NCBI RefSeq assembly: GCF_000190755.2
Contig: NZ_JH109152.1
Coordinates: 2,297,937-2,361,936, forward strand
DNA length: 64,000 nt
Reading direction: 5' to 3'
From: Methylobacter tundripaludum SV96
GTDB taxonomy: Bacteria; Pseudomonadota; Gammaproteobacteria; Methylococcales; Methylomonadaceae
The notes under the pieces are model-generated. The model was not told the origin of the DNA, searched no databases, and saw nothing but the letters and a program-made list of their open reading frames with translations. Shown here one piece after another: positions 1-64,000 of the stretch (the first letter of the stretch is position 1; each line of letters begins with the position of its first letter). The translations under genes and the position numbers were made by a program.

Positions 1-25
1 GCCGTACCTGAACGGCATCAGCCAT
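1..25 (-). CDS. Start of a gene leaving the left edge, probably the toxin partner
   Basis: An ATG at 25..23 overlaps the stop codon of the upstream ParD-like antitoxin gene as TGATG, and the frame stays open to the window edge, reading MADAVQVR. Such overlap is typical of translationally coupled antitoxin-toxin pairs, so the product is probably the toxin of that pair. Only eight residues are visible, so no family can be named. Confidence 0.4.
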
Positions 26-252
26 CAATCACGCTTTCCTTCGGGTACGAAGGGTGTGGCAAGCGTCGGCCCTTCTGCACGGGCAACCAACAAGTCACGG
101 ACGAAATCAATCGGCAGATCGGGGTTGTCCAAGGCTGTTCTTCCCACCACGGCCCAAAATTCTATTTGTCCGGCAATCGTGCGTCGCTCGGCCTGCGCTT
201 GCGCCCGTGCCTGTTCGTACAAATCATCGTTTATGCGTACCGGCATTCCCAT
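25..252 (-). CDS. ParD-like type II antitoxin
   Basis: A 75-residue protein beginning MGMPVRINDDLYEQAR and continuing through RRTIAGQIEFWAVVGR. This is the pattern of the ParD-like antitoxin family (PF11903): a short ribbon-helix-helix DNA-binding N-terminus followed by a helix that binds the toxin. The start at 252 is chosen because GGAG lies seven bases upstream and because family members begin with this MGMPVR-type sequence; the longer open frame to 306 adds a non-homologous leader. The stop overlaps the next gene's ATG, implying coupled expression and probable autoregulation by the antitoxin. Family assignment is from motif recognition only. Confidence 0.75.
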   Translation of the reverse strand: MGMPVRINDDLYEQARAQAQAERRTIAGQIEFWAVVGRTALDNPDLPIDFVRDLLVARAEGPTLATPFVPEGKRD

Positions 253-407
253 AGCTTCACTCCGAAATAAAACACTACAAAAGTAGTTCCATGCTAAGGC
301 AGGCACATTAGAAATGCAAATACAATGTAGCCAAAAGAAGTGTCAGGTTTTGCATTGTGCATGCCTATGAAAATCCATGATGTTTAATACAAGCGTGAAG
401 GTGCATT

Positions 408-1046
408 TCATGCAGATTCATCCATGCGGGTTAGTTCATCAAGGATGAATCGTTGTAATTGACGATTATCGGCCCTTTGCATACAGGCAATCGACGCTTC
501 AATATAAGAATTGGGAGCAGTGTCTTGGTTCAGGGCTTGGCTATAGTCAATCGGTTAATAGCCGTTGGCAATGGCAATCAGGTCGAAAAACTGCCGGGTG
601 ATGCGGCCATTAAGTTCATAAAAGGGATGAAGGGCAATCAGTTCGCATTGGTAGTAGGCCAGCCGCTCGGCAAAATGTTTCTTAGCCGCACTGTTGGCTT
701 GCCTCAAAAACTGCTCTTGCTCCAGATTGTGGAATAACCGTTTCATCTGTGCAGGGAGGTGCTGTGCCAAACAAAACAAGCTTCCGCCTTTGCTCATGTC
801 CTCGCTACGGTATTCTCCCGCCCAATCGTACAGGCTGGCAAAGGTGTGTTTGTGCAAGCCGATAAAATAGGCTTCATCAAATCGCGTGTCGGGTTGCAGT
901 TCTGATACTTGAATTCTGTAGGACGCTATTAACAGGTTTGTTTCGATTTCATGCAACAGTTCGGCATCATCTATTCCTAAACGATTTTTAGGGATGTCTG
1001 TACCTGGCAGATAAATGTCACTTGCTTTGAACTGATACTTGGACAC
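408..1046 (-). pseudogene. Fic-domain toxin interrupted by an in-frame TAA
   Basis: The first 163 codons (1046 to 558, GTG start) encode a Fic domain with the helix region LYDWAGEYR and the active-site motif HPFYELNGRITR (catalytic His140). Fic enzymes transfer AMP or other groups to target proteins. A TAA at 557..555 ends the frame just after NGY. The same frame continues without another stop for 48 codons to a TGA at 410..408 and reads like the normal Fic C-terminus (PIDYSQAL, then IEASIACMQRADN). One substitution, such as CAA to TAA, would explain it. The motif also has Leu where HPFxxGNGR has Gly. Most likely a recently inactivated toxin; a truncated active form or readthrough is possible. 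The start overlaps the antitoxin gene by 29 bases. Confidence 0.8.
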
Positions 1047-1176
1047 CTTTTTGCTCCATCAGCTGTTTTGCCTGTTGTCTCAGCTGTTCGGTGCGTGCAG
1101 GCTGATAGCCCTCAATGCGCATGGATATTTGTACGGCTTTAAGGAGCATTTCATCCAGCTTGGGATTAGTCGGCAT
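1018..1176 (-). CDS. Small class I Fic antitoxin (VbhA-like)
   Basis: A 52-residue ORF starting MPTNPKLDEMLL, just upstream of and overlapping the Fic gene. Residues SMRIEG match the [S/T]xxxE[G/N] inhibitory helix motif of class I Fic antitoxins such as VbhA, in which the Glu blocks ATP positioning in the Fic active site. The rest, rich in Gln and Lys (RTEQLRQQAKQL), fits the helical antitoxin body. Order antitoxin-then-toxin with overlap is the usual arrangement. The antitoxin frame is intact while the toxin is broken, consistent with loss of the toxin first. Confidence 0.75.
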   Translation of the reverse strand: MPTNPKLDEMLLKAVQISMRIEGYQPARTEQLRQQAKQLMEQKGVQVSVQSK

Positions 1177-1179
1177 GAG

Positions 1180-1428
1180 TTATATTCCCATGATAAGTAA
1201 TGCGGCAGGAAATAAGCCTGAGGTCCTGCTTAGGATAAAACAAGAGGCTAGTCCAATAATTCCGCGTGGAACCATTGGACTAGCCTCCTGCCTTGGGTGT
1301 TTCGCTTTGCGGCTGTATTTGCTTTTATCGCAAAAGGTTTGTGCTTTGTTAAACAGGTGCGCGTGCTTCGCGACCAGGTTTTGAATAGGGGCAATTTGCG
1401 GCCCTTTCGGATTTTTACGTTTTTTCAT
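1180..1428 (-). CDS. Small basic protein, DUF7230-like
   Basis: Up to 82 residues starting MKKRKNPKGP, with the block NLVAKHAHLFNKAQ followed by KYSRKAKH, a pattern I recognise from a conserved family of very small basic gammaproteobacterial proteins (DUF7230) of unknown function. AGAGGT lies 7-12 bases before the ATG. Family members normally end soon after the KAKH segment. Here the frame continues about 35 codons through a strong hairpin (1244..1287) that supplies RQEASPMVPRGIIGLASC, so the tail is probably repeat-derived rather than ancestral. Divergent from mnmG. Confidence 0.55.
   Translation of the reverse strand: MKKRKNPKGPQIAPIQNLVAKHAHLFNKAQTFCDKSKYSRKAKHPRQEASPMVPRGIIGLASCFILSRTSGLFPAALLIMGI
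1244..1287. repeat. 44-bp near-perfect hairpin inside the 3' end of the DUF7230-like gene
   Basis: Fourteen-base arms GAGGCTAGTCCAAT (1244..1257) and ATTGGACTAGCCTC (1274..1287) are exact inverse complements. The 16-base centre carries a second inverted repeat TTCC/GGAA around GCGT, so nearly the whole segment can fold on itself. There is no T-run on either side, so it is not a standard terminator. It looks like an inserted palindromic repeat. Confidence 0.75.
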
Positions 1429-1508
1429 CGTTTACCTCTTATAATAAGACAAGTTTGTGTGACTCCACACATTGATAATATACCATTTTTTAAGAGTACA
1501 TAGCGCTA

Positions 1509-3380
1509 GTGAAATTTAGAAGAGACTTTGATGTCATTGTGGTTGGCGGCGGTCATGCGGGTACGGAGGCTGCGCTGGCATCGGCTCGGTGCGGCGCGAA
1601 CACTTTGTTGCTGACGCAAAATATCGACACCTTGGGACAGATGAGCTGCAACCCCGCTATCGGCGGAATAGGCAAGGGTCATCTGGTTAAGGAAGTCGAT
1701 GCATTAGGCGGGGTGATGGCTCAGGCTATCGACCGTGGCGGCATTCAGTTTCGTACCCTGAATGCCAGCAAAGGACCGGCAGTCAGGGCGACCCGCGCTC
1801 AGGCGGATCGGCAGCTTTATAAGCAGGCGGTAAGAACGGCGCTGGAAAACCAGCCTAATCTGGCCTTGTTTCAGCAAACCGTGTCCGACTTGATTGTCGA
1901 AGGCGATAGGGTTGCCGGTGTTAAAACTCAAATGGGCTTAAACTTTACGGCAAGGGCTGTGGTTTTAACCACAGGCACTTTCCTGGGCGGCAAAATACAT
2001 ATCGGCCTTGAAAACTACAGCGGCGGTCGAGCGGGCGATCCGGCCTCCATCGCGCTGGCTGAGCGGTTAAGGGAATTGCCGTTCAGGATCGATCGCTTAA
2101 AAACCGGCACGCCGCCGCGTATCGACGGTCGGACCATCGATTTTAGCAAGCTGGAAGAGCAGCACGGTGATGAACCGGTGCCGGTGTTTTCGTTTATCGG
2201 CAAGCCGGAGCATCATCCCCGGCAAATTCCGTGTCATATCACCCGTACTAACAATAAAACTCACGACATTATCCGCTCCGGCCTGGATCGTTCGCCGCTG
2301 TATTCGGGGATTATCGAGGGCATCGGGCCGCGTTATTGCCCGTCCATTGAAGACAAGGTCGTTCGCTTTGCCGATCGGGATTCGCACCAGATTTTTGTCG
2401 AACCGGAAGGCTTGAATACCCATGAGATTTATCCCAACGGCATATCGACCAGCCTGCCTTTCGATGTGCAGTATGAGTTCGTGCGTTCGATGCTGGGTTT
2501 TGAAAATGCCGAAATCGTGCGCCCCGGTTATGCGATTGAATACGACTTTTTCGATCCCAGAGATTTGAAGTCATCGCTGGAAACCAAGCACATGAATGCG
2601 CTGTTTTTTGCCGGTCAAGTCAACGGCACGACCGGTTATGAAGAGGCGGCGGCGCAAGGCTTGATTGCGGGGCTTAATGCGGCGCGTTTGGTTCAAGGTC
2701 TGGACAGCTGGTGTCCGGGGCGCGATGAGGCTTATATCGGCGTGATGATCGACGACCTGATTACGCGCGGCACCCAAGAGCCGTATCGGATGTTTACCAG
2801 TCGTGCGGAATACCGGTTGCTGCTGAGGGAAGACAACGCCGATTTACGCTTGACCGAAAAAGGCCGGGAATTGGGCTTGGTCGATGATGCACGTTGGCAG
2901 GCATTTGAGATTAAACGGGCCTCCATCGCCCAATTGCAGGACGACCTGAAAAAGAAATGGGTCAGAACGGAAACGGCAGAGGCCGGGCAAGTCGAGCAAT
3001 ATTGGGGCAAGCCGTTGTTGCGGGAAGCCAATTTGATGGATTTGCTGCGCCGTCCGGAAGTGGATGTTAAGCAGCTGTTGTCGTTTATGGACAGTGCAGA
3101 GGATATGGATCCGCAGGTTGCCGAACAGGTTGAAATTCAGGCCAAATATGCAGGCTATATAGACAGGCAGCAAACCGAGATAGACAAGGCTTTGCGTTAT
3201 GATCACCTGCGTTTGCCTGAAGTGATTGACTACAACGGCATTCCCGGTCTTTCTAACGAAGTCAGTGAAAAACTTAAAAAACAGCGGCCGGAAACATTGG
3301 GCCAGGCATCGAGAATCCCTGGCATTACCCCGGCTGCAATTTCCCTGTTGTTGGTTTATCTAAAGAAGAAAAGCGCCTGA
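1509..3380 (+). CDS. mnmG: tRNA uridine-5-carboxymethylaminomethyl modification enzyme MnmG (GidA)
   Basis: A 623-residue FAD protein that, with MnmE, adds the carboxymethylaminomethyl group to U34 of tRNAs reading purine-ending split codon boxes. The N-terminal FAD dinucleotide-binding motif [14 protein letters not shown] is at about residues 10-23, followed by the family block [17 protein letters not shown]. Length matches the roughly 620-630 expected. The start is GTG at 1509, placed by the conserved FDVIVVGGG beginning. The stop overlaps the rsmG start (TGATG), forming the classic mnmG-rsmG-parA-parB chain found near many bacterial origins. No dnaA box or origin is evident in the window. 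Confidence 0.97.
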
Positions 3381-4015
3381 TGGAAGCATGTCGAGAAATC
3401 CTGGTCTCCGGGATAGCATCATTAAATTTAAATGTAACTGACGAAAAGATAGATCAGTTACTTAGTTTTATAAAGCTGATTGAGAAATGGAATAAAGCCT
3501 ATAATCTGACCGCGATACGGGACAGGGAGGAAATGGCGCGGCTGCATATATTGGACAGCTTGGCGATTGTTCCGCATATTGAAGGCAAGCGGGTCATCGA
3601 TATCGGCACCGGTGCAGGATTGCCGGGTATTCCGTTAGCGATATGCCTGCCTGAGATTGACTTTACTTTGCTTGATAGCAATGCCAAAAAGACCCGGTTT
3701 GTGCAACAGGTCGTCCTGGAATTAAAGCTTAAAAACGTGGAGGTTCTCCACAGTCGCGTGGAAAATTATCATCCTGAGAAAACCTATGACGCAGTTCTTA
3801 CCCGAGCGTTTGCCGGTTTGTCCGATATAGTGAAATTGACCGCGCACTTGCTGAGCAAGGATGGCGTGTTGCTGGCCATGAAGGGGCAGAATCTGGATGC
3901 AGAACTGGCAGAGATCGCAGCAAAAAAATCTGTCATATCGGTTAGTGTGCCGGGAACTGATGTTGAAAGATGTTTGGTACGAATACAATTGCCTGAACAG
4001 GCCGAGGTAAGCTAG
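3380..4015 (+). CDS. rsmG: 16S rRNA (guanine-527-N7)-methyltransferase RsmG
   Basis: A 211-residue SAM-dependent methyltransferase (GidB family) that methylates N7 of G527 in 16S rRNA. The family segment WNKAYNLTAI is followed by HILDSLAI and the SAM-binding loop VIDIGTGAGLPGIPLAI, typical of RsmG. The start overlaps the mnmG stop and the stop overlaps the parA GTG start (TAGTG), so the chain is probably one transcript with translational coupling. Length is normal for the family. Confidence 0.96.
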   Translation: MEACREILVSGIASLNLNVTDEKIDQLLSFIKLIEKWNKAYNLTAIRDREEMARLHILDSLAIVPHIEGKRVIDIGTGAGLPGIPLAICLPEIDFTLLDSNAKKTRFVQQVVLELKLKNVEVLHSRVENYHPEKTYDAVLTRAFAGLSDIVKLTAHLLSKDGVLLAMKGQNLDAELAEIAAKKSVISVSVPGTDVERCLVRIQLPEQAEVS

Positions 4016-4791
4016 TGGGAAAAGTAATTGCCATAACCAATCAAAAAGGCGGTGTAGGAAAAACTACAACCAGCGTAAATCTGGCGGCCTCGCTGGCTGC
4101 GGCTAACCGGCGCGTGTTGTTGGTTGATCTCGATCCGCAGGGTAATGCGGCGATGGGCTGCGGCATCGATAAGCAGGAGGTCAAATATTCCAGTTACGAC
4201 TTGTTGATGGAAGAAGTGCCTGCGTCGGAAACGGTCATTAAAATCCCGGACATCGGTTTTTCGGTGATTCCGGGCAATTCCGATTTGACTGCGGCTGAAG
4301 TGGAATTGATGCATGCAGATCATAAGGAGCGGCGGCTGGCCGATGCCCTGATCCCGATAAAAGCGGAGTATGATTTTATTTTGATCGATTGCCCGCCTTC
4401 TTTGAATATGTTGACCTTAAATGCGATGGTAGCGGCCAACAGCCTGTTGATACCCATGCAATGCGAGTATTATGCGCTTGAAGGGCTATCCGCATTAATG
4501 AGTACATTGAAAAATATTCAGGACTCCGTTAACCCGGAACTGCATTTGGAAGGTATCCTGCGGACCATGTATGACGACAGAAACCGCTTGACCAAAGACG
4601 TGTCGGAGCAGTTGATCCGCTATTTCGGCGACAAGGTGTTTCGAACCTGCATTCCAAGAAACATTCGATTGGCGGAGGCTCCGAGTCATGGTCTACCGGT
4701 ACTGAGTTACGATAAATCATCGCGAGGGTCTGTAGCCTATATTGCATTGGCGGGCGAAATGATCAGAAAAGAAAAACAGAACAGCGCATGA
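4015..4791 (+). CDS. parA: Chromosome partitioning ATPase ParA (Soj)
   Basis: A 258-residue Walker-type ATPase of the MinD/ParA group that segregates the origin region with ParB. The deviant Walker A box KGGVGKTTTSVNLA is near residues 10-23, VDLDPQGNA forms switch I and LIDCPPSLNMLTLNA the Walker B region. Starts with GTG overlapping rsmG. The stop overlaps the start of a decayed parB copy (ATGA). Bases very like its 3' end recur upstream of the intact parB (about 5164..5185), evidence for a tandem duplication running from the end of parA into parB. Confidence 0.96.
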   Translation: MGKVIAITNQKGGVGKTTTSVNLAASLAAANRRVLLVDLDPQGNAAMGCGIDKQEVKYSSYDLLMEEVPASETVIKIPDIGFSVIPGNSDLTAAEVELMHADHKERRLADALIPIKAEYDFILIDCPPSLNMLTLNAMVAANSLLIPMQCEYYALEGLSALMSTLKNIQDSVNPELHLEGILRTMYDDRNRLTKDVSEQLIRYFGDKVFRTCIPRNIRLAEAPSHGLPVLSYDKSSRGSVAYIALAGEMIRKEKQNSA

Positions 4792-5123
4792 CTTTAAGAA
4801 AACGTGGGTTAGGTCGGGGGCTTGAAGCCTTGTTGGCTGATGATTCAGCTAAAGAGAAAAAACAGCCGTCGCAAACTATGCAAGCGGGTGATCATCAGTT
4901 AACTGAAGATGTGGGCCAGGATGACATTCAGAGTGTGCCTGCGGTTGTCGACGAATGCATGGATGCGGCGGTAATTACCGAGGAAGCGGATGGCCGAGCG
5001 GCAATGGTGGTTGCGTTGTTTAAAAATATTCAGAGAGAAAACCTTATCTTGCTTGAGGAAGCGGAGGCTTTAAGGCAATTGATTATAGAGTTTGAATCGA
5101 TAGTCCGTGCCGATCCGTCCTAA
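4788..5123 (+). pseudogene. Decayed, internally deleted parB duplicate
   Basis: An open frame of 111 codons between parA and the intact parB. It opens with the ParB N-terminal signature KRGLGRGLEALLA and near codon 68 rejoins the family with DGRAAMVVALFKNIQRENL and LLEEAEALRQL, paralogous to DDRAAMAIALIENIQREDL and LEEAEALRRL in the intact gene. The part between, which holds the CTP-binding domain including GERRWRA, is replaced by unrelated acidic sequence, and the helix-turn-helix and dimerisation regions are missing. It cannot act as a normal ParB. A small regulator interfering with ParB is conceivable but unsupported. The frame remains open and starts at the normal parB position. Confidence 0.75.
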
Positions 5124-5193
5124 ACCAGCGCAAGAGCTATGGGGCGGTTGAATGGGTGGGTAAAATGATTAGAAAAGAGAAAAGTTGAAAGTT

Positions 5194-6057
5194 ATGGCTG
5201 TGAAAAAACGGGGATTAAATCGAGGACTGGATGCTTTATTAGGCAATGTTTCCGATAAAGACGAGCACAGGGAAATAGGGGACGTCCATCAGCTTCAAAC
5301 CTTGCCAATCGAGTATATGCAGCGAGGCAAGTATCAGCCAAGAAAAGATATGAACCCTGAAAAGCTACAGGAGTTGGCTGATTCCATAAAAGTGCAAGGC
5401 ATCATTCAGCCGGTTGTAGTGCGCAAGATTGCGCCGGAAAAATATGAAATAGTGGCGGGTGAGCGGCGCTGGCGTGCCGCGCAATTGGCGGGGTTGCAGC
5501 AGGTGCCGGTGGTCATCAAGGAGATAGACGACCGCGCCGCAATGGCGATAGCGCTGATTGAAAATATTCAAAGAGAAGATCTGAATCCTTTGGAAGAGGC
5601 GGAAGCGTTAAGACGGTTGTTGGACGAGTTTGAAATGACCCATCAACAAGTTGCGGACGCGGTTGGTAAGTCGCGCGCTACGGTTACTAATTTGCTGAGA
5701 CTGATCGACTTGCACCCGGAAGTGAAAAAGCTGTTGATCAATAGGCAGCTGGAAATGGGCCATGCACGAGCGCTACTATCTCTGGATGGTCCGAAGCAGG
5801 TAGCTGCGGCTCACAAGATTGTCAGGGACGGGTTAACGGTAAGAGCGGCAGAGCGCTTGGTTAAGGACAGCCAGGCAGAGCATAAAACCCCTAAAACAAG
5901 GGAAATAGACAAAGACACCTTGCGATTGCAGGAGGACTTGACGGCAAAGCTGGGTGCAAAAGTGCTGATTGAGCATAAAGAAAATGGCACCGGTAAGCTG
6001 GTCATCGCATATTCCAGTTTAGAAGAGTTGGATGGAATTCTCGGGCAAATTAAATAG
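5194..6057 (+). CDS. parB: Chromosome partitioning protein ParB (Spo0J)
   Basis: A CTP-dependent DNA clamp that loads at parS and stimulates ParA. The ATG at 5194 (MAVKKRGLNRGLDALLG) is chosen over an in-frame TTG at 5185 because it begins at the conserved N-terminus. Visible parts in order: ParA-interaction peptide RGLNRGLDALL, CTP-binding core with YEIVAGERRWRA and ENIQREDLNPLEEA, helix-turn-helix (THQQVADAVGKSRATVTNLLR) and a C-terminal dimerisation segment. About 287 residues, normal length. No TGTTTCACGTGAAACA-type parS was noticed nearby. Confidence 0.95.
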   Translation: MAVKKRGLNRGLDALLGNVSDKDEHREIGDVHQLQTLPIEYMQRGKYQPRKDMNPEKLQELADSIKVQGIIQPVVVRKIAPEKYEIVAGERRWRAAQLAGLQQVPVVIKEIDDRAAMAIALIENIQREDLNPLEEAEALRRLLDEFEMTHQQVADAVGKSRATVTNLLRLIDLHPEVKKLLINRQLEMGHARALLSLDGPKQVAAAHKIVRDGLTVRAAERLVKDSQAEHKTPKTREIDKDTLRLQEDLTAKLGAKVLIEHKENGTGKLVIAYSSLEELDGILGQIK

Positions 6058-6165
6058 CGTGATAGCTAATGAGCCTGTAGATGAAAAACAATAAAAAATG
6101 TAAGTTAAATTTAATCTTCCTTGATTTAATGAAGGTCGATCGATATAATTCCCGACCTGTTGGGT

Positions 6166-6537
6166 ATGGAGTTGGGTGTGACAGCTAGAAATCGCTCCGC
6201 TGTCAGTAAAATTATAAGTTATCAAATTTTGATGATAATAATAATGACAGCAGGATTTGCCCTGACAGGGGGAAGGTCTTACGCCCTATCGGCGGCTTTA
6301 GGCGGGGCGGCGGCATTTATTCCAAACCTGTATTTTGCATTGCGGGTACATAAGTCCGCAGGGCAGGAAGCAAGAAAGATTGTAAGATCTTTTTATGCCG
6401 GGGAATCGGGCAAGTTATTGTTAACGGCCGCGCTGTTCTTCATGATTTTTCAACTCCCAAACATAGAAATATTACCGCTGCTGGCCGTATACATAGCAGC
6501 ATTATCGGTTTTTTGGTTTGCGCTGTTAATGCGCTGA
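6166..6537 (+). CDS. atpI: ATP synthase subunit I
   Basis: A small hydrophobic protein at the head of the atp operon that assists assembly of the c-ring and possibly magnesium handling. Four hydrophobic stretches are visible: ILMIIIMTAGFALTG, LSAALGGAAAFIPNLYFAL, LLLTAALFFMIF and ILPLLAVYIAALSVFWFALL. The AAFIPNLYFALRV stretch is typical of the family. The start is uncertain among TTG 6160, ATG 6166 and GTG 6178; ATG is preferred. An AT-rich stretch after parB (6057..6150) probably holds the operon promoter but I cannot assign -35 and -10 boxes with confidence. Confidence 0.88.
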   Translation: MELGVTARNRSAVSKIISYQILMIIIMTAGFALTGGRSYALSAALGGAAAFIPNLYFALRVHKSAGQEARKIVRSFYAGESGKLLLTAALFFMIFQLPNIEILPLLAVYIAALSVFWFALLMR

Positions 6538-6553
6538 CATTACTAATATTTAG

Positions 6554-7336
<783 letters not shown>

Positions 7337-7480
7337 GGCTTTCGTTCCTACTCGCGCCCCTTACCGACATAATCCACATGGATGTGGTGAATGCAGATAT
7401 TGCATAAGGCCATGGATGGCCTGTAGTAGAGCAACGCAGGAGCAGTTGCCGAGGAGCAAATATCTGCCCATGTAGGCAAT
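7337..7480. repeat. Dispersed repeat copy between atpB and atpE
   Basis: Contains TAGAGCAACGCAGGAGCAGTT followed by GCCGAG, the hallmark core also seen in the glmU tail (14691..14761) and near 40214, 49110, 53067 and 57160. The left part carries the inverse of the shared CACATCC/GTGGATT segment plus GCAGATATT, and GCAAATATCTGC follows on the right, giving folded-back symmetry. It sits inside the atp operon between the a and c subunit genes, so it is transcribed and could affect the strong expression step expected for atpE. Confidence 0.75.
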
Positions 7481-7501
7481 GATTTTTTTAACTTTTTATA
7501 A

Positions 7502-7813
<312 letters not shown>

Positions 7814-7852
7814 TAGGCTGTTTAACTTTACTAGCAACAAGAGGAACGCATC

Positions 7853-8326
7853 GTGAGTATCAATGCTACTCTGATTGGGCAAATGATTACCTTTGCACTT
7901 CTGGTATGGTTTACCATGAAGTACATCTGGCCGCCTTTATTTGACTCTTTAGAAGAACGTAAAAAGAAAATTGCTGATGGTTTGGCTGCGGCTGAAAAAG
8001 GTCAGGAACAAATGCACTTGGCAGAGAAAAAGGCCAAGGGCGTTTTAAAAGAAGCCAAAGAGCAATCTTCAGAGATTGTTAATCTAGCTCAAAAACGTGC
8101 CAATGAACTTGTTGAAGCATCAAAAGACACCGCCAAGAAAGAAGGCGAGCGTTTGATTCTTGTGGCAAAGGCGCAAATTGAACAAGAAAAACAACAAGCT
8201 AAAGAAGGTTTGCGTAGAGAAGTAGCAGCCTTGGCTTTGCTGGCAGCAGAACAGATTTTGAGTGCGGAAATCGATAAAACCAAGCACCAGGACATCCTGA
8301 GCAAAATCTCTAATCAACTGGGTTAA
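7853..8326 (+). CDS. atpF: ATP synthase Fo subunit b
   Basis: A 157-residue peripheral stalk subunit with one N-terminal membrane helix ([23 protein letters not shown]) and a long, highly charged coiled coil rich in Ala, Lys and Glu that reaches up to F1. The segment [25 protein letters not shown] is typical of gammaproteobacterial AtpF. The start is GTG at 7853 with GAGGAACG upstream. Length is close to the E. coli protein (156). Six bases separate it from atpH. Confidence 0.96.
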
Positions 8327-8331
8327 GCATA

Positions 8332-8862
8332 ATGAGCGAACTGGCAACATTGGCAAGACCATATGCAGCAGCGGTGTTCAAGCGATCCAAAGAAACCGGC
8401 ACTACTGAACAGTGGTCGAAAAGTTTGGCGTTTATATCGGCTGTCCTGAACGATAAAGAGATTTCTGTCGTAGTGGATAACCCTAAGGTAAGTAGTGAGA
8501 GGTTATCGGCGTTGATGCTCGATATTTGCCAGGGGCAAGTAGATGAAGAAGGTGCAAATTTTCTGAAATTACTGGTTCAAAACAACCGTCTAACCTTGGC
8601 GCCGACTATTGCGGAGCTATTCGAAGCCTATAAGGCGGAAAGTGAAGGTTATGTCGATGTTGAAGTAGCAACTGCTTACGCTTTCACTAAAGAAGAAAAG
8701 CAACGTTTCACTTCAACGCTTGAAAAAACGCTAAGCAAAAAAGTCCATATGAATGTGACCGTGGATAAATCATTAATTGGTGGCGTTCTGGTACGTGCAG
8801 GCGACAGAGTGATTGACGGTTCCATTAAAGGCCAGCTTCAACAATTAGCAAAACGACTCTAA
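8332..8862 (+). CDS. atpH: ATP synthase F1 subunit delta
   Basis: A 176-residue subunit linking the b stalk to the top of the alpha-beta hexamer. It starts with LARPYAAAVFKRSKE, characteristic of delta/OSCP, and ends with the conserved IGGVLVRAGDRVIDGSIKGQL stretch. Length matches E. coli AtpH (177). It lies in the standard atpF-atpH-atpA order. Confidence 0.96.
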   Translation: MSELATLARPYAAAVFKRSKETGTTEQWSKSLAFISAVLNDKEISVVVDNPKVSSERLSALMLDICQGQVDEEGANFLKLLVQNNRLTLAPTIAELFEAYKAESEGYVDVEVATAYAFTKEEKQRFTSTLEKTLSKKVHMNVTVDKSLIGGVLVRAGDRVIDGSIKGQLQQLAKRL

Positions 8863-8882
8863 ACTAGAGCGAGAAACAGAAC

Positions 8883-10424
8883 ATGCAATTAAACCCATCT
8901 GAAATAAGTGATCTGATTAAAAAGAAGATCGAAAACTTCGACCTGAGCGCCGAGGCTCATACAGAAGGTACCGTAGTTAGTGTGACTGACGGTATTGTAC
9001 GAGTACATGGTCTTTCGGAAGCGATGCAAGGCGAGATGCTGGAATTTCCCGGCAATACCTTTGGCATGGCGCTTAACCTTGAAAGGGATTCCGTGGGTGT
9101 GGTGGTATTAGGTTCATACCAGCATATCTCTGAAGGCGATACCGTAAAATGTACCGGTAAAATTCTGGAAGTACCGGTTGGGGAAGCATTGCTGGGTCGT
9201 GTCGTTGACGCGCTGGGTAATCCTATCGACGGCAAAGGTGCTATTGAGACAACCGAAACTTCGCCGATTGAAAAAATTGCACCCGGTGTAATTGCCCGTC
9301 AATCAGTTGACGAACCTGTGCAACTGGGTTTGAAATCTATCGACGCGATGATTCCTGTTGGTCGCGGTCAGCGCGAGTTGATCATTGGCGATAGACAAAC
9401 CGGTAAAACGGCTATTGCAATTGATGCGATTATCAATCAAAAAGGTACAGGTATTAAATGTATCTATGTCGCTATCGGCCAAAAACGTGCATCGATTGCC
9501 AACGTAGTTCGGAAGCTCGAAGAGCACGGCGCAATGGCACATACTATTGTTGTCGCAGCGTCTGCATCGGAATCGGCAGCGTTACAATTTATCGCGCCTT
9601 ATACCGGCTGTTCGATGGGTGAGTTTTTCAGAGATCGTGGCGAAGATGCCTTGATCATCTATGACGATTTAACCAAGCAAGCCTGGGCTTATCGTCAGAT
9701 TTCCCTGTTGCTGCGCCGTCCGCCAGGCCGCGAAGCATACCCAGGGGATGTGTTCTATTTGCATTCTCGTTTGCTGGAAAGAGCGTCACGCATTAATGCA
9801 GCCGAAGTTGAGAAATTGACCGGCGGTAAGGTAAAAGGTAAAACAGGTTCATTGACCGCATTGCCTATTATTGAAACTCAAGGCGGCGACGTATCGGCTT
9901 TCGTACCGACTAACGTAATTTCTATTACCGATGGTCAGATCTTCCTGGAAAGTGATTTGTTTAACTCCGGCATACGCCCTGCGGTGAATGCAGGTTTGTC
10001 GGTATCGCGTGTAGGCGGTGCAGCTCAAACCAAGATCATCAAGAAATTGGGTGGCGGTACGCGTCTTGATTTGGCGCAATACCGTGAGTTGGCGGCTTTT
10101 GCACAGTTTGCATCCGACCTGGATGAAAACACCCGCAAGCAGATTGAACGCGGTCAACGTGTGACTGAGTTGATGAAGCAGAATCAATATTCGCCGATGT
10201 CGGTCGCGCAAATGGCGGTTTCCTTGTTTGCTGCCAATGAAGGTTTCCTGGATAGCTTGGAAGTTAACAAGGTCCTCGATTTTGAGGCTGCCTTACAGTC
10301 GTACATGACGTCAGAGCATTCTGAGTTAATGAACAACATTAATGCAACTGGCGATTTCAGTGACGACATAAGAAAGGGTATGCTTACAGCTATCCAGACT
10401 TTCGTCAAAACTCATAGCTGGTAA
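8883..10424 (+). CDS. atpA: ATP synthase F1 subunit alpha
   Basis: A 513-residue non-catalytic nucleotide-binding subunit. The Walker A box GDRQTGKT is at about 169-176, and [24 protein letters not shown] and the arginine-finger region [12 protein letters not shown] are intact. The N-terminal helix ([14 protein letters not shown]) that binds delta is present. Same length as E. coli AtpA. Confidence 0.98.
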
Positions 10425-10436
10425 AAGGGTCTTAAA

Positions 10437-11300
10437 ATGGCTGTTGGTAAAGAAATACGCACCAAGATCGGGAGTATAAAAAATACTCAAAAGATCACCC
10501 GGGCAATGGAAATGGTTGCCGCGAGTAAAATGCGTAAAACAAAAGACAGAATGCTGGCAACACGTCCATACTCCAAAAAAATTGGCCAGATTATCAAGCA
10601 TCTGGCTCAAGCAAATCCTGAGTATAAACACTCTTTTCTCGTTGAACGTGAGGTTAAGCGGGTTGGGATCATTGTGATTAGCTCCGACAGGGGCTTATGC
10701 GGCGGACTGAATTCAAATTTATTCAGAAGAACGCTGACGCAAATAATGCAATGGGACAAGGTAAATATTGAAGTGGATATTTGCACGATAGGCACGAAGG
10801 CATTTGGTTTTTTTGGCAACCTGAAAGCGAATTTAGTCGGTCAGGTTTCTAAATTGGGTGATACGCCGCACCAGCATGACATTGTCGGCATCATTAAGAT
10901 CATGTTGGATGCGTATGAGCAGGGTAGAATCGATGAATTGCATGTAGTTAGCAATGAGTTCGTTAATACCATGACCCAGAAGCCTACAATCGAAAAACTA
11001 TTGCCTGTCGTAGCCGGTGAGCTTGAGGAAAGTCTAAACGGTCATTGGGATTATATTTATGAACCTGATGCCAAAGAAGTTTTGGACCATTTGCTAACCC
11101 GATATATCGAATCTATCGTCTATCAGGGACTGGTTGAAAATAACGCCTGCGAACAAGCTGCCAGAATGGTGGCGATGAAGAGTGCTTCGGACAATGCTGG
11201 AAATATTATCAGCGAACTACAGCTGGTATATAACAAAGCCAGACAAGCCGCTATCACCCAGGAAATTTCAGAAATTGTTGCCGGTGCCGCAGCCGTTTAA
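10437..11300 (+). CDS. atpG: ATP synthase F1 subunit gamma
   Basis: A 287-residue central stalk subunit that rotates inside the alpha-beta hexamer. The N-terminal coiled coil [20 protein letters not shown] and AASKMRK, the central [11 protein letters not shown] motif and the C-terminal coiled coil ending in the [17 protein letters not shown] segment are all present. Length equals E. coli AtpG. A 61-base gap to atpD holds part of a GGCTCTCCTGAGC..GTCGAAG palindromic repeat. Confidence 0.97.
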
Positions 11301-11334
11301 GGCTCTCCTGAGCTAGTCGAAGGACCCAAGTTAA

Positions 11335-12741
<1,407 letters not shown>

Positions 12742-12766
12742 GTTATAAAATTGCTAGGTAATAAAA

Positions 12767-13189
12767 ATGACCATGACCGTACATGTAGACATCGTTAGTG
12801 CAGAAAAGGAAATATTTTCCGGATTAGCGGAAATGGTATTTGCTCCTGCCGAACTTGGCGAAGTGGGCATTTCTCCTCGGCATGCACCATTAATATCCAG
12901 ACTTAAGGCCGGTGAAGTTCGGGTGAAAGTCAACGATAAGGAAACTTATCAGTTTTATGTGTCAGGAGGTATGCTGGAGATACAACCGCATATGATTACC
13001 ATTCTGGCTGACACGGCTATCAGAGCGAAAGATATTGATGAGGCAGCCGCAATAGAAGCCAAGGCCAGAGCTGAAGAAGCATTGGCAGACAAGTCGGGCA
13101 AGATTGATTTTGTAACGGCTCAGGTGCAATTGCAGGAAGCTGTTATGCAATTAAGAACATTGGATAGATTTAGAAAACGCGGCGGGTAG
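12767..13189 (+). CDS. atpC: ATP synthase F1 subunit epsilon
   Basis: A 140-residue central-stalk and regulatory subunit. The N-terminal beta-sandwich contains GEVGISPRHAPLISRLKAGEVRV and FYVSGGMLEIQP, followed by a two-helix C-terminal arm (IEAKARAEEALAD) that can inhibit hydrolysis. Last gene of the atp operon; a rho-independent terminator follows. Confidence 0.97.
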   Translation: MTMTVHVDIVSAEKEIFSGLAEMVFAPAELGEVGISPRHAPLISRLKAGEVRVKVNDKETYQFYVSGGMLEIQPHMITILADTAIRAKDIDEAAAIEAKARAEEALADKSGKIDFVTAQVQLQEAVMQLRTLDRFRKRGG

Positions 13190-13198
13190 TTGGGATAT

Positions 13199-13266
13199 TA
13201 CATGGCAAAGCTTTCGTTCTTGCTCATGTCCCTCGCCTACGTCCTGTAGGCGAAGCTCCTCCCTTT
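13199..13266. repeat. Repeat fragment between atpC and the operon terminator
   Basis: Carries AAGCTTTCGTTCTTGCTC and a CTCGCCTACG/CTGTAGGCGAAG inverted pair. Similar GGCTTTCGTTCCTACTCGCG lies at 7337..7360 and AAGCTTTGCCTCCATGG near 49070, so it probably belongs to the same family of dispersed repeats, as a partial copy. Confidence 0.5.
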
Positions 13267-13268
13267 TT

Positions 13269-13309
13269 AAAAAGCCCGGTAACGTATTCATGCGCTATCG
13301 GGCTTTTTT
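13269..13309 (+). terminator. Rho-independent terminator of the atp operon
   Basis: AAAAAGCCCG and CGGGCTTTTTT form the two arms around a loop of about 20 bases, with the right arm running into a T tract. It lies just after atpC and before glmU, which therefore probably has its own promoter or depends on readthrough. Confidence 0.85.
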
Positions 13310-13328
13310 GGTTTAACGGAATATCAAA

Positions 13329-14795
13329 ATGAACATAAAGACCATTATTCTGGCTGCGGGTAAAGGAACGCGGATGCGTTCGGAGCTACCCAAAATTTTA
13401 CATAAAATTGCCAATAGACCTTTACTGCAGCATGTTTACGACACCGCCAAGCACTTGGAAAACAATACTATCAAGATTGTTGTAGGCCATGGTGCGGATC
13501 AGGTTACAGAAGCCTTGAAAAACCTGGATGCCGACTGGATAGAGCAAAAGCAGCAGTTAGGCACGGGCCACGCTGTGCAGCAAGTGAGCGATCAAATTGC
13601 CGATTCCGATAATGTGCTGATACTGTATGGCGATGTACCCTTGTTGAAATTGGCAACCATCAGACTGCTGATAAACAATGTCAACGATCAGTCTCTGGCT
13701 TTACTCACCGTAAATCTTGCCAATCCGGCCGGCTATGGCAGAATAGTCCGCAATGCAGCCGGGCAGGTTACAAAAATTGTCGAAGAAAAAGACGCGGCAT
13801 TGAGCGAAAAGCAGATCAACGAAGTCAATACCGGCATCATGGCGGTGCAAGGCAAGCAATTAAAAAAATGGCTGAGCCAGTTAAATAATAGCAACGTCCA
13901 GGGTGAATATTATTTGACTGATGTGATTGAAATGGCCGTCGCCGATCAAATTAACATCGTGACCAGCCAGCCCGAAACCGAGGATGAAGTATTGGGTGTC
14001 AATAATCGCATACAGCTCAGTCACTTGGAACGCGTCTACCAACAAGAGCAAGCCAATAGTTTGATGGAGCAGGGGGTCACCTTAAAAGACCCGATGCGCT
14101 TTGATCAAAGAGGTTCGATAGAGAGTCTGGGGCAAGACATAGAAATCGATATTAATGTGATCTTGGAAGGAAAAAACAGCATCGGCAGCAATGTCAAAAT
14201 CGGCGCCAACACCCAGATAAAAAATTCCATTATCGGCGACTATGTGGAAATCCTGGCAAACTGCGTCATAGAAGATGCGGTTATCGGGCAGGGCAGCAGA
14301 ATCGGTCCTTACGCCAGACTAAGGCCGGAAAGCGTTCTGGCTAATGACGTGCATATCGGTAATTTCGTAGAGATAAAGAAATCATCGGTAGCCGCAGGCA
14401 GCAAAATAAATCATTTAAGCTATATCGGCGATACGACGGTGGGCAGTAAAGTCAACATCGGCGCGGGAACCATTACCTGTAATTATGATGGCGTTAACAA
14501 GTTCAGAACCGTTATTGAAGACGGCGCTTTTATAGGCTCGGATACCCAGTTGGTCGCTCCGGTTACTATAGGCAGAAACGCTACGATAGGCGCAGGATCA
14601 ACCATTACCAAAGACAGCCCTGAGAATCAGTTGACCTTAAGCAGGGCCAAACAGATGTCCCTTGCCGGATGGCAACGACCCGTTAAGCAGGACTGCATGG
14701 ATGCAGGAAGGTACGACTCCACGGATGGAGGAGGTAGAGCAACGCAGGAGCAGTTGCCGAGTGTAATGTTGGGAACAATTACCGAGGAGAAATAA
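13329..14795 (+). CDS. glmU: Bifunctional N-acetylglucosamine-1-phosphate uridyltransferase / glucosamine-1-phosphate acetyltransferase GlmU
   Basis: Makes UDP-GlcNAc for peptidoglycan and LPS. The N-terminal uridyltransferase has [15 protein letters not shown], and further on GTGHAVQQ and LYGDVPLL. The C-terminal left-handed beta-helix acetyltransferase shows hexapeptide repeats and the [13 protein letters not shown] and CNYDG segments. The normal protein ends near GWQRPVK (E. coli is 456 residues). Here it continues 34 residues (455-488) because a dispersed repeat (14691..14761) is fused in frame, with the stop lying beyond it. The tail is not expected to touch the active sites. glmS follows after one base. 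Confidence 0.97.
14691..14761 (+). repeat. Dispersed repeat forming the C-terminal tail of GlmU
   Basis: Starts GACTGCATGGATGCAGGAAGG and ends with GGTAGAGCAACGCAGGAGCA then GTTGCCGAG, the same ends and core as the intergenic copies near 40214 and 53067. It begins at codon 455 of glmU, exactly where the conserved protein normally ends, so it replaced the original stop region and encodes about 24 of the extra residues. Confidence 0.85.
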
Positions 14796-14796
14796 T

Positions 14797-16626
14797 ATGT
14801 GTGGAATTGTAGGCGGTATCGCGCAACGAAATGTAGTGCCTATTTTATTGGAAGGCCTAAAGCGGCTGGAATATCGCGGTTATGATTCGGCAGGCCTCGC
14901 GGTTATAAGCAATCAGCAAATCTACCGGAAACGGGAGCTGGGCAAAGTAAAGGGACTTGAGGCGCTGCTGGAAGCCGATCCTATCTCAGGCAATATTGGA
15001 ATAGCGCATACCCGATGGGCGACCCACGGTAAACCCAGTACGGCTAATGCGCATCCGCATATTTGCCGGAATAAAGTTGCCGTAGTCCATAACGGCATCA
15101 TTGAAAACCATGAGCATTTAAGAGAAGTGCAGCTGAAGCAGGGCTACGAGTTCACTTCAGAAACCGATACCGAAGTTATCGTGCATGAAATTCATCACGC
15201 TATGGAATCTACCGACGGGTTGCTGAGCGCCGTTAAACAGGCCGTCAAAAAACTGGATGGCGCCTATGCGCTGGGGATAATGAGCATTGATAGTCCCGAT
15301 ATCCTGATAGCATGCAGAAAAGGCAGTCCGCTGGTTATCGGCGTCGGGATAGGCGAATATTTTATTGCCTCCGATGTGGCGGCATTGCTCCCGGTTACGC
15401 AACGTTTTATATTTCTGGAAGACGGCGACATAGCGGCGATCACCATAGACGGGCTGGTTATTTATGACCGGGATGATCAGGCAGTCAGTCGTCCGATCAT
15501 AGAAAGTCAGTTGACCGCGGATGCCGTCGATAAAGGCGACTATCGTCATTATATGCTGAAAGAAATTTACGAACAGCCCTTTGCTATTTCGCAAGCCCTG
15601 GAAGGCCGGTTCATTAACAATCGCCTGCAGGAAAACGCATTCGGGCATAACGCCGCCGAAGTGTTCGATAACATAAAAGCCATCCAGATTTTAGCCTGCG
15701 GCACCAGCTATCATGCCGGGATGGTGGCACGCTACTGGTTTGAAGAACTGGCCCGCGTCCCCTGCAATATCGAAGTAGCCAGTGAATTTCGCTACCGAAG
15801 CCCGGTATTAGCGCCGGATACCCTGATTGTCACCATATCGCAATCCGGCGAAACCGCCGACACACTGGCAGCATTGTTGGAAGCCAAGAAACTGGGCGCA
15901 AAATATTCATTAGCCATTTGCAACGTGCCTGAAAGTTCGTTGGTCAGAGAATCGGATCTGGTATTAATGACCCGTGCGGGCCCTGAAATTGGCGTCGCAT
16001 CGACCAAAGCATTCACCACGCAACTGGCAACATTGATGCTATTGGTTATTGCGATCGGCAGACGCTTTCACCTGACCGAAATAGTGGAGCAAAAGATCAC
16101 CTCGGAACTCTTCAGCTTGCCGGGGAAAATTGAGAAAGTATTACAGTTGGATGATGAAATTAAAGTCCTGGCCGAGCAATTTGCCGAAAAACAGCATGCC
16201 TTGTTTCTAGGCAGGGGCACCCATTATCCGATAGCCATGGAAGGGGCGTTAAAATTAAAGGAAATTTCCTATATTCATGCCGAGGCCTACCCGGCAGGCG
16301 AGTTAAAACACGGCCCCTTGGCATTAATCGATGCCGACATGCCGGTTGTAACCGTCGCGCCGAACAATAGCCTGCTGGAAAAACTCAAATCCAATATACA
16401 GGAAGTCAGCGCAAGAGGCGGGCAACTTATTGTTTTTATGGATGAAACATTGGCATCGGCAAATGATGAAAATGTACGGATCGTAAAAGTACCTCAAGTC
16501 GGCAATGAGATTTCGCCGATTGTGTACACCATCCCATTGCAACTGTTGGCTTATCATGTCGCGGTGTTGAAGGGTACGGATGTTGATCAACCCAGAAATC
16601 TTGCGAAATCGGTTACGGTGGAATAG
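14797..16626 (+). CDS. glmS: Glutamine-fructose-6-phosphate aminotransferase (isomerizing) GlmS
   Basis: A 609-residue enzyme making glucosamine-6-phosphate from fructose-6-phosphate and glutamine, the entry step to UDP-GlcNAc. The N-terminal glutaminase starts with catalytic Cys2 (MCGIVGG) and has RWATHGKPS and NGIIENH. Two SIS domains follow: CGTSYHAG with SQSGETADT, then [21 protein letters not shown]. Length matches E. coli GlmS (609). No glmS ribozyme is expected in Proteobacteria and none is seen. It is coupled to glmU, giving the two outer steps of one pathway together. Confidence 0.98.
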
Positions 16627-16629
16627 AAA

Positions 16630-17175
16630 ATGGCAAAATTATCATTACAAGAACAATTACTAAAGTCCGGTTTGGTCAGCGCCGCTCAAGCCAAAAGCGT
16701 TAAATCCGACAAGCGCAAGCAAACCCAGCAGCAGCGCAAGAACAAAGTCGAAGTGGTTGACGAGGCCAAAGAACTGGCTCAAAAAGCACAGGCTGAAAAA
16801 ATCCAAAGGGATCGGGAGCTTAACCAGTTGCGCCAGCAGCAGGACGAGCAAAAACAGTTGGCCGCTCAAATAAAACAGATCATTGAATTAAATCGGCTGC
16901 CTAGAGACGCTGAAGGCTTGGCCTTTAATTTTACCGATAATAATAAGGTCAAGCGGCTATACGTCTCGGAGGGGATGCGCGATCAAATTGCCGAAGGACG
17001 GCTGGCTATTGTAAAGCTTGGGCCGCAATATGAAGTGGTGTCAGCCGAGGTGGCGCAAAAAATCCAGGCGCGCGATGCCGCCAGCGTGATTGTCTTTAAT
17101 GAGTCCAATAAAACGACCGATGTGGTTGATGATGCTTACGCAGCGTATCAGGTTCCCGATGATTTGATCTGGTAG
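16630..17175 (+). CDS. DUF2058 (YaiL-like) nucleoprotein
   Basis: A 181-residue protein with the N-terminal signature LSLQEQLLKSGLVSAAQAK, a long basic coiled-coil stretch rich in Gln, Lys and Arg (residues about 28-85) and a compact C-terminal part (AFNFTDNNKVKRLYV and LAIVKLGPQYEVV). This is the DUF2058/YaiL family, thought to associate with nucleic acid; exact function is unknown. It begins three bases after glmS, so it is probably cotranscribed. Confidence 0.9.
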   Translation: MAKLSLQEQLLKSGLVSAAQAKSVKSDKRKQTQQQRKNKVEVVDEAKELAQKAQAEKIQRDRELNQLRQQQDEQKQLAAQIKQIIELNRLPRDAEGLAFNFTDNNKVKRLYVSEGMRDQIAEGRLAIVKLGPQYEVVSAEVAQKIQARDAASVIVFNESNKTTDVVDDAYAAYQVPDDLIW

Positions 17176-17588
17176 GGATAGTTGCTGCGTTCCAGTATAG
17201 CTGTTTAAGCGTGTTTTTATATTTAAATACAGTTAGTTATAAAACTATTTTTGCCTCCTCTTCTGATAGGTGATTGCATGGTGCAGTTGCCGGGAGGGTT
17301 GAGGAGAATAAAATCAACTTTTCACCTTCTTATCTCTGCTGTTTATCAGCTCGTTCCCTTTTGCAGGCAGTTTGCTGCTGCAACTAGCCAAGACGCGATC
17401 CATAAATCAAGAAGACGCCACGCCGTAAGATAACAACCGGCCATTATTCGATTTATCATAAAAAAACCAGAATCCAAAAACATGTTTTGGAACTACCTCA
17501 TTACAGTTTGTCGTATAACAGGAGTGCAAGCTTTGCTTGCCCATTAACCTAAAAACCGCAGTGGAGCATTCCAAACGGGTAGTAGGAA

Positions 17589-17684
17589 GTGAAAGCCGTT
17601 CATGCTTCGACAAGGCTCTCCTGAGCGTAGCCGAAGCCTGTCATGAGCTTGTCGAATGGGGCTCAGCACGAAGGCGGCTTTCAC
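17589..17684. repeat. 96-bp palindromic repeat of the CTTCGACAAG type
   Basis: Outer arms GTGAAAGCCG (17589..17598) and CGGCTTTCAC (17675..17684) are exact inverse complements. Inside, GCTTCGACAAG is mirrored by CTTGTCGAA and CTCCTGAGCGTAGCCGAAG lies near the centre. Related fragments occur at about 11301..11332, inside polA near 45605..45645 and inside relA near 47838..47870. This is a small palindromic element of REP type. Confidence 0.75.
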
Positions 17685-18302
17685 GCGCTCCAACTGCATT
17701 TTTAGGATTAACAATTCATCGCATAACTTGCGGGCAAAGCCTGTGCGCCATCCTTAAGTTGATGCGTATGCTGTTCATAAGATTCCATATAACAAAGATA
17801 TTTTTTCGTAGTTATTTCCTTGCTGAAAAATGCACACTATAGTTATCAATGCAATTCATTGATTCGATTTGTAAAATATCCTACGTGTAATCCATTTCCT
17901 ACAAAATGCCGGTGTTGTTTTTGTAGGGCGATTCCTAGCTAAGTTCAGATTGCCCTGATTGTGGCTGTCGCTCGATCGGTTCAGACTCGATGCCAACTGA
18001 ATAGCCCTGCCGGATTGTGATGTCGGCGGGCAAAAACTTATCGCGCAAAAAAGAGGAATTAACCGCATGTCGAAAACCAGTCAAAACCACTGTCAAGAGG
18101 TTGGGGTGACCGGCCTTGTGGGTTTGATCTGTAGTTATGCGGTAATGGGAGCCGTTATGCTTCCTGTAAACGAACAAAAAATACAGTATAACCTGTTGTT
18201 ATTTAAAGGATTTACCCCCCCCGGGTTTAGCAAAATACATGCCAGAATAGAGATTGGCCTGGGATTTATTTCCAAAGGCTGCTTAGCTTTTCGCCCCCCT
18301 AG

Positions 18303-18496
18303 TTGTTTTCACGTTAATCGGATATATCCGGAATTATTGCCGGAAGCGCACACTCGCGCTTCCCGGTGTGGAACTCTTTCCACATATGCCCCCTATCCCG
18401 AAGTCTACTCAAGACTTTCGATGCCTGATTGTGTTCGCGTTAAGCGTACATATCCAGAAGCGTCCCCATGCTTACCGCTATGGAATTTCTTCCATG
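18303..18496 (+). repeat. Two diverged tandem structured units upstream of the chemosensory operon
   Basis: Unit A (18303..18385) and unit B (18429..18496) share TTGTnTTCnCGTTAA near their start, then CATATCC/TATATCC and an AAGCG block, and both end in a hairpin: TGTGGAA/TTCCACA (18367..18384) in A and ATGGAA/TTCCAT (18480..18495) in B. Unit A has a further stem GGAAGCG/CGCTTCC. They lie 98 or more bases before the first che gene and would be transcribed if the promoter is upstream. Function unknown. Confidence 0.5.
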
Positions 18497-18593
18497 GTTG
18501 GTTCTTATTCCGACTGGTTGCCATCGCATCCCGGCGGTTGTTTTACTGTTCGTTAAAATCCCGTTTTTATTAAAATCTTAAAGGAGAAACCCG

Positions 18594-20516
18594 ATGGCTA
18601 TCGTCAAAAAAACCAATACCAGAACCGCCTCCGCATCAGCGGTAGAAGGCAGTCATTCGTCTAGCGTGACTGCACGCGATGCGGATGCCCAGCGCAAGAA
18701 AGCGCGTACCCTCGCCAAACAACAGCAGGCGGCAGAGCGCATCGCTGCAGCAACCGGTCAGCTGGCCTCCGGCATTAACGAAGCGGCTTCCGCGTCCGAA
18801 GAATTGAAGCGCGCCGGCGACCAGATCGCCACCGGCGCCGAAGAAGCATCAGGCGCTGCTCAGGAATCGCTGGCAGCGGTCAACCAGGTAAGCGTTGCCA
18901 TTGCCCGTCAGTTGCAAAACGCAGACATCAGCCAGACCAAAGGCGAAGTCATACAAGCCTTGGTGGCCAAGGCCAGCGCTGAAGTCGCCGGTCTGGTGAC
19001 TAATGTGGGCGTGGCAGCGCAACGCCAGTCTTCGTCGGTGGAAAGGGTGGTCGAGCTTGAAAAGCAGGCGGCCAATATCGGCGATATCGTCAAGGCTGTA
19101 GCGCGCATTGCCGACCAGACCAACTTGCTGGCGCTTAATGCCGCGATTGAAGCGGCGCGCGCCGGACAGCACGGCAAGGGCTTTGCCGTCGTGGCCGACG
19201 AAGTGCGCACCCTGGCAGAAACGTCAGAAAAGAGCGCACAACAGATTCAGGAGCTGGTGGGACAAATTCAGCAGGAAGTTAAAGTCATCGCCGATGGCAT
19301 CAACACCTCGGCAAAAACCATCGAGGGAGAAATCGAAAACGGCAAGACCATCACCATGCAACTGGAACAGATCCGTGTGGATGTGATCGAGATCGTCGGC
19401 GGTATTCGGGAAATCGCCAGCGGCGCCCAGCAGTCCAGCACCGCAGCGCAACAGACCATGCAAGCCTCGGAAACGATTGCCTCGGCTGCTGAAGAGCAAT
19501 CCACTGCCGCTGAAGAAGCCGGTAAAACCGTGGAGGAACAAGCGCAAGCGTTGGCCGAGTGCGAGCAGGCCGCGCAAAACCTGTCCGAGTTGGCCGAAGA
19601 CCTTAAAAACTCCACCGACGTCGCCAAGAGCGCCGAAGAAGTGGCTTCCGCCGCCGAGGAACTGTCTTCCGCCGTGCAGGAAATCAACCGTTCCGGTACC
19701 CAGATCATGGCTGCTATCGAACAAATCCGTCGAGGCGCACAAGCGCAGGCGGCGGCGACCGAAGAATCTGCTGCTGCCATTGCCCAGATCGAAAAGGGTA
19801 TCGAAGTGGCCCAGGCCCGTGCGACCGTCGGCGGCGAAAAAGTTGCGGCAATCAAGGAACTATTGGATGTCAACAAAACGTCTATCGATACGATGATTGC
19901 CGGCGTTTCCGGTTCGGCAGACGCGACCCGCGACAGCATCAGGCAAGTCAAGGAGCTGGAGCTGGTGTCGCGCCGTATCGACAAGATTGTCGATGCCATT
20001 GCCACGGTTTCCATCCAAACCAACATGCTGGCCGTCAACGGCTCAATCGAAGCCGCGCGCGCCGGAGAATACGGCAAGGGCTTCGTGGTTGTAGCGACCG
20101 ATATTCGTAACTTGGCGCACGATTCCGCCGAGAATGCCGACCGCATCAAGGATCTGGTTAAAGCGGTACAGGATCAGATCGGTACAGTCGCTCGCGACTT
20201 GGAGGAGATCCAGGCTGCGGCGCTGAGCGAAGTGGAAAAGGCCAAGGCCACGACCGAAAATCTGGTGCTGATCGAAACCGACATCGCTGTGGTGGAAACC
20301 GGCACTACTGAAATACTGACCGCTTCCAACGAGATTGCCGCCGCCATCGCCCAGGTGAAAACCGGTGTGGACCAAATTTCCGCCGCCGCTCAGGAAGCCG
20401 AAAAAGCCGCTGCCGAGGCCGGCGCTGCCGCCACTCAGCAATCGCAAGGCGCTGAGGAACTGGCTGCCGCCGTCGAGGAGATTGCTTCTCTTGCCGACGA
20501 ACTGCAAAGCGCTTGA
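18594..20516 (+). CDS. Cytoplasmic chemoreceptor with two signalling tips
   Basis: A 640-residue methyl-accepting chemotaxis-type protein without membrane segment, signal peptide or recognisable ligand domain. It contains two complete receptor hairpin tips. The first is [20 protein letters not shown] then [16 protein letters not shown] (about 170-210). The second is [20 protein letters not shown] then [16 protein letters not shown] (about 470-510). The rest is Ala/Glu-rich coiled coil. Each tip normally contacts CheA and CheW, so one molecule could bridge two baseplates or bind twice. A good AAAGGAGAAACCCG site precedes the ATG. First gene of the chemosensory-stressosome locus; its input is probably protein-protein or metabolic. 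Confidence 0.92.
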
Positions 20517-20545
20517 TTTTGCCCATTGATTCCCAGGAGATTGTC

Positions 20546-22117
20546 ATGACTACCGAAACTCTGGAACAACGGGAGGATGCGCCGAGCGTCGATGGGGCAA
20601 CCGTCGACGTGCAGGAATCCAATATCCGTCAGTTCGTCACATTTATCGCCGGTGACGAGGTATTTGCCGTCGATATGGCCCCGGTGCAGGAAATCATCCG
20701 GGTTCCCGAGGTGGTGCGGGTGCCGCTGGCGCCGCACACCCTGGAAGGCCTAGCCAACTTGCGCGGCAAGGTGTTGCCGATTATTTCATTGCGGCGCATT
20801 TTTGGTTTTGGCGACCAGGAATACGACGACTCCACCCGTGCCGTGGTCATCGACCTGGGCCAGCCGCTGGGCTTCGTGGTGGATCGCGTCGCCAGCGTGG
20901 TCGGCGTCGAGCCCTCAAAAATCGATGATGTCGACTCGATTCGCGGCACCGTGGATACCGAGTTGCTGTCCGGCCTGCTCAAGGATGTGGGCGGTCACGA
21001 AATGATCATGGTGCTGGATTTTGCCAAGCTGATTGCCGCCGAGTTCGCCGACATCGCGTCGCTGTCCCGCTCGACTGCCGGTGAGCATTTGGTCGGCAAC
21101 CGCACGGACGAAGAGGAAGCGGAAAAGCTCAGCGATGAACTGCAACTGGTGAGCTTTGCCGTTGCCGGACAGGAATACGCCATTTCCATTGAAGACGTGC
21201 AGGAAATCGTCCAGGTGCCGGAGCATATCGTTCATGTGCCGCACTCGGAATCGCATGTGTTGGGGGTGATGACGCTCAGAAACCGCCTGCTGCCTCTGGT
21301 CAGTCTGCGGCGCATGTTCGGCTTGCCGACGCAGGATGCCGACGAGCATAGCCGCATCGTCGTGGTGGCGCTCGGCAATGCTTCAGTCGGCGTAGTGATG
21401 GATAGCGTTAACGAGGTGTTGCGCGTTCCCAAGGTTTATGTCGACAACATGCCAGGCCTGTTCGCTCGCGACGGCGACTTGTCCGATATTACCGAGATTT
21501 GCCGGTTGGATGAGGGCAAGCGTCTGGTGTCCATCATTTCTGTCGGCAATATGTTCCGTCATTCCGCCATTAAGGAGGCATTGAGCACCGTGGATAACTT
21601 ACGCGAAGAAGCAATAGGACAAGATGTTGTCGAAGGGCAGGATGACGACCGTATTGAAGATGATGAGCAGATGGTGGTGTTCCGTCTGGACAAGGAGGAA
21701 TTCGGGGTGCCGATTGACAGCGTACAGGAAATCGTGCGCGTGCCCGAGGAGCTGACTCATGTGCCTAGGGCTCCGGCTTTCGTGGAAGGCGTCATCAATC
21801 TGCGCGGAGCGGTGCTGCCGGTTATCGACCAGCGCTTGCGTTTGGGTTTGGCAACGACCGAACGCAACGACAGGCAGCGCATCATGGTGTTTTTGTTCGA
21901 CGGCGTGCGCACCGGTTTTATCGTCGATTCGGTGACCGAGGTGCTGAAAATACCGAAGGCGGCTATTGAGGTCGCGCCGAGCCTGTCCGGTGAGCAGACT
22001 CGCCTGATCGGCCGCGTCGCGAACCTCGAGAAGCAGAAGCGTTTGATCCAGCTGATCGATCCGTCGCAACTGATTGAAAGCCAGGATTTGAAAAGCTTGG
22101 CTCAGTTAGCACCGTAA
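20546..22117 (+). CDS. CheW protein with three tandem CheW domains
   Basis: About 523 residues starting at ATG 20546, five bases after AGGAGA; the in-frame TTG at 20513 overlaps the preceding stop and lacks support. Three CheW repeats are clear by their paired landmarks: FVTFIAGDEVFAVDMAPVQEI with LANLRGKVLPIISLRR; LVSFAVAGQEYAISIEDVQEI with TLRNRLLPLVSLRR; and MVVFRLDKEEFGVPIDSVQEI with VINLRGAVLPVIDQRL. CheW couples receptors to CheA. A triple protein could knit several receptor tips or replace CheA in array rings, fitting the double-tipped receptor next door. Confidence 0.93.
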   Translation: MTTETLEQREDAPSVDGATVDVQESNIRQFVTFIAGDEVFAVDMAPVQEIIRVPEVVRVPLAPHTLEGLANLRGKVLPIISLRRIFGFGDQEYDDSTRAVVIDLGQPLGFVVDRVASVVGVEPSKIDDVDSIRGTVDTELLSGLLKDVGGHEMIMVLDFAKLIAAEFADIASLSRSTAGEHLVGNRTDEEEAEKLSDELQLVSFAVAGQEYAISIEDVQEIVQVPEHIVHVPHSESHVLGVMTLRNRLLPLVSLRRMFGLPTQDADEHSRIVVVALGNASVGVVMDSVNEVLRVPKVYVDNMPGLFARDGDLSDITEICRLDEGKRLVSIISVGNMFRHSAIKEALSTVDNLREEAIGQDVVEGQDDDRIEDDEQMVVFRLDKEEFGVPIDSVQEIVRVPEELTHVPRAPAFVEGVINLRGAVLPVIDQRLRLGLATTERNDRQRIMVFLFDGVRTGFIVDSVTEVLKIPKAAIEVAPSLSGEQTRLIGRVANLEKQKRLIQLIDPSQLIESQDLKSLAQLAP

Positions 22118-22136
22118 GTTTAAGCGGAGGCGGCCT

Positions 22137-23192
22137 ATGATTAAATTATTGATTGTTGACGATTCGGCGCTGATGCGCCGTCAGCTGGTTTCGCTGTTTG
22201 AAGCGGAGGGCGGTTTCGAGATTCGTTTGGCGCGCAACGGCAAGGAGGCGGTGGCGGAAAACATCGCTTTCAAGCCGGACGTGGTTACGCTGGACATCAA
22301 TATGCCGGAAATGGACGGACTGACCGCTTTATCGTTGCTGATGGCGGAACGGCCGGTTCCGGTGGTGATGGTGTCGTCGCTGACCGAGAAAGGCGCGCTG
22401 GCGACTTTCGAGGCGCTGGCGTTGGGCGCGGTGGAGTATGTCGCCAAGCCCGGCGGCACCATTTCGCTGTCCATCGATGAGATCGGTCATGACCTGATAA
22501 GCAAGGTCAGGGCTGCGGCCCGCGCCAAGCTGAAAACGGCGCGCGGCCTTAGCTCGCGTATCCGCGCCGAGCGCAGTCGGCCAGAACGTCCGCCGGCTTT
22601 GGTGCGTAGCGGCATTGGCGGTGAGGGGCTGGTCATCATCGGCGTTTCCACGGGCGGGCCGCGTACGCTGGAGGACATCCTGCCGCTGTTGCCGGCGGAT
22701 TTCCCCTGGCCGGTGTTGGTGGCCCAGCACATGCCGAGCAGTTTTACGCTGCCTTTCGCCAATCGCATGAACGACCTTTGTCATTTACAGGTGGTTGAGG
22801 CCTCGCGGCCGATGCCGCTGGAACGCGGCACCATCTATATCGGCAAGGGCGGGGCGGACATGGTGGTCGCATCGCGCGCCGGTAAGATGACGGTGCTGGC
22901 GAAACCGGAGTCTGCCGAGTTTTTGTGGCATCCCTCGGTGGAGCTGATGGGGCGTTCGGTGCTCGAGCATTGCGACCCGGCGCGCGTCATTGGCGTGATG
23001 CTGACCGGCATGGGTTACGACGGCGCCGATGCGTTCGCCGAAATCAAAAAGAAAGGTGGCCGCACCATTGCCGAATCGGAGGAGTCTTGCGTCGTCTTCG
23101 GCATGCCTGCGGAGTTGATCAAGCGCGGCGGCGCATCGGTGGTGCTGCATGCGACCAAGATTGCCAATCAGATTATCGCCTGGGCCCGATAA
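22137..23192 (+). CDS. cheB: Chemoreceptor glutamate methylesterase CheB
   Basis: A 351-residue receiver-plus-methylesterase. The receiver has the acidic pair in LLIVDDSALMRRQL and phospho-acceptor Asp53 (VTLDINMPEMDG). The catalytic domain has Ser171 (IGVSTGGP), His198 (AQHMP) and Asp295 (LTGMGYDGADA), a complete triad. It removes methyl groups from (or deamidates) receptor glutamates, opposing CheR in the same operon. The linker (130-160) is basic and somewhat long. Confidence 0.95.
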   Translation: MIKLLIVDDSALMRRQLVSLFEAEGGFEIRLARNGKEAVAENIAFKPDVVTLDINMPEMDGLTALSLLMAERPVPVVMVSSLTEKGALATFEALALGAVEYVAKPGGTISLSIDEIGHDLISKVRAAARAKLKTARGLSSRIRAERSRPERPPALVRSGIGGEGLVIIGVSTGGPRTLEDILPLLPADFPWPVLVAQHMPSSFTLPFANRMNDLCHLQVVEASRPMPLERGTIYIGKGGADMVVASRAGKMTVLAKPESAEFLWHPSVELMGRSVLEHCDPARVIGVMLTGMGYDGADAFAEIKKKGGRTIAESEESCVVFGMPAELIKRGGASVVLHATKIANQIIAWAR

Positions 23193-23212
23193 AGGCCGGA
23201 TAAGGAGCAGAT

Positions 23213-23836
23213 ATGCCTATTATTAAACAACACACTATCCAGACGGTTGATGTCGATGAGCGGTTACAGCCGCGCGATTTCGCTGGGCTGACGGCCGAAT
23301 TGGCGGCCGATAATTCTACCGCCAGACGTTGGGCGGCGCGGGATTTGGCCGAGTTTCCGGAAGCTGCCGGGATCTTGGTGGAGAGGCTCAAACGCGAGGA
23401 GGATACCAGCGTACGCGAGGCCATACTGACCACTTTGGCCCGTCTGGGAGATCCGGCGGCGGTGGCGGGGCTGGTGGAATGCCTGCGTAGCGAGGATGCC
23501 TCTTTGCGCAATGAAGTCATCGAAGCCATGAAGGAATTGCCCGACGAAGTCGCTCCGATCATGAGCGAGTTGCTGGAAGATCATGACCCCGATGTACGTA
23601 TTTTTGCGGTGAATATTCTCGAATCGCTATGTCATCCGCAGGTCGAGGCATGGTTAATCAGCGTCATTGAAAAGGATGCGCATGTCAATGTCTGCGCCAC
23701 GGCGCTGGATCTGTTGAGCGAGGTGGGGACATTGGCTTCCCGTCCGGCATTGCAACAGCTCAAAGCGCGGTTTGCCGACGAGCCCTATATCGGCTTTACG
23801 GTCGACTTGGCTATTAAACGTATCGACGAGAATTAA
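23213..23836 (+). CDS. HEAT-repeat protein of the chemosensory locus
   Basis: A 207-residue all-helical protein. Repeats are seen as AARDLAEFPEAAGILVERLKREED, VREAILTTLARLGDPAAVAGLVECL, LRNEVIEAMKELPDEVAPIMSELLEDHDPDVRIFAVNILESL and so on, the HEAT/PBS-lyase-like pattern with a conserved Asp-Pro/Arg rhythm. No catalytic motif. HEAT proteins act as binding scaffolds. Between cheB and cheR it may bind a receptor, CheA or a methylation enzyme. AAGGAGCAG precedes the ATG. Confidence 0.85.
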   Translation: MPIIKQHTIQTVDVDERLQPRDFAGLTAELAADNSTARRWAARDLAEFPEAAGILVERLKREEDTSVREAILTTLARLGDPAAVAGLVECLRSEDASLRNEVIEAMKELPDEVAPIMSELLEDHDPDVRIFAVNILESLCHPQVEAWLISVIEKDAHVNVCATALDLLSEVGTLASRPALQQLKARFADEPYIGFTVDLAIKRIDEN

Positions 23837-23841
23837 GGCGA

Positions 23842-24684
23842 ATGACAGAGATCACTATCAGCGAAGAAGATTTCCGGAAATTCCGGGAATACTTTTATCG
23901 CAAAACCGGCATCCAGTTCGAGGCATCCAAGCGCTATTTTGTCGACAAACGGCTGGTCGAACGTATCGAAGCGACCGATTCAGGTCATTTCCGCAATTAT
24001 TTCATGATGCTGCGCTTTGACGCTAAGGGGGACGAGCTGCAGACGCTGGTCAACCTGATGACCGTCAACGAGACCTATTTTTTCCGCGAAGAGTATCAGT
24101 TTCAGTGTCTGGTCAACTCGATGCTGGGCGAAATCGTCCGGCGTAAAAAAGACGACTCGCCGATCCGTATCTGGTCGGTTCCTTCTTCTTCCGGGGAAGA
24201 GCCTTATTCCATCGCGATTTACCTGTTGGAACATTGGCCGGGCATTGAAAAGTGGGATGTGGAAATCATCTCATCGGATATCGATACCGACATTATAACG
24301 CGGGCGCGGCGCGGCCATTATTCGCCGCGATCAGTGCAACACTTGCCGCCGAGACTGCTGCAAAAATATTTTGTGCCCTGCGTCGGCGGTTACCAAATCA
24401 GCGATGACTTGCGCGATGCGGTGGAGTTTACCCGCGTCAACCTGATGGAAGCGGCGGATGTGCGGGCTTATCGCGGGTTCGACGTAATTTTTTGCCGCAA
24501 CCTGCTGATTTATTACGATGACATGTCGCGCCGTCAGGCGGCGGAGACCTTCTTCGACGCCCTGAATCCGGGCGGGTTCATCTGTCTCGGCCATTCGGAG
24601 TCGATGAGCCGGATTTCTTCTTTGTTCCGGGTGCGCAAGTTCCCGGAAGCGATTGTGTATCAAAAGCCCTTGGGGGACCTATGA
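23842..24684 (+). CDS. cheR: Chemoreceptor methyltransferase CheR
   Basis: A 280-residue SAM-dependent enzyme methylating receptor glutamates. The N-terminal helical part (EDFRKFREYFYRKTGIQF) is followed by MTVNETYFFRE, the SAM-site neighbourhood IWSVPSSSGEEPYSIA, where the usual Ala-Cys of AxCSTGEEPYS is replaced by Val-Pro-Ser, and DVIFCRNLLIYYDD and LNPGGFICLGHSES. The Ser-Ser-Gly-Glu-Glu-Pro-Tyr core is kept, so activity is likely. Its last bases overlap the next gene (ATGA). Confidence 0.95.
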   Translation: MTEITISEEDFRKFREYFYRKTGIQFEASKRYFVDKRLVERIEATDSGHFRNYFMMLRFDAKGDELQTLVNLMTVNETYFFREEYQFQCLVNSMLGEIVRRKKDDSPIRIWSVPSSSGEEPYSIAIYLLEHWPGIEKWDVEIISSDIDTDIITRARRGHYSPRSVQHLPPRLLQKYFVPCVGGYQISDDLRDAVEFTRVNLMEAADVRAYRGFDVIFCRNLLIYYDDMSRRQAAETFFDALNPGGFICLGHSESMSRISSLFRVRKFPEAIVYQKPLGDL

Positions 24685-25052
24685 AACGTATCCTCGTCGT
24701 GGACGACGCCGCCACGGTACGTCTGTATCACCGCAACATACTCGAAGCTGCCGGCTATGCGGTGGATGAGGCCGTCAACGGGATTGAGGCCATGGAAAAA
24801 GCCTTGCAGACGCCTTTCGACCTGTATGTGGTCGATATCAACATGCCCAAGCTGGACGGTTACGGATTCCTGCGGGAAATACGCAGCCAGGAAATCGCCC
24901 AGCCTCCGGCGATCATGGTGTCCACCGAAGCCGAGAGCAATGACCGGCACCGGGCTTATCGCGCCGGTGCCAATATTTATCTGATCAAGCCGGTGAAACC
25001 GGATGGCTTGCTGACCTACATTCGCCTGTTGCTCGCGGAGGAGCGTACATGA
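24681..25052 (+). CDS. CheY-like single-domain response regulator (first copy)
   Basis: A 123-residue stand-alone receiver. Acidic pocket in ILVVDDAATVR, phospho-acceptor Asp52 (VVDINMPKLDGYGFL), switch threonine or serine at VSTEAES, conserved Lys in LIKPVKPDGL. It overlaps cheR and cheA by four bases on each side, so its level is tied to both. Likely direct phosphate target of the local CheA. Whether it reaches a flagellar motor or acts as phosphate sink or relay to the stressosome part cannot be told from sequence. Confidence 0.93.
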   Translation: MKRILVVDDAATVRLYHRNILEAAGYAVDEAVNGIEAMEKALQTPFDLYVVDINMPKLDGYGFLREIRSQEIAQPPAIMVSTEAESNDRHRAYRAGANIYLIKPVKPDGLLTYIRLLLAEERT

Positions 25053-27682
25053 ATCCATTATTGGAACAATTTCTCTCGGAAGCGCGGGATTTCCTGCACG
25101 GCATCGCCGAGAAGCTGATGCAGCTGGAAAACGACCCCGGCAGTACGCCGGTCATGAACGAGTTGTTCCGGCTGGTGCATACCCTGAAAGGCAACAGCGG
25201 CCTGTTCGAGTTTCCGGAAATGACGCGGGTGCTGCATGCCGGCGAGGACTTGCTGGATGCGGTGCGCGACGGCCGGGTCGGGTATTCCCAGGAACTGACC
25301 GACCGCCTGCTGGATGCGATGGATTTCGTCAATTTGCTGGTGGATGAAATCGAATCGAACGATGGGGCGATCGGTTCGGACCATGCGCAAAATGCGCTGC
25401 GTCTGGCTGAGTCGCTACGGCAGCTGATTGGCGTTACCGCCGTCGAGGTTAAAGCCCCGGTTGCTGAAGCTTCCCAGGCCTCATCGGTGCACAACATGCC
25501 GGAACTGCCACGGCTTGCCGAATTGCCGGAACAGCAGCGTATGGCGTTATATCGCGAGGCGCTGGCCGGAGACACTTTGCTGTTTGTGGAGTACACGCCG
25601 GAACAGGAATGTTTTTTTAAGGGGGAAGATCCTTTCCACCAGGCGCGGCAGATTCCTGATGTCGTCTGGCAGTCGGTGCTGCCTCGCGAACCGTGGAGCG
25701 CGCCGGCCGAGCTGGATGCCTATCATTGCAACCTGGTCTTTAATGCGCTGACCACGGCTGCGCCCGAAGAGTTGTACGAGCTGTTCCGTTACACCCCGGA
25801 ACAGCTGCGCATCGTCCCGTTGCCGCCTATTGTGCTGGCTCTGCCTCATGGCGATCCAAACGGCGGGCCGGTGTACGGCGATTTTGTCACCGATGCGCTG
25901 GGTCGACTGGATACCGGCGACATGGCCGGGTTGGAATCCGTTGCCCGCACCATGCTGGAGCTGTCTTCCCCCAGCCTGTGGCTGTCTTCGGGCTTGCGCT
26001 GGCTGCTGTTGGTGCTTGAACTGGAACCCGGCAACCGCTATGCGCAACGCACCTTGATAGAGTCTCTGGGTAGCTTGACGTTGCCGGTCTGGACGACGCC
26101 GGAAACAGCGGTTGAAGCTGATTCGGAGCTTGTCGGCGAGAGGTTTTCTGAAGCCGATGCGCGGGCTTTTGCCGACATCCTGCAAGCGCAGCGTGAAATT
26201 CTCGGCTTACCGGATAGCGATGCATGGCTGCCCGGCAGATTGAATGCGGCGGCGACCGCGCTTGCGGCCTGCCAACGCAGTGCCGGGCGGATCGAGGCGT
26301 TACCGACGTTGGAAGCGGCGCTGGCAGAGGCTCTGGATAGCGTTGAGGCAGCGCCGTTGTTGGCATGGCTGGATGCGCACGCGCCGCTTGATCGGTCTGC
26401 AACGGCCGAGTCGGAGGCGGAGGCCGCGCCGATGCAGGTGCGCAATGCGCTGATCGATGTGGAGTCTGATAATAAGTTCGGTCGTCGCGTCGAGGATTCT
26501 TACGTCGGGCCCAAGACGCTCAAAGTGGATCAGGACAAAATCGACAACCTGATGGGCTTGATCGGCGAAATGGTGGTGGCCAAGAACAGCCTGCCTTATC
26601 TTGCCAGCCGGGCCGAGACGCAATACGGGGTGCGCGAACTGGGTCGCGAGATCAAGACCCAATATGCGGTCATCAACCGTATCGCCGAGGAAATGCAGGA
26701 TGCCATCATGCAGGTGCGGATGATGCCGGTGTCGTTTGTGTTCCAGCGTTTTCCGCGACTGGTGCGCGATACCTCCAGAAAACTGGCTAAGGAAGTGAAC
26801 CTGATACTGGAAGGCGAAAACACCGAGGCCGACAAGAATATTGTCGAAGCGCTGGCCGACCCGTTGATTCATATTGTGCGCAACAGCCTCGATCACGGCA
26901 TTGAAACGCCGGAAGTCCGGCGTGCCGCGGGTAAGCCGCCTGCCGGACGGCTTACCATTCGCGCCACGCAGGAAGCGGACCGGGTGTACATTGAAATTTC
27001 CGATGACGGCAAGGGCATCGATCCTACTATCATCAAACGCAAGGCTTACGAGAAAGGCATTATCGACGAATCCACGATGGAACGACTGAGCGACCAGGAA
27101 GCGGTGAACCTGGTGTTCGCCGCCGGATTCTCCACGGCGGAGGTGATTTCCGACCTGTCCGGCCGAGGCGTCGGCATGGACGTGGTACGCAGTGCGGTAG
27201 AAAAAGTCAACGGCACCGTCAGCCTGGAAAGCGAGTTGGGTAAGGGTACGTTGATCCGCTTGTCGTTGCCGCTGTCGATGGCGGTTACCAATGTGATGAT
27301 CGTCGAGTCCGACAAGCAGATTTTCGGCGTGCCGATGGACATGGTGGTGGAAACCGTCCGCGTATCGAGAAGCGCCATCCGTACCATCAAAAAACGCCAG
27401 ACTACGGTTTTGCGCGGCCGCATCGTGCCGCTGCTGGCGCTCAACGAGTTGCTGGCGATTGACGCTGAGCCGTACGCCAACGAGGACGACGAATTGGCAA
27501 CGCTGGTGGTGCGCGTCCACGAAGAACACGTCGGCATTGTGGTCGACGATTTTCGCGAAACCGTGGACATCATCCTCAAACCGATGGCCGGGATCATTGG
27601 CGGTCTGGGCGGCTATTCCGGCTCGGCGCTGCTGGGTGACGGTTCGGTGCTGATGGTCTTAAACCCAAGGGAGCTTGTGTAA
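25049..27682 (+). CDS. cheA: Chemotaxis histidine kinase CheA
   Basis: An 877-residue kinase, longer than E. coli CheA (654). The N-terminal phosphotransfer domain has His44 in RLVHTLKGNSGLF. Then comes a roughly 370-residue middle region without recognisable P2, including LLFVEYTPEQECFFKGEDPF and a helical, Ala/Leu-rich part. After about 490: dimerisation helices (KIDNLMGLIGEMVVAKN), the ATPase with N box HIVRNSLDHGIE, G1 ISDDGKGID, and the AGFSTAEVISDLSGRGVGMDVV block, then a CheW-like regulatory domain. There is no C-terminal receiver. Catalytically complete. The novel middle region may bind a partner particular to this locus. Confidence 0.95.
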   Translation: MNPLLEQFLSEARDFLHGIAEKLMQLENDPGSTPVMNELFRLVHTLKGNSGLFEFPEMTRVLHAGEDLLDAVRDGRVGYSQELTDRLLDAMDFVNLLVDEIESNDGAIGSDHAQNALRLAESLRQLIGVTAVEVKAPVAEASQASSVHNMPELPRLAELPEQQRMALYREALAGDTLLFVEYTPEQECFFKGEDPFHQARQIPDVVWQSVLPREPWSAPAELDAYHCNLVFNALTTAAPEELYELFRYTPEQLRIVPLPPIVLALPHGDPNGGPVYGDFVTDALGRLDTGDMAGLESVARTMLELSSPSLWLSSGLRWLLLVLELEPGNRYAQRTLIESLGSLTLPVWTTPETAVEADSELVGERFSEADARAFADILQAQREILGLPDSDAWLPGRLNAAATALAACQRSAGRIEALPTLEAALAEALDSVEAAPLLAWLDAHAPLDRSATAESEAEAAPMQVRNALIDVESDNKFGRRVEDSYVGPKTLKVDQDKIDNLMGLIGEMVVAKNSLPYLASRAETQYGVRELGREIKTQYAVINRIAEEMQDAIMQVRMMPVSFVFQRFPRLVRDTSRKLAKEVNLILEGENTEADKNIVEALADPLIHIVRNSLDHGIETPEVRRAAGKPPAGRLTIRATQEADRVYIEISDDGKGIDPTIIKRKAYEKGIIDESTMERLSDQEAVNLVFAAGFSTAEVISDLSGRGVGMDVVRSAVEKVNGTVSLESELGKGTLIRLSLPLSMAVTNVMIVESDKQIFGVPMDMVVETVRVSRSAIRTIKKRQTTVLRGRIVPLLALNELLAIDAEPYANEDDELATLVVRVHEEHVGIVVDDFRETVDIILKPMAGIIGGLGGYSGSALLGDGSVLMVLNPRELV

Positions 27683-27915
27683 TGGCAATTACCTACCAGA
27701 AAAAAGTGGCGCTGTTCCAGGATGCCGTTGGTGCAGAAGAGGCCGAGGGCCTACTGGAATGGTTGCTGAAAAACCCGAAAAGCCAGCTCAATTTTGCAGA
27801 TTGCCGGCATTTGCATGCCGCCAATCTGCAAGTCATGATGGCAGTAAAACCTGTAATCGCCGTCTGGCCCAAGGACGCGAAGCTGCGTACTTGGCTGGAA
27901 TCGGCCCTGAAATAG
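27682..27915 (+). CDS. Small stand-alone STAS-like protein
   Basis: A 77-residue protein with the layout of a minimal STAS domain: strand QKKVALFQDAVGAEEAEGLLEW, then LNFADCRHLHAANLQVMMAVKP as the loop-plus-helix normally holding the phosphorylatable Ser/Thr, then VIAVWPKDAKLRTWLESAL. The usual D-S/T pair is replaced by Asp-Cys and His-Ala-Ala, so phosphorylation in the usual manner is doubtful. It begins on the last base of cheA, implying coupled expression with it. It may be an adaptor between CheA or CheY and the stressosome STAS proteins downstream. Confidence 0.7.
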   Translation: MAITYQKKVALFQDAVGAEEAEGLLEWLLKNPKSQLNFADCRHLHAANLQVMMAVKPVIAVWPKDAKLRTWLESALK

Positions 27916-27931
27916 AAACAAGGAAAATAAT

Positions 27932-28306
27932 ATGGCAAAAACAATACTGGTTGTGGACGACTCGGCTCTTATTCGGACGAGTGTAACTCAGCACCTTAAA
28001 AACGGTGGCTTTACCGTCGAGACCGCAGATGACGGCCTCAATGCGCTTAATATGCTTAAAGCCGGCCTCAAGCCCGACCTGATGATCACTGACATTAACA
28101 TGCCCAATATGAACGGCATCGAGTTGATCCAGAGTACCCGTGCGTTACCGGAATTCAGGTTCATGCCTATCCTGGTGATGACTACCGAAAGCCAGCAGAC
28201 CATGCGCGATGAAGCCAAGCAGTTGGGCGCTACCGGTTGGGTGGTCAAGCCGGTGGGCGGGGAACTGTTGATGTCAATTATTAAGAAGGTGCTGCCGGGA
28301 GCCTAG
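27932..28306 (+). CDS. CheY-like single-domain response regulator (second copy)
   Basis: A 124-residue stand-alone receiver with ILVVDDSALIRTSV, phospho-acceptor Asp54 (MITDINMPNMNGIEL), switch VMTTESQ and Lys in WVVKPVGGELL. Closer to classical CheY than the first copy. AAGGAAAATAAT precedes the ATG. Two CheY proteins plus one CheA suggest a split output or a phosphate sink; no cheZ, cheC or cheX phosphatase is visible in the window. Confidence 0.93.
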   Translation: MAKTILVVDDSALIRTSVTQHLKNGGFTVETADDGLNALNMLKAGLKPDLMITDINMPNMNGIELIQSTRALPEFRFMPILVMTTESQQTMRDEAKQLGATGWVVKPVGGELLMSIIKKVLPGA

Positions 28307-28307
28307 C

Positions 28308-29561
28308 GTGATGTCACCAGAAACCAATGTTAGCAGCGATGTATTCGAGCTGCCGACCATTGCCGGTAAAGAGCTTTGGCGTGCCACGTACATGGCATTG
28401 GCGCTGTTTGCCTTGGTTGGCTGGGCGGCGATGATGTTTCAGAGTGATCTGGATCGTTTGTTGGGCGGTCAGCGGGATTTTGTTATTCTGGCGGCGGCCG
28501 CACTGATCCTGATAGCCACCAACATGAGCCTGATACGTCGGGCATCCCGTCGCATCGAGTTGAGGGCGTCTCAAGTGCAGGTAGCCGCTAGTCTGGCGGT
28601 TCGACCGGCTGAGCAGGCTGCCTTGATGGTGGAGCATCACCTGCGCCTCGACGAGGCTATGGGCGTTCAGCTTAAAGGGGTGGTCGGCGACACCGAGAAT
28701 GCGGCAATGATGCTGATGCTGGAGGTACGCAAGCTCAGCGATGCCGCCAATACGCTGATGTCTTACCTCGATAATTCCAATATGAATGCCCGCGACATGG
28801 AGCATGAAATTGGCGAGAGCGTTGCTTTCATTGTCCGGATTGACAACTTCGTGCGGGAACTGCCCGACCGGATACAGCAGGACATGGCGTTTATGCGGGA
28901 GGCCGGTAAGGAGATCGATGAGCTGGGGAAGTATGTTGATGTCATTAAGGAAGTCAGCAAGAAAACCGATTTCCTGGCTCGTAATGTTTCCATTGAGGCG
29001 GCGAGCGTCGGCGAGTTCGGGGCCGGTTTTGTGGAGGTGGCCGACGAAATATGCAAACTTTCGGAGCAGTCGACCAATGCCGCCGCCATGATCGAACAGA
29101 GTCTCACCGTTGCCCGGAACATCCGGCAGAACGGCCATAAATTCAACTTTCTGCAAGAGTACGCACAGCAGATCTGCGATGCGGACAAAGTGGTCGAGTC
29201 CATCCGCAGTCTGCAGGAAAGCCACGAGAACATGCGACAGTATTACCAGACGCTGTTCTCCGTGGTGACCGAGCACAACACCTGTCTGGCGGCAGGGCTC
29301 GGCGAAATTCTTGGACACATACAGTTTCAGGACGTGGTGCGGCAACGTATCGAGCGTATGGAAAATGCCGTGGCAAAGCGCAATGTGCTGTTTCAGGCGT
29401 TTGCTCAGGGGCTGGATACGCCTGATGCCGATTTGCTTGAACTTGCTGAGCAAATGCGCGTGGTGCTGGATGAGTATCTGGCGCTTGAAAGCCGCCATGC
29501 ACCTGCTGCCAATAACGCATCGGAACAGGATGCCGGCCTGCCTCAATTTGAATTATTTTGA
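28308..29561 (+). CDS. Membrane-anchored MCP-like signalling protein
   Basis: About 417 residues (GTG 28308 or ATG 28311). Two membrane helices near the N-terminus (ATYMALALFALVGWAAMMF and FVILAAAALILIATNMSLI) are separated by only about 20 residues, so there is no periplasmic sensor. The cytoplasmic part is a coiled coil with a receptor-tip-like segment, EVSKKTDFLARNVSIEAASVG followed by FGAGFVEVADEICKLSEQS, diverged from the canonical E-F/A-A-x-A-R-A-G tip. The C-terminus has GHIQFQDVVRQRIERME, a motif seen in MCP-like proteins of similar loci. It may anchor the cytoplasmic receptor complex at the membrane. Confidence 0.85.
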   Translation: MMSPETNVSSDVFELPTIAGKELWRATYMALALFALVGWAAMMFQSDLDRLLGGQRDFVILAAAALILIATNMSLIRRASRRIELRASQVQVAASLAVRPAEQAALMVEHHLRLDEAMGVQLKGVVGDTENAAMMLMLEVRKLSDAANTLMSYLDNSNMNARDMEHEIGESVAFIVRIDNFVRELPDRIQQDMAFMREAGKEIDELGKYVDVIKEVSKKTDFLARNVSIEAASVGEFGAGFVEVADEICKLSEQSTNAAAMIEQSLTVARNIRQNGHKFNFLQEYAQQICDADKVVESIRSLQESHENMRQYYQTLFSVVTEHNTCLAAGLGEILGHIQFQDVVRQRIERMENAVAKRNVLFQAFAQGLDTPDADLLELAEQMRVVLDEYLALESRHAPAANNASEQDAGLPQFELF

Positions 29562-29583
29562 ACTTACAACCTAGAGCGTACTT

Positions 29584-30462
29584 ATGACAACGAATTCCCT
29601 TGCCCCCATTGTTACTCTGTTGCAGCAGCATCGAGCCGCGATCAGTTCGGAATGGATGACTGAAGTGCTGCGCGTTTGGATGCGCCTGTACCCCGGATTG
29701 GTCAACGAGGATGAGTTGCGTCGGCAGGCCGACGCTCTGCTCAAGGAGCTCGGCAAACTCTTTTCCGAGCATAGCGGCGAAGCGCCGCCGGATATTACCG
29801 GGAACAGCGAGCTTGGCGAAATCGCTCGCGAGTTGAGCTCCGAACGCGCCAAAAAGGGCTTTAAACCGGCGGACACGGCGCAATACGTGATTACCCTGAA
29901 AAATGTGCTGACCCAACATTTGGTGCGTACCTTGAACGAATCGCCGACCAGCCTCACCCTCTGTCTGCGGGCGGTGGACGATGTGCTCGACCGCCTGTCA
30001 CTGCTCACCTTCGATGCCTTCGTGGAAACGCGGGAACGGGTCATTGCCCAGCAGAGCCTGTCGTTGGTGGAGCTGTCCACGCCGGTGATCCTGCTCTGGA
30101 ACAATGTGCTGCTGCTGCCGCTGATCGGCGTGATCGACACGGTCCGCGCCCGCCAGTTAACCGAACGCTTACTGGAATCGATCACCAAGCACGAGGCCAG
30201 CGTGACGCTGATCGACGTGACCGGGGTGCCGGTATTCGATACCAGCGTCGCCCGGCATATCATGAAAGCGATTGATGCCGCTCAGTTGCTCGGTTCCCGC
30301 ATCGTGATGACCGGCATCAGTCCGGAAGGCGCGCAGACACTGACCAAGTTGGGCATCAGCTTTGCCAACGTGATCAGCCGGGCGACCTTGCGGGCCGGGT
30401 TGGCCGAGGCTTTGCAGCTGGTCGGCCGCCGCATTGAGTTCACCGGCGGAGTACACAAGTGA
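29584..30462 (+). CDS. rsbR: Stressosome sensor RsbR
   Basis: A 292-residue protein with an RsbRD-type N-terminal helical domain (about 1-150; EWMTEVLRVWMRLYP and AFVETRERVIAQ) and a C-terminal STAS domain. The STAS part keeps both phosphorylation sites known for Bacillus RsbRA: Thr220 in PVFDTSVARHI and Thr252 in EGAQTLTKLGI. RsbR and RsbS form the stressosome core that sequesters RsbT until stress leads RsbT to phosphorylate them. The stop overlaps rsbS. The module sits directly after the che genes on the same strand, with a 22-base gap from the MCP-like gene. Confidence 0.93.
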   Translation: MTTNSLAPIVTLLQQHRAAISSEWMTEVLRVWMRLYPGLVNEDELRRQADALLKELGKLFSEHSGEAPPDITGNSELGEIARELSSERAKKGFKPADTAQYVITLKNVLTQHLVRTLNESPTSLTLCLRAVDDVLDRLSLLTFDAFVETRERVIAQQSLSLVELSTPVILLWNNVLLLPLIGVIDTVRARQLTERLLESITKHEASVTLIDVTGVPVFDTSVARHIMKAIDAAQLLGSRIVMTGISPEGAQTLTKLGISFANVISRATLRAGLAEALQLVGRRIEFTGGVHK

Positions 30463-30848
30463 AAATCCCTATTCTGCGTTTGGGCAGGATTCTGCTGAGT
30501 TCCATCCAGGTCGATCTCACCGATGCCGATGCGATGCAGTTTCAGGACGATTTGGTCAATAAAATCGCCGAAATCGAGGCCTTGGGCATCGTCATCGACA
30601 TTACCTCGCTGGAGGTGGTCGATTCGTTCATGGCGCGTGTCATCAACGATACCGCCGGCATGGCCCGCCTTCTGGGCGCCGAGGTGGTCATCTGCGGCGT
30701 CCAGCCTTATGTGGCCATGACGCTGGTGGAGATGGGCCGGGATCTGATCGGTGTCGATTGCACCTTCAATCTCGATCAAGGGCTGGAAATAATCAAAGCG
30801 CGGATTGAGATGCGCGGCGATGCAAGGATGATTGAGGGGGAGGGATGA
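30459..30848 (+). CDS. rsbS: Stressosome scaffold RsbS
   Basis: A 129-residue single STAS-domain protein. MKIPILRLGRILLSSIQVDL and GIVIDITSLEVVDSFMAR are characteristic of RsbS, and the phosphorylated serine is kept at Ser56 (VVDSF), equivalent to Bacillus Ser59. VVICGVQPYVAMTLVEMG is the family's C-terminal half. It overlaps rsbR before it and rsbT after it, so the three should be made in fixed ratio. Confidence 0.95.
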   Translation: MKIPILRLGRILLSSIQVDLTDADAMQFQDDLVNKIAEIEALGIVIDITSLEVVDSFMARVINDTAGMARLLGAEVVICGVQPYVAMTLVEMGRDLIGVDCTFNLDQGLEIIKARIEMRGDARMIEGEG

Positions 30849-31264
30849 CCACGCAGCCGACAAACTCATCTGAACGGGTGCCGATTCTCGATGCGTCGGA
30901 CATTGTGCGGGCGCGCGGCGTTGCCCGGCAAGTGGCGGGACGGATCGGTTTCGGCCTTGCCGACCAGACGCGTTTGGCGACAGCGGTCTCCGAGTTGGCG
31001 CGCAATGTCGTGCAGTACGGCGAAGACGGTTTTTGTGAGATTGTCGATGCATCCGATCACAATGAAATGCGGCTGGGCATTCTGGTTGAGGATCACGGTT
31101 CCGGTATTGATAACATCGATAAAGCCATGAAGGATGGTTACACCACCGGCGGCGGATTGGGCGCGGGTTTGCCGGGCACCCGCAGGTTGATGGATGAATT
31201 TGTCATTGAATCGGAGCCGGGACTTACCCGCATCAGCATTGCCTTGGTCAGAAAACGATCTTGA
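30845..31264 (+). CDS. rsbT: Stressosome switch kinase RsbT
   Basis: A 139-residue GHKL ATPase/kinase. The N box is SELARNVVQYG, G1 is VEDHGSGI and the G2 region GGGLGAGLPGTRRLMDEF is intact. Known role: phosphorylates RsbS and RsbR, is released from the stressosome and then binds an output protein through that protein's RsbU-type N-terminal domain. Here no RsbU phosphatase is present; instead two proteins with that domain (32255 and 34919) follow in the locus and are the likely targets. Confidence 0.94.
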   Translation: MTTQPTNSSERVPILDASDIVRARGVARQVAGRIGFGLADQTRLATAVSELARNVVQYGEDGFCEIVDASDHNEMRLGILVEDHGSGIDNIDKAMKDGYTTGGGLGAGLPGTRRLMDEFVIESEPGLTRISIALVRKRS

Positions 31265-31272
31265 AGGAAGGT

Positions 31273-31662
31273 ATGAACAAAATAAGTGTCTACGTGGCCG
31301 GTGAACCTAATGTCGCCGAAGCCGTCCGCACCGCCAAGCTCATGGCATCGGAGCTAGGGTTCGCCAGGATACAAGCCTATTACATCGCTACCGCGGCATC
31401 GGAGTTGGCTGCCAACCTGTTTATCCATGCCGACGGCGGTATGTTTGAAGTCTCTGCATTGACGGATCGTCCCGGTCTGGAGCTGGTGGTTACCGATCAT
31501 GGCCCCGGCATTGCCGATATAGAGAAGGCCTTGCAGGACGGTTACAGCACCGCAGGCGGTTTGGGCTGCGGCCTGCCCGGCGTGCAGCGGCTGATGGATG
31601 AAATGGATATTAACAGTCAACCCGGTCAGGGGACGGTGGTGAGGGCGCGCAAATGGCTGTAA
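31273..31662 (+). CDS. RsbW/RsbT-like GHKL ATP-binding protein (first copy)
   Basis: A 129-residue small kinase-fold protein. Start ATG 31273 chosen for AAGGAAGG immediately upstream; the open frame begins at a TTG inside the rsbT stop. ASELAANLFIHADGG (N box), VTDHGPGIADI (G1) and GGLGCGLPGVQRLMDEMDI (G2) are intact. It resembles RsbT more than sigma-binding RsbW. No sigma-B-type factor or anti-anti-sigma of RsbV type is visible nearby, so its target is unknown. A diverged, frameshifted copy lies at 34512. It overlaps the next gene by ten bases. Confidence 0.88.
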   Translation: MNKISVYVAGEPNVAEAVRTAKLMASELGFARIQAYYIATAASELAANLFIHADGGMFEVSALTDRPGLELVVTDHGPGIADIEKALQDGYSTAGGLGCGLPGVQRLMDEMDINSQPGQGTVVRARKWL

Positions 31663-32237
31663 CAATCGGTTATGCGACGCGCCCGCTGGCGGGAGAGACG
31701 GTCTGCGGCGACAGTTGCGGCTGGTGGCGCTCCGGCGAGCGCATTGTATTGGCCGTGGCCGACGGCCTGGGTCATGGACCGGAGGCCGCTTACGCTTCCG
31801 AAGCCGCCTTGGCCTGTATCGCTAACAACTTGAGTCGGACTTGCGAAGACCTGTTTGCCGATTGCGACGCCTGTTTGCAAGATACGCGCGGCGTGGCGTT
31901 GGCCGTCGCTATTATCGAACCGGCCACCGGTCTAATGACGGTTTGCACGGTCGGCAATATCCGGGTTCTGCTGCTGTGCGACAGCAAAGACAGCAGGCTT
32001 GATGGCGGACGAGGCATTGTCGGCGCGGGCTATCAAAACCTGGTCCCGGAAACGCGGGTGCTTGCTCCGGGAAATGTGTTGGCGATGTTTTCCGACGGGC
32101 TGGATCAATTTCCCGCATTGCGGGAGGTTTTTGTCGAACCCGGAGTATCCGCGAAAGATCAGGCGCAAGCGATACTGGATCACTGTGCGCACAATGACGA
32201 CGATGCCTCGGTGTTGATTTACCGCCATGAGTTTTAA
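31653..32237 (+). CDS. rsbX: RsbX-like PP2C/SpoIIE phosphatase
   Basis: A 194-residue PPM-type phosphatase. The metal-binding aspartates are visible in GDSCG (N-terminal), VADGLGHGPEAAYASE and FSDGLDQFP, and the C-terminal HNDDDASVLIY is typical. RsbX resets the stressosome by dephosphorylating RsbS-P and RsbR-P. The size and position right after rsbT-type genes fit RsbX rather than RsbU, and it lacks the RsbT-binding N-terminus. Its start overlaps the preceding gene. Confidence 0.88.
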   Translation: MAVTIGYATRPLAGETVCGDSCGWWRSGERIVLAVADGLGHGPEAAYASEAALACIANNLSRTCEDLFADCDACLQDTRGVALAVAIIEPATGLMTVCTVGNIRVLLLCDSKDSRLDGGRGIVGAGYQNLVPETRVLAPGNVLAMFSDGLDQFPALREVFVEPGVSAKDQAQAILDHCAHNDDDASVLIYRHEF

Positions 32238-32254
32238 TACGGCTTAAAGCGTTT

Positions 32255-34510
32255 ATGAAACAGGATGTAGAACGCTATTTTCATATTCTGCAACAGGTAG
32301 CGTTTGCCGCGGATGCGGACGCTATTGAAGTCCATTTGGCCGAGGCCTTCGAGCTGAGCCGCATTTGGGTCGACCGGGGGGTGCCGCCTGACGAAGTGAC
32401 GCTCCTTCATCATGACGCGATGGTGCGCTTGTCTACGGCGCATCCCGAGTTAATTTTTGCTCAGGTGGCGGATCGTTTGACCCGACCGTTAATGGAAATG
32501 TCCATGGCTTATGGGATGGCCTTTCGCGAACAAATGGAGCAGCGTTATCAGGCCATCGTCAACTCCCGCCTTAAGCAGTCGCACAGCTTGGAGTCGGTCG
32601 GTAAACTGGCGGCGGGCATCGCCCATGATTTCAATAATCTGCTGGGCAACATCGGCGGTTTTGCGGAAATTGCGGCGGACAAACTGATGCCCGGTTCTTC
32701 GGCCGGAGACGACTTTAATAATATGGTCGACAACATCAATACCTTGCTAACCGCCGAACAGGCCATGTTGGAAGAAATCGCATTAAACGAGCGCCGTTTC
32801 CGCTCTTTGGTGGAAAACTCGCCGGACATTATTGTCCGTTACGACCGGGATTGTCGGCGTGTATTTGTTAATCCGGCTTACATTCGGGAAACGGATACAC
32901 CTGCTGAGCTGGTGCTTAACAAAAGCACCGATGATGCTAATGTTTGGCGTCCCAGCATGCCGCGCGAAGAATACCGCAAGAGGCTGCAACAAGTCATGGA
33001 CACCGGGGTTACGGATCAAATCCTGCTGGAGTGGGTGCGCCAGGATGCTCAGCGGGTAAGCCATGAAATGTACGTAGTGGCTGAATACGATGCCGATGGC
33101 GATGTCATAGGTACCTTGGCGATCGGTAGGGATGTAACCCGTAGCAAAGAAGCCGAGCGGCAATTGCTCCATCAAGCTAGTTACGACATCCTGACCGGCT
33201 TGCCGAACCGGCGACTGTTCGGTGACCGGCTGGGTAAGGACGTTGCCAAGGCCAAACGTAACGACTTTGGCTTAGCGGTATTGTTTATCGACTTGGATCG
33301 ATTCAAGGAAGTCAACGATACCTTGGGTCATGCTGTTGGCGACCTGTTGCTAAAAAAAGCAGCGCAACGCATTTGCAGCTGTGTGCGCGAATCCGACACG
33401 GTGGCGCGTTTTGCAGGCGACGAATTTGTCGTGATCTTGCCGGAAGTCGGCGAAAGCGGGGCTTTGCAACGGATAGCGCAAAACATCGTCGGCGTTATGG
33501 CGCAGTCCTTCACTTTTGGCGAACATAGCGCTTACGTCTCGGCCAGCATCGGTATTGCCATTTTTCCGCAGGATGGCGACAACGCAGATACGCTGGTCGG
33601 ATGCGCCGACCAGGCCATGTATTCGGCTAAAAAAACGGGTCGCAACAATTTTTGCTTCTTTAACCGTCAGATGCTGGAGCTGGCCCACCAGCGCATGCAA
33701 CTGGGCAACGACCTTCACGATGCGCTGGGCAAAGGCCAACTTGAGGTGTTTTACCAACCGATCATCGATGTGGTCAGCGGTCGGGTTGTCAAGGCTGAAG
33801 CGCTGTTGCGCTGGCGGCATCCCGAATGGGGCATGGTGCCGCCTGACCGGTTTATTCCGATAGCTGAAGAAACCGACCTGATCCAGGAAATCGGCGCCTG
33901 GGTATTTCGCGAGGCGGCGGATACCGTTAAGCGCTGGAATGCCCTCTCGGCAAACCAAGGTCAGCGGCAGATCAGTGTCAACATGTCGCCGCGCCAGTTC
34001 ACCCGGGGGCGCGGCGAGCAAATTATCATTAATTATATGCAGGCTTACGGTCTTGATCCGGCGCATATTGCGGTCGAAATAACGGAAGGGCTGTTGCTGG
34101 ATAATTGTCCGGGCGTCACCCAAAAACTGGAAAAGTTGCGCGCGGCCGGTATCGAGATTTCACTGGATGACTTCGGCACCGGCTATTCGGCGATGGCCTA
34201 TCTGAAAAGATTCAACATCGATTACCTGAAGATCGATCAGTCTTTCGTCCGCGATTTGGAAACCGATCCGGGCGACCGGGCGATAGCGGAAGCGATTGTG
34301 GTGATGGCGCATCGCTTGGGCTTGAAGGTGATAGCGGAAGGCGTGGAAACCGAAGGCCAGTATGCGCTGCTGGCGGAAGCGGGTTGCGAATACGTGCAGG
34401 GCTATTTGTTCGCCAAACCGATGCCGGTTGAGGCATTTCTGGCATTTGTTAATGCCGACGCACAGAAACCGGCTGTTATAGAGGGACCGTTAGCGGTCTT
34501 GATGAGATGA
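32255..34510 (+). CDS. RsbU_N-(orphan HisKA)-PAS-GGDEF-EAL c-di-GMP protein
   Basis: A 751-residue composite. Residues 1-100 match the RsbT-binding N-terminal domain of RsbU (VPPDEVTLLHH and EMSMAYGMAFREQM). Next is a histidine-kinase H box (LAAGIAHDFNNLLG, His124) with no ATPase domain. PAS about 180-295 (RFRSLVENSPDIIVRYD). GGDEF about 305-475 with RESD inhibitory site and signature AGDEF. EAL about 490-735 with EALLRW, VEITEGLLL, LDDFGTGYS, LKIDQSF and EGVETEGQ, so phosphodiesterase activity is likely. Inference: RsbT released from the stressosome switches c-di-GMP turnover. The first 150 residues are paralogous to the kinase at 34919, pointing to a fusion after duplication. Confidence 0.93.
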   Translation: MKQDVERYFHILQQVAFAADADAIEVHLAEAFELSRIWVDRGVPPDEVTLLHHDAMVRLSTAHPELIFAQVADRLTRPLMEMSMAYGMAFREQMEQRYQAIVNSRLKQSHSLESVGKLAAGIAHDFNNLLGNIGGFAEIAADKLMPGSSAGDDFNNMVDNINTLLTAEQAMLEEIALNERRFRSLVENSPDIIVRYDRDCRRVFVNPAYIRETDTPAELVLNKSTDDANVWRPSMPREEYRKRLQQVMDTGVTDQILLEWVRQDAQRVSHEMYVVAEYDADGDVIGTLAIGRDVTRSKEAERQLLHQASYDILTGLPNRRLFGDRLGKDVAKAKRNDFGLAVLFIDLDRFKEVNDTLGHAVGDLLLKKAAQRICSCVRESDTVARFAGDEFVVILPEVGESGALQRIAQNIVGVMAQSFTFGEHSAYVSASIGIAIFPQDGDNADTLVGCADQAMYSAKKTGRNNFCFFNRQMLELAHQRMQLGNDLHDALGKGQLEVFYQPIIDVVSGRVVKAEALLRWRHPEWGMVPPDRFIPIAEETDLIQEIGAWVFREAADTVKRWNALSANQGQRQISVNMSPRQFTRGRGEQIIINYMQAYGLDPAHIAVEITEGLLLDNCPGVTQKLEKLRAAGIEISLDDFGTGYSAMAYLKRFNIDYLKIDQSFVRDLETDPGDRAIAEAIVVMAHRLGLKVIAEGVETEGQYALLAEAGCEYVQGYLFAKPMPVEAFLAFVNADAQKPAVIEGPLAVLMR

Positions 34511-34511
34511 A

Positions 34512-34877
34512 ATGAATAAAGTATGCATTCAGGTGGCCGGTGAACCGGACATTGTCGAAGTTGCCCGCCAAGTTAGGCAGACGGCATTGGCGTTAAGGTT
34601 TAGCGCCGCGCAAGCCCATTACATTGCCACCGCCGCCTCGGAATTGGCGGCCAACCTGTTTATCCATGCCGACGGGGGGGTGATTGAAGCGTCCTGTCTG
34701 AAGGATCGTTCCGGTATAGAGCGGGTGGCTACCGATCAGGGCCCCGGCATTGGCGATATTGACAAGGTGTTGCGGGGCGATTATAGCACGGCTGACGGAT
34801 TAGGCTGCGGCCTGCTCGGCGTGCAGCGGCTGATGGATGAGATGGACATCGACAGGTACGGTAGTGAGGGCGCGTAA
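34512..34877 (+). CDS. RsbT/RsbW-like ATP-binding protein (second copy, diverged and shortened)
   Basis: A 121-residue paralogue of the 31273 product (shared IATAASELAANLFIHADGG and LMDEMDI). Differences hit motifs: G1 reads ATDQGPGI instead of VTDHGPGI and the G2 loop LGCGLLGVQ has Leu for Pro. A small deletion shifts the frame near the end, giving a different tail (DRYGSEGA) where copy one has VVRARKWL; the out-of-frame bases for that tail are still present. It may be decaying or weakly active. Only one base separates it from the GGDEF-EAL stop. Confidence 0.8.
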   Translation: MNKVCIQVAGEPDIVEVARQVRQTALALRFSAAQAHYIATAASELAANLFIHADGGVIEASCLKDRSGIERVATDQGPGIGDIDKVLRGDYSTADGLGCGLLGVQRLMDEMDIDRYGSEGA

Positions 34878-34921
34878 ATGGCTGTGATGATTGGCATTGA
34901 CATGGAGGTTGTGCGCCCATG
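34877..34921 (+). pseudogene. Remnant of a deleted rsbX-like gene start
   Basis: An ATG at the end of the second RsbT/RsbW-like copy reads MAVMIGIDMEVVRP before a stop that overlaps the next gene's ATG. In the first copy of this block the same position starts the RsbX-like phosphatase with MAVTIGY. Preceding bases (GTGAGGGCGCG, AAATGGCTGT) are also shared. The remaining 180 or so codons are gone, so copy two lost its phosphatase by deletion. Confidence 0.6.
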
Positions 34922-35965
34922 AAACCGATCGGGGAACGCTATTTCCAGATTCTGCAACAGGTGGTCTTTGCCGATGATACCTATGCGATTGAAGTTTATT
35001 TGGCCGAAGCCTTTGAGCTGGGCCGGGCCTTGGTCGATCAAAAGGTGCCGCCGGATGAGGTGACGCATATTCATCATGAAGCGGTGGTCAGGTTTTCCCG
35101 AACGCATCCTTCATTAAGTTTCGCGCAGGTGGCCGATCGTTTGACCCGGCCGTTGATGGAAATGACCATGGCGTATGGCTTGGCTTTTCGCGAACAAATG
35201 GAGCGTCAGTATCAGGATATGGTCAATTCCCGCTTGGCGCAGTCGCACAAACTGGAAGCGGTCGGCACGCTTGCGGCGGGTATCGCTCATGATTTCAATA
35301 ACCTGTTGGGTAGTATCATCGGTTTCGCGGAAATGGCGGGAGATGAGCTGCCGGAGGGGTCTTCCGGGAAACATAGCATTAACCATGTGTTGACCGCCAG
35401 CTTTCGTGCCCGCGACCTTGTTACCCGAATGTTGACCTTTGCCAGACAAAGCCCGGTCAAGTCGGTAGCGGTGGAAGTGGAGGTGGTCGCGCAAATGCAG
35501 GAAACATTGGAGCTGTTGAGTGTTTCTTATAAGAAGGGTTTGGAAATCCGTTTTCAGACCGGCATCGAGCGAGTGACGGTGATGGCCGATCCCGGCCAGT
35601 TGCAACAGATCGTGATGAACTTGTGCATCAATGCGGCCGATGCCATGAGCCATCGGGGCGTGGTGGCCGTTGGTCTTGATTTCGCCAGATTTGACGACTG
35701 TGCGAAGGCGGGCATTTGCCTGAAGGTTATCGATAGCGGACACGGTATGCCCCCTGAGGTGCAGGAACGGATATTCGATCCTTTTTTTACCACTAAAGCA
35801 CCCAACAAAGGCAGTGGGCTGGGGCTTTCCGTGGTGTACGGCATTGTCACCCAATTGGGCGGACTCATAGAAGTGCAAAGCCGGGCTGCCGGCGGTAATT
35901 CGGGAACGGAATTCAAGGTGTTTTTGCCTTTGGCGAATAATCCCCCCGATGGGGAAAACGGCTAG
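34919..35965 (+). CDS. Histidine kinase with RsbU-type N-terminal domain
   Basis: A 348-residue soluble kinase. Residues 1-100 are an RsbU_N-like domain (VPPDEVTHIHHEAV, EMTMAYGLAFREQM), proposed to bind RsbT. Then HisKA with His124 (LAAGIAHDFNNLLG) and a HATPase with N box IVMNLCINAADAM, G1 DSGHGMPPEV and G2 KGSGLGLSVVYG. No membrane segment. The C-terminal NNPPDGENG is encoded by a short CCCC/GGGG repeat seen again at 36121..36141 and may be acquired. A receiver follows at 36188, its probable partner. This would tie stressosome activation to a phosphorelay. Confidence 0.92.
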   Translation: MKPIGERYFQILQQVVFADDTYAIEVYLAEAFELGRALVDQKVPPDEVTHIHHEAVVRFSRTHPSLSFAQVADRLTRPLMEMTMAYGLAFREQMERQYQDMVNSRLAQSHKLEAVGTLAAGIAHDFNNLLGSIIGFAEMAGDELPEGSSGKHSINHVLTASFRARDLVTRMLTFARQSPVKSVAVEVEVVAQMQETLELLSVSYKKGLEIRFQTGIERVTVMADPGQLQQIVMNLCINAADAMSHRGVVAVGLDFARFDDCAKAGICLKVIDSGHGMPPEVQERIFDPFFTTKAPNKGSGLGLSVVYGIVTQLGGLIEVQSRAAGGNSGTEFKVFLPLANNPPDGENG

Positions 35966-35992
35966 AAGCCGTCAGAAGTTAAGTTAATGTTT

Positions 35993-36054
35993 CAATCCAC
36001 ATCCGACCTCATCCGTCGAATGACACCCGCCGACGGATAGAGGTCGGTGGATTG
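35993..36054. repeat. Long hairpin between histidine kinase and receiver genes
   Basis: CAATCCAC, CCGACCTC and CCGTC on the left are mirrored by GACGG, GAGGTCGG and GTGGATTG on the right with only small bulges, around a 14-base loop. It is followed by a C-rich GAGGAGG/CCTCC area and a CCCCCTGAAGGGGG mini-hairpin at 36127..36140. Lacking a T-run, it could be an RNA processing or stability element separating the upstream locus from the last two genes. Confidence 0.65.
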
Positions 36055-36187
36055 TTCCTCCCCGTAAACGAGGAGGTTACCCAAAAGGATAACGATGCCA
36101 GTGCATCGTTGTCAAACTCAAATAATCCCCCTGAAGGGGGAAGTTTCAGACCAGCGAAAAAATTTGATGAATGAGGAAATAAGCAAA

Positions 36188-36556
36188 ATGGCACGTATTT
36201 TAGTTATTGAAGATGATGAGCAATTCCGCGAGATGCTGGTTCAGATGTTGACTCAGGATGCCCATAGGGTAACGGTTGCCCATGACGGCGAAGAGGGCTT
36301 GCGGCTCAGTCGGCAAGTCCGGCCGAACCTGATTATCACCGACATACTCATGCCGCGTATGGACGGTATTGAGACCATAATGGAATTGGCGCGGCAGGGC
36401 GGGGATACTCCCATCATTGCCATTTCCGGCGGACGGCGTTCGATCAGCGCCGAATTCAACCTTGAATCGGCGACGCTGATGGGGGTTAAGGCGACGCTTG
36501 CGAAACCTTTCACCAGAGCCGATTTGCGTCAGGCCATAGAGCAGGCGCTGGGCTGA
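36188..36556 (+). CDS. Single-domain response regulator
   Basis: A 122-residue receiver starting MARILVIEDDEQFREM. Acidic pair Asp9/Asp10 region, phospho-acceptor Asp52 (IITDILMPRMDGIE), serine at AISGGRRS and Lys in ATLAKPFTRADL. Start at 36188 is supported by GAGGAA nine bases upstream; the frame is open further up (to 36095) through repeat DNA without homology. There is no output domain. The likely phosphoryl donor is the RsbU_N histidine kinase upstream. Confidence 0.9.
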   Translation: MARILVIEDDEQFREMLVQMLTQDAHRVTVAHDGEEGLRLSRQVRPNLIITDILMPRMDGIETIMELARQGGDTPIIAISGGRRSISAEFNLESATLMGVKATLAKPFTRADLRQAIEQALG

Positions 36557-36563
36557 AACGACT

Positions 36564-37331
36564 ATGACAATATCACCTTATATTATCGCCATTTCCAACC
36601 GTAAGGGCGGCACCGGCAAAACCACCGTATCGGTTAATATTGCCGCTGAACTGGCCGCTCTCGGCAAGCGGGTGCTGTTGGTGGATTTGGATACGCAAGG
36701 ACACTGCGCCGTGGGGCTGGGCGTTAATGCGACGCCCCCCGAGCATTCCGTTCATAATCTTTTTATCGACCCGACCGCCCGGTTGGCCGATGCCATCCGG
36801 GATACCGATTTCCCCAATCTTTTTCTCGCGCCCGCTGACCAGTTATTCGAGCATGGCAGCGGCGTGCGCGACGTACGGCGTCTGGCGAATGCGCTTGCCG
36901 AGCCGGAAATCAAGGAGCGTTTCGATGTGGTGATCGTGGATACGCCGCCTTCATTCGACGTTCTGCTGCTCAATGCGCTTTCTGTGGCGAATTGGGTGCT
37001 GGTTCCCTATGTTCCCCACCACCTGTCTTTCGAGGGGGTGCGGCAATTGATGCGGGTGCTGTTTAAAGTGATGTCGGGAGAAAACCCCAGCCTGAAGATC
37101 TTGGGGTTTCTGCCGATGATGGTTGCGCAACATATCCGACAGCACCGGGCCATTAGCGGCGAAGTTTCCCGCCAGTTCGGCGCTCACCGGGTGATGTCGG
37201 GAATTCGTAATGACATCCGCTTGGCCGAATCCTTTGCCGCGGGCAAGCCCATCCGTTACTACGCGCCGAAAAGCCGTGCTGCGGAAGACTTCGCCCAACT
37301 CGGGGCTGTTCTTGTTCAACTGTGTAGCTGA
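36564..37331 (+). CDS. ParA-like ATPase closing the chemosensory locus
   Basis: A 255-residue ParA/MinD-family ATPase distinct from the chromosomal parA at 4015. Deviant Walker A RKGGTGKTTVSVNIA, switch I VDLDTQGHCAVGL, and VIVDTPPSFDVLLLNAL are intact. In other bacteria, ParA-type proteins in chemotaxis operons (ParC in Vibrio, PpfA in Rhodobacter) position polar or cytoplasmic receptor clusters. The cytoplasmic receptor at the head of this locus makes a similar role attractive. No parB or cargo-adaptor gene follows. It ends the run of same-strand genes. Confidence 0.9.
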   Translation: MTISPYIIAISNRKGGTGKTTVSVNIAAELAALGKRVLLVDLDTQGHCAVGLGVNATPPEHSVHNLFIDPTARLADAIRDTDFPNLFLAPADQLFEHGSGVRDVRRLANALAEPEIKERFDVVIVDTPPSFDVLLLNALSVANWVLVPYVPHHLSFEGVRQLMRVLFKVMSGENPSLKILGFLPMMVAQHIRQHRAISGEVSRQFGAHRVMSGIRNDIRLAESFAAGKPIRYYAPKSRAAEDFAQLGAVLVQLCS

Positions 37332-37908
37332 GATAAGCCCGCTAAGCACAACCAGCCTTGACTGAATGGCCGTGACGGATGAGGTGGAAGTGAGTAGGGT
37401 GAGCGCGTGCGCGGCTTAGAAACCGGGGTGGAAACTTTTCAACGCTCTTTTCCCCAGGACCCTGGAAAGTTTTGCACGCTTTTTAATTCTACTTTGTCAG
37501 ATTTCATGATCACACAATTCAAGATCGTCATTCCGGCAGGGATTCACGTCAGGCTATCCTGCCTGACGCCCTTCGGGTTAATGCCAATCGGTTCCAGACC
37601 GATTGGTGCCGGAATCCAGGCTCCATGGATGGATTTTAGCTTACCATCCATGGCACTGGATACCCGCTTCTCGGCGGGTATGACGAGCTTACGTATAATC
37701 TGACAAAGTAGAATTAACAGTCACGTTTTTTAAATCAGTCGAACATTACTTTGAAGGCCTTAAGGTGAGTGCCAAACCCAGTAACGTTGCAACACCTGTA
37801 ACGACTTCCAAACTATCCAAAATAAAGCTTGCGACTCATTTTGCGAACCCTTTTTACCAGTATTCACCGCTCAATCGTACCGCCTGTGGATAATTAAAAG
37901 TTATGCCT
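37332..37908. other. Gene-free stretch between converging ParA-like and diguanylate cyclase genes
   Basis: It contains a diverged direct repeat, GGAAACTTTTCAACGC (about 37431..37446) and GGAAAGTTTTGCACGC (about 37464..37479), and a 235-bp element with 21-bp terminal inverted repeats at 37483..37717. The remainder shows no coding or RNA signature that I recognise. Confidence 0.6.
37483..37717. mobile_element. MITE-like element with 21-bp perfect terminal inverted repeats
   Basis: The ends TTAATTCTACTTTGTCAGAT+T (37483..37503) and the exact inverse complement (37697..37717) flank 193 bases without a coding frame. The interior holds nested palindromes of the GTCATTCCGGCA..TGCCGGAATCCAG kind, CCATGGATGG and CCCGC..GCGGG pairs. 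TTAA at both outer edges may be a target-site duplication, in which case the true inverted repeat is 17 bp. No transposase is present, so it would be non-autonomous. Confidence 0.75.
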
Positions 37909-39447
37909 TTACAAGACGCAACATCGGTTGCGGCCCTGCTCTTTCGCCTGATAAAGTGCCTGATCTGCCCGATCGAACGCTGTTTCATCAGTATCGTTAT
38001 CGGTAAACTCGGTAATGCCGCAGGAAATGGTAATGGCAACGGACGCGCCGCTGGCATTAAAGCCTGTTTTTTCAATGGTTTGACGCAGTTGGGTGGCCAG
38101 TATCAAAGCCGATTTACTGTCGGTGTTTGGTAGCAACATAGTAAATTCTTCACCGCCAAAACGGGAAATAAAGTCGGTTGCACGGGAATGATCCGATAAT
38201 TGTTTGGCGATTAACAGCAGCACTTTATCGCCGGCTTTATGGCCGTAGCTGTCATTGATATTTTTGAAATGATCAATGTCCCAGATGATAAGACTTAGTG
38301 GCGAATGGTAACGCTTCCAGCGGGCTAACTCGGTTTCAAGTCTTTCGTTATAGGCGTTGCGATTCGGCAGGCCTGTTAAGGTGTCGCGTAATGCCCGGGT
38401 ATTGGCAATTTTCAGTTTTGATTTAAGCTCGCAGGATTCTGACTCCATGTCTTTTATTTTATCGACCAAATCGTCCAGTTGTTGCTGCGTCTTTTGGCGT
38501 TGAATGGCTTCTTTTTGGCCATGTTCCCGGATTTCTTTGGCAATGTTTGCTAAGCGGCTGTTAATGATTCCTTTTAAGGGCTCCAGCGTGGTGGCGTTGG
38601 TCGAGCTTAACTGTAATTCTTCCATCTGTTCAGAAACGGATTGATCGAGTTTGTTTCTGTTTTCGGCCGATTGTTGCGCCGCGGTACTGGCTCCCATTAC
38701 GCTTACATCCAGCGCGGCTAATTGCTCGGTGATATGGGAGAGAAATTGATCAATGTCTTTTTGTTCCGATTGGCTGTGCTGTTTGATTTTAAGCAGCAAC
38801 TTAAAGGACTTATCCAGAATAGACTCAAAAGCCGCCGCAGTTTGATTAGACGCAGTGAGCAATTGTTTTGCAGTTTGCGCCTGTTGATCAAAGATGCTCG
38901 GAATTTCGATGCCTTCCAGCAAAAGCAATAACTGTCTGCTGATAATTCCCGTATCAATGTGGTTGGCGATGATATTTGGCGCCGGTGTGTCGTCGTCAGG
39001 CTCGATAACTTCAAGTATGGCGATAAATAATTGATCGGAGGTCTCGAATTTTACGGTCTCAGCTTTTTTCCTCAGCAGTTTCAGTATGCTTTGTTGTTTT
39101 TCAGTTGTGTATTGCTGAAGCAAAAAATCAAACAGTAGCTCGGTTTCCTCTGACCGGCTTTGAGGTGGCGTGTGCTTGAGTTGAGCAACGGAATTGGTAA
39201 ACTTTTCGAGCTCATCTTTAAGTGCATGGCTATTGATGCCGCCTTTTAATTGATCGCGGATACTCAGCAGGTGTGGATCGAGAAGCGGGTCTAGTCCTGT
39301 GGTTGCGATAGTCAGACGGACTATTGTTTTACAAAGCAGGTCTTCCTTTTCCTTGTAGGATTCCCCCGATTGTTCATGTTCATCAATCAGGTCTAAATAT
39401 TTCTCTTTCCATTTATCCGGGTCGGCTGCCTTACTAAAAAAACTCAT
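37909..39447 (-). CDS. Diguanylate cyclase
   Basis: A 512-residue soluble protein. About 340 residues of charged helical, coiled-coil-rich N-terminal region (no membrane helix, no recognised sensor) precede a GGDEF domain with DTLTGLPNRNAYNERL, IIWDIDHFKNINDSYGHKAGD, inhibitory site RATD and active-site signature GGEEF. It should make c-di-GMP with product inhibition. It ends towards the ParA-like gene. Being next to the stressosome locus, it may add to the same c-di-GMP pool, but it is on the opposite strand. Confidence 0.93.
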   Translation of the reverse strand: MSFFSKAADPDKWKEKYLDLIDEHEQSGESYKEKEDLLCKTIVRLTIATTGLDPLLDPHLLSIRDQLKGGINSHALKDELEKFTNSVAQLKHTPPQSRSEETELLFDFLLQQYTTEKQQSILKLLRKKAETVKFETSDQLFIAILEVIEPDDDTPAPNIIANHIDTGIISRQLLLLLEGIEIPSIFDQQAQTAKQLLTASNQTAAAFESILDKSFKLLLKIKQHSQSEQKDIDQFLSHITEQLAALDVSVMGASTAAQQSAENRNKLDQSVSEQMEELQLSSTNATTLEPLKGIINSRLANIAKEIREHGQKEAIQRQKTQQQLDDLVDKIKDMESESCELKSKLKIANTRALRDTLTGLPNRNAYNERLETELARWKRYHSPLSLIIWDIDHFKNINDSYGHKAGDKVLLLIAKQLSDHSRATDFISRFGGEEFTMLLPNTDSKSALILATQLRQTIEKTGFNASGASVAITISCGITEFTDNDTDETAFDRADQALYQAKEQGRNRCCVL

Positions 39448-39549
39448 GATCGATCTTATAAATAATAATGAAAAATAAATAACTTATGCGTTTTATGCAA
39501 TGGGCGGCCTTGCCGGCCGCCGCATCGCTAATGGTGATGCGCGGTACAA

Positions 39550-40170
39550 TTATTTTGCAGCGCTTTCCTGTTGGATCAGCTGATTGATAACCGCTATCAT
39601 TTTTTCATGAGAACCGGCTATAGGACCATTGGTCTTATACTTGCCGTTAATAATGATGGCAGGAACGCCGGTTACGCCGTAACGACCAGCCATGGCGGTT
39701 GCCTGACGCATTTTGGAGTCAACCAGAAATGAATTGTAGGCGTTATGGAAGTCGGTTTCGTTAACGCCGTGCGCAACAAAGAATTTAGCCAGTTGATCTT
39801 CGGTTTCAAGATTCTGTTTTTTGTTTTGTATGGCGTCGAAAAAGTCGGCATGAACCTTATCGACTACGCCCAGCGCTTCAGCAGTAAAATAAGCTTTGGC
39901 ATGTTTGCCCCAAAGGTCGCTGAATACAGCGGGCTGACGGATAAATTCGACATTTTTAGGCAGTTTTTTTACCCATTCTTCCAATAGTGGTTCAAAGCTA
40001 TAGCAATGCGGACAGCCGTACCAGAAGAATTCAATAACTTCAATTTTGCCGGGATTATGGGTAGGTTGTGCCGGCGACAGGGTCTCATAGCCAACGGATT
40101 CGGCTTTTAACAAGGCTGAGCAGGAAAATAATAAGATTAATAAGCTGGTTTGAGCGATTTTTTTAAGCAT
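39550..40170 (-). CDS. dsbA: Periplasmic thiol:disulfide oxidoreductase DsbA
   Basis: A 206-residue protein with a signal peptide (KKIAQTSLLILLFSCSALLKA) and a thioredoxin-fold containing the redox site CPHC in FFWYGCPHCYSFEP. The cis-proline loop is GVTGVPAIIIN. It introduces disulfides into exported proteins. It lies upstream-adjacent to cytochrome c4, both exported and on the minus strand, a neighbourhood common in gammaproteobacteria. A repeat-filled 278-base gap separates the two. Confidence 0.94.
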   Translation of the reverse strand: MLKKIAQTSLLILLFSCSALLKAESVGYETLSPAQPTHNPGKIEVIEFFWYGCPHCYSFEPLLEEWVKKLPKNVEFIRQPAVFSDLWGKHAKAYFTAEALGVVDKVHADFFDAIQNKKQNLETEDQLAKFFVAHGVNETDFHNAYNSFLVDSKMRQATAMAGRYGVTGVPAIIINGKYKTNGPIAGSHEKMIAVINQLIQQESAAK

Positions 40171-40213
40171 AGCTAAAGTTCTCTGTAGGTTTTGTAGGGC
40201 AGTTTCGTTTTAC

Positions 40214-40310
40214 GACTGCATGGACAGATATTTGCTCCATGTAATATCTGCATTCCCCACTTCCATGTGCGTCATGCAGGAGGTAGAACAACGCAGGAGC
40301 CGTTGCCGAG
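40214..40310 (+). repeat. Dispersed repeat copy between dsbA and cytochrome c4 genes
   Basis: Starts GACTGCATGGACAGATATTT and continues through GCTCC, TAATATCTGCATT and CCCCACTTCC to GTCATGCAGGAGGTAGAACA and ACGCAGGAGCCGTTGCCGAG. A further inverse fragment (TTGCTCGGCAAC) lies at about 40344..40357. Almost the same start and end as the copies at 49110 and 53067. It occupies the 278-base gap upstream of dsbA and could affect dsbA expression. Confidence 0.8.
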
Positions 40311-40448
40311 CAAACCGCCAAACTTTGTCTGCGAATAGGCGGATTGCTCGGCAACCATTTCAGCATAATCTAAAGGGGTGCGGGTTATGCCGATTTTGCA
40401 TGGAGCAAAAATCGGTCCATGCCATCGTAGGGAGAGTCCGCCCTACGC

Positions 40449-41111
40449 TTATTTCATCATTGATATGCGATACGAAACGGCTTTTATTTCTTCATCCGTC
40501 ATCTTCTTTGCAATCATGTACATGATGTTTTCCGGATTATTGCTGCGCGCACCGGATTTAAAGTCAGTGAGTGCTTTGATTAAATAGTCGGCGTGTTGCG
40601 ATTTTAATGCCGGAAATGAAGCCGGCTTATTGCCTTCGCCAAAAGGACCATGACAGGCGATGCAAGCGGAGACTTCGCTTTTTAGATCGCCGTTGCGATA
40701 CAGATCGCTGCCTTGAGCAATGAGGGCCTGGACATCTTTTTTGCCGGCCGGTTTTTCGTTGTCATCGTCAGAGTCCAAAACAGGCAAGGCGTTTTCTGAA
40801 ATCTTTTGTGTCGCGTAGTAAGCGGAAATGTCTGTTATATCTTCATCAGTTAATGCCAGCGCCATAGCCGACATCATGGGATCGTTGCGGCTACCGTCTT
40901 TAAATGCGTGCAGCTGCTTTACCAGATAAGAAGAATGTTGCTGTGCAAGCTTGGGGAATGTTGCTACCATGCTGTTACCGTCGTCTCCATGACAACTGGT
41001 GCAGGACGCTGATTTTTGTTTTCCTGCGTTAATATTGCCTTCTGCATGTAAAATACTCGTAGCACTGGCCAATGCCAGAGAAATTGAAAGTACCTGCAAT
41101 TTTTTCTTCAT
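40449..41111 (-). CDS. Cytochrome c4 (diheme)
   Basis: A 220-residue periplasmic electron carrier with signal peptide (KKLQVLSISLALASATSILHA) and two class I heme c sites, CTSCH (SASCTSCHGDDGNS) and CIACH (VSACIACHGPFGEG), each followed by a Met-containing axial region. This twin-domain layout is cytochrome c4. ATG 41111 is used rather than the TTG just upstream. It usually feeds terminal oxidases. Divergent from engB, another conserved neighbour. Confidence 0.93.
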   Translation of the reverse strand: MKKKLQVLSISLALASATSILHAEGNINAGKQKSASCTSCHGDDGNSMVATFPKLAQQHSSYLVKQLHAFKDGSRNDPMMSAMALALTDEDITDISAYYATQKISENALPVLDSDDDNEKPAGKKDVQALIAQGSDLYRNGDLKSEVSACIACHGPFGEGNKPASFPALKSQHADYLIKALTDFKSGARSNNPENIMYMIAKKMTDEEIKAVSYRISMMK

Positions 41112-41218
41112 CAAATTCCCCTTCGGAATGGTTAATCATTTATGCCAGTCTTTTAGTTACTCAGGCTGCTGCGCATATCCGAATTTTACTCTAAATAGTA
41201 ACTCTAAGCGAGACAACG

Positions 41219-41851
41219 ATGAATCCAGTTTATCATCAAGCAAAATTTATTAACAGTTCGCCACATCTCAGCAATACGCCCCCGGATCAGGGTCTGGAAG
41301 TGGCATTTGCGGGGCGTTCGAATGCCGGTAAATCCAGCGCGATTAATACCTTAACCCGGCAAAACGGATTGGCCCGAATCAGTAAAACGCCGGGCAGAAC
41401 CCAGATGCTTAATTTTTTTGAAATTAATGAGCGGCAACGCTTTGTTGATTTACCGGGTTACGGCTATGCCAAAGTGCCTTTAGAGGTGAAGAAGAAATGG
41501 CATGAGTTGATGGAAACGTATTTAACCAGTCGCAAGTCATTATGCGCGATTATTCTGGTGATGGATGTGCGCCATCCCTTAACCGAATTCGACTGGCAAA
41601 TGGTCGAGTGGTGCGAGCATACCAGGCTGCCGCTGCATATCTTGTTAACCAAGGCCGATAAATTGAATTACGGCGCCGCTAAAAATACTTTGTTGCAGGT
41701 ACAAAAGGAACTAAAGGATAGTAATTTTCCTTTAACGATACAGCTATTTTCGTCGTTGAAAAAAACCGGCATTGATGAAGTGCATGCCGCGCTTGATCAG
41801 TTGTTTCATCCTGTCGATCAGGATCAGAGTGAAATGTCGATACCTTCCTGA
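41219..41851 (+). CDS. engB: Ribosome biogenesis GTPase EngB (YsxC/YihA)
   Basis: A 210-residue TRAFAC GTPase needed for 50S assembly. G1 is AGRSNAGKSSAIN, G2 region RISKTPGRTQ, G3 DLPGYGYAKV, G4 LTKADK and G5 near FSSLKKTG. Length is normal. Its last 28 bases overlap the end of the convergent metallo-hydrolase gene, a tail-to-tail overlap that needs antisense transcription to be kept apart by termination. Confidence 0.96.
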   Translation: MNPVYHQAKFINSSPHLSNTPPDQGLEVAFAGRSNAGKSSAINTLTRQNGLARISKTPGRTQMLNFFEINERQRFVDLPGYGYAKVPLEVKKKWHELMETYLTSRKSLCAIILVMDVRHPLTEFDWQMVEWCEHTRLPLHILLTKADKLNYGAAKNTLLQVQKELKDSNFPLTIQLFSSLKKTGIDEVHAALDQLFHPVDQDQSEMSIPS

Positions 41852-42705
41852 GCGAGCAATAATTCGCAGCCGGTTCCCGGATTATTTTGCAACAAGTTTT
41901 GGTAAATGATTTCAAGACTTGTATCGCTACGAGTGGGTTCATGGTGGGTGAAAAACAGTTTTTTTGCCTTTGCGGCGGTAGCCAGTTTTATTCCCGAATC
42001 ATAAGTACCGTGCCCCCAACCTTGTTTGGAGGCATATTCCTCATTGGTATAGGATGAGTCGACAATCAACGCATCGACATCTTTCATGGCCAGCACGACT
42101 TCGTCCCATTTTGCATCGACAAAAGACTGGAATTCTGCATATTCGTCATCTTCCGGATCATAGATGTTGAGTTGCGGTTCGTAATCGCCGGTAAAAAAAA
42201 CCGACTGCCCGTCGCAATCGATTCGATAGCCGAAATTTAATACCGGGTGACTGAGCACAATGGGCGTGATTACGGCTCTGCCTACATGAACCGGTACGCC
42301 CGGTTTGACTGTGGCGTATTCAATCCGGGCATTCAGCTGCGCTTCCCGTATCGGAAAAAAACTGTATTGCAACTGTACGGAAAGCGCCCGGTTGATGGTT
42401 TCATTGGTGACCGGGTCAATTCCTCCGTAGATTTTAATGTGATTGTTCGGGATAAAAATGGGGATGAAGAAAGGCAGGCCCTGTATATGATCCCAATGGG
42501 TGTGGGTAATGAAAATATGCGCCTGGACGGGCATTTCTTTCAGCAGGTTTTGTGCAAGCGCGTGGATGCCGGTGCCGGCGTCAAGAATGATCAAATCATT
42601 GTCATCGGTCCTGATTTCTATACAGGTGGTATTGCCGCCGTATTTAACGGTGCTGGGTCCCGGTGTGGGTATGGATCCTCTAACGCCCCAGAATTTGATT
42701 TTCAT
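41824..42705 (-). CDS. Metallo-beta-lactamase-fold hydrolase
   Basis: About 293 residues. Start at MKIKFWGVRGSIPTPGP (ATG 42705); the open frame to 42723 adds a few basic residues. Metal motif THTHWDHIQGLPFF (HxHxDH), then LSHPVLNFGYRID, FFTGDYE and FFTHHEPTRSD. This resembles the family of MBL-fold proteins related to class II cyclic-nucleotide phosphodiesterases and PhnP. A nucleotide phosphodiester substrate is plausible but unproved. Next to a HDOD-domain gene on the same strand. Confidence 0.85.
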   Translation of the reverse strand: MKIKFWGVRGSIPTPGPSTVKYGGNTTCIEIRTDDNDLIILDAGTGIHALAQNLLKEMPVQAHIFITHTHWDHIQGLPFFIPIFIPNNHIKIYGGIDPVTNETINRALSVQLQYSFFPIREAQLNARIEYATVKPGVPVHVGRAVITPIVLSHPVLNFGYRIDCDGQSVFFTGDYEPQLNIYDPEDDEYAEFQSFVDAKWDEVVLAMKDVDALIVDSSYTNEEYASKQGWGHGTYDSGIKLATAAKAKKLFFTHHEPTRSDTSLEIIYQNLLQNNPGTGCELLLAQEGIDISL

Positions 42706-42765
42706 TGTTGTCCTTCTACGCATGGATGTAGGGGGTAGGGGCGATGCAGGAGCACAAACCGGGCG

Positions 42766-43614
42766 CTACAAGTTAATAAAAGATTGGGCTTCTATTTTGA
42801 CGGATTCCAAATCCCCCAAAGCCTCGCACATCGCAGGGAGATCCAGGCCAAAACGGGCGATAATGGATTCGGGGAAGGCTTCTATCACAGGATTGCCGCC
42901 ATCGCCGAAGTGCATGCGTTTGCTGATTTGATTCGCGGCAAAAACGCAGTCTCGTAAGACATTCGGGCTATGGTCAAGCTCATGATGATGAGCGATGGCA
43001 TCAATTAACGGGCCTGAAAGCTCCCATTTTTCGGCCAGTATTCTGCCTGCCTGCGAATGATTAAGACCGATAAATTCGAGCTCGGTTTGATGCAGCGGCA
43101 GTTGTTGTTCTTGGCTCTTTTCCAGCGCGAGTTTAAATTCATCGGGAATAAATTCGGCGAATACCACTTTCCCAAAGTCATGCAGTAATCCGGCAACAAA
43201 ACAATCGCCGCATTCTGTTGAAGACAGGCCTATGCGTTCAGCAAGCAGTTTGCTGATTGCTGCGGTGGTCAAAGAATGCAGCAGGAAATCGGAGGTATTG
43301 AAATTGGCCTTGTTGTCGGCATTCAACATGCCCATTGCGGCAACGCCCAGGGCTATGTTTTTTATGGTATTAAGGCCGATATGTACGACGGCTCGTTGCA
43401 CCGAGGTGATTTTTTGGGGTAAGCCGTAGAAAGATGAATTAATGGCTTTAAGGATTCTAACGGTCATGACCGGGTCGCATTCAATAACGCGGATAATATC
43501 TTTTGCCGAAGCGTTGATGTCTGACGTTAATTGCACCACCTGTTGGACGCTTTTAGGAAAAGCGGGCATTTTTTCAACGAGGACGAGGAGTTTTTCGTTC
43601 TTTGAGTTTTGCAT
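42766..43614 (-). CDS. HDOD-domain signalling protein
   Basis: A 282-residue protein filled by one HDOD domain: MPAFPKSVQQVVQLTSD, IRVIECDPVMTVRILKAINSSFYGLP, VQRAVVHIGLNTIKNIALG, then LLHDFGKVVFAEFIP and IAHHHELDHSP. The HD-like LLHDFGK is kept but HDOD proteins generally lack hydrolase activity and act as signalling scaffolds, often for c-di-GMP, chemotaxis or competence. It precedes the MBL-fold gene by about 60 bases and is probably cotranscribed with it. Confidence 0.88.
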   Translation of the reverse strand: MQNSKNEKLLVLVEKMPAFPKSVQQVVQLTSDINASAKDIIRVIECDPVMTVRILKAINSSFYGLPQKITSVQRAVVHIGLNTIKNIALGVAAMGMLNADNKANFNTSDFLLHSLTTAAISKLLAERIGLSSTECGDCFVAGLLHDFGKVVFAEFIPDEFKLALEKSQEQQLPLHQTELEFIGLNHSQAGRILAEKWELSGPLIDAIAHHHELDHSPNVLRDCVFAANQISKRMHFGDGGNPVIEAFPESIIARFGLDLPAMCEALGDLESVKIEAQSFINL

Positions 43615-43741
43615 TTAAGGATTCGTTAAACAATAATCAACAAGGAGAGCACCGCAGCGAAAAGTATAGTTATGTGAGATCCCGGTTACGCCGCCACTAT
43701 AATACAATACCGGCGCAATGCGGAAAAATAATAACTAACCG

Positions 43742-46534
43742 TTAATGAGCTTCGTCCCAATTATTGCCGATGCCTATATCTACAATCAGCGGCACGTCAA
43801 GATCGGCGGCTGCACACATGATGGATCTGATCTTCGCCGCGCAGTCGTCGACATGCTCTTCGGCAATTTCAAACACCAGTTCGTCATGCACCTGCATAAT
43901 CATCTTGGCATCCGGCTGTTCCTTATACAACCACTGGTCGGCGGCAATCATGGCGCGTTTAATGATGTCGGCCGCAGTTCCCTGCATCGGTGCATTGATG
44001 GCCGTGCGTTCGGCATATTGGCGACGCGCCGCGTTGCGTGAATTTATTTCCGGTAAATACAACCGTCTGCCGAACAGGGTTTCGATATAGCCTTGTTCGC
44101 GGGCTTGCTCCCTGATGCGGTCCATGTAGTTTTTGACGCCCGGATAACGGGCAAAATACAAGTCGATATAAGATTGCGCCTGACTGCGCGACAAGCCCAG
44201 TTGCTGTGCGAGTCCAAAGGACGACATGCCGTAAATCAGCCCGAAATTGATGGCCTTGGCGGAACGGCGCAAATCGGTGGTGACTTGCTCGGGAGCGACG
44301 CCAAAAACTTCCGCCGCGGTGGCGCGATGCACGTCCTGTTCTTCGCTAAAGGCTTTTAACAAGCCTTCGTCAGCCGATAAATGCGCCATGATGCGTAACT
44401 CGATTTGCGAATAATCGGCGGCGACAATTTTTTTGCCTTCGGGGGCGATAAACGCCTGCCGGATTTTTCGGCCTTCTTCACTGCGTATCGGAATATTTTG
44501 CAAGTTGGGATCGGAGGACGACAGCCTGCCTGTCGCGGCTATCGCTTGATGGTAAGAGGTATGGATCCGACCCGTTTGTCCGTCAATCTGCTGCGGCAGT
44601 TTGTCGGTATAGGTTGATTTCAGCTTGCTTAAGCTGCGGTACTCAAGAATCAGCTTGGGCAGCGGGTAATCGAGAGCCAATTCCTGCAACACCGATTCTT
44701 CCGTTGAGGGCTGGCCTTTGGGCGTTTTCTTTAATACCGGCAGCTTTTGCTGGTCGTAGAGGATGTCCTGGATCTGTTTCGGCGAACCCAGGTTGAAGGT
44801 CTGTCCGGCCAGATCGTGAGCGTGTTGCTCAAGGGAGATAATCTGGCTGGAAAGCTCAAGGCTTTGCTGCGCGAGCATCGCCGCGTCGATTAATACGCCG
44901 TTGTTTTCGATGCGGGCCAGTACGCTAATCAGCGGGACTTCCATGTCCGAATATAACTCAAGCAGTCTTGGATGCTGCGCCAGTTTTGCATTTAGCACCT
45001 GATGCAGTTGCAGGGTAATGTCAGCATCTTCCGCTGCGTAAGGTGCGGCTTGATCTATCGATACTTCCTGAAAGCCTATTTGTTTCGCGCCTTTTCCGGC
45101 AACATCCTCGTAATGGATGGTTTCAACGCCAAGGTATTCTTTGGCCAGGTCATCCATATTATGTTTGGTCGCGGTGCTGTTTAACACGTAGGATTCCAGC
45201 ATGGTGTCGTGGGCGATGCCGCGTAATGCGATGCCGTGATTAGCCAGGACATGCGTATCGTATTTCAGGTTTTGCCCGAGTTTGGCTTTACGCGGATTTT
45301 CCAGCAGAGGTCGCAGTTTTTCCAGTATTTCAGAGCGATCAAGCTGATCCGGTACGCCGGGATAGTCGTGCGCTAAAGGCACGTAGGCGGCTTTGCCCGG
45401 CGTTACCGCAAACGATACGCCGACTATCTGGGCTTTGCTGTAATCAAGGCTGGTGGTTTCGGTGTCGAACGCAAACAATTCGGCTTTTTCCAGTCGAGCC
45501 AGCCAGTCGTCAAAGTGCTGTTCGGTTAACACGGTTTCGTAACTGGAATCGATTTTGGCGGGCTTGTCTTCGGTTTGTGCGGCTTCAATAGGACTCAGGG
45601 CAGGCGTGGACGAAGAACCTGTGCTGAGCTCAGTCGAAGCATCCAGCGATTTTAACCAGGACGAAAAACCCAGTTCGGCCAATAAGATTCTTAGTTCCGC
45701 CTTGTCCATCGGCTGCTGTTTCAAGTCTTCCATGTTGTAGGGCAAATCGAGGTCGCATTTAATGGTGGTGAGTTGTTTGGATAACGGCAGTTGATCCAAA
45801 CTGGCGCGCAGGTTTTCGCCGATTTTGCCGGTGATTTTATCGGCGTGGGCGATCAGGTTTTCCAGGGTACTGTATTGTTCCAGCCATTTTGCGGCCGTTT
45901 TAGGGCCGACCTTGGGTACGCCGGGAATGTTATCGACGGTATCGCCTATCAAGGCCAGATAATCGATAATCTGCTCCGGCCTGACCCCGAATTTGTCGAT
46001 AACGCCCTGAATATCCATGCGGGTATTGGACATGGTGTTTTCGAGGATAATATGTTCGGTGACCAGCTGCGCCATGTCCTTGTCGCCGGTGGAAATAATA
46101 ACGTCGTAGCCTTGCTGTTCGGCGTGCTGGGCCAGAACACCGAGCACGTCGTCGGCTTCCACGCCGGATTCGATAATCAGCGGCAGACCCATCGCCCGAA
46201 TCAGGTTGTGCAGCGGGGCAATCTGCACCCGCAAATCATCGGGCATGGGCGGCCGATGGGCTTTGTACTGATCGTAAAGCTCGTTGCGAAAGGTTTTGCC
46301 CGGCGCATCGAAGACCACGGTGATGTAGTCGCTGTGATAGTCGGCAATCAGTTTGCGCAGCATATTGCTGACGCCGTAGATGGCGTTGGTGGGTTCCCCG
46401 TTCGCGTTGGTTAGCGGCGGAATGGCATGGTAAGCGCGGAACAAAAAAGAGGAACCGTCAACCAGGATCAGGCGTTCTCTGACGCCCCCCTTTGACAAAG
46501 GGGAGGCAGGGGGGATTTGTGTTTGTTGGGACAT
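43742..46534 (-). CDS. polA: DNA polymerase I
   Basis: A 930-residue repair and replication polymerase. 5'-3' exonuclease about 17-290 (LILVDGSSFLFRAYHAI, DVIISTGDKDMAQLV, LIGDTVDNIPGVPKVGPKTA), 3'-5' exonuclease about 330-510 with acidic pair in FAFDTETTSLDY, polymerase domain with DYSQIELRIMAHLS, RRSAKAINFGLIYGMSSFGLA and MQVHDELVFE. All three activities look intact. Two repeat-derived oddities: residues 3-17 (QIPPASPLSKGGVRE) come from a CCCCCTTTG/CAAAGGGG repeat, and ASTELSTGSSSTP near residue 305 in the linker between the exonuclease domains is read from a palindromic repeat. Confidence 0.97.
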   Translation of the reverse strand: MSQQTQIPPASPLSKGGVRERLILVDGSSFLFRAYHAIPPLTNANGEPTNAIYGVSNMLRKLIADYHSDYITVVFDAPGKTFRNELYDQYKAHRPPMPDDLRVQIAPLHNLIRAMGLPLIIESGVEADDVLGVLAQHAEQQGYDVIISTGDKDMAQLVTEHIILENTMSNTRMDIQGVIDKFGVRPEQIIDYLALIGDTVDNIPGVPKVGPKTAAKWLEQYSTLENLIAHADKITGKIGENLRASLDQLPLSKQLTTIKCDLDLPYNMEDLKQQPMDKAELRILLAELGFSSWLKSLDASTELSTGSSSTPALSPIEAAQTEDKPAKIDSSYETVLTEQHFDDWLARLEKAELFAFDTETTSLDYSKAQIVGVSFAVTPGKAAYVPLAHDYPGVPDQLDRSEILEKLRPLLENPRKAKLGQNLKYDTHVLANHGIALRGIAHDTMLESYVLNSTATKHNMDDLAKEYLGVETIHYEDVAGKGAKQIGFQEVSIDQAAPYAAEDADITLQLHQVLNAKLAQHPRLLELYSDMEVPLISVLARIENNGVLIDAAMLAQQSLELSSQIISLEQHAHDLAGQTFNLGSPKQIQDILYDQQKLPVLKKTPKGQPSTEESVLQELALDYPLPKLILEYRSLSKLKSTYTDKLPQQIDGQTGRIHTSYHQAIAATGRLSSSDPNLQNIPIRSEEGRKIRQAFIAPEGKKIVAADYSQIELRIMAHLSADEGLLKAFSEEQDVHRATAAEVFGVAPEQVTTDLRRSAKAINFGLIYGMSSFGLAQQLGLSRSQAQSYIDLYFARYPGVKNYMDRIREQAREQGYIETLFGRRLYLPEINSRNAARRQYAERTAINAPMQGTAADIIKRAMIAADQWLYKEQPDAKMIMQVHDELVFEIAEEHVDDCAAKIRSIMCAAADLDVPLIVDIGIGNNWDEAH
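46486..46534. repeat. CCCCTTTG-type palindromic repeat forming the PolA N-terminus
   Basis: CCCCCCTTTG/CAAAGGGG (about 46484..46503) together with GCAGGGGGGATTTG forms a folded C/G-rich element of a type widespread in bacterial genomes. The polA frame reads it as IPPASPLSKGGVRE before the conserved LILVDGSS. The true start could be internal, but no ATG lies between the repeat and the conserved part, so translation must cross it. Confidence 0.6.
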
Positions 46535-46823
46535 AAATTAGGTTCAAGGCTAAGGGCTAAAGGTGAGGTAACTATTCGGCGAATGGATTAAAAGAACGCG
46601 GATGCCAAAAGTAGGCGCTTCTAAGCGACGCCGATTGGGCGGATTTGCGCGGTTTTTTTAAAGCCGAAAGCCGAATTTGTTATGCGCTTTTAAATCTGCG
46701 CTCCATTTGGTTGCAAATATAGCGGGTAGAGGCGCTAATTAACGACTTTGTTAATCTTATTTAATCATAATTATCAGCGTCATCTGCGTTCCATTTTGCT
46801 AATTGCTGAAAATTCCAAATATA

Positions 46824-48956
46824 TTAAGTTTTACGCTTAACATCGACGATATTGGGCAATTGACTTATTTTATTAAGAACCTGGCTTAACTGATCGGTAT
46901 TTTCAATTTGAATGGTCAAATTGAGTAGCGCTGAAAAGTCGGGATGCGTATCCAGTGCCGCATTGGAAATATGAATTTTAGCCTGGGCCAAAATCTGGGT
47001 AACGTCATTGAGTAAATTTTGCGAATTAAAGGCATGGATAACAATAGGCACAGCGTAGCTGGCTTTTTTTGCGCCCCAGCTAACCGAAATAAGCTGGGTC
47101 TGTTTTTCGGGGCCAAGGTGCAAGATGTTTTCGCAGTCTTTGCGGTGGATCGTAATGCCTTTTTTGTGGGAAATATAGCCGATAATGTCATTGCCCTGAA
47201 TCGGGGAGCAACAGTGAGCAAGAGAAGTCAGGACATTATCGATGCCTTCTACGGAAATGACTGATTTAGTCTCGGGCTTTTTGCGTTGAATGGGGGTCGG
47301 TTGAGCTTCCAGTTCAGGAATCTTGAAAAACGCCGCAAGCTGTCGGCTGTTAATGTCGCTACGGCCTATCGCTTCGAGCAGCTTATCGGTATCCGGTTGA
47401 TGAAAATGTTTAGCCAGCTCCGCCAGATTGAGCATTTTTAAGCCCAGTCGCTGGCTTTCCTTGTCTAAAATAGCCTTGCCTGTGGCCATATTCTGGGTTT
47501 GTTGCTGATTTTTAAACCAGCTTTTGACTTTGCTGATCGCGGCCGATGTCTTTAAATAGCCCAGGTTGAGATCGATCCAGTTGTGATTGGGGCCGCCCTC
47601 TTTTGCCGTCAAAATTTTTACCTGATCGCCGGATTTTAAGGTATAGGTCAGCGGCGCAATGCGACCGTTGACTTTCGCCCCGCGGCAGCGGTGTCCAACT
47701 TCGGTATGGATGGCGTAGGCAAAATCCAGCGGCGTCGAGCCTTTAACCAGGTCGATTAATTTCCCGGCGGGCGTTAAAACGTAGACGCGATCATTGAATA
47801 ATTCGCTACGGAAATTTTCCGACAGCGCTTCGTCGCTGCCTTCCTTTCGGCTACGCTCAGGACTGGTTTCGTCCAGCAATTTGCGCAACGAGGCGATGTT
47901 TTTTTCGATGGCCGCATCATGCTTGCCGCCTTCTTTGTAAGACCAGTGCGCGGCAACCCCGAGTTCGGCAAAGTCGTGCATCTGCTGGGTGCGGATTTGC
48001 ACCTCGATGCGATTGCCCTCGGGATCGATAATGACGGTATGCAAAGATTGGTAACCGTTTTCTTTAGGGTTGGCGATATAATCGTCAAACTCTTTGGGAA
48101 TGGTTTGCCAAAGGCTATGCACCATGCCTAAGGTGGCATAACAGGCGGTCAGGTTGTCGACAATAACGCGCACGGCCAACAGGTCGTAAAGTTCGTCTAT
48201 ATCCAGTTGCTTGCGCCGCATCTTTTTCCAGATGCTGTAAATATGTTTGGGACGACCGTAAATCTCGGCAGAAATGCCTTCTTCGGCGAGCTTTTTCTGC
48301 AGCAGGACAATAAACTTATTAATACAGTTTTCCCGCTGCACGCGGTTATCGGTCAACGACTTGGCAATGCGGCGGTAGGATTGGGGTTTCAGATAGCGGA
48401 AGGCCATATCCTCCAGCTCCCACTTTAGCTGATGAATACCCATGCGGTTAGCAATCGGCGCATAAATGTCCAGCGTTTCCTGGGCGATAAAGCGCCTGAG
48501 TTCGTAAGACTCCCTGGGTAAAACCTTAAGCCGTTGAAGCCGGTAAGCCAGTTTTATTAATACGGCGCGGACATCCTGAGTCATGGACAGCAGCATTCTG
48601 CGTAAAGTTTCCGTTTGGCTCGGTTGATCGGTCATTTCCAGGGAATAAACGGTTAACTTATTCAGCCAGTTAACATCGTTAACCAGTGTTGCAACCGTTT
48701 CGCCGAATTGCTCTTTAATGTTAGGCTTCGGATTTAAATGGGCTAAGCGTGGATCGCTTAATATTGCGGCGAGGATGGTTTTCAGATCGACATTAAAGTC
48801 CATCAAAATTGCCGCTACCTCAACGCCTTTGGGGCGAAAATAATGCGGATCTTCAGGGATTTGGGCGATAATCGCCAGCGCCCGATTTATTTGTTCGGTA
48901 TCGGGAGCGGAAAATCCGCTAAAAAGCTGTTTATTGGGCTCGGTGTTTTTTTGCAT
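46824..48956 (-). CDS. relA: RelA-type (p)ppGpp synthetase
   Basis: A 710-residue long RSH protein. The N-terminal hydrolase-like domain lacks the HD and ED metal motifs of SpoT (the region reads AAILMDFNVDLKTILAAILSDPRL), so it should be synthetase-only. The synthetase has KIYGRPKHIYSIWKKM-like IYGRPKHIYSIWKKM, VRVIVDN and NGYQSLHTVIIDPEG. TGS (VYVLTPAGKLIDL and STPLDFAYAIHTEVGHRC), zinc-finger region (HCCSPIQGNDIIGYI) and ACT follow. ATG 48956 is used instead of the preceding TTG. TSPERSRKEGSDE near residue 370, between synthetase and TGS, is read from a palindromic repeat. Confidence 0.94.
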   Translation of the reverse strand: MQKNTEPNKQLFSGFSAPDTEQINRALAIIAQIPEDPHYFRPKGVEVAAILMDFNVDLKTILAAILSDPRLAHLNPKPNIKEQFGETVATLVNDVNWLNKLTVYSLEMTDQPSQTETLRRMLLSMTQDVRAVLIKLAYRLQRLKVLPRESYELRRFIAQETLDIYAPIANRMGIHQLKWELEDMAFRYLKPQSYRRIAKSLTDNRVQRENCINKFIVLLQKKLAEEGISAEIYGRPKHIYSIWKKMRRKQLDIDELYDLLAVRVIVDNLTACYATLGMVHSLWQTIPKEFDDYIANPKENGYQSLHTVIIDPEGNRIEVQIRTQQMHDFAELGVAAHWSYKEGGKHDAAIEKNIASLRKLLDETSPERSRKEGSDEALSENFRSELFNDRVYVLTPAGKLIDLVKGSTPLDFAYAIHTEVGHRCRGAKVNGRIAPLTYTLKSGDQVKILTAKEGGPNHNWIDLNLGYLKTSAAISKVKSWFKNQQQTQNMATGKAILDKESQRLGLKMLNLAELAKHFHQPDTDKLLEAIGRSDINSRQLAAFFKIPELEAQPTPIQRKKPETKSVISVEGIDNVLTSLAHCCSPIQGNDIIGYISHKKGITIHRKDCENILHLGPEKQTQLISVSWGAKKASYAVPIVIHAFNSQNLLNDVTQILAQAKIHISNAALDTHPDFSALLNLTIQIENTDQLSQVLNKISQLPNIVDVKRKT

Positions 48957-49348
48957 CAAACGATAGTCAATAATTTGAAAACTTGGCGGTTATGATAGGT
49001 CAATGCCGGTAAATGTAACAAGCAATCATTGCCTACATGGAAGTAGGCAAGGGACGTGAGCAGGAGCGGAAGCTTTGCCTCCATGGATATAGGTAAGGAG
49101 CGTGAGCACGACTTGCATGGACAGATATTTGCTCCTGCAATATCTGTATTCACCACATCCCTGTGGATTATACAGGAGGTAGAGCACCTACTTTTGGTGC
49201 AGATTGCTGAAAACACATCCATTAAATACGTATTTTAACTTATTGAAATACAATGAAATAAATCTATGATGTTGGTGTCAACTAACGGCAGTTCTATGGT
49301 TACGGCAACACGGTTATATTTTTAACAAATAATTTAAAGCTGAAAAGA
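48957..49348. other. Intergenic stretch holding a full dispersed repeat, between divergent relA and ugd
   Basis: Contains the best-preserved dispersed repeat copy (49110..49187) and a flanking half-related part from about 49030 (GCCTACATGGAAGTAGGC inverted pair; AAGCTTTGCCTCCATGGATAT). From about 49210 to the ugd start the DNA is AT-rich and probably carries the ugd promoter. No ORF or RNA gene seen. Confidence 0.6.
49110..49187 (+). repeat. Dispersed repeat copy upstream of ugd
   Basis: Reads GACTTGCATGGACAGATATT, TGCTCCTGCAATATCTGTATT, CACCACATCCCTGTGGATTA, TACAGGAGGTAGAGCAC. Internal inverted pairs are AGATATTtGC/GCAATATCT, CCACA/TGTGG around CATCCC, and GCTCCTG/CAGGAGG. The right-hand CAACGCAGGAG..GCCGAG end is replaced by CTACTTTTGGTGC, a variant also present in inverse form near 57190 (CTACTGTTGGTGC). 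Confidence 0.8.
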
Positions 49349-50668
49349 ATGAAAATTACAATATTCGGAAGCGGTTATGTGGGTTTGGTGACAGGTACCT
49401 GTCTTGCGGAAGTCGGCAATGACGTTATCTGTGTTGATATTGATGAGGCTAAAATCGCCAAACTGCAACAGGGCATCATTCCGATATTTGAGCCGGGACT
49501 CGAAGCTATGGTCAAGGAAAATCAATCGGAAGGGCGATTAAGATTTACTACCGATATTAAGGCGGCCGTGGATCATGGCGTATTTCAATTCATAGCGGTC
49601 GGTACACCGCCGGATGACGACGGCTCAGCCGATTTGCGGTATGTATTGGCGGTTGCCAAGGGTATTGCCGAGAATATGGACGAGTATCGGGTTGTGATTG
49701 ATAAATCGACGGTGCCTGTGGGTACCGCAGATAAGGTTAAAGCGGTTATGCAGCAGATATTGGCAAGCCGCGGCAAAGATCTGGAGTTCGATGTGGTGTC
49801 AAATCCCGAGTTCCTGAAAGAAGGCGCGGCGTTGGATGATTTTATGAAGCCGGATCGGATTGTTATCGGTACCGACAACCCCAGAACGGCGGAATTGCTC
49901 AAGGCGCTTTATGCACCGTTTAATCGCAGTGTCGACCGGGTCATCACCATGGATATACGTTCGGCCGAATTAACCAAGTATGCTGCAAATGCGATGCTGG
50001 CAACCAAAATCAGTTTTATGAATGAATTGGCAAATCTGGCCGAGCATTTGGGGGCGGATATTGAGAAGGTAAGGCATGGCATAGGTTCCGATAGCCGCAT
50101 CGGCTACAGCTTTATTTATCCCGGTTGCGGTTATGGCGGCTCCTGTTTTCCCAAAGACGTGAAAGCGTTGGAAAGAACGGCAAAGGAACAGGGCTATCAT
50201 GCAGAATTGCTCAATGCGGTAGAGAATGTCAATAATCGGCAAAAACACCGCTTGTTTGAAAAAATTAATAAGCATTATCGAGGCAATTTAACCGGTAAGG
50301 TATTTGCCTTGTGGGGACTGGCGTTTAAACCCAATACCGATGACATGCGCGATGCGCCAAGCCGGGTTGTGCTGGAAGCCTTGATTGGAGCCGGTGCAAC
50401 CGTGCAGGCCTTTGATCCTGAAGCGCAGGAAGAAGCACGGCGACTTTATGGCGACATGCCGGGTTTGAGTTATTACGACTCGCCCAAGGGTGCCCTGAAA
50501 CAAGCCGATGCGTTGGTGATAGTTACGGAATGGAAACAATTTCGCAGTCCTGATTTTGATGAGATGAGTCAACAGCTGCATGATAAGGTGATCTTTGACG
50601 GCCGTAATATGTATGAACCGGACAGGGTTAAGCGTAGCGGATTAGCCTATTACGCAATAGGGAGATAA
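49349..50668 (+). CDS. ugd: UDP-glucose 6-dehydrogenase
   Basis: A 439-residue NAD-dependent enzyme making UDP-glucuronate for capsule, exopolysaccharide or LPS modification. N-terminal NAD motif [19 protein letters not shown], catalytic lysine and neighbours in [21 protein letters not shown], catalytic cysteine in [14 protein letters not shown], and C-terminal UDP-binding [20 protein letters not shown]. Length matches family. No exopolysaccharide genes follow in this window. Confidence 0.96.
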
Positions 50669-50792
50669 AAAAGTTGTATTTACAGGGCAAGCGTCTAAAC
50701 TAAGCGGCGAATGGTTAATAATAATTTTGGTTGGCATATAAGACTATTCACAAATCATAAATCATATAATTTTTTATAATAGGAAAATAAAG

Positions 50793-51131
50793 ATGCTTAG
50801 ATTATTAGTAGTGTTATTTGCCGCCTTTTGCTCGTTTAATGTCATTGCCTCTCCTGTAAACATCAATACCGCCGATGCTAAAACCATAGGGGAAGCCCTG
50901 TCAGGTATCGGTCAGAAAAAAGCCGAAGCCATTGTTAAGTACAGGGAAACAAAAGGTGAATTCAAAGCAGTGGAAGATTTGGTTAACGTTGATGGAATCG
51001 GCGCGAAAACTGTCGAAAAAATTAAAAACGATGTCTTGTTAAGCGATGCGGCGGCGGCCGTCGCGGATCAAAAGACAGATAAAAAAATAGATGAAAAAAC
51101 GGATAAAAAGATAGAAGAAAAAACCAAGTAG
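50793..51131 (+). CDS. ComEA-like exported helix-hairpin-helix protein
   Basis: A 112-residue protein with a signal peptide (MLRLLVVLFAAFCSFNVIA), then the ComEA-type DNA-binding core VNINTADAKTIGEALSGIGQKKAEAIVKYRE and FKAVEDLVNVDGIGAKTVEKIK. ComEA pulls incoming DNA into the periplasm during transformation, though many short homologues are uncharacterised. The C-terminal 25 residues are a repetitive, charged TDKKIDEKT tail, unusual for the family, possibly made by slippage in an A-rich repeat. A terminator follows. Confidence 0.88.
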   Translation: MLRLLVVLFAAFCSFNVIASPVNINTADAKTIGEALSGIGQKKAEAIVKYRETKGEFKAVEDLVNVDGIGAKTVEKIKNDVLLSDAAAAVADQKTDKKIDEKTDKKIEEKTK

Positions 51132-51154
51132 ATTATCGGTAGTTATCTTAAGAG

Positions 51155-51188
51155 ACCAGCCGTTTCTAATTAGAGACGGCTGGTTTTT
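51155..51188 (+). terminator. Rho-independent terminator after the comEA-like gene
   Basis: ACCAGCCGT and ACGGCTGGT form a perfect 9-bp stem, extended by TCT/AGA across one mismatch to an AATT loop, and is followed at once by a run of six T. Confidence 0.9.
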
Positions 51189-51379
51189 TATTGTCTGGGA
51201 TTTATTTTACGTGTGCTATTGAATGCAAGCATTGAACATGAGTGGACAATCCGTATTACCGAGCAAAAAACAGGCTGATTGAAAATGCTGTAAAATGAAT
51301 CAACAGGCATGAGTTAATCGCATTGAGCGGCAGTGCCGGTGCTGTGTGTTATTTTTTAATCGCAATGGTTTGAGATGAA

Positions 51380-51955
51380 ATGAGTGAAGAATACGAATAC
51401 GATGATGAAGAGGTTGAATATTACGCAATCCGGCCTAATAAAACACAAATCAAAAAAGATATGGCAGTTCTTTTTGCCTTAAGCGAGGAAATGTCTGAGC
51501 TACCGGCGGGGCAATTAAAAACGCTTGAGCTTCCTGAGATCATCAATAAAGCCGTTGTAGAAGTATCGGGAATGCCGCATAAAGGCGCGAGAAAACGGCT
51601 GCTGAAATTTATTGCCGGCCAGCTCAATAAGATAGATATAGAGCCTATTTTAGAAAAACTGTCGCGCATCAAAAATAAAAGCGCCCACGCGGTCAGGGAG
51701 CACCATATTGTTGAGCGTTGGCGAGATCGGCTGATTGCCGAGGGCAATGATGCCTTGACGGAATTGCTGGACGAGCAGCCTCATGCCGATCGGCAGTTAT
51801 TAAGACAATTATTGCGTAATGCCCAAAAAGAAACTGAAGCCGGTAAGCCGCCCAAATCTTCGCGTCTGTTATATCGCCAACTGAAAGAATTATTTAAGGT
51901 TGAAGGCGAACCGGATGATGAGGCAGGGTTTGAGGATGAACAGGAAGACGATTAA
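51380..51955 (+). CDS. darP: Ribosome biogenesis protein DarP (YjgA, DUF615)
   Basis: A 191-residue acidic-ended protein matching the DUF615/YjgA family, a late 50S assembly factor. Recognised parts: NKTQIKKDMAVLFALSEEMSELPAGQL, GARKRLLKFIAGQLNKID, EHHIVERWRDRLIAEGNDALTEL, RQLLRNAQKE and RQLKELF. Length is normal. Both ends are Glu/Asp-rich. It converges on dinB with 15 bases between the stops. Confidence 0.93.
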   Translation: MSEEYEYDDEEVEYYAIRPNKTQIKKDMAVLFALSEEMSELPAGQLKTLELPEIINKAVVEVSGMPHKGARKRLLKFIAGQLNKIDIEPILEKLSRIKNKSAHAVREHHIVERWRDRLIAEGNDALTELLDEQPHADRQLLRQLLRNAQKETEAGKPPKSSRLLYRQLKELFKVEGEPDDEAGFEDEQEDD

Positions 51956-51970
51956 TCGCCCGTTACTCCA

Positions 51971-53062
51971 TCATGCCTGACAATCGTTAAATAAATCCAT
52001 TTGCCGGGAATGAGTCTGCCCGGCCTTGTTTTCCAGTGATGACAGCGTAATTCCCAGCAAGCGCACATTACGCCTGCCTATGTCGGTGTTTTTCAATAAG
52101 TCTTCAAGGATGTCGACCAGGGTCGATGCCGCCGTAATGACATGCGGCAGTGTCCTGCTGCGGGTGATTTGCACAAAATCGTGATATTTGATTTTTACGG
52201 TCAGGGTATGGGCGACCAGCTGTTTTTCGGCGATTTTGCTTAAGGCCTTTTCCAGCAGGCTTTGCAACTGCGCAATGACGTCTTGTTTGGCCTTAATATC
52301 CTGCTGAAAGGTGATTTCCACGCCCACCGATTTCCTGATGCGGCAGTTGTTGACCGGGCGGTTGTCTATGCCCCTGGAAATGCTGTAATAATGCAGCCCG
52401 GCCTTGCCGAAATAGTGCTGCAATGTTTCCAGCGGCAATTCCTTCAAATCCTTGCCGGTCTTGATGCCCAATGAGTGCATTTTTAGCGAAGTGGCCTTGC
52501 CTATGCCATGGAACTTTTCGACCGATAGTCGCTCTGCAAAGTCAGGTCCTTGTTCCGGGGTGATTAAATAAAGCCCGTCCGGTTTATTGATGTCCGAAGC
52601 GATCTTGGAGAGGAATTTGTTATAGGAAACACCGGCCGAAGCGATCAGCTGGGTCTCCTGCTTAATCGAGGCTTTAATGGCTTTGGCGATCAATGTGGCG
52701 GAGCCTTGATGCAGGCCGGCATTGCTGACGTCCAGATAGGCTTCGTCCAGGGACAGCGGTTCAAAAAGATCGGTGTAGTCGGCAAATATTTTTCGAATGG
52801 CCATTGACGCTTCTTGATAAGCGTCGAAGCGGGGTTTTACAAAAATGGCCTGGGGACATAAGCGGTAAGCGTGCGCTGAAGACATCGCAGAATGGATGCC
52901 GTATTGTCTCGCTTCATAACTGCAGGTTGCGACAACGCCGCGCGAGTCGGGAGCGCCGCCGACGATCAGGGGCTTGTTGCGGTATTGCGGGAAATCGCGC
53001 TGCTCTACGGCCGCAAAAAAAGCATCCATGTCGATATGAATGATTTTGCGGTTAGAGTTCAT
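51971..53062 (-). CDS. dinB: DNA polymerase IV (Y family)
   Basis: About 363 residues. The ATG at 53062 (MNSNRKIIHIDMDAFFAAVEQRD) is chosen; an in-frame ATG at 53074 lies in a dispersed repeat. Catalytic residues are in IDMDAFFA and LSLDEAYLDVS (SLDEAYLD), followed by helix-hairpin-helix FHGIGKATSLKMHSLG and the little-finger domain. DinB does translesion synthesis and is often SOS-controlled; the repeat directly abutting the start leaves little room for an ancestral promoter, and no LexA box was noticed. Confidence 0.95.
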   Translation of the reverse strand: MNSNRKIIHIDMDAFFAAVEQRDFPQYRNKPLIVGGAPDSRGVVATCSYEARQYGIHSAMSSAHAYRLCPQAIFVKPRFDAYQEASMAIRKIFADYTDLFEPLSLDEAYLDVSNAGLHQGSATLIAKAIKASIKQETQLIASAGVSYNKFLSKIASDINKPDGLYLITPEQGPDFAERLSVEKFHGIGKATSLKMHSLGIKTGKDLKELPLETLQHYFGKAGLHYYSISRGIDNRPVNNCRIRKSVGVEITFQQDIKAKQDVIAQLQSLLEKALSKIAEKQLVAHTLTVKIKYHDFVQITRSRTLPHVITAASTLVDILEDLLKNTDIGRRNVRLLGITLSSLENKAGQTHSRQMDLFNDCQA

Positions 53063-53066
53063 CGGC

Positions 53067-53187
53067 GACTGCATGGACAGATATTTGCTCCTGCAATATT
53101 CGCATTCACCGCATCCCTGTGGATTATGCAGGAGCTACGACCCCCAGGGATGGGGGAGGTAGAACAACGCATGGAGCGATTGCCGAG
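53067..53187 (+). repeat. Dispersed repeat copy between dinB and the DUF4389 gene
   Basis: Starts GACTGCATGGACAGATATTT and then GCTCCTGCAATATTCGCATTC, CATCCCTGTGGATTATGCAGG, followed by a CCCCCAGGGATGGGGG insertion and GGTAGAACAACGC, ending ATTGCCGAG. It begins five bases upstream of the dinB start and ends three bases before the DUF4389 stop codon, filling the whole gap. Confidence 0.85.
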
Positions 53188-53189
53188 CG

Positions 53190-53504
53190 TTATTTTGCGG
53201 AGTTTTTCGCTTCCGGCAATTGCAGTTCTGCGGTCATATTCCAGTCGGAGAAAGGAAACGGCAGGGTTTCGGTATTGAAAGTCAGGAACAGCAAAATATG
53301 GTACGTATAAATGGAAAGACTGCGTCCGAAATTAAGAATGTTGACATTAGCTTTGCCGGTGAGCAGCGTTGATGCCACCTGCAATATAATAACGGCCCAG
53401 AGCAGCATTCTGACCAGCCCGCCGATAGCCGCAAAAATCAGCATAAAGAATATTCTTTTCCAGGTGCTGAGTTGTTTCAAATTGTAGTTGATTTGTTCAT
53501 CCAT
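53190..53504 (-). CDS. DUF4389 membrane protein
   Basis: A 104-residue protein of the DUF4389 family. Two hydrophobic segments (RIFFMLIFAAIGGLVRMLLWAVIILQV and LSIYTYHILLFLTF) and the typical tail TETLPFPFSDW. Function unknown. It lies five bases after the DUF2333 gene on the same strand, so the pair is probably cotranscribed; both are membrane proteins of unknown role. Confidence 0.85.
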   Translation of the reverse strand: MDEQINYNLKQLSTWKRIFFMLIFAAIGGLVRMLLWAVIILQVASTLLTGKANVNILNFGRSLSIYTYHILLFLTFNTETLPFPFSDWNMTAELQLPEAKNSAK

Positions 53505-53509
53505 CGTAA

Positions 53510-54535
53510 TTAACCTCGGTTCATAATGTCGCGTAAATCAAGAGCCGCCGCGTTGCAGCGAGCTATATAATTTGCCATTGACAGGGAGTAGTTGGCGAAA
53601 AGACCGTAGCCGCTACCGTTTAAAATCATCGGGCTTAGAATAGGGGTCAGGGCGTTTTCCAGCGCCTTAATCATGATGTCAACGGTACGCATGGCCCGTT
53701 TGTCCAATAAAATATCCTCAAAGTCATGTTTGATGGCTCTGAGTATATGCAACAACGCCCAGCTTGCCCCGCGCGCTTCATAGAAAACGTCGTCAATCTC
53801 CAACCAGGTAACTTTGGCTACGGAGGTGCCTTTTTCATCAGCCGCTTCCCGCTCAAGCTCGGTCAATCCGGGGCCGTAGTTGCCGCTGGCGCTGTTTGCG
53901 GTCAAACGGGTGGAAAGCCCGCCCAGACGCTTAATCACAACTTCGGTGTATTGCCACAGATTGTCGGCACGGGAATAAAATTGAGCTTTTTTTATGGGGC
54001 CGCCGTATTTTTGCAGGCGTTCCATGTATTTATGCAGCGCTTCAACGCCTTTTTGATATTCGGCTTCCGTTGACGGCAGGGCCCATGAGTCGTTTTCGTA
54101 ATAGAAATAAGGTTCTGCAATCGCCAGATCAGGATCTTCGGCCGATTGGGATTGATCCCTGGCAAAGTGGTTTCTTAATGCCGATGTGGCATCGCGCAGC
54201 ATGACTAATGCGCCATATTCCCAGTTGGAAATGTTGTCCAGGAATACGCCGGGAGGCGCGACGTCGTTAGTAATATAACCGCCGCTTTTATGCAACAGAA
54301 CCTCGGCGATATGAGCCAGGGTGTTGGTGTAGACATAGCCGACCGGCATACTTTCAGTGGCGTGGGTTTCTTCTGCGCGTTTTACGGCTTCGTCCAGAAC
54401 ATTAAACTGGTCCGGTTCTCTGCCCCACCAAGCGCCCAGGAAGATCAGGATGATCACCACAATGAGGGTAAAAACGCCAAAGCCCCACAGTATCCCTTTA
54501 GATTTTATATCGTTCAGTGTATCGTTTGCCGCCAT
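53510..54535 (-). CDS. DUF2333 inner-membrane protein
   Basis: About 341 residues starting at MAANDTLNDIKSKG (ATG 54535); the frame extends to 54580 without homology. One N-terminal membrane helix (LWGFGVFTLIVVIILIFLGAWW) then a large extracytoplasmic part with GYVYTNTLAHIAEVLLHKSGGYITND, VFLDNISNWEYGALVMLRD and a C-terminal domain (ASWALLHILRAIKHDF). These are the marks of the DUF2333 family, widespread in gammaproteobacteria; role unknown. Confidence 0.88.
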   Translation of the reverse strand: MAANDTLNDIKSKGILWGFGVFTLIVVIILIFLGAWWGREPDQFNVLDEAVKRAEETHATESMPVGYVYTNTLAHIAEVLLHKSGGYITNDVAPPGVFLDNISNWEYGALVMLRDATSALRNHFARDQSQSAEDPDLAIAEPYFYYENDSWALPSTEAEYQKGVEALHKYMERLQKYGGPIKKAQFYSRADNLWQYTEVVIKRLGGLSTRLTANSASGNYGPGLTELEREAADEKGTSVAKVTWLEIDDVFYEARGASWALLHILRAIKHDFEDILLDKRAMRTVDIMIKALENALTPILSPMILNGSGYGLFANYSLSMANYIARCNAAALDLRDIMNRG

Positions 54536-54659
54536 TTTTGAAATCCCGTAAAGAGGTTTTTTCGTAGGATCGAAAAACATTTCATCCCACTGCTTTTTTA
54601 TATGAAAAATTAGCTACATGGTAGCAGGTTTTTTTGCTATTTGCTTACGGCGCAAGTTG

Positions 54660-55568
54660 TTATAACGGTTTTTTTTTGGCTCTTGGATGTGCTTTGTCAT
54701 AGATTTCAGCCAGATGCTGAAAGTCCAGGTGGGTGTATATCTGGGTCGTGCTGATATTGCTGTGTCCGAGCAGTTCCTGAACGGCTCTTAAGTCATGGCT
54801 GGATTCAAGTAAATGGCTGGCGAAGGAATGTCTCAGCATGTGCGGATGGATATGTTCGGCAATACCTTTTGCTTTGCACCACCGTTCCAGCCTTAACTCA
54901 ATGTTGCGTTGACCGAGCCGGGTGCCCCGCGTTGAAACGAATAGCGCGGGCTCGATAGCGGGGATTTTTACGGCTCGCTGCTGTAACCAGTTTTCAATCG
55001 CCGTAACGGCTTTACTGCCTACCGGTAATACTCTGGATTTACCGCCCTTGCCTATGCGGACAGTCAAGGTGCTGTCCGGCAAATCCAGGTCGGTTAAATC
55101 AAGCGCCGACAGCTCGCTCAACCGCAGGCCGGATGAATAGAATAATTCGAACATGGCCAGATCGCGTATTTCAAGCAATGAACTCGCCCCGGCTTCCAGC
55201 AAGCCGGATAACTGATCGACATCCAGTGTTTTAGGCAGCTTCCTGGCTTGTTTGGGCGCTTGAATATGCTGCGCAGGATTTACGTCGGTCTGGCCCTTTT
55301 TTAACAGGTAGTTATAAAAACTGCGAATAGCGGACAGCTCGCGTTGCAGACTTTTGCTGCTTAGGCCTTTCCGATGCCGACTGGCGATATGGGCGCGAAT
55401 ATCGGTGTGCTTCAGGTCGGCCCAGCGGGTTATGGGTTTGTCTGTGCAATAGCGGGATAGATGTTTAAGATCCCGCTGATAATTTTTTACGGTGTGTTCC
55501 GAAGCGCGAACTTCAACAGTGAGCTGCTTGAAAAAGTCAGCCAGCATCAGTTCGGCATCGGAATCCAT
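54660..55568 (-). CDS. xerC: Tyrosine recombinase XerC
   Basis: A 302-residue site-specific recombinase that resolves chromosome dimers at dif with XerD. N-terminal SAM-like DNA-binding domain, catalytic Arg in YSSGLRLSEL, His-x-x-Arg in HMLRHSFASHLL, second His in LLGHSNIST and nucleophile Tyr in TQIYTHLD. The conserved order dapF - DUF484 - xerC identifies it as XerC rather than XerD. Confidence 0.95.
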   Translation of the reverse strand: MDSDAELMLADFFKQLTVEVRASEHTVKNYQRDLKHLSRYCTDKPITRWADLKHTDIRAHIASRHRKGLSSKSLQRELSAIRSFYNYLLKKGQTDVNPAQHIQAPKQARKLPKTLDVDQLSGLLEAGASSLLEIRDLAMFELFYSSGLRLSELSALDLTDLDLPDSTLTVRIGKGGKSRVLPVGSKAVTAIENWLQQRAVKIPAIEPALFVSTRGTRLGQRNIELRLERWCKAKGIAEHIHPHMLRHSFASHLLESSHDLRAVQELLGHSNISTTQIYTHLDFQHLAEIYDKAHPRAKKKPL

Positions 55569-55572
55569 GTTG

Positions 55573-56256
55573 TTAACGCTGCTGCAACAAGGTGATCAGC
55601 CGGGTCGCTATGATTTCGCTCATTTGATTTAAAAACAGGTTGCCCATGCTGTAATGGAACCGGCCTTCTTCCCGGCTGCCGATGGCTAAAATGCCTTCCA
55701 GTTCGGTAAAGGCCAGGGGGATAATGGCGCAGGATTTTACTTCAAAAGCCAGCTCGCCGAATAATACTCTTGCCTGGGCTATAGTCGGGCGACCGCATTT
55801 GGGCTGGTTGCCGGTCAGTTCAACCGCAAACGGTTCCAGGTCTTTGCTGTCCGGTTCAATAAACAGGTTGGTAATAGCGGCGTCCGGATTGTGTTTGATG
55901 ATGCGCACCGCAACAAAATCGATCAAAAAATATTCCGACAGCACGACATCCAGATTGGCAACCGCTTCTTCCAGCGTTATGGCATCCAGCAGCGCGAGAG
56001 TCAGTTTATGCATACGGTTCAGCGAGGTATCGTTATCCCTGGCTATTTCTATCAGCGCAGTGAGCTGGTTTTCCATGTCATGATGCCTGCTTCTGAACAG
56101 CTCCAGCTGTTTTGAAATTAAGGAGACCGCATTGCCGGTAGGATGCGGGATGCTCATGTGTTCCAGCAAATTCAAATGCTCATGGAAGAACTCGGGATGT
56201 TTGCGCAGGTAGTCTTCAACCTGGGTTGAAGTGAGTTCTGAGGGGTGTTCGTTCAT
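55573..56256 (-). CDS. DUF484 (YigA-like) GAF-related protein
   Basis: A 227-residue protein matching the DUF484 family: N-terminal helix [27 protein letters not shown] and [19 protein letters not shown], then a GAF-like domain ending [23 protein letters not shown]. It lies between dapF and xerC, as yigA does in E. coli, with a four-base overlap to dapF. Function unknown. Confidence 0.92.
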
Positions 56257-57080
56257 AGCGTTATTTGTCCTTCAAAAACAGAAATGGCGGGTCCGGTCAT
56301 TAAAACCGGTTCGCCACGGCCAAGCCAGTTGATGCTTAGCGTTCCGCCGGGCAGGTCAACACTGACCGTATGATCCAGCAAATTGTGTTCAATGCCGATG
56401 ACCACGGCGGCACAAGCGCCGCTGCCGCAAGCCAGCGTTTCGGCAGCGCCGCGTTCATACACACGCAGCTTAATGTGTTGGCGATCTACGACTTGCATAA
56501 AACCGACATTAACCCGCTCCGGGAAAAAAGTATGGCTTTCCAGGGCTTTTCCCAGTTCAGCCACCGGCGCGGTTTTAACATCCGTGACTTGAATAACCGC
56601 GTGCGGATTGCCCATGGATACAGCGCCAAAAGCTTTTTCAGTCTCGTTAACCAGCACGGTATAAAATCGGGATTCTTCTTCGGCCAGCAAAGGGATTTCA
56701 GCAGGCGCGTGCCTTGGGATGCCCATATTGACGGTGATCAGGTTGTCGGCATCAAAGCGCAGTAACAATTGACCTGAATTGGTGTCGACGCAGATTTCAT
56801 TCTTGTCCGACAGCTTTTTATCGCGAACAAAGCGGGCAAAGCAGCGCGCGCCATTGCCGCACTGGGCGACTTCGCCGCCGTCTGCGTTAAAGATTCGGTA
56901 TTTGAAGTCGGCATTGGCGTTTACCGCCTTTTCGATCAATAACAGCTGATCGAAGCCTATGCCGAAGTGCCGGTCGGACATCAGCCGGATTTGTTCGGGC
57001 GTTAAGTCGATGTGCTGATTGATGGCGTCAATGACCACAAAATCATTACCGAGGCCGTGCATTTTAGTGAAGTTGATCAT
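56253..57080 (-). CDS. dapF: Diaminopimelate epimerase
   Basis: A 275-residue cofactor-free epimerase turning LL- into meso-diaminopimelate for lysine and peptidoglycan. Catalytic cysteines sit in [17 protein letters not shown] and [29 protein letters not shown] is the family start. Length equals E. coli DapF (274). The lysA gene lies upstream across a repeat. Confidence 0.97.
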
Positions 57081-57159
57081 TTATATATTAAATACAATGG
57101 ATTTAATTGTTCACCACGAAGACACGAAGAACACGAAGAAATAAGATAAAACTTCGTGC

Positions 57160-57229
57160 CTCGGCAATTGCTCCTGCATCGCCTAAAGCGCCTACTGTTG
57201 GTGCCCTACCTCCTGCATCCATGCAGTCG
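57160..57229 (-). repeat. Dispersed repeat copy between lysA and dapF
   Basis: In reverse orientation: CTCGGCAATTGCTCCTGC, GCGCCTACTGTTGGTGCCC, TACCTCCTGCATCCATGCAG+TC, that is the inverse of GACTGCATGG..GCAGGAGGTA..GCAGGAGCAATTGCCGAG. Just before it (57108..57142) is another common repeat, TTCACCACGAAGACACGAAG and its shortened echo AACACGAAG. It separates lysA from dapF. Confidence 0.75.
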
Positions 57230-57250
57230 TTCGTGGTGAATATTTATGTC

Positions 57251-58498
57251 TTAGGGCAACAAATGCTCGCCCGCCCAAAGCTGCGCAATCGTTTCTCGTT
57301 CCCTGATCACGTGCAGGTTGCTGCCATCAACAATCAGCTCAGCCAGGCGAGGTCTGGAATTATAATTCGAACTCATGGTAAAACCATAAGCGCCGGATGA
57401 GCGTATCGCCAACAAATCGCCCTGGGCAATTTTAAGCGTACGGTCTTTGCCCAAAAAATCACCGGTTTCACAGACCGGGCCGACTATATCCCAAGTCGCT
57501 TCCGCTGCGTTATTTTGCCGGTTGACCGGAATAATGTTCTGCCATGCGCTATATAAAGCAGGCCGCACCAGGTCATTCATGGCCGCATCGACGATAGCAA
57601 AGTTCTTATTGGCGGTCGGTTTAAGATATTCAACCTGAGTCACCAGAATACCGGCATTGCCGACGATAGCGCGGCCCGGTTCCAGTAAAATTTCAAAATC
57701 GGTTTGACCCAGTCGCGCCAAAACCGCTTGAATATATTCCGCAGGTTCTGGCGGCTGTTCGTCTTTATAACAAATACCCAAGCCGCCGCCCAGATCCAGA
57801 TGATGCAGCTTAATCCCTTCGGCTTCAAGCGCCGCGACCAGATCGAGAATCTTATCCAGCGCATCCAGGAAAGGCCGGGTTTCGGTCAGTTGCGAACCGA
57901 TGTGGCAATCGATGCCGATCACGCTGATATGGGGCATGGCCGCCGCGCGGCGATATTCAGTCAAAGCCTGCTGTATGTCGATGCCGAACTTGTTTTCCTT
58001 TAACCCGGTGGAGATATAGGGGTGGGTTTTGGCATCGACATCAGGATTGACCCGAAAAGACACCGGCGCGATAACGCCCAACTGCCCGGCCAGCCGGTTA
58101 ATCCGGTCCAGTTCGCCGCTGACTTCAATATTAAAACAGCGTATGCCGATCTTTAATGCCGCCAGAATTTCATCTTCGCGCTTGCCGACACCGGAAAACA
58201 CGATTTTTTTAGGGTCGCCGCCGGCGGTAATAACCCGCTCCAATTCGCCCAAGGAGACAATGTCGAACCCCGAACCTAACCGGGCCAGCAGGTTGAGTAT
58301 CGCAATATTGGAATTGGCCTTTACCGCATAGCAGATTAAATGCGCCTGTTCGCCAAAAGCCTGGTCGAATGCTTTCCAGTGCCGCTCCAGCGTAGCTCTT
58401 GAATAGATGTAGCAAGGGCTGCCGTATTTATAGACGATGTCGGAAACAGCGATGTCTTCGGCGAAAAGCTCATCGTTTCGGTAATTAAAATAATCCAT
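57251..58498 (-). CDS. lysA: Diaminopimelate decarboxylase
   Basis: A 415-residue PLP enzyme making L-lysine from meso-diaminopimelate. PLP lysine in ICYAVKANSNIAIL, substrate and PLP segments IDCHIGSQLTE, HLDLGGGLGI, LEPGRAIVGNAG, and the second-subunit cysteine motif PVCETGDFLG, YGFTMSSNYNSRPR. Starts two bases after the end of the LptM gene. Works directly with DapF downstream. Confidence 0.97.
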   Translation of the reverse strand: MDYFNYRNDELFAEDIAVSDIVYKYGSPCYIYSRATLERHWKAFDQAFGEQAHLICYAVKANSNIAILNLLARLGSGFDIVSLGELERVITAGGDPKKIVFSGVGKREDEILAALKIGIRCFNIEVSGELDRINRLAGQLGVIAPVSFRVNPDVDAKTHPYISTGLKENKFGIDIQQALTEYRRAAAMPHISVIGIDCHIGSQLTETRPFLDALDKILDLVAALEAEGIKLHHLDLGGGLGICYKDEQPPEPAEYIQAVLARLGQTDFEILLEPGRAIVGNAGILVTQVEYLKPTANKNFAIVDAAMNDLVRPALYSAWQNIIPVNRQNNAAEATWDIVGPVCETGDFLGKDRTLKIAQGDLLAIRSSGAYGFTMSSNYNSRPRLAELIVDGSNLHVIRERETIAQLWAGEHLLP

Positions 58499-58500
58499 GG

Positions 58501-58659
58501 TTATTTGTTTTTTTCTGGCTTGGGTTCAGGTTTTGGCGCGTGTTCCGGTTCTACATGAATCGGTGCCGCTTGTCCCGGCAAATACAGCGGGCCCGGTTGT
58601 CCGCAGCCTACGATGACCGGATTTAGCAGCAAAAGCGCTAATAATTTATAAGGTTTCAT
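58501..58659 (-). CDS. lptM: Small lipoprotein LptM (YifL-like)
   Basis: A 52-residue lipoprotein. Signal sequence MKPYKLLALLLLNPVIVGC ends in the lipobox with Cys19, followed by the family signature GQPGPLYLPG and a Pro/Glu/Lys-rich tail. In E. coli LptM binds LptDE and helps the LPS translocon reach its oxidised active form. It lies upstream of lysA-dapF, the standard place for yifL homologues. Lys- and Pro-rich tail is of normal type. Confidence 0.85.
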   Translation of the reverse strand: MKPYKLLALLLLNPVIVGCGQPGPLYLPGQAAPIHVEPEHAPKPEPKPEKNK

Positions 58660-59021
58660 GGCGCATTATCATAAATCATTGTTGGTAAGCATGAGAGCTC
58701 ATGGCAGGAATCGCCGATATAATAAGCTGAATTGCAAGAAAAGGCATTAGAAATGCAGGACTGTTGCGATTTGCGCTAACCCGGAAAACGGCATAATCTC
58801 AAGTCGGTTTATGGCCGGCTTCCAATTGCTTAATTGTATTGGCTTCGTCTATGGCGAGGATGAAGATAGGTGCTATAGTCCAACTTAACTTGCGAGTCGG
58901 CGAAAAAGCACGTATCCATGAGTTAAACGCCCTGACCGAATCCGCATGTCTTTAGACAAAGCTTGCAGGATTTAAATGCTATTTTTTTGAAAAACCTAAT
59001 CAGATAGGCTGTGCCATCATC
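58660..59021. other. Intergenic stretch between divergent lptM and the cyclic-nucleotide-binding gene
   Basis: No clear gene. A short frame (58851..58955, 34 codons) reads LNLRVGEKARIHELN in its middle, faintly like the start of FeoA-type domains, but it stops early and has no support; it could be a remnant. Promoters for both flanking genes must lie here but none is convincing. Confidence 0.4.
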
Positions 59022-59516
59022 ATGACTGAATCCAAATCCCCACGATTAATCACCATTGAAAATACGCTGCAAACAAACGCGCAAATACTGGACGCTTCGC
59101 ATTGGGGAGAGGATTTTTCATGGGAGCAGTTGCAAGCCATAAGCTATTATTTTAAACCTTATGCCGCATCAAAAGGCACGGCGATTTATAAAGAAGGCGA
59201 GCTAGGCTCCTCCATGGGAATTATTGCCAAGGGGGCAATCGGCATTTACAAAAATAATAAACTGATTTCAACCCTGCGCGTCGGACGCACTTTCGGCGAA
59301 ATGTCCGTTATTGACGCGCAACCCCGATCAGCGACGGCCCGTGCAGAAGGGGAAACCGTTTTTTTGTCATTGGACAAAGCCGGTATGCTGACCTTGGCTG
59401 ACAAGCATCCTGCTCTGGCATTTAAGATTATCTGGAATATTTCCCGCGGCCTGAGCCAGCGACTCAGGCTTACCAGTGCGCAATTGGCTGATTTTCTGGA
59501 ATCCAATGTTATCTGA
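59022..59516 (+). CDS. Cyclic-nucleotide-binding domain protein
   Basis: A 164-residue protein consisting of one cNMP-binding beta-roll: GTAIYKEGELGSSMGIIAKGAIGIYK, then the phosphate-binding-cassette position GRTFGEMSVIDAQPRSATARAEGE. The Arg-Ser-Ala-Thr-Ala pattern is kept, so cyclic nucleotide binding is possible. No helix-turn-helix follows, so it is not a Crp-type regulator; it may be a regulatory subunit or scaffold. Stands alone. Confidence 0.85.
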   Translation: MTESKSPRLITIENTLQTNAQILDASHWGEDFSWEQLQAISYYFKPYAASKGTAIYKEGELGSSMGIIAKGAIGIYKNNKLISTLRVGRTFGEMSVIDAQPRSATARAEGETVFLSLDKAGMLTLADKHPALAFKIIWNISRGLSQRLRLTSAQLADFLESNVI

Positions 59517-59842
59517 TATGCAGGACGTCACAGGCATGGCTGATTTTAGCCAATGATGTCGATTTAAGTCGTTTGTGCGAGTTGTTTTGGCACTCGCTCA
59601 AGCGGGCCATGTTTTTTACCCCATACCCCTCCAGTTAAAGCACAAAGATTCTACTTTGGCTTCTTTCCCCCGTAATACGTCACTAGCCTATTAAGTTAAG
59701 AGGTCGCAGGGTTGACTAAAGTCAATTCCAATATCTTGTAATTAGATACGTGCATCTAATAATGTCGTTTTATTAAATATTAAATCCTCTTTAAACTTCC
59801 CGCCAACGTAAACGACAGGTTTTTACCTTCAGGAGCATTGTC
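59517..59842. promoter_or_regulatory. Upstream region of the YezD-porin-sulfate-binding cluster
   Basis: Two inverted repeats stand out: TTGAC/GTCAA (59712..59725) and ATTAGAT/ATCTAAT (59741..59760). AT-rich DNA (TTTTATTAAATATTAAATCC) follows, then AGGAG before the ATG at 59843. They could be operator and promoter for the cluster, for instance for a CysB-type regulator, but I cannot match them to a known site. No gene is seen. Confidence 0.45.
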
Positions 59843-60013
59843 ATGGCGCTTAAATTGGAACACACACACAGAGAACCGAGACTGTCTGAAATCGCAACTC
59901 AGATTTCCGATATTTTACAAGATATTAGGTTTGGTTCGGTTGAAATTATTATTCACGAAGGCAAAGTTGTGCAAATCGAGCGTAAAGAGAAATTACGCTT
60001 TGATAATAAATAA
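59843..60013 (+). CDS. YezD-like small protein (DUF2292)
   Basis: A 56-residue protein: SEIATQISDILQDIRFGSVEIIIHEGKVVQIERKEKLRF. This is the DUF2292/YezD family, small proteins whose genes commonly sit with sulfur assimilation or sulfate/phosphate-type transport genes. AGGAG lies seven bases before the ATG. Position ahead of a porin and sulfate-binding proteins fits that association. Biochemical role unknown. Confidence 0.85.
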   Translation: MALKLEHTHREPRLSEIATQISDILQDIRFGSVEIIIHEGKVVQIERKEKLRFDNK

Positions 60014-60122
60014 AATAATTACCCATTTCTACCGTAAAAAAACGGCGATAAAAATACTATACGAGAGATAGCAGCCTGACCGGACCGCCGGATGGTATGG
60101 ATTTTTTTTGAGGACTAAAACT

Positions 60123-61613
60123 ATGAAACATTTTAAACGCACCGCTTTAGCCAGCGTGATTAATCTGGCTTTATTCGGTATTCCCGATGCCCATGCCGAT
60201 ACCGAAGCCCTGGAGCGGCGCATTCGCGAGCTGGAAAGCCGATTGGAAAAACTGGATCAGGCCGGGGCGTTATCCAGCAAGCCGGTTGCAGCAACTCCCG
60301 AAGTGGAAAAACTGACCCGAAAAGTGAATACGCTTGAACGTAAACTGGAAGTGCAGGATGAAGTGACTGCCGGTGCGTTCCAAAAGTTGCCGGTATTCGA
60401 TGCCGGTGCGGATGGATTCAAGATTACTTCCTCGGATAAAAAACATCAGGTGCGGATACGCGGTGCGGTACAAACCGACGCGCGTTTCTGGCTTAATGAC
60501 AACACGTCCAGGTCAATCGATAAATTCGAGGTCAAGCAAGCGCGTATCTGGCTGGAAGGTTACTTTTTTAAAGACATTTATTTTAAAATCATGCCCGACT
60601 TTGCGGCGAGTAGCAATATTCTGCCGGATGCTTACCTCGACTACGCCTACCACCCTGCGGCCAGCCTGTTGGTCGGCAAGTTCAAGCCCTCAATTAGTCT
60701 TGAACGGTTACAGGGCGACTCGGACGGCACATTCCTGGAACGCGGTTTCCCAACTTATTTGGCGAGTAATCGTGACGTAGGCATACAGCTGCATGGCGCG
60801 TTCTCCAAGCCGGGTTATAAGGCAGAGACCGTAGCCGGGCCTATCGATACCAAGAATACGTTCACCTATCAGATAGGTGTTTCAAACGGCTCCGGGGACG
60901 ATGGCAGCCCGAATAATAATTCGCCCGATACCGACAACAATAAAGAAGTGGTCGGGCGTTTATTTGCCCATCCGTTCCATCACACCGGCTACTCCTGGCT
61001 GGAAGGCTTGGGACTTGGTGTGGCGGGCTCTGTTGGTAATCCGGATAAACAGGGCCTCAAAGCCCAGGCTACGCCAATAGGCAGAACTACGTATCTTGAT
61101 TATACCAAGCTTAATACCGGTTTCGCCGCGCCGACATCGGATGGCGCTACCTACCGTATTTATCCGCAGGCTTACTGGTTTTCAGGTCCGTTCGGCGCCA
61201 TTGGCGAATATGTTATTTCATCCCAGCATCTGGTTAGCGGAAGAACGGATGTCAAGCAGGATAATAAAGCCTGGCAGATCCTGGCTTCTTATGTGGTCAC
61301 CGGAGAGGATAATAGTTTTGCCGGCGTTAAGCCCATTCAGAATTTTGATCCGCTGAAAGGCAAGTGGGGAGCCTTGCAGCTTGCAGCACGCTATAGCGAA
61401 CTGGATGTCGACGATGCGACTTTCCGAATTGTTGATCCGAACCTGTCCGCTTCAAAGGCCAAAGCCTGGACGCTAGGCGCCAACTGGTACCTTAACAGCA
61501 ATGCCATCATTCGGGCGGATTATGAAAATGTATCTTTTGACGGCGGTGCGGCCAGAGGCCGTGACATGCCCAACGAATCAATTTTTGCCACACGTTTCCA
61601 ATTATCGTTCTAA
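60123..61613 (+). CDS. Outer-membrane anion porin (OprO/OprP-like)
   Basis: A 496-residue protein starting at ATG 60123 (AGGA upstream; the TTG at 60108 is not needed). Signal peptide ends at DAHA, then a coiled coil (EALERRIRELESRLEKLD) of about 45 residues that probably forms an N-terminal trimer stalk, then a 16-strand type barrel with KFKPSISLERLQGDSDGTFLERGFP, typical of phosphate-selective porins O and P, and ending in FQLSF (terminal Phe). Context with sulfate-binding proteins suggests sulfate or organosulfur anion uptake; the substrate is inferred. Confidence 0.9.
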   Translation: MKHFKRTALASVINLALFGIPDAHADTEALERRIRELESRLEKLDQAGALSSKPVAATPEVEKLTRKVNTLERKLEVQDEVTAGAFQKLPVFDAGADGFKITSSDKKHQVRIRGAVQTDARFWLNDNTSRSIDKFEVKQARIWLEGYFFKDIYFKIMPDFAASSNILPDAYLDYAYHPAASLLVGKFKPSISLERLQGDSDGTFLERGFPTYLASNRDVGIQLHGAFSKPGYKAETVAGPIDTKNTFTYQIGVSNGSGDDGSPNNNSPDTDNNKEVVGRLFAHPFHHTGYSWLEGLGLGVAGSVGNPDKQGLKAQATPIGRTTYLDYTKLNTGFAAPTSDGATYRIYPQAYWFSGPFGAIGEYVISSQHLVSGRTDVKQDNKAWQILASYVVTGEDNSFAGVKPIQNFDPLKGKWGALQLAARYSELDVDDATFRIVDPNLSASKAKAWTLGANWYLNSNAIIRADYENVSFDGGAARGRDMPNESIFATRFQLSF

Positions 61614-61639
61614 ACAACCTGAGCTAAGGAATTTTATTT

Positions 61640-62650
61640 ATGAATAAAAACTTTACCAACATCGTCTTTGCGGCCGTATTAGCCGTATTGGCAGCCAGCG
61701 AGGTGCGTGCGGCGGAGATTAATCTGCTCAACGTATCTTATGATCCGACACGCGAGTTGTATAAAGACTACAACACCGCCTTCAGCAAATACTGGAAAGC
61801 CAAAACCGGCGATACCGTAACGATCAATCAATCTCATGGCGGTTCCGGAAAACAGGCGCGTTCCGTACTGGAAGGCCTGGAAGCCGACGTGGTTACGCTG
61901 GCGCTAGGTTATGACGTCGATCAGCTTTACCAGAAGCGCAAACTGATTCCTGAAAACTGGCAAAGCTTGCTGCCTAATAACAGCTCGCCTTATACCTCCA
62001 CTATCGTATTTCTGGTGCGCAAGGGCAATCCGCTGAAAATCAAGGATTGGGATGACATCGTCAAGCCGGGCGTCAGCATCGTGACCCCGAACCCGAAAAC
62101 CTCCGGCGGCGCGCGCTGGAACTATTTGGGCGCTTGGGCCTATGCGCTTAAAGCGAACAACAACGATGAAGCGGCGGCTAAAGCCTTTGTCGGCAAGTTA
62201 TTCAAAAACGCTGCGGTACTGGATACTGGGGCTCGCGGTTCCACCACGACCTTTATCGAACGGGAAATCGGCGATGTGTTGATTGCCTGGGAAAACGAAG
62301 CCTACTTAGCCTTACGTGAATTCGGCGCGGACAAGTTTGAAATTGTCACGCCTTCATTGAGTATTTTGGCTGAGCCGCCAGTCGCTGTAGTTGAGGATGT
62401 GACGCGTAAGCACGGCACTACCGAAGTAGCGACCGAATACCTGAAGTATTTATACAGCAAGGAAGGCCAGGAAATTATAGGCAAAAACTTTTATCGCCCA
62501 ACCGATCCTGAAATAGCTGCCAAGTACGCCAAGCAATTCCAACCGTTGGAGCTGGTGAAAATCGATAAATTCGGCGGCTGGGATGCGGCGCAGAAAAAGC
62601 ATTTTGCCGATGACGGTGTGTTTGACCAGATTTACGGACCGGGAAAATAA
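61640..62650 (+). CDS. sbp: Sulfate-binding periplasmic protein (first)
   Basis: A 336-residue ABC transporter solute-binding protein with signal peptide ending in SEVRA-A. Family segments: [17 protein letters not shown], oxyanion loop [54 protein letters not shown] and [11 protein letters not shown]. The SHGGSGKQ loop agrees with the sulfate site of Salmonella Sbp. Twenty-seven bases after the porin gene, so probably cotranscribed. A terminator-like hairpin follows. Confidence 0.95.
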
Positions 62651-62679
62651 GTCGCTGATTGTTTATAGCGTGTAGAAAG

Positions 62680-62720
62680 GCAGGGTGGGCAGGTTTTTTG
62701 TCCGCCCTGCACTGTTTTTG
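62680..62720 (+). terminator. Terminator-like hairpin between the two sulfate-binding protein genes
   Basis: GCAGGGTGGGCA and TGTCCGCCCTGC pair over twelve positions (two G-T wobbles) around a T-rich loop. ACTGTTTTTGC follows, so the T-run is displaced by three bases. It would let the first sulfate-binding protein operon end or be attenuated before the second copy. Confidence 0.65.
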
Positions 62721-62789
62721 CAAAACTCCCTATCAGTATAGAGAGTGAGGCACAGCACAACATCGGGGTTTTTTCAAATGAGAGAAATT

Positions 62790-63818
62790 ATGCTTACTCA
62801 TATTTTTAATGCGCGATTTATTCGCCATGCTCTTTATCCGCTGGGTTTACTTGCGCTACTTTTGGCTTTCAATGTGAGTGCTAAAGAATATACGCTACTG
62901 AATGTTTCTTATGATGTTTCTCGTGAGTTATATCGAGACGTTAACGCCGCATTTGCCGATTACTGGCTAAAGGAAACCGGCGATAAAGTGACGATTCAGC
63001 AATCGCACGACGGTTCCACCAAGCAGGCCGCCGCTGTAATAGCCGGGCTGGAAGCGGATGTGGTGACGATGAATCAACAAACGGATGTCGACAAGCTGGC
63101 GTCCAAGGGCTTGGTTAGCAAGGACTGGCGTACCCGTTTCCCTGATAACAGCGCGCCTTACACGTCGACCACGGTATTTTTGGTACGCAAAGGCAACCCT
63201 AAAAATATCAAGGACTGGGACGATCTGGTTAAATCCGATAACGTCGTTATCCTGTCCAATCCTAAAACATCGGGCAATGCCCGTTACAGCTATTTGGCGG
63301 CATGGGGTTATGCCTTACGCAAATTGGGCAGTGAAGAAAAAGCGCAGGAATTTGTTACTCAACTGTTCAAGCATGTCCCGGTTTTGAGTACCGGAGGACG
63401 CGCAGCAACCAATGCCTTTATTCAGAACAATACCGGCGATGTGTTGCTAACGTTCGAAAACGAAGCCTTCTTGATTGCAAACGATCTGGGTGCGGACAAG
63501 TTTGATGTGGTTATACCTTCAACCAGTATAGAAGCCGATCATCCGGTCGCGATTATAGACCCGATCGTCAGTAAAAAAGGTAACGAAAAGGTTGCCGAAG
63601 CTTATCTTAACTTTCTCTGGACGGATGCCGGCCAGGAAATAATCGCCAAACATCATTATCGTCCGCGCAATCCTGAAATTCTTGCCCGTCACGCCGATGA
63701 ATTCGCCAAGCTGGAGCTGTTTTCAATTAATGACATCATCCCGGAGGGTTGGGCGGCCGCACAACGCATCCACTTTGCCGATGGAGGATTATTCGATCAA
63801 ATTTATAAAAAGGAATAA
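62790..63818 (+). CDS. Sulfate-binding-protein paralogue (second)
   Basis: About 342 residues from ATG 62790 (GAGAGAA upstream; an ATG at 62778 and a GTG at 62745 are alternatives). Signal peptide LYPLGLLALLLAFNVSAKE. Clearly related to the first copy: LLNVSYDVSRELYRDVN, SNPKTSGNARYSYLAAWGYA, LTFENEAFLIA. The ligand loop differs: SHDGSTKQA instead of SHGGSGKQA, and ADVVTMNQQTDVDKL instead of [15 protein letters not shown]. Ligand preference or affinity may differ from sulfate. No permease or ATPase genes lie between the copies. Confidence 0.9.
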   Translation: MLTHIFNARFIRHALYPLGLLALLLAFNVSAKEYTLLNVSYDVSRELYRDVNAAFADYWLKETGDKVTIQQSHDGSTKQAAAVIAGLEADVVTMNQQTDVDKLASKGLVSKDWRTRFPDNSAPYTSTTVFLVRKGNPKNIKDWDDLVKSDNVVILSNPKTSGNARYSYLAAWGYALRKLGSEEKAQEFVTQLFKHVPVLSTGGRAATNAFIQNNTGDVLLTFENEAFLIANDLGADKFDVVIPSTSIEADHPVAIIDPIVSKKGNEKVAEAYLNFLWTDAGQEIIAKHHYRPRNPEILARHADEFAKLELFSINDIIPEGWAAAQRIHFADGGLFDQIYKKE

Positions 63819-63830
63819 GTTGAGCAAGTT

Positions 63831-63921
63831 ATCCAATCAACAAAAAGGTGGTTAAAGATAAAAAACCATTGATTGGATGGAATTACGATGACCTGTTGGG
63901 GGATGGCACCCGACCAACAGG
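63831..63921 (+). promoter_or_regulatory. Two strong hairpins in the leader of the last gene
   Basis: First: ATCCAATCAA (63831..63840) pairs perfectly with TTGATTGGAT (63869..63878), extended by TGGTT/AACCA inside. Second: CCTGTTGG (63892..63899) pairs with CCAACAGG (63914..63921), with GGG/CCC inside. The second hairpin ends 22 bases before the start codon. Neither has a T-run directly after it (the second is followed by AATTAATTTTTTG). They may form a transcribed leader controlling the next gene or terminate the upstream one; no known riboswitch is recognised. Confidence 0.55.
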
Positions 63922-63943
63922 AATTAATTTTTTGAGGGCAACA

Positions 63944-64000
63944 ATGAAATCAACGTTATCTATTGTCGGTTTAGCGACACCGCCGCTTTCACAAAGCAAT
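63944..64000 (+). CDS. Start of a gene leaving the right edge
   Basis: ATG at 63944 with TTGAGGGCAAC upstream; the visible start reads MKSTLSIVGLATPPLSQSN. Too short to identify. Given the context it may belong to the same anion-uptake cluster, for instance another exported protein or a transporter subunit, but this is a guess. Confidence 0.5.
   Translation, partial: MKSTLSIVGLATPPLSQSN

Follow-up and report, generated by a model that had tools for sequence, protein, structure and literature searches.

Related systems

Chemosensory systems of the F9 class (V. cholerae cluster I) combine a receptor with a double signalling domain, a concatenated triple CheW, CheB, CheR, CheY, CheA and a membrane MCP such as VC1394 (PMC7534058, PMC11940527, PMC9321776). 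The function of this class is still poorly understood (PMC7534058), and in one survey 98% of DosM homologues had no sensory domains (PMC9321776), so that extra inputs are to be expected. The available text of the F9 accounts mentions no stressosome genes.

The rsbRSTX stressosome modules of V. vulnificus and other Gram-negative bacteria have the gene order R-S-T-X and have been described with downstream RsbU_N proteins and HisKA/REC or GGDEF/EAL outputs (PMC9237108). The stressosome of V. brasiliensis adjoins a putative CheY-like gene, on the strength of which the authors suggested control of aerotaxis, and the available text of that account describes no CheA/CheW/MCP system (PMC4976288). CheS, a protein with a single STAS domain from alphaproteobacterial che operons, binds CheA (PMC12654446).

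The locus described here differs from the F9 systems in an inserted stressosome cassette and an RsbU_N kinase. It shares the R-S-T-X order with the V. vulnificus-type modules, but its RsbR has an RsbRD_N domain rather than a globin, there is a second RsbT-like kinase, the module lies inside a full CheA locus, and the core of the F9-linked kinase is unlike that of L075, the one unlinked module compared. Judged by titles and the opening lines of abstracts, no description of RsbRST within a CheA/CheW locus was found; an unremarked listing in the supplementary tables of PMC9321776 is possible, and a term search of the available text of PMC10542144 returned nothing on STAS, F9 or RsbR.

Organization of the locus

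The window, a stretch of 64,000 nucleotides from Methylobacter tundripaludum SV96 (contig NZ_JH109152.1), holds chemosensory and stressosome genes in one + strand run of about 20 genes (18594-37331). All genes named in a preliminary description of this DNA were found, on this strand and in the order claimed. The che half consists of:

18594..20516, +, DosM-like cytoplasmic receptor with two MCP signalling tips (Pfam MCPsignal, two stretches)
20546..22117, +, triple CheW, CheW3 (Pfam CheW, three stretches in one protein)
22137..23192, +, CheB, receiver Asp53
23213..23836, +, HEAT-repeat protein of the F9 core, in the same place in most relatives
23842..24684, +, CheR
24681..25052, +, CheY1, Asp52
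25049..27682, +, CheA, P1 His44
27682..27915, +, STAS-fold protein of the F9 core, 77 aa (predicted structure model)
27932..28306, +, CheY2, Asp54
28308..29561, +, membrane MCP-like protein with a QDxxxQ motif and a C-terminal ELF (Pfam MCPsignal 4e-15)

By its double-tip receptor and triple CheW, the che half is of the F9 class, which the preliminary description missed. F9 systems form a double-layered cytoplasmic array, and the genes of the window would encode one. The receptor matched no Pfam domain beyond MCPsignal at E<=0.01 and by this measure has no sensor domain; its counterparts are 68-94% identical in most of 80 public triple-CheW loci and 44-46% in four. The triple CheW likely starts at ATG 20546 rather than TTG 20513, as the aligned starts of its relatives suggest.

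With revised starts, the junctions of the run measure -10 to +41 bp, except between the histidine kinase (HK) and REC genes, which are separated by about 200 bp and a hairpin. The junction between the MCP-like gene and rsbR (29561/29584) is 22 bp. Several relatives have a looser junction here: counted from ORF starts, eight of the 11 have gaps of between 11 and 202 bp, and three have an overlap. A + strand scan gave no promoter-like site in 17459-30236 and no terminator-like site in 24481-31404; the number of sites was below the shuffled-sequence average, and the scan, being weakly informative, is therefore not used as evidence.

The stressosome cassette

Between the F9 MCP-like gene and the genes for the RsbU_N kinase, REC and ParA lies the rsb half:

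29584..30462, +, RsbR (RsbRD_N and STAS), Thr186/Thr220
30459..30848, +, RsbS, Ser56 (matches stressosome and Bacillus RsbS, E 4e-31 and 5e-31)
30845..31264, +, RsbT kinase (HATPase_c_2; assigned by position and conservation)
31273..31662, +, second RsbT/RsbW-like kinase, T' (HATPase_c_2; 44% to RsbT)
31653..32237, +, RsbX-type PP2C phosphatase (SpoIIE/PP2C; 3w40 RsbX, E 2e-12)

When RsbR is aligned with Listeria RsbR, whose phosphorylation sites are Thr175 and Thr209, the phospho-threonines are Thr186 and Thr220. Of the phosphorylation sites proposed earlier, RsbR Thr220, RsbS Ser56, CheA His44 and CheB Asp53 stand, and RsbR Thr252 does not. Thr186, Thr220 and Ser56 align with the acceptor residues of solved stressosome proteins. 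For RsbT itself, a sequence search of the PDB found nothing at E<=0.001. The RsbW-like gene T' likely starts at 31273, and two RsbT-like kinases are also present in the unlinked modules L075 and L076. Stressosomes are large RsbR-RsbS particles, and the genes of the window are predicted to encode one.

Distribution and inheritance

Among the 80 public triple-CheW loci, rsbRST directly follows the MCP-like gene in 11, 46 were scored as lacking rsb and 23 were unscored. Loci were labelled by a script rule: a REC or ParA match past the che genes or, beyond the MCP-like gene, a stretch of over 2.5 kb free of matches. Since some pairs come from one genome (e.g. L130/L132), these are loci and not species; the unscored L112 is apparently on the L203 contig, which shows no rsb match within about 8 kb, and the count is kept as computed. 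As 46 of the 57 scored F9 loci lack rsb, an F9 system can do without a stressosome. Carriers belong to the methanotrophs, among them the cultured Methylotuvimicrobium buryatense 5G (L085), to the purple sulfur bacteria and to the Burkholderiales. They are joined by G548, from another class, where rsbRST is linked to F9 one gene off the usual slot. In a 398-genome phylum sample, G548 was the only other genome with both an RsbS match and, among the first three candidates scored per genome, a triple CheW; the whole-genome triple-CheW searches scored the first six or first three candidates, so that copies may be missed. L074 and L256, relatives of the F9-linked rsb subfamily, are on short contigs that show no che genes.

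For 12 loci, the che and rsb trees have eight of nine splits in common, a number reached in none of 10,000 label shuffles (maximum four). The trees indicate that the rsb cassette has been inherited together with the che genes. A lack of co-occurrence in relatives had been named in the preliminary description as speaking against a joined locus; co-occurrence was found, and as 11 of the 80 public loci have rsbRST in this slot, G548 has it nearby and the trees are congruent, the joining of CheA and RsbRST is not chance adjacency. On a che tree of 74 of 81 loci (at least four of five genes; quick method), the rsb label requires at least five changes, which calls for loss or transfer on more than one occasion.

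In a tree of RsbRST, the F9-linked proteins stand apart from most unlinked modules; the smaller tree leaves out L081, and the larger one L081, L189, L190, L191, L235 (the L254 gene), L225 (the L256 gene) and L246-L253. A single clade of all 13 F9-linked cassettes had a p-AU of 0.118, which permits such a grouping without establishing it. A second, convergent stressosome capture in G548 is not favoured, because its RsbRST, on a long branch, lies near the F9 subfamily and apart from L229 and L242, modules of the same genus.

The RsbU_N kinase and the proposed wiring

Downstream of the cassette, the following genes would form its output:

34919..35965, +, putative RsbU_N-histidine kinase, His124 (each of the 11 other loci has an orthologue beside its cassette)
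36167..36556, +, single-domain REC, Asp83 as numbered in the 36095 frame (counterparts in F9 loci without rsb)
36564..37331, +, ParA-like ATPase (in F9 loci with and without rsb)

The kinase follows the cassette in all 11 public carriers. Where the sequence continues, REC comes after the kinase in nine of 10 carriers (in L194 with one gene between) and ParA is present in five; no REC was seen after the kinase in L133 and G548. The likely start of the window REC is 36167 or 36188. Against the Pfam RsbU_N cut-off of 25.5 bits, the window kinase scores 25.4, the kinases of eight relatives 18.2-34.8 (two above the cut-off) and that of G548 15.9, so that, counting the window's, eight of 10 scanned cassette kinases lie under the cut-off; the scan leaves out L082, L083 and L085.

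In L093, an F9 locus without rsb, RsbRST and RsbU_N are missing together, and the kinase is a PAS-HK. In the core, this kinase is 68% identical to the one of the rsb-bearing L114 and 29% to the one of the unlinked L075. The kinase cores of rsb-bearing loci are 50-68% identical to L093 and 27-30% to L075, the one unlinked stressosome kinase compared; these figures exclude L254, where the core was not found. Since the same kinase core carries PAS in place of RsbU_N in a relative without rsb, RsbU_N is read as a plug from the stressosome to HK-REC.

It is probable, from gene content and descent, that the locus is a conserved variant of the F9 class with a whole stressosome switch built in and joined through the RsbU_N plug to HK-REC. 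Stress would be sensed by the N-terminal domain of RsbR, upon which RsbT would phosphorylate Thr186 and Thr220 of RsbR and Ser56 of RsbS and come off the stressosome. Once released, RsbT would dock on the RsbU_N of the neighbouring kinase and alter its activity on REC, and RsbX would reset the switch. RsbU_N would be an exchangeable element on a kinase that has a PAS input in a relative. CheA of the array would act on CheY1 and CheY2. It is plausible that some components are common to both machines, and the best candidate is REC, which is found in rsb-free F9 loci and, where rsb is present, mostly follows the RsbU_N kinase; the CheA and stressosome branches would most probably meet at this protein, which may act with ParA. 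Against this reading weigh the looser junction before rsbR in several relatives, the gap and hairpin before REC in the window, the lack of REC after the kinase in L133 and G548, the RsbU_N scores under the cut-off and the repeated changes of the rsb label on the che tree. A stressosome conserved in F9 loci would offer a concrete candidate input to this class, wired through RsbT, RsbU_N, HK and REC, and loci with and without rsb, with one kinase core bearing either RsbU_N or PAS, are natural pairs for comparison.

It is possible, though doubtful, that the two machines merely reside together, expressed under the same conditions, such as starvation or low oxygen, and with separate outputs. Congruent trees speak of linkage and not of contact, most scored F9 loci do without rsb, and the V. 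vulnificus stressosome is expressed in starvation (PMC9237108). In the unlinked L075 and L076, moreover, R-S-T-T'-X is followed by a kinase matching over the RsbU_N segment; with an RsbU_N-type kinase of its own, the cassette could therefore have brought its HK, with no resident kinase needed. However, mere co-residence fits poorly with kinase cores that resemble the rsb-free L093 rather than the unlinked L075, and with the joint absence of RsbRST and RsbU_N in L093.

The STAS protein of the F9 core

A fuller union, in which array and stressosome form one joint machine, appears unlikely. The stressosome would be a long-retained input of the F9 system, entering through RsbT and RsbU_N at HK-REC(-ParA), CheA would also reach REC, and the STAS protein would be a contact point, its CxHxH possibly sensing metal or redox state. 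If true, the F9 class, whose function is unexplained, would gain a role linked to stress.

The STAS gene, with corrected coordinates 27682-27915, encodes a protein without a Pfam match at E<=1, whose modelled structure has the STAS fold; among solved structures, its top matches are RsbV (in the RsbV/RsbW complex) and SpoIIAA. CxHxH, formed by C41, H43 and H45, replaces the phospho-Ser loop, with the Cys invariant and the motif near-invariant. At the phospho-Ser position, set by eye from the motif, the window protein has Ala46/Ala47 and no phosphorylatable Ser/Thr of the anti-anti-sigma type, and Ala or Pro predominates among 68 proteins, of which 12 have Ser/Thr at 46 and eight have Ser at 47.

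It is still less likely that this protein is a physical bridge, linking array and stressosome by binding to RsbT, T' or CheA, by analogy with CheS and CheA in Sinorhizobium. Such a role would agree with the top structural matches, with the position of the gene next to cheA and with the binding of CheA by CheS, likewise a STAS-only protein of a che operon (PMC12654446), to which the window protein is likened by domain make-up. It differs from CheS in its 77-aa length and in the Cys and CxHxH motif; the STAS protein is also found in F9 loci without rsb, and the residues at the phospho-Ser position make ordinary phosphorylation-driven partner switching unlikely.

The GGDEF-EAL protein

Two further genes lie between those for RsbX and the kinase:

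32255..34510, +, RsbU_N-DHp-PAS-GGDEF(AGDEF)-EAL protein, confined to the window lineage in the loci surveyed
34512..34877, +, third RsbT-like kinase, a T' duplicate (78% DNA identity to T' over 341 aligned bases)

The small third RsbT-like gene is missing from the preliminary list. The N-terminal 158 aa of the GGDEF-EAL protein are 70% identical to the kinase at 34919, and its RsbU_N segment scores 18.4 bits. To judge from this match, the gene goes back to a copy of the RsbU_N segment of the kinase gene, made in the window lineage. The c-di-GMP branch is not a conserved part of the locus. In the favoured reading, in which the stressosome is plugged into HK-REC, a tandem duplication would have placed the same plug on a PAS-GGDEF-EAL protein and created a private c-di-GMP branch, so that in a single lineage a c-di-GMP enzyme acquired a copy of the RsbT-docking segment. 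The convergence of both machines on one c-di-GMP output through this protein, as proposed earlier, is highly improbable: the gene does lie within the run, with its EAL motif intact and its GGDEF motif reading AGDEF, and GGDEF-EAL genes occur slightly downstream on the same strand in L114, L119 and L085, but those matches stop short of the RsbU_N segment, no such gene is found between RsbX and the kinase in any of 11 relatives, and the window gene duplicates the kinase N-terminus.

The MCP-like protein

In its make-up the MCP-like protein resembles the F9 membrane MCP VC1394. The QDxxxQ motif and an [EQ]LF end are present in 57 of 57 MCP-like proteins. The motif is suggestive of a CheZ-type phosphatase, but this identity was not established by profiles or fold search. 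NCBIfam CheZ matched the window protein at E 0.0067 (0.0017 for the C-terminal part) and seven of 21 members at E<=0.1, all far under the cut-off, and in a Pfam CheZ search of 21 genomes the window gene had no match at E<=1. Comparison with CheZ by hhalign gave E 0.0097 and a probability of 4% (control receptor, 0.27). The top structural matches of the predicted model (pLDDT 76.7, pTM 0.36) are chemoreceptors, with CheZ absent from the best 50 of 150. A BB0569-type chemotaxis model matches 18 of the 21 members.

Organization of the locus

The locus (window 18594–37331, plus strand, about 20 genes) is best described as an F9 chemosensory locus variant that carries a stressosome, F9 being the class typified by V. 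cholerae cluster I. It lies on the 2.94-Mb contig C1 of a 4.85-Mb genome in three contigs, and its closest public counterpart is found in a Methylobacter metagenome bin, with a 95% identical triple CheW. The che half encodes, in order, a double-tip receptor, triple CheW, CheB, HEAT, CheR, CheY1, CheA, a small STAS protein, CheY2 and a membrane MCP-like protein. It is followed by the rsb half: RsbR, RsbS, RsbT, T', RsbX, RsbU_N-PAS-GGDEF-EAL, a third RsbT-like kinase, RsbU_N-HK, REC and ParA. The genes that the preliminary description had named were matched by Pfam. The genes discussed below are:

27682–27915, plus strand: small STAS-fold protein of the F9 core
28308–29561, plus strand: MCP-like protein
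31273–31662, plus strand: T', second RsbT-like kinase
34919–35965, plus strand: HK, RsbU_N-histidine kinase
36167–36556, plus strand: REC, single-domain receiver

Spacing between genes is −10 to +41 bp, except for about 200 bp between HK and REC. This gap contains a hairpin with a weak T tract (36027–36050), given which REC-ParA could form its own transcript in this genome.

The chemosensory half

The che half belongs to the F9 class. Published accounts characterize that class by a receptor composed of two signalling domains together with a concatenated triple CheW (PMC9321776, PMC7534058). A survey reports the full F9 set in 64 of 2781 species and describes its role as still to be discovered (PMC9321776). 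The V. cholerae F9 locus includes VC1394, a membrane MCP whose signalling domain is of the 24H type, and the MCP-like gene here appears to correspond to it by make-up. The MCP-like protein contains a CheZ-like QDxxxQ stretch and a C-terminal [EQ]LF kept in 57/57 sequences, and it may act as a phosphatase or bind response regulators rather than serve as a receptor. The STAS-fold protein carries a near-invariant CxHxH at the place of the phospho-Ser loop in STAS anti-anti-sigma factors, a possible metal or redox site. Outside the locus, CheW-family matches occur at four places on contigs C1, C2 and C3, and each place has one long open frame (708–883 aa) that may encode a further CheA.

The stressosome half and its linkage to F9 loci

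The rsb half encodes a stressosome module: both RsbR and RsbS have matches among solved stressosome proteins, with predicted acceptor residues Thr186 and Thr220 in RsbR and Ser56 in RsbS, and RsbX matches an RsbX structure. A search of the PDB set at E ≤ 0.001 gave no sequence match for RsbT, whose identity is assigned from its domain and gene place. Earlier work describes RsbRSTX modules whose outputs are RsbU_N, GGDEF/EAL or HisKA/REC proteins (PMC9237108).

The joining of chemosensory and stressosome genes, proposed at first from the sequence alone, is real, and its support is stronger than such a reading could have known. Among 80 public triple-CheW loci (the best 80 of 179 relatives), rsbRST was found in 11, always directly after the MCP-like gene, while 46 were scored rsb-free and 23 were unscored. 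The rsb-bearing loci are from Methylobacter, Methylicorpusculum, Methylotuvimicrobium, Undibacterium, one Burkholderiaceae bin, two Allochromatium, Thiorhodococcus, Halochromatium, Ectothiorhodospira and Lamprobacter. Within the window's family, full-length triple CheW is present in 29/237 genomes and RsbS of at least 68% identity in four (G000, the window's genome, G097, G005 and G010), in all of which it lies within the F9 locus. In an even phylum-wide sample of 398 genomes, eight had triple CheW and 39 an RsbS-like match. Two had both: the window's genome and G548, a member of another class. The che and rsb genes are linked in G548 as well, with one CheY-like gene separating MCP-like from RsbR and no REC after HK.

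Two further loci contain related modules. L074 (G216:C340, 12749–14640) has, at the end of its contig, RsbS-T-T'-X belonging to the F9-linked subfamily; RsbR was not matched, nor was any CheA, CheW or receptor gene in the 12 kb upstream. L256 (G654:C25, 4499–9893) has RsbRSTT'X near that subfamily, then a GGDEF gene and HK, with no che match within the 10-kb contig.

For 12 F9-rsb loci, the tree of five che proteins and the RsbR-S-T tree have 8 of 9 splits in common, against at most 4 in 10,000 draws of label shuffling, and the two halves are read as having been passed on together. F9-linked RsbRST is set apart from most unlinked modules, its exclusive clade having moderate support (73/85); once G548 is added, the data neither establish nor reject a single F9-linked clade (p-AU 0.118). 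On a che tree of more loci, the rsb carriers are spread over three groups, the methanotrophs, purple sulfur bacteria and Oxalobacteraceae/Burkholderiaceae, the latter two including rsb-free members, and the rsb label requires at least five changes with unscored loci left out. We read this linkage as probably old, with losses or whole-unit transfer.

The RsbU_N kinase and the receiver

An RsbU_N-type HK adjoins the rsb cassette in all 11 other loci. The Pfam RsbU_N model matches 10/10 cassette kinases scanned, only two of them above cut-off. The HK core is 49–66% identical among five rsb-bearing loci compared. The cassette might have arrived with its own HK, as the unlinked modules L075 and L076 likewise end in an HK matching over the RsbU_N segment. 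However, the core of the L114 kinase (with rsb) is 68% identical to that of the rsb-free F9 locus L093, whereas the cores of the rsb-bearing loci are 27–30% identical to the HK of unlinked L075; to a PAS-HK near another rsb-free F9 locus, L043, they are 37–44% identical. On these figures the kinase is read as going with the F9 locus, its input domain having apparently been exchanged jointly with RsbRST. The L093 kinase (L093:15930–17297), between MCP-like and REC as usual, has PAS in the stead of RsbU_N and looks like a natural domain swap. Wiring of the stressosome via RsbU_N is likely.

REC follows HK in nine of ten loci with continuing sequence (L194 has one gene between; none was seen in L133), and ParA in five of ten. 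Both are also found in rsb-free F9 loci. Since REC occurs in F9 loci with and without rsb, we infer that it is the leading candidate for the point where the two branches would meet.

The c-di-GMP branch

A common c-di-GMP output, suggested in the preliminary description, is unsupported as a conserved purpose: a gene of the RsbU_N-GGDEF-EAL type between RsbX and HK was found in 0/11 relatives, the closest (Methylobacter L082) included. The downstream same-strand GGDEF-EAL genes of L114, L119 and L085 show no match over the RsbU_N segment. The branch is new in the window lineage among the loci compared. Over its first 158 residues, to a point past the phospho-His, the GGDEF-EAL protein shares 70% identity with the N-terminus of HK, the starts of the two genes are 76% identical over 446 bases, and the third RsbT-like gene has 78% DNA identity to T'. 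This arrangement, T'-X-[HK start fused to PAS-GGDEF-EAL]-T' copy-HK, fits a single tandem duplication after which the RsbX copy was lost. The duplicated stretch of T' and HK start runs over 31273–35364; it includes the fused PAS-GGDEF-EAL and lacks a second RsbX. Just past ParA, a separate DGCcoil-GGDEF protein is encoded on the minus strand (37909–39447).
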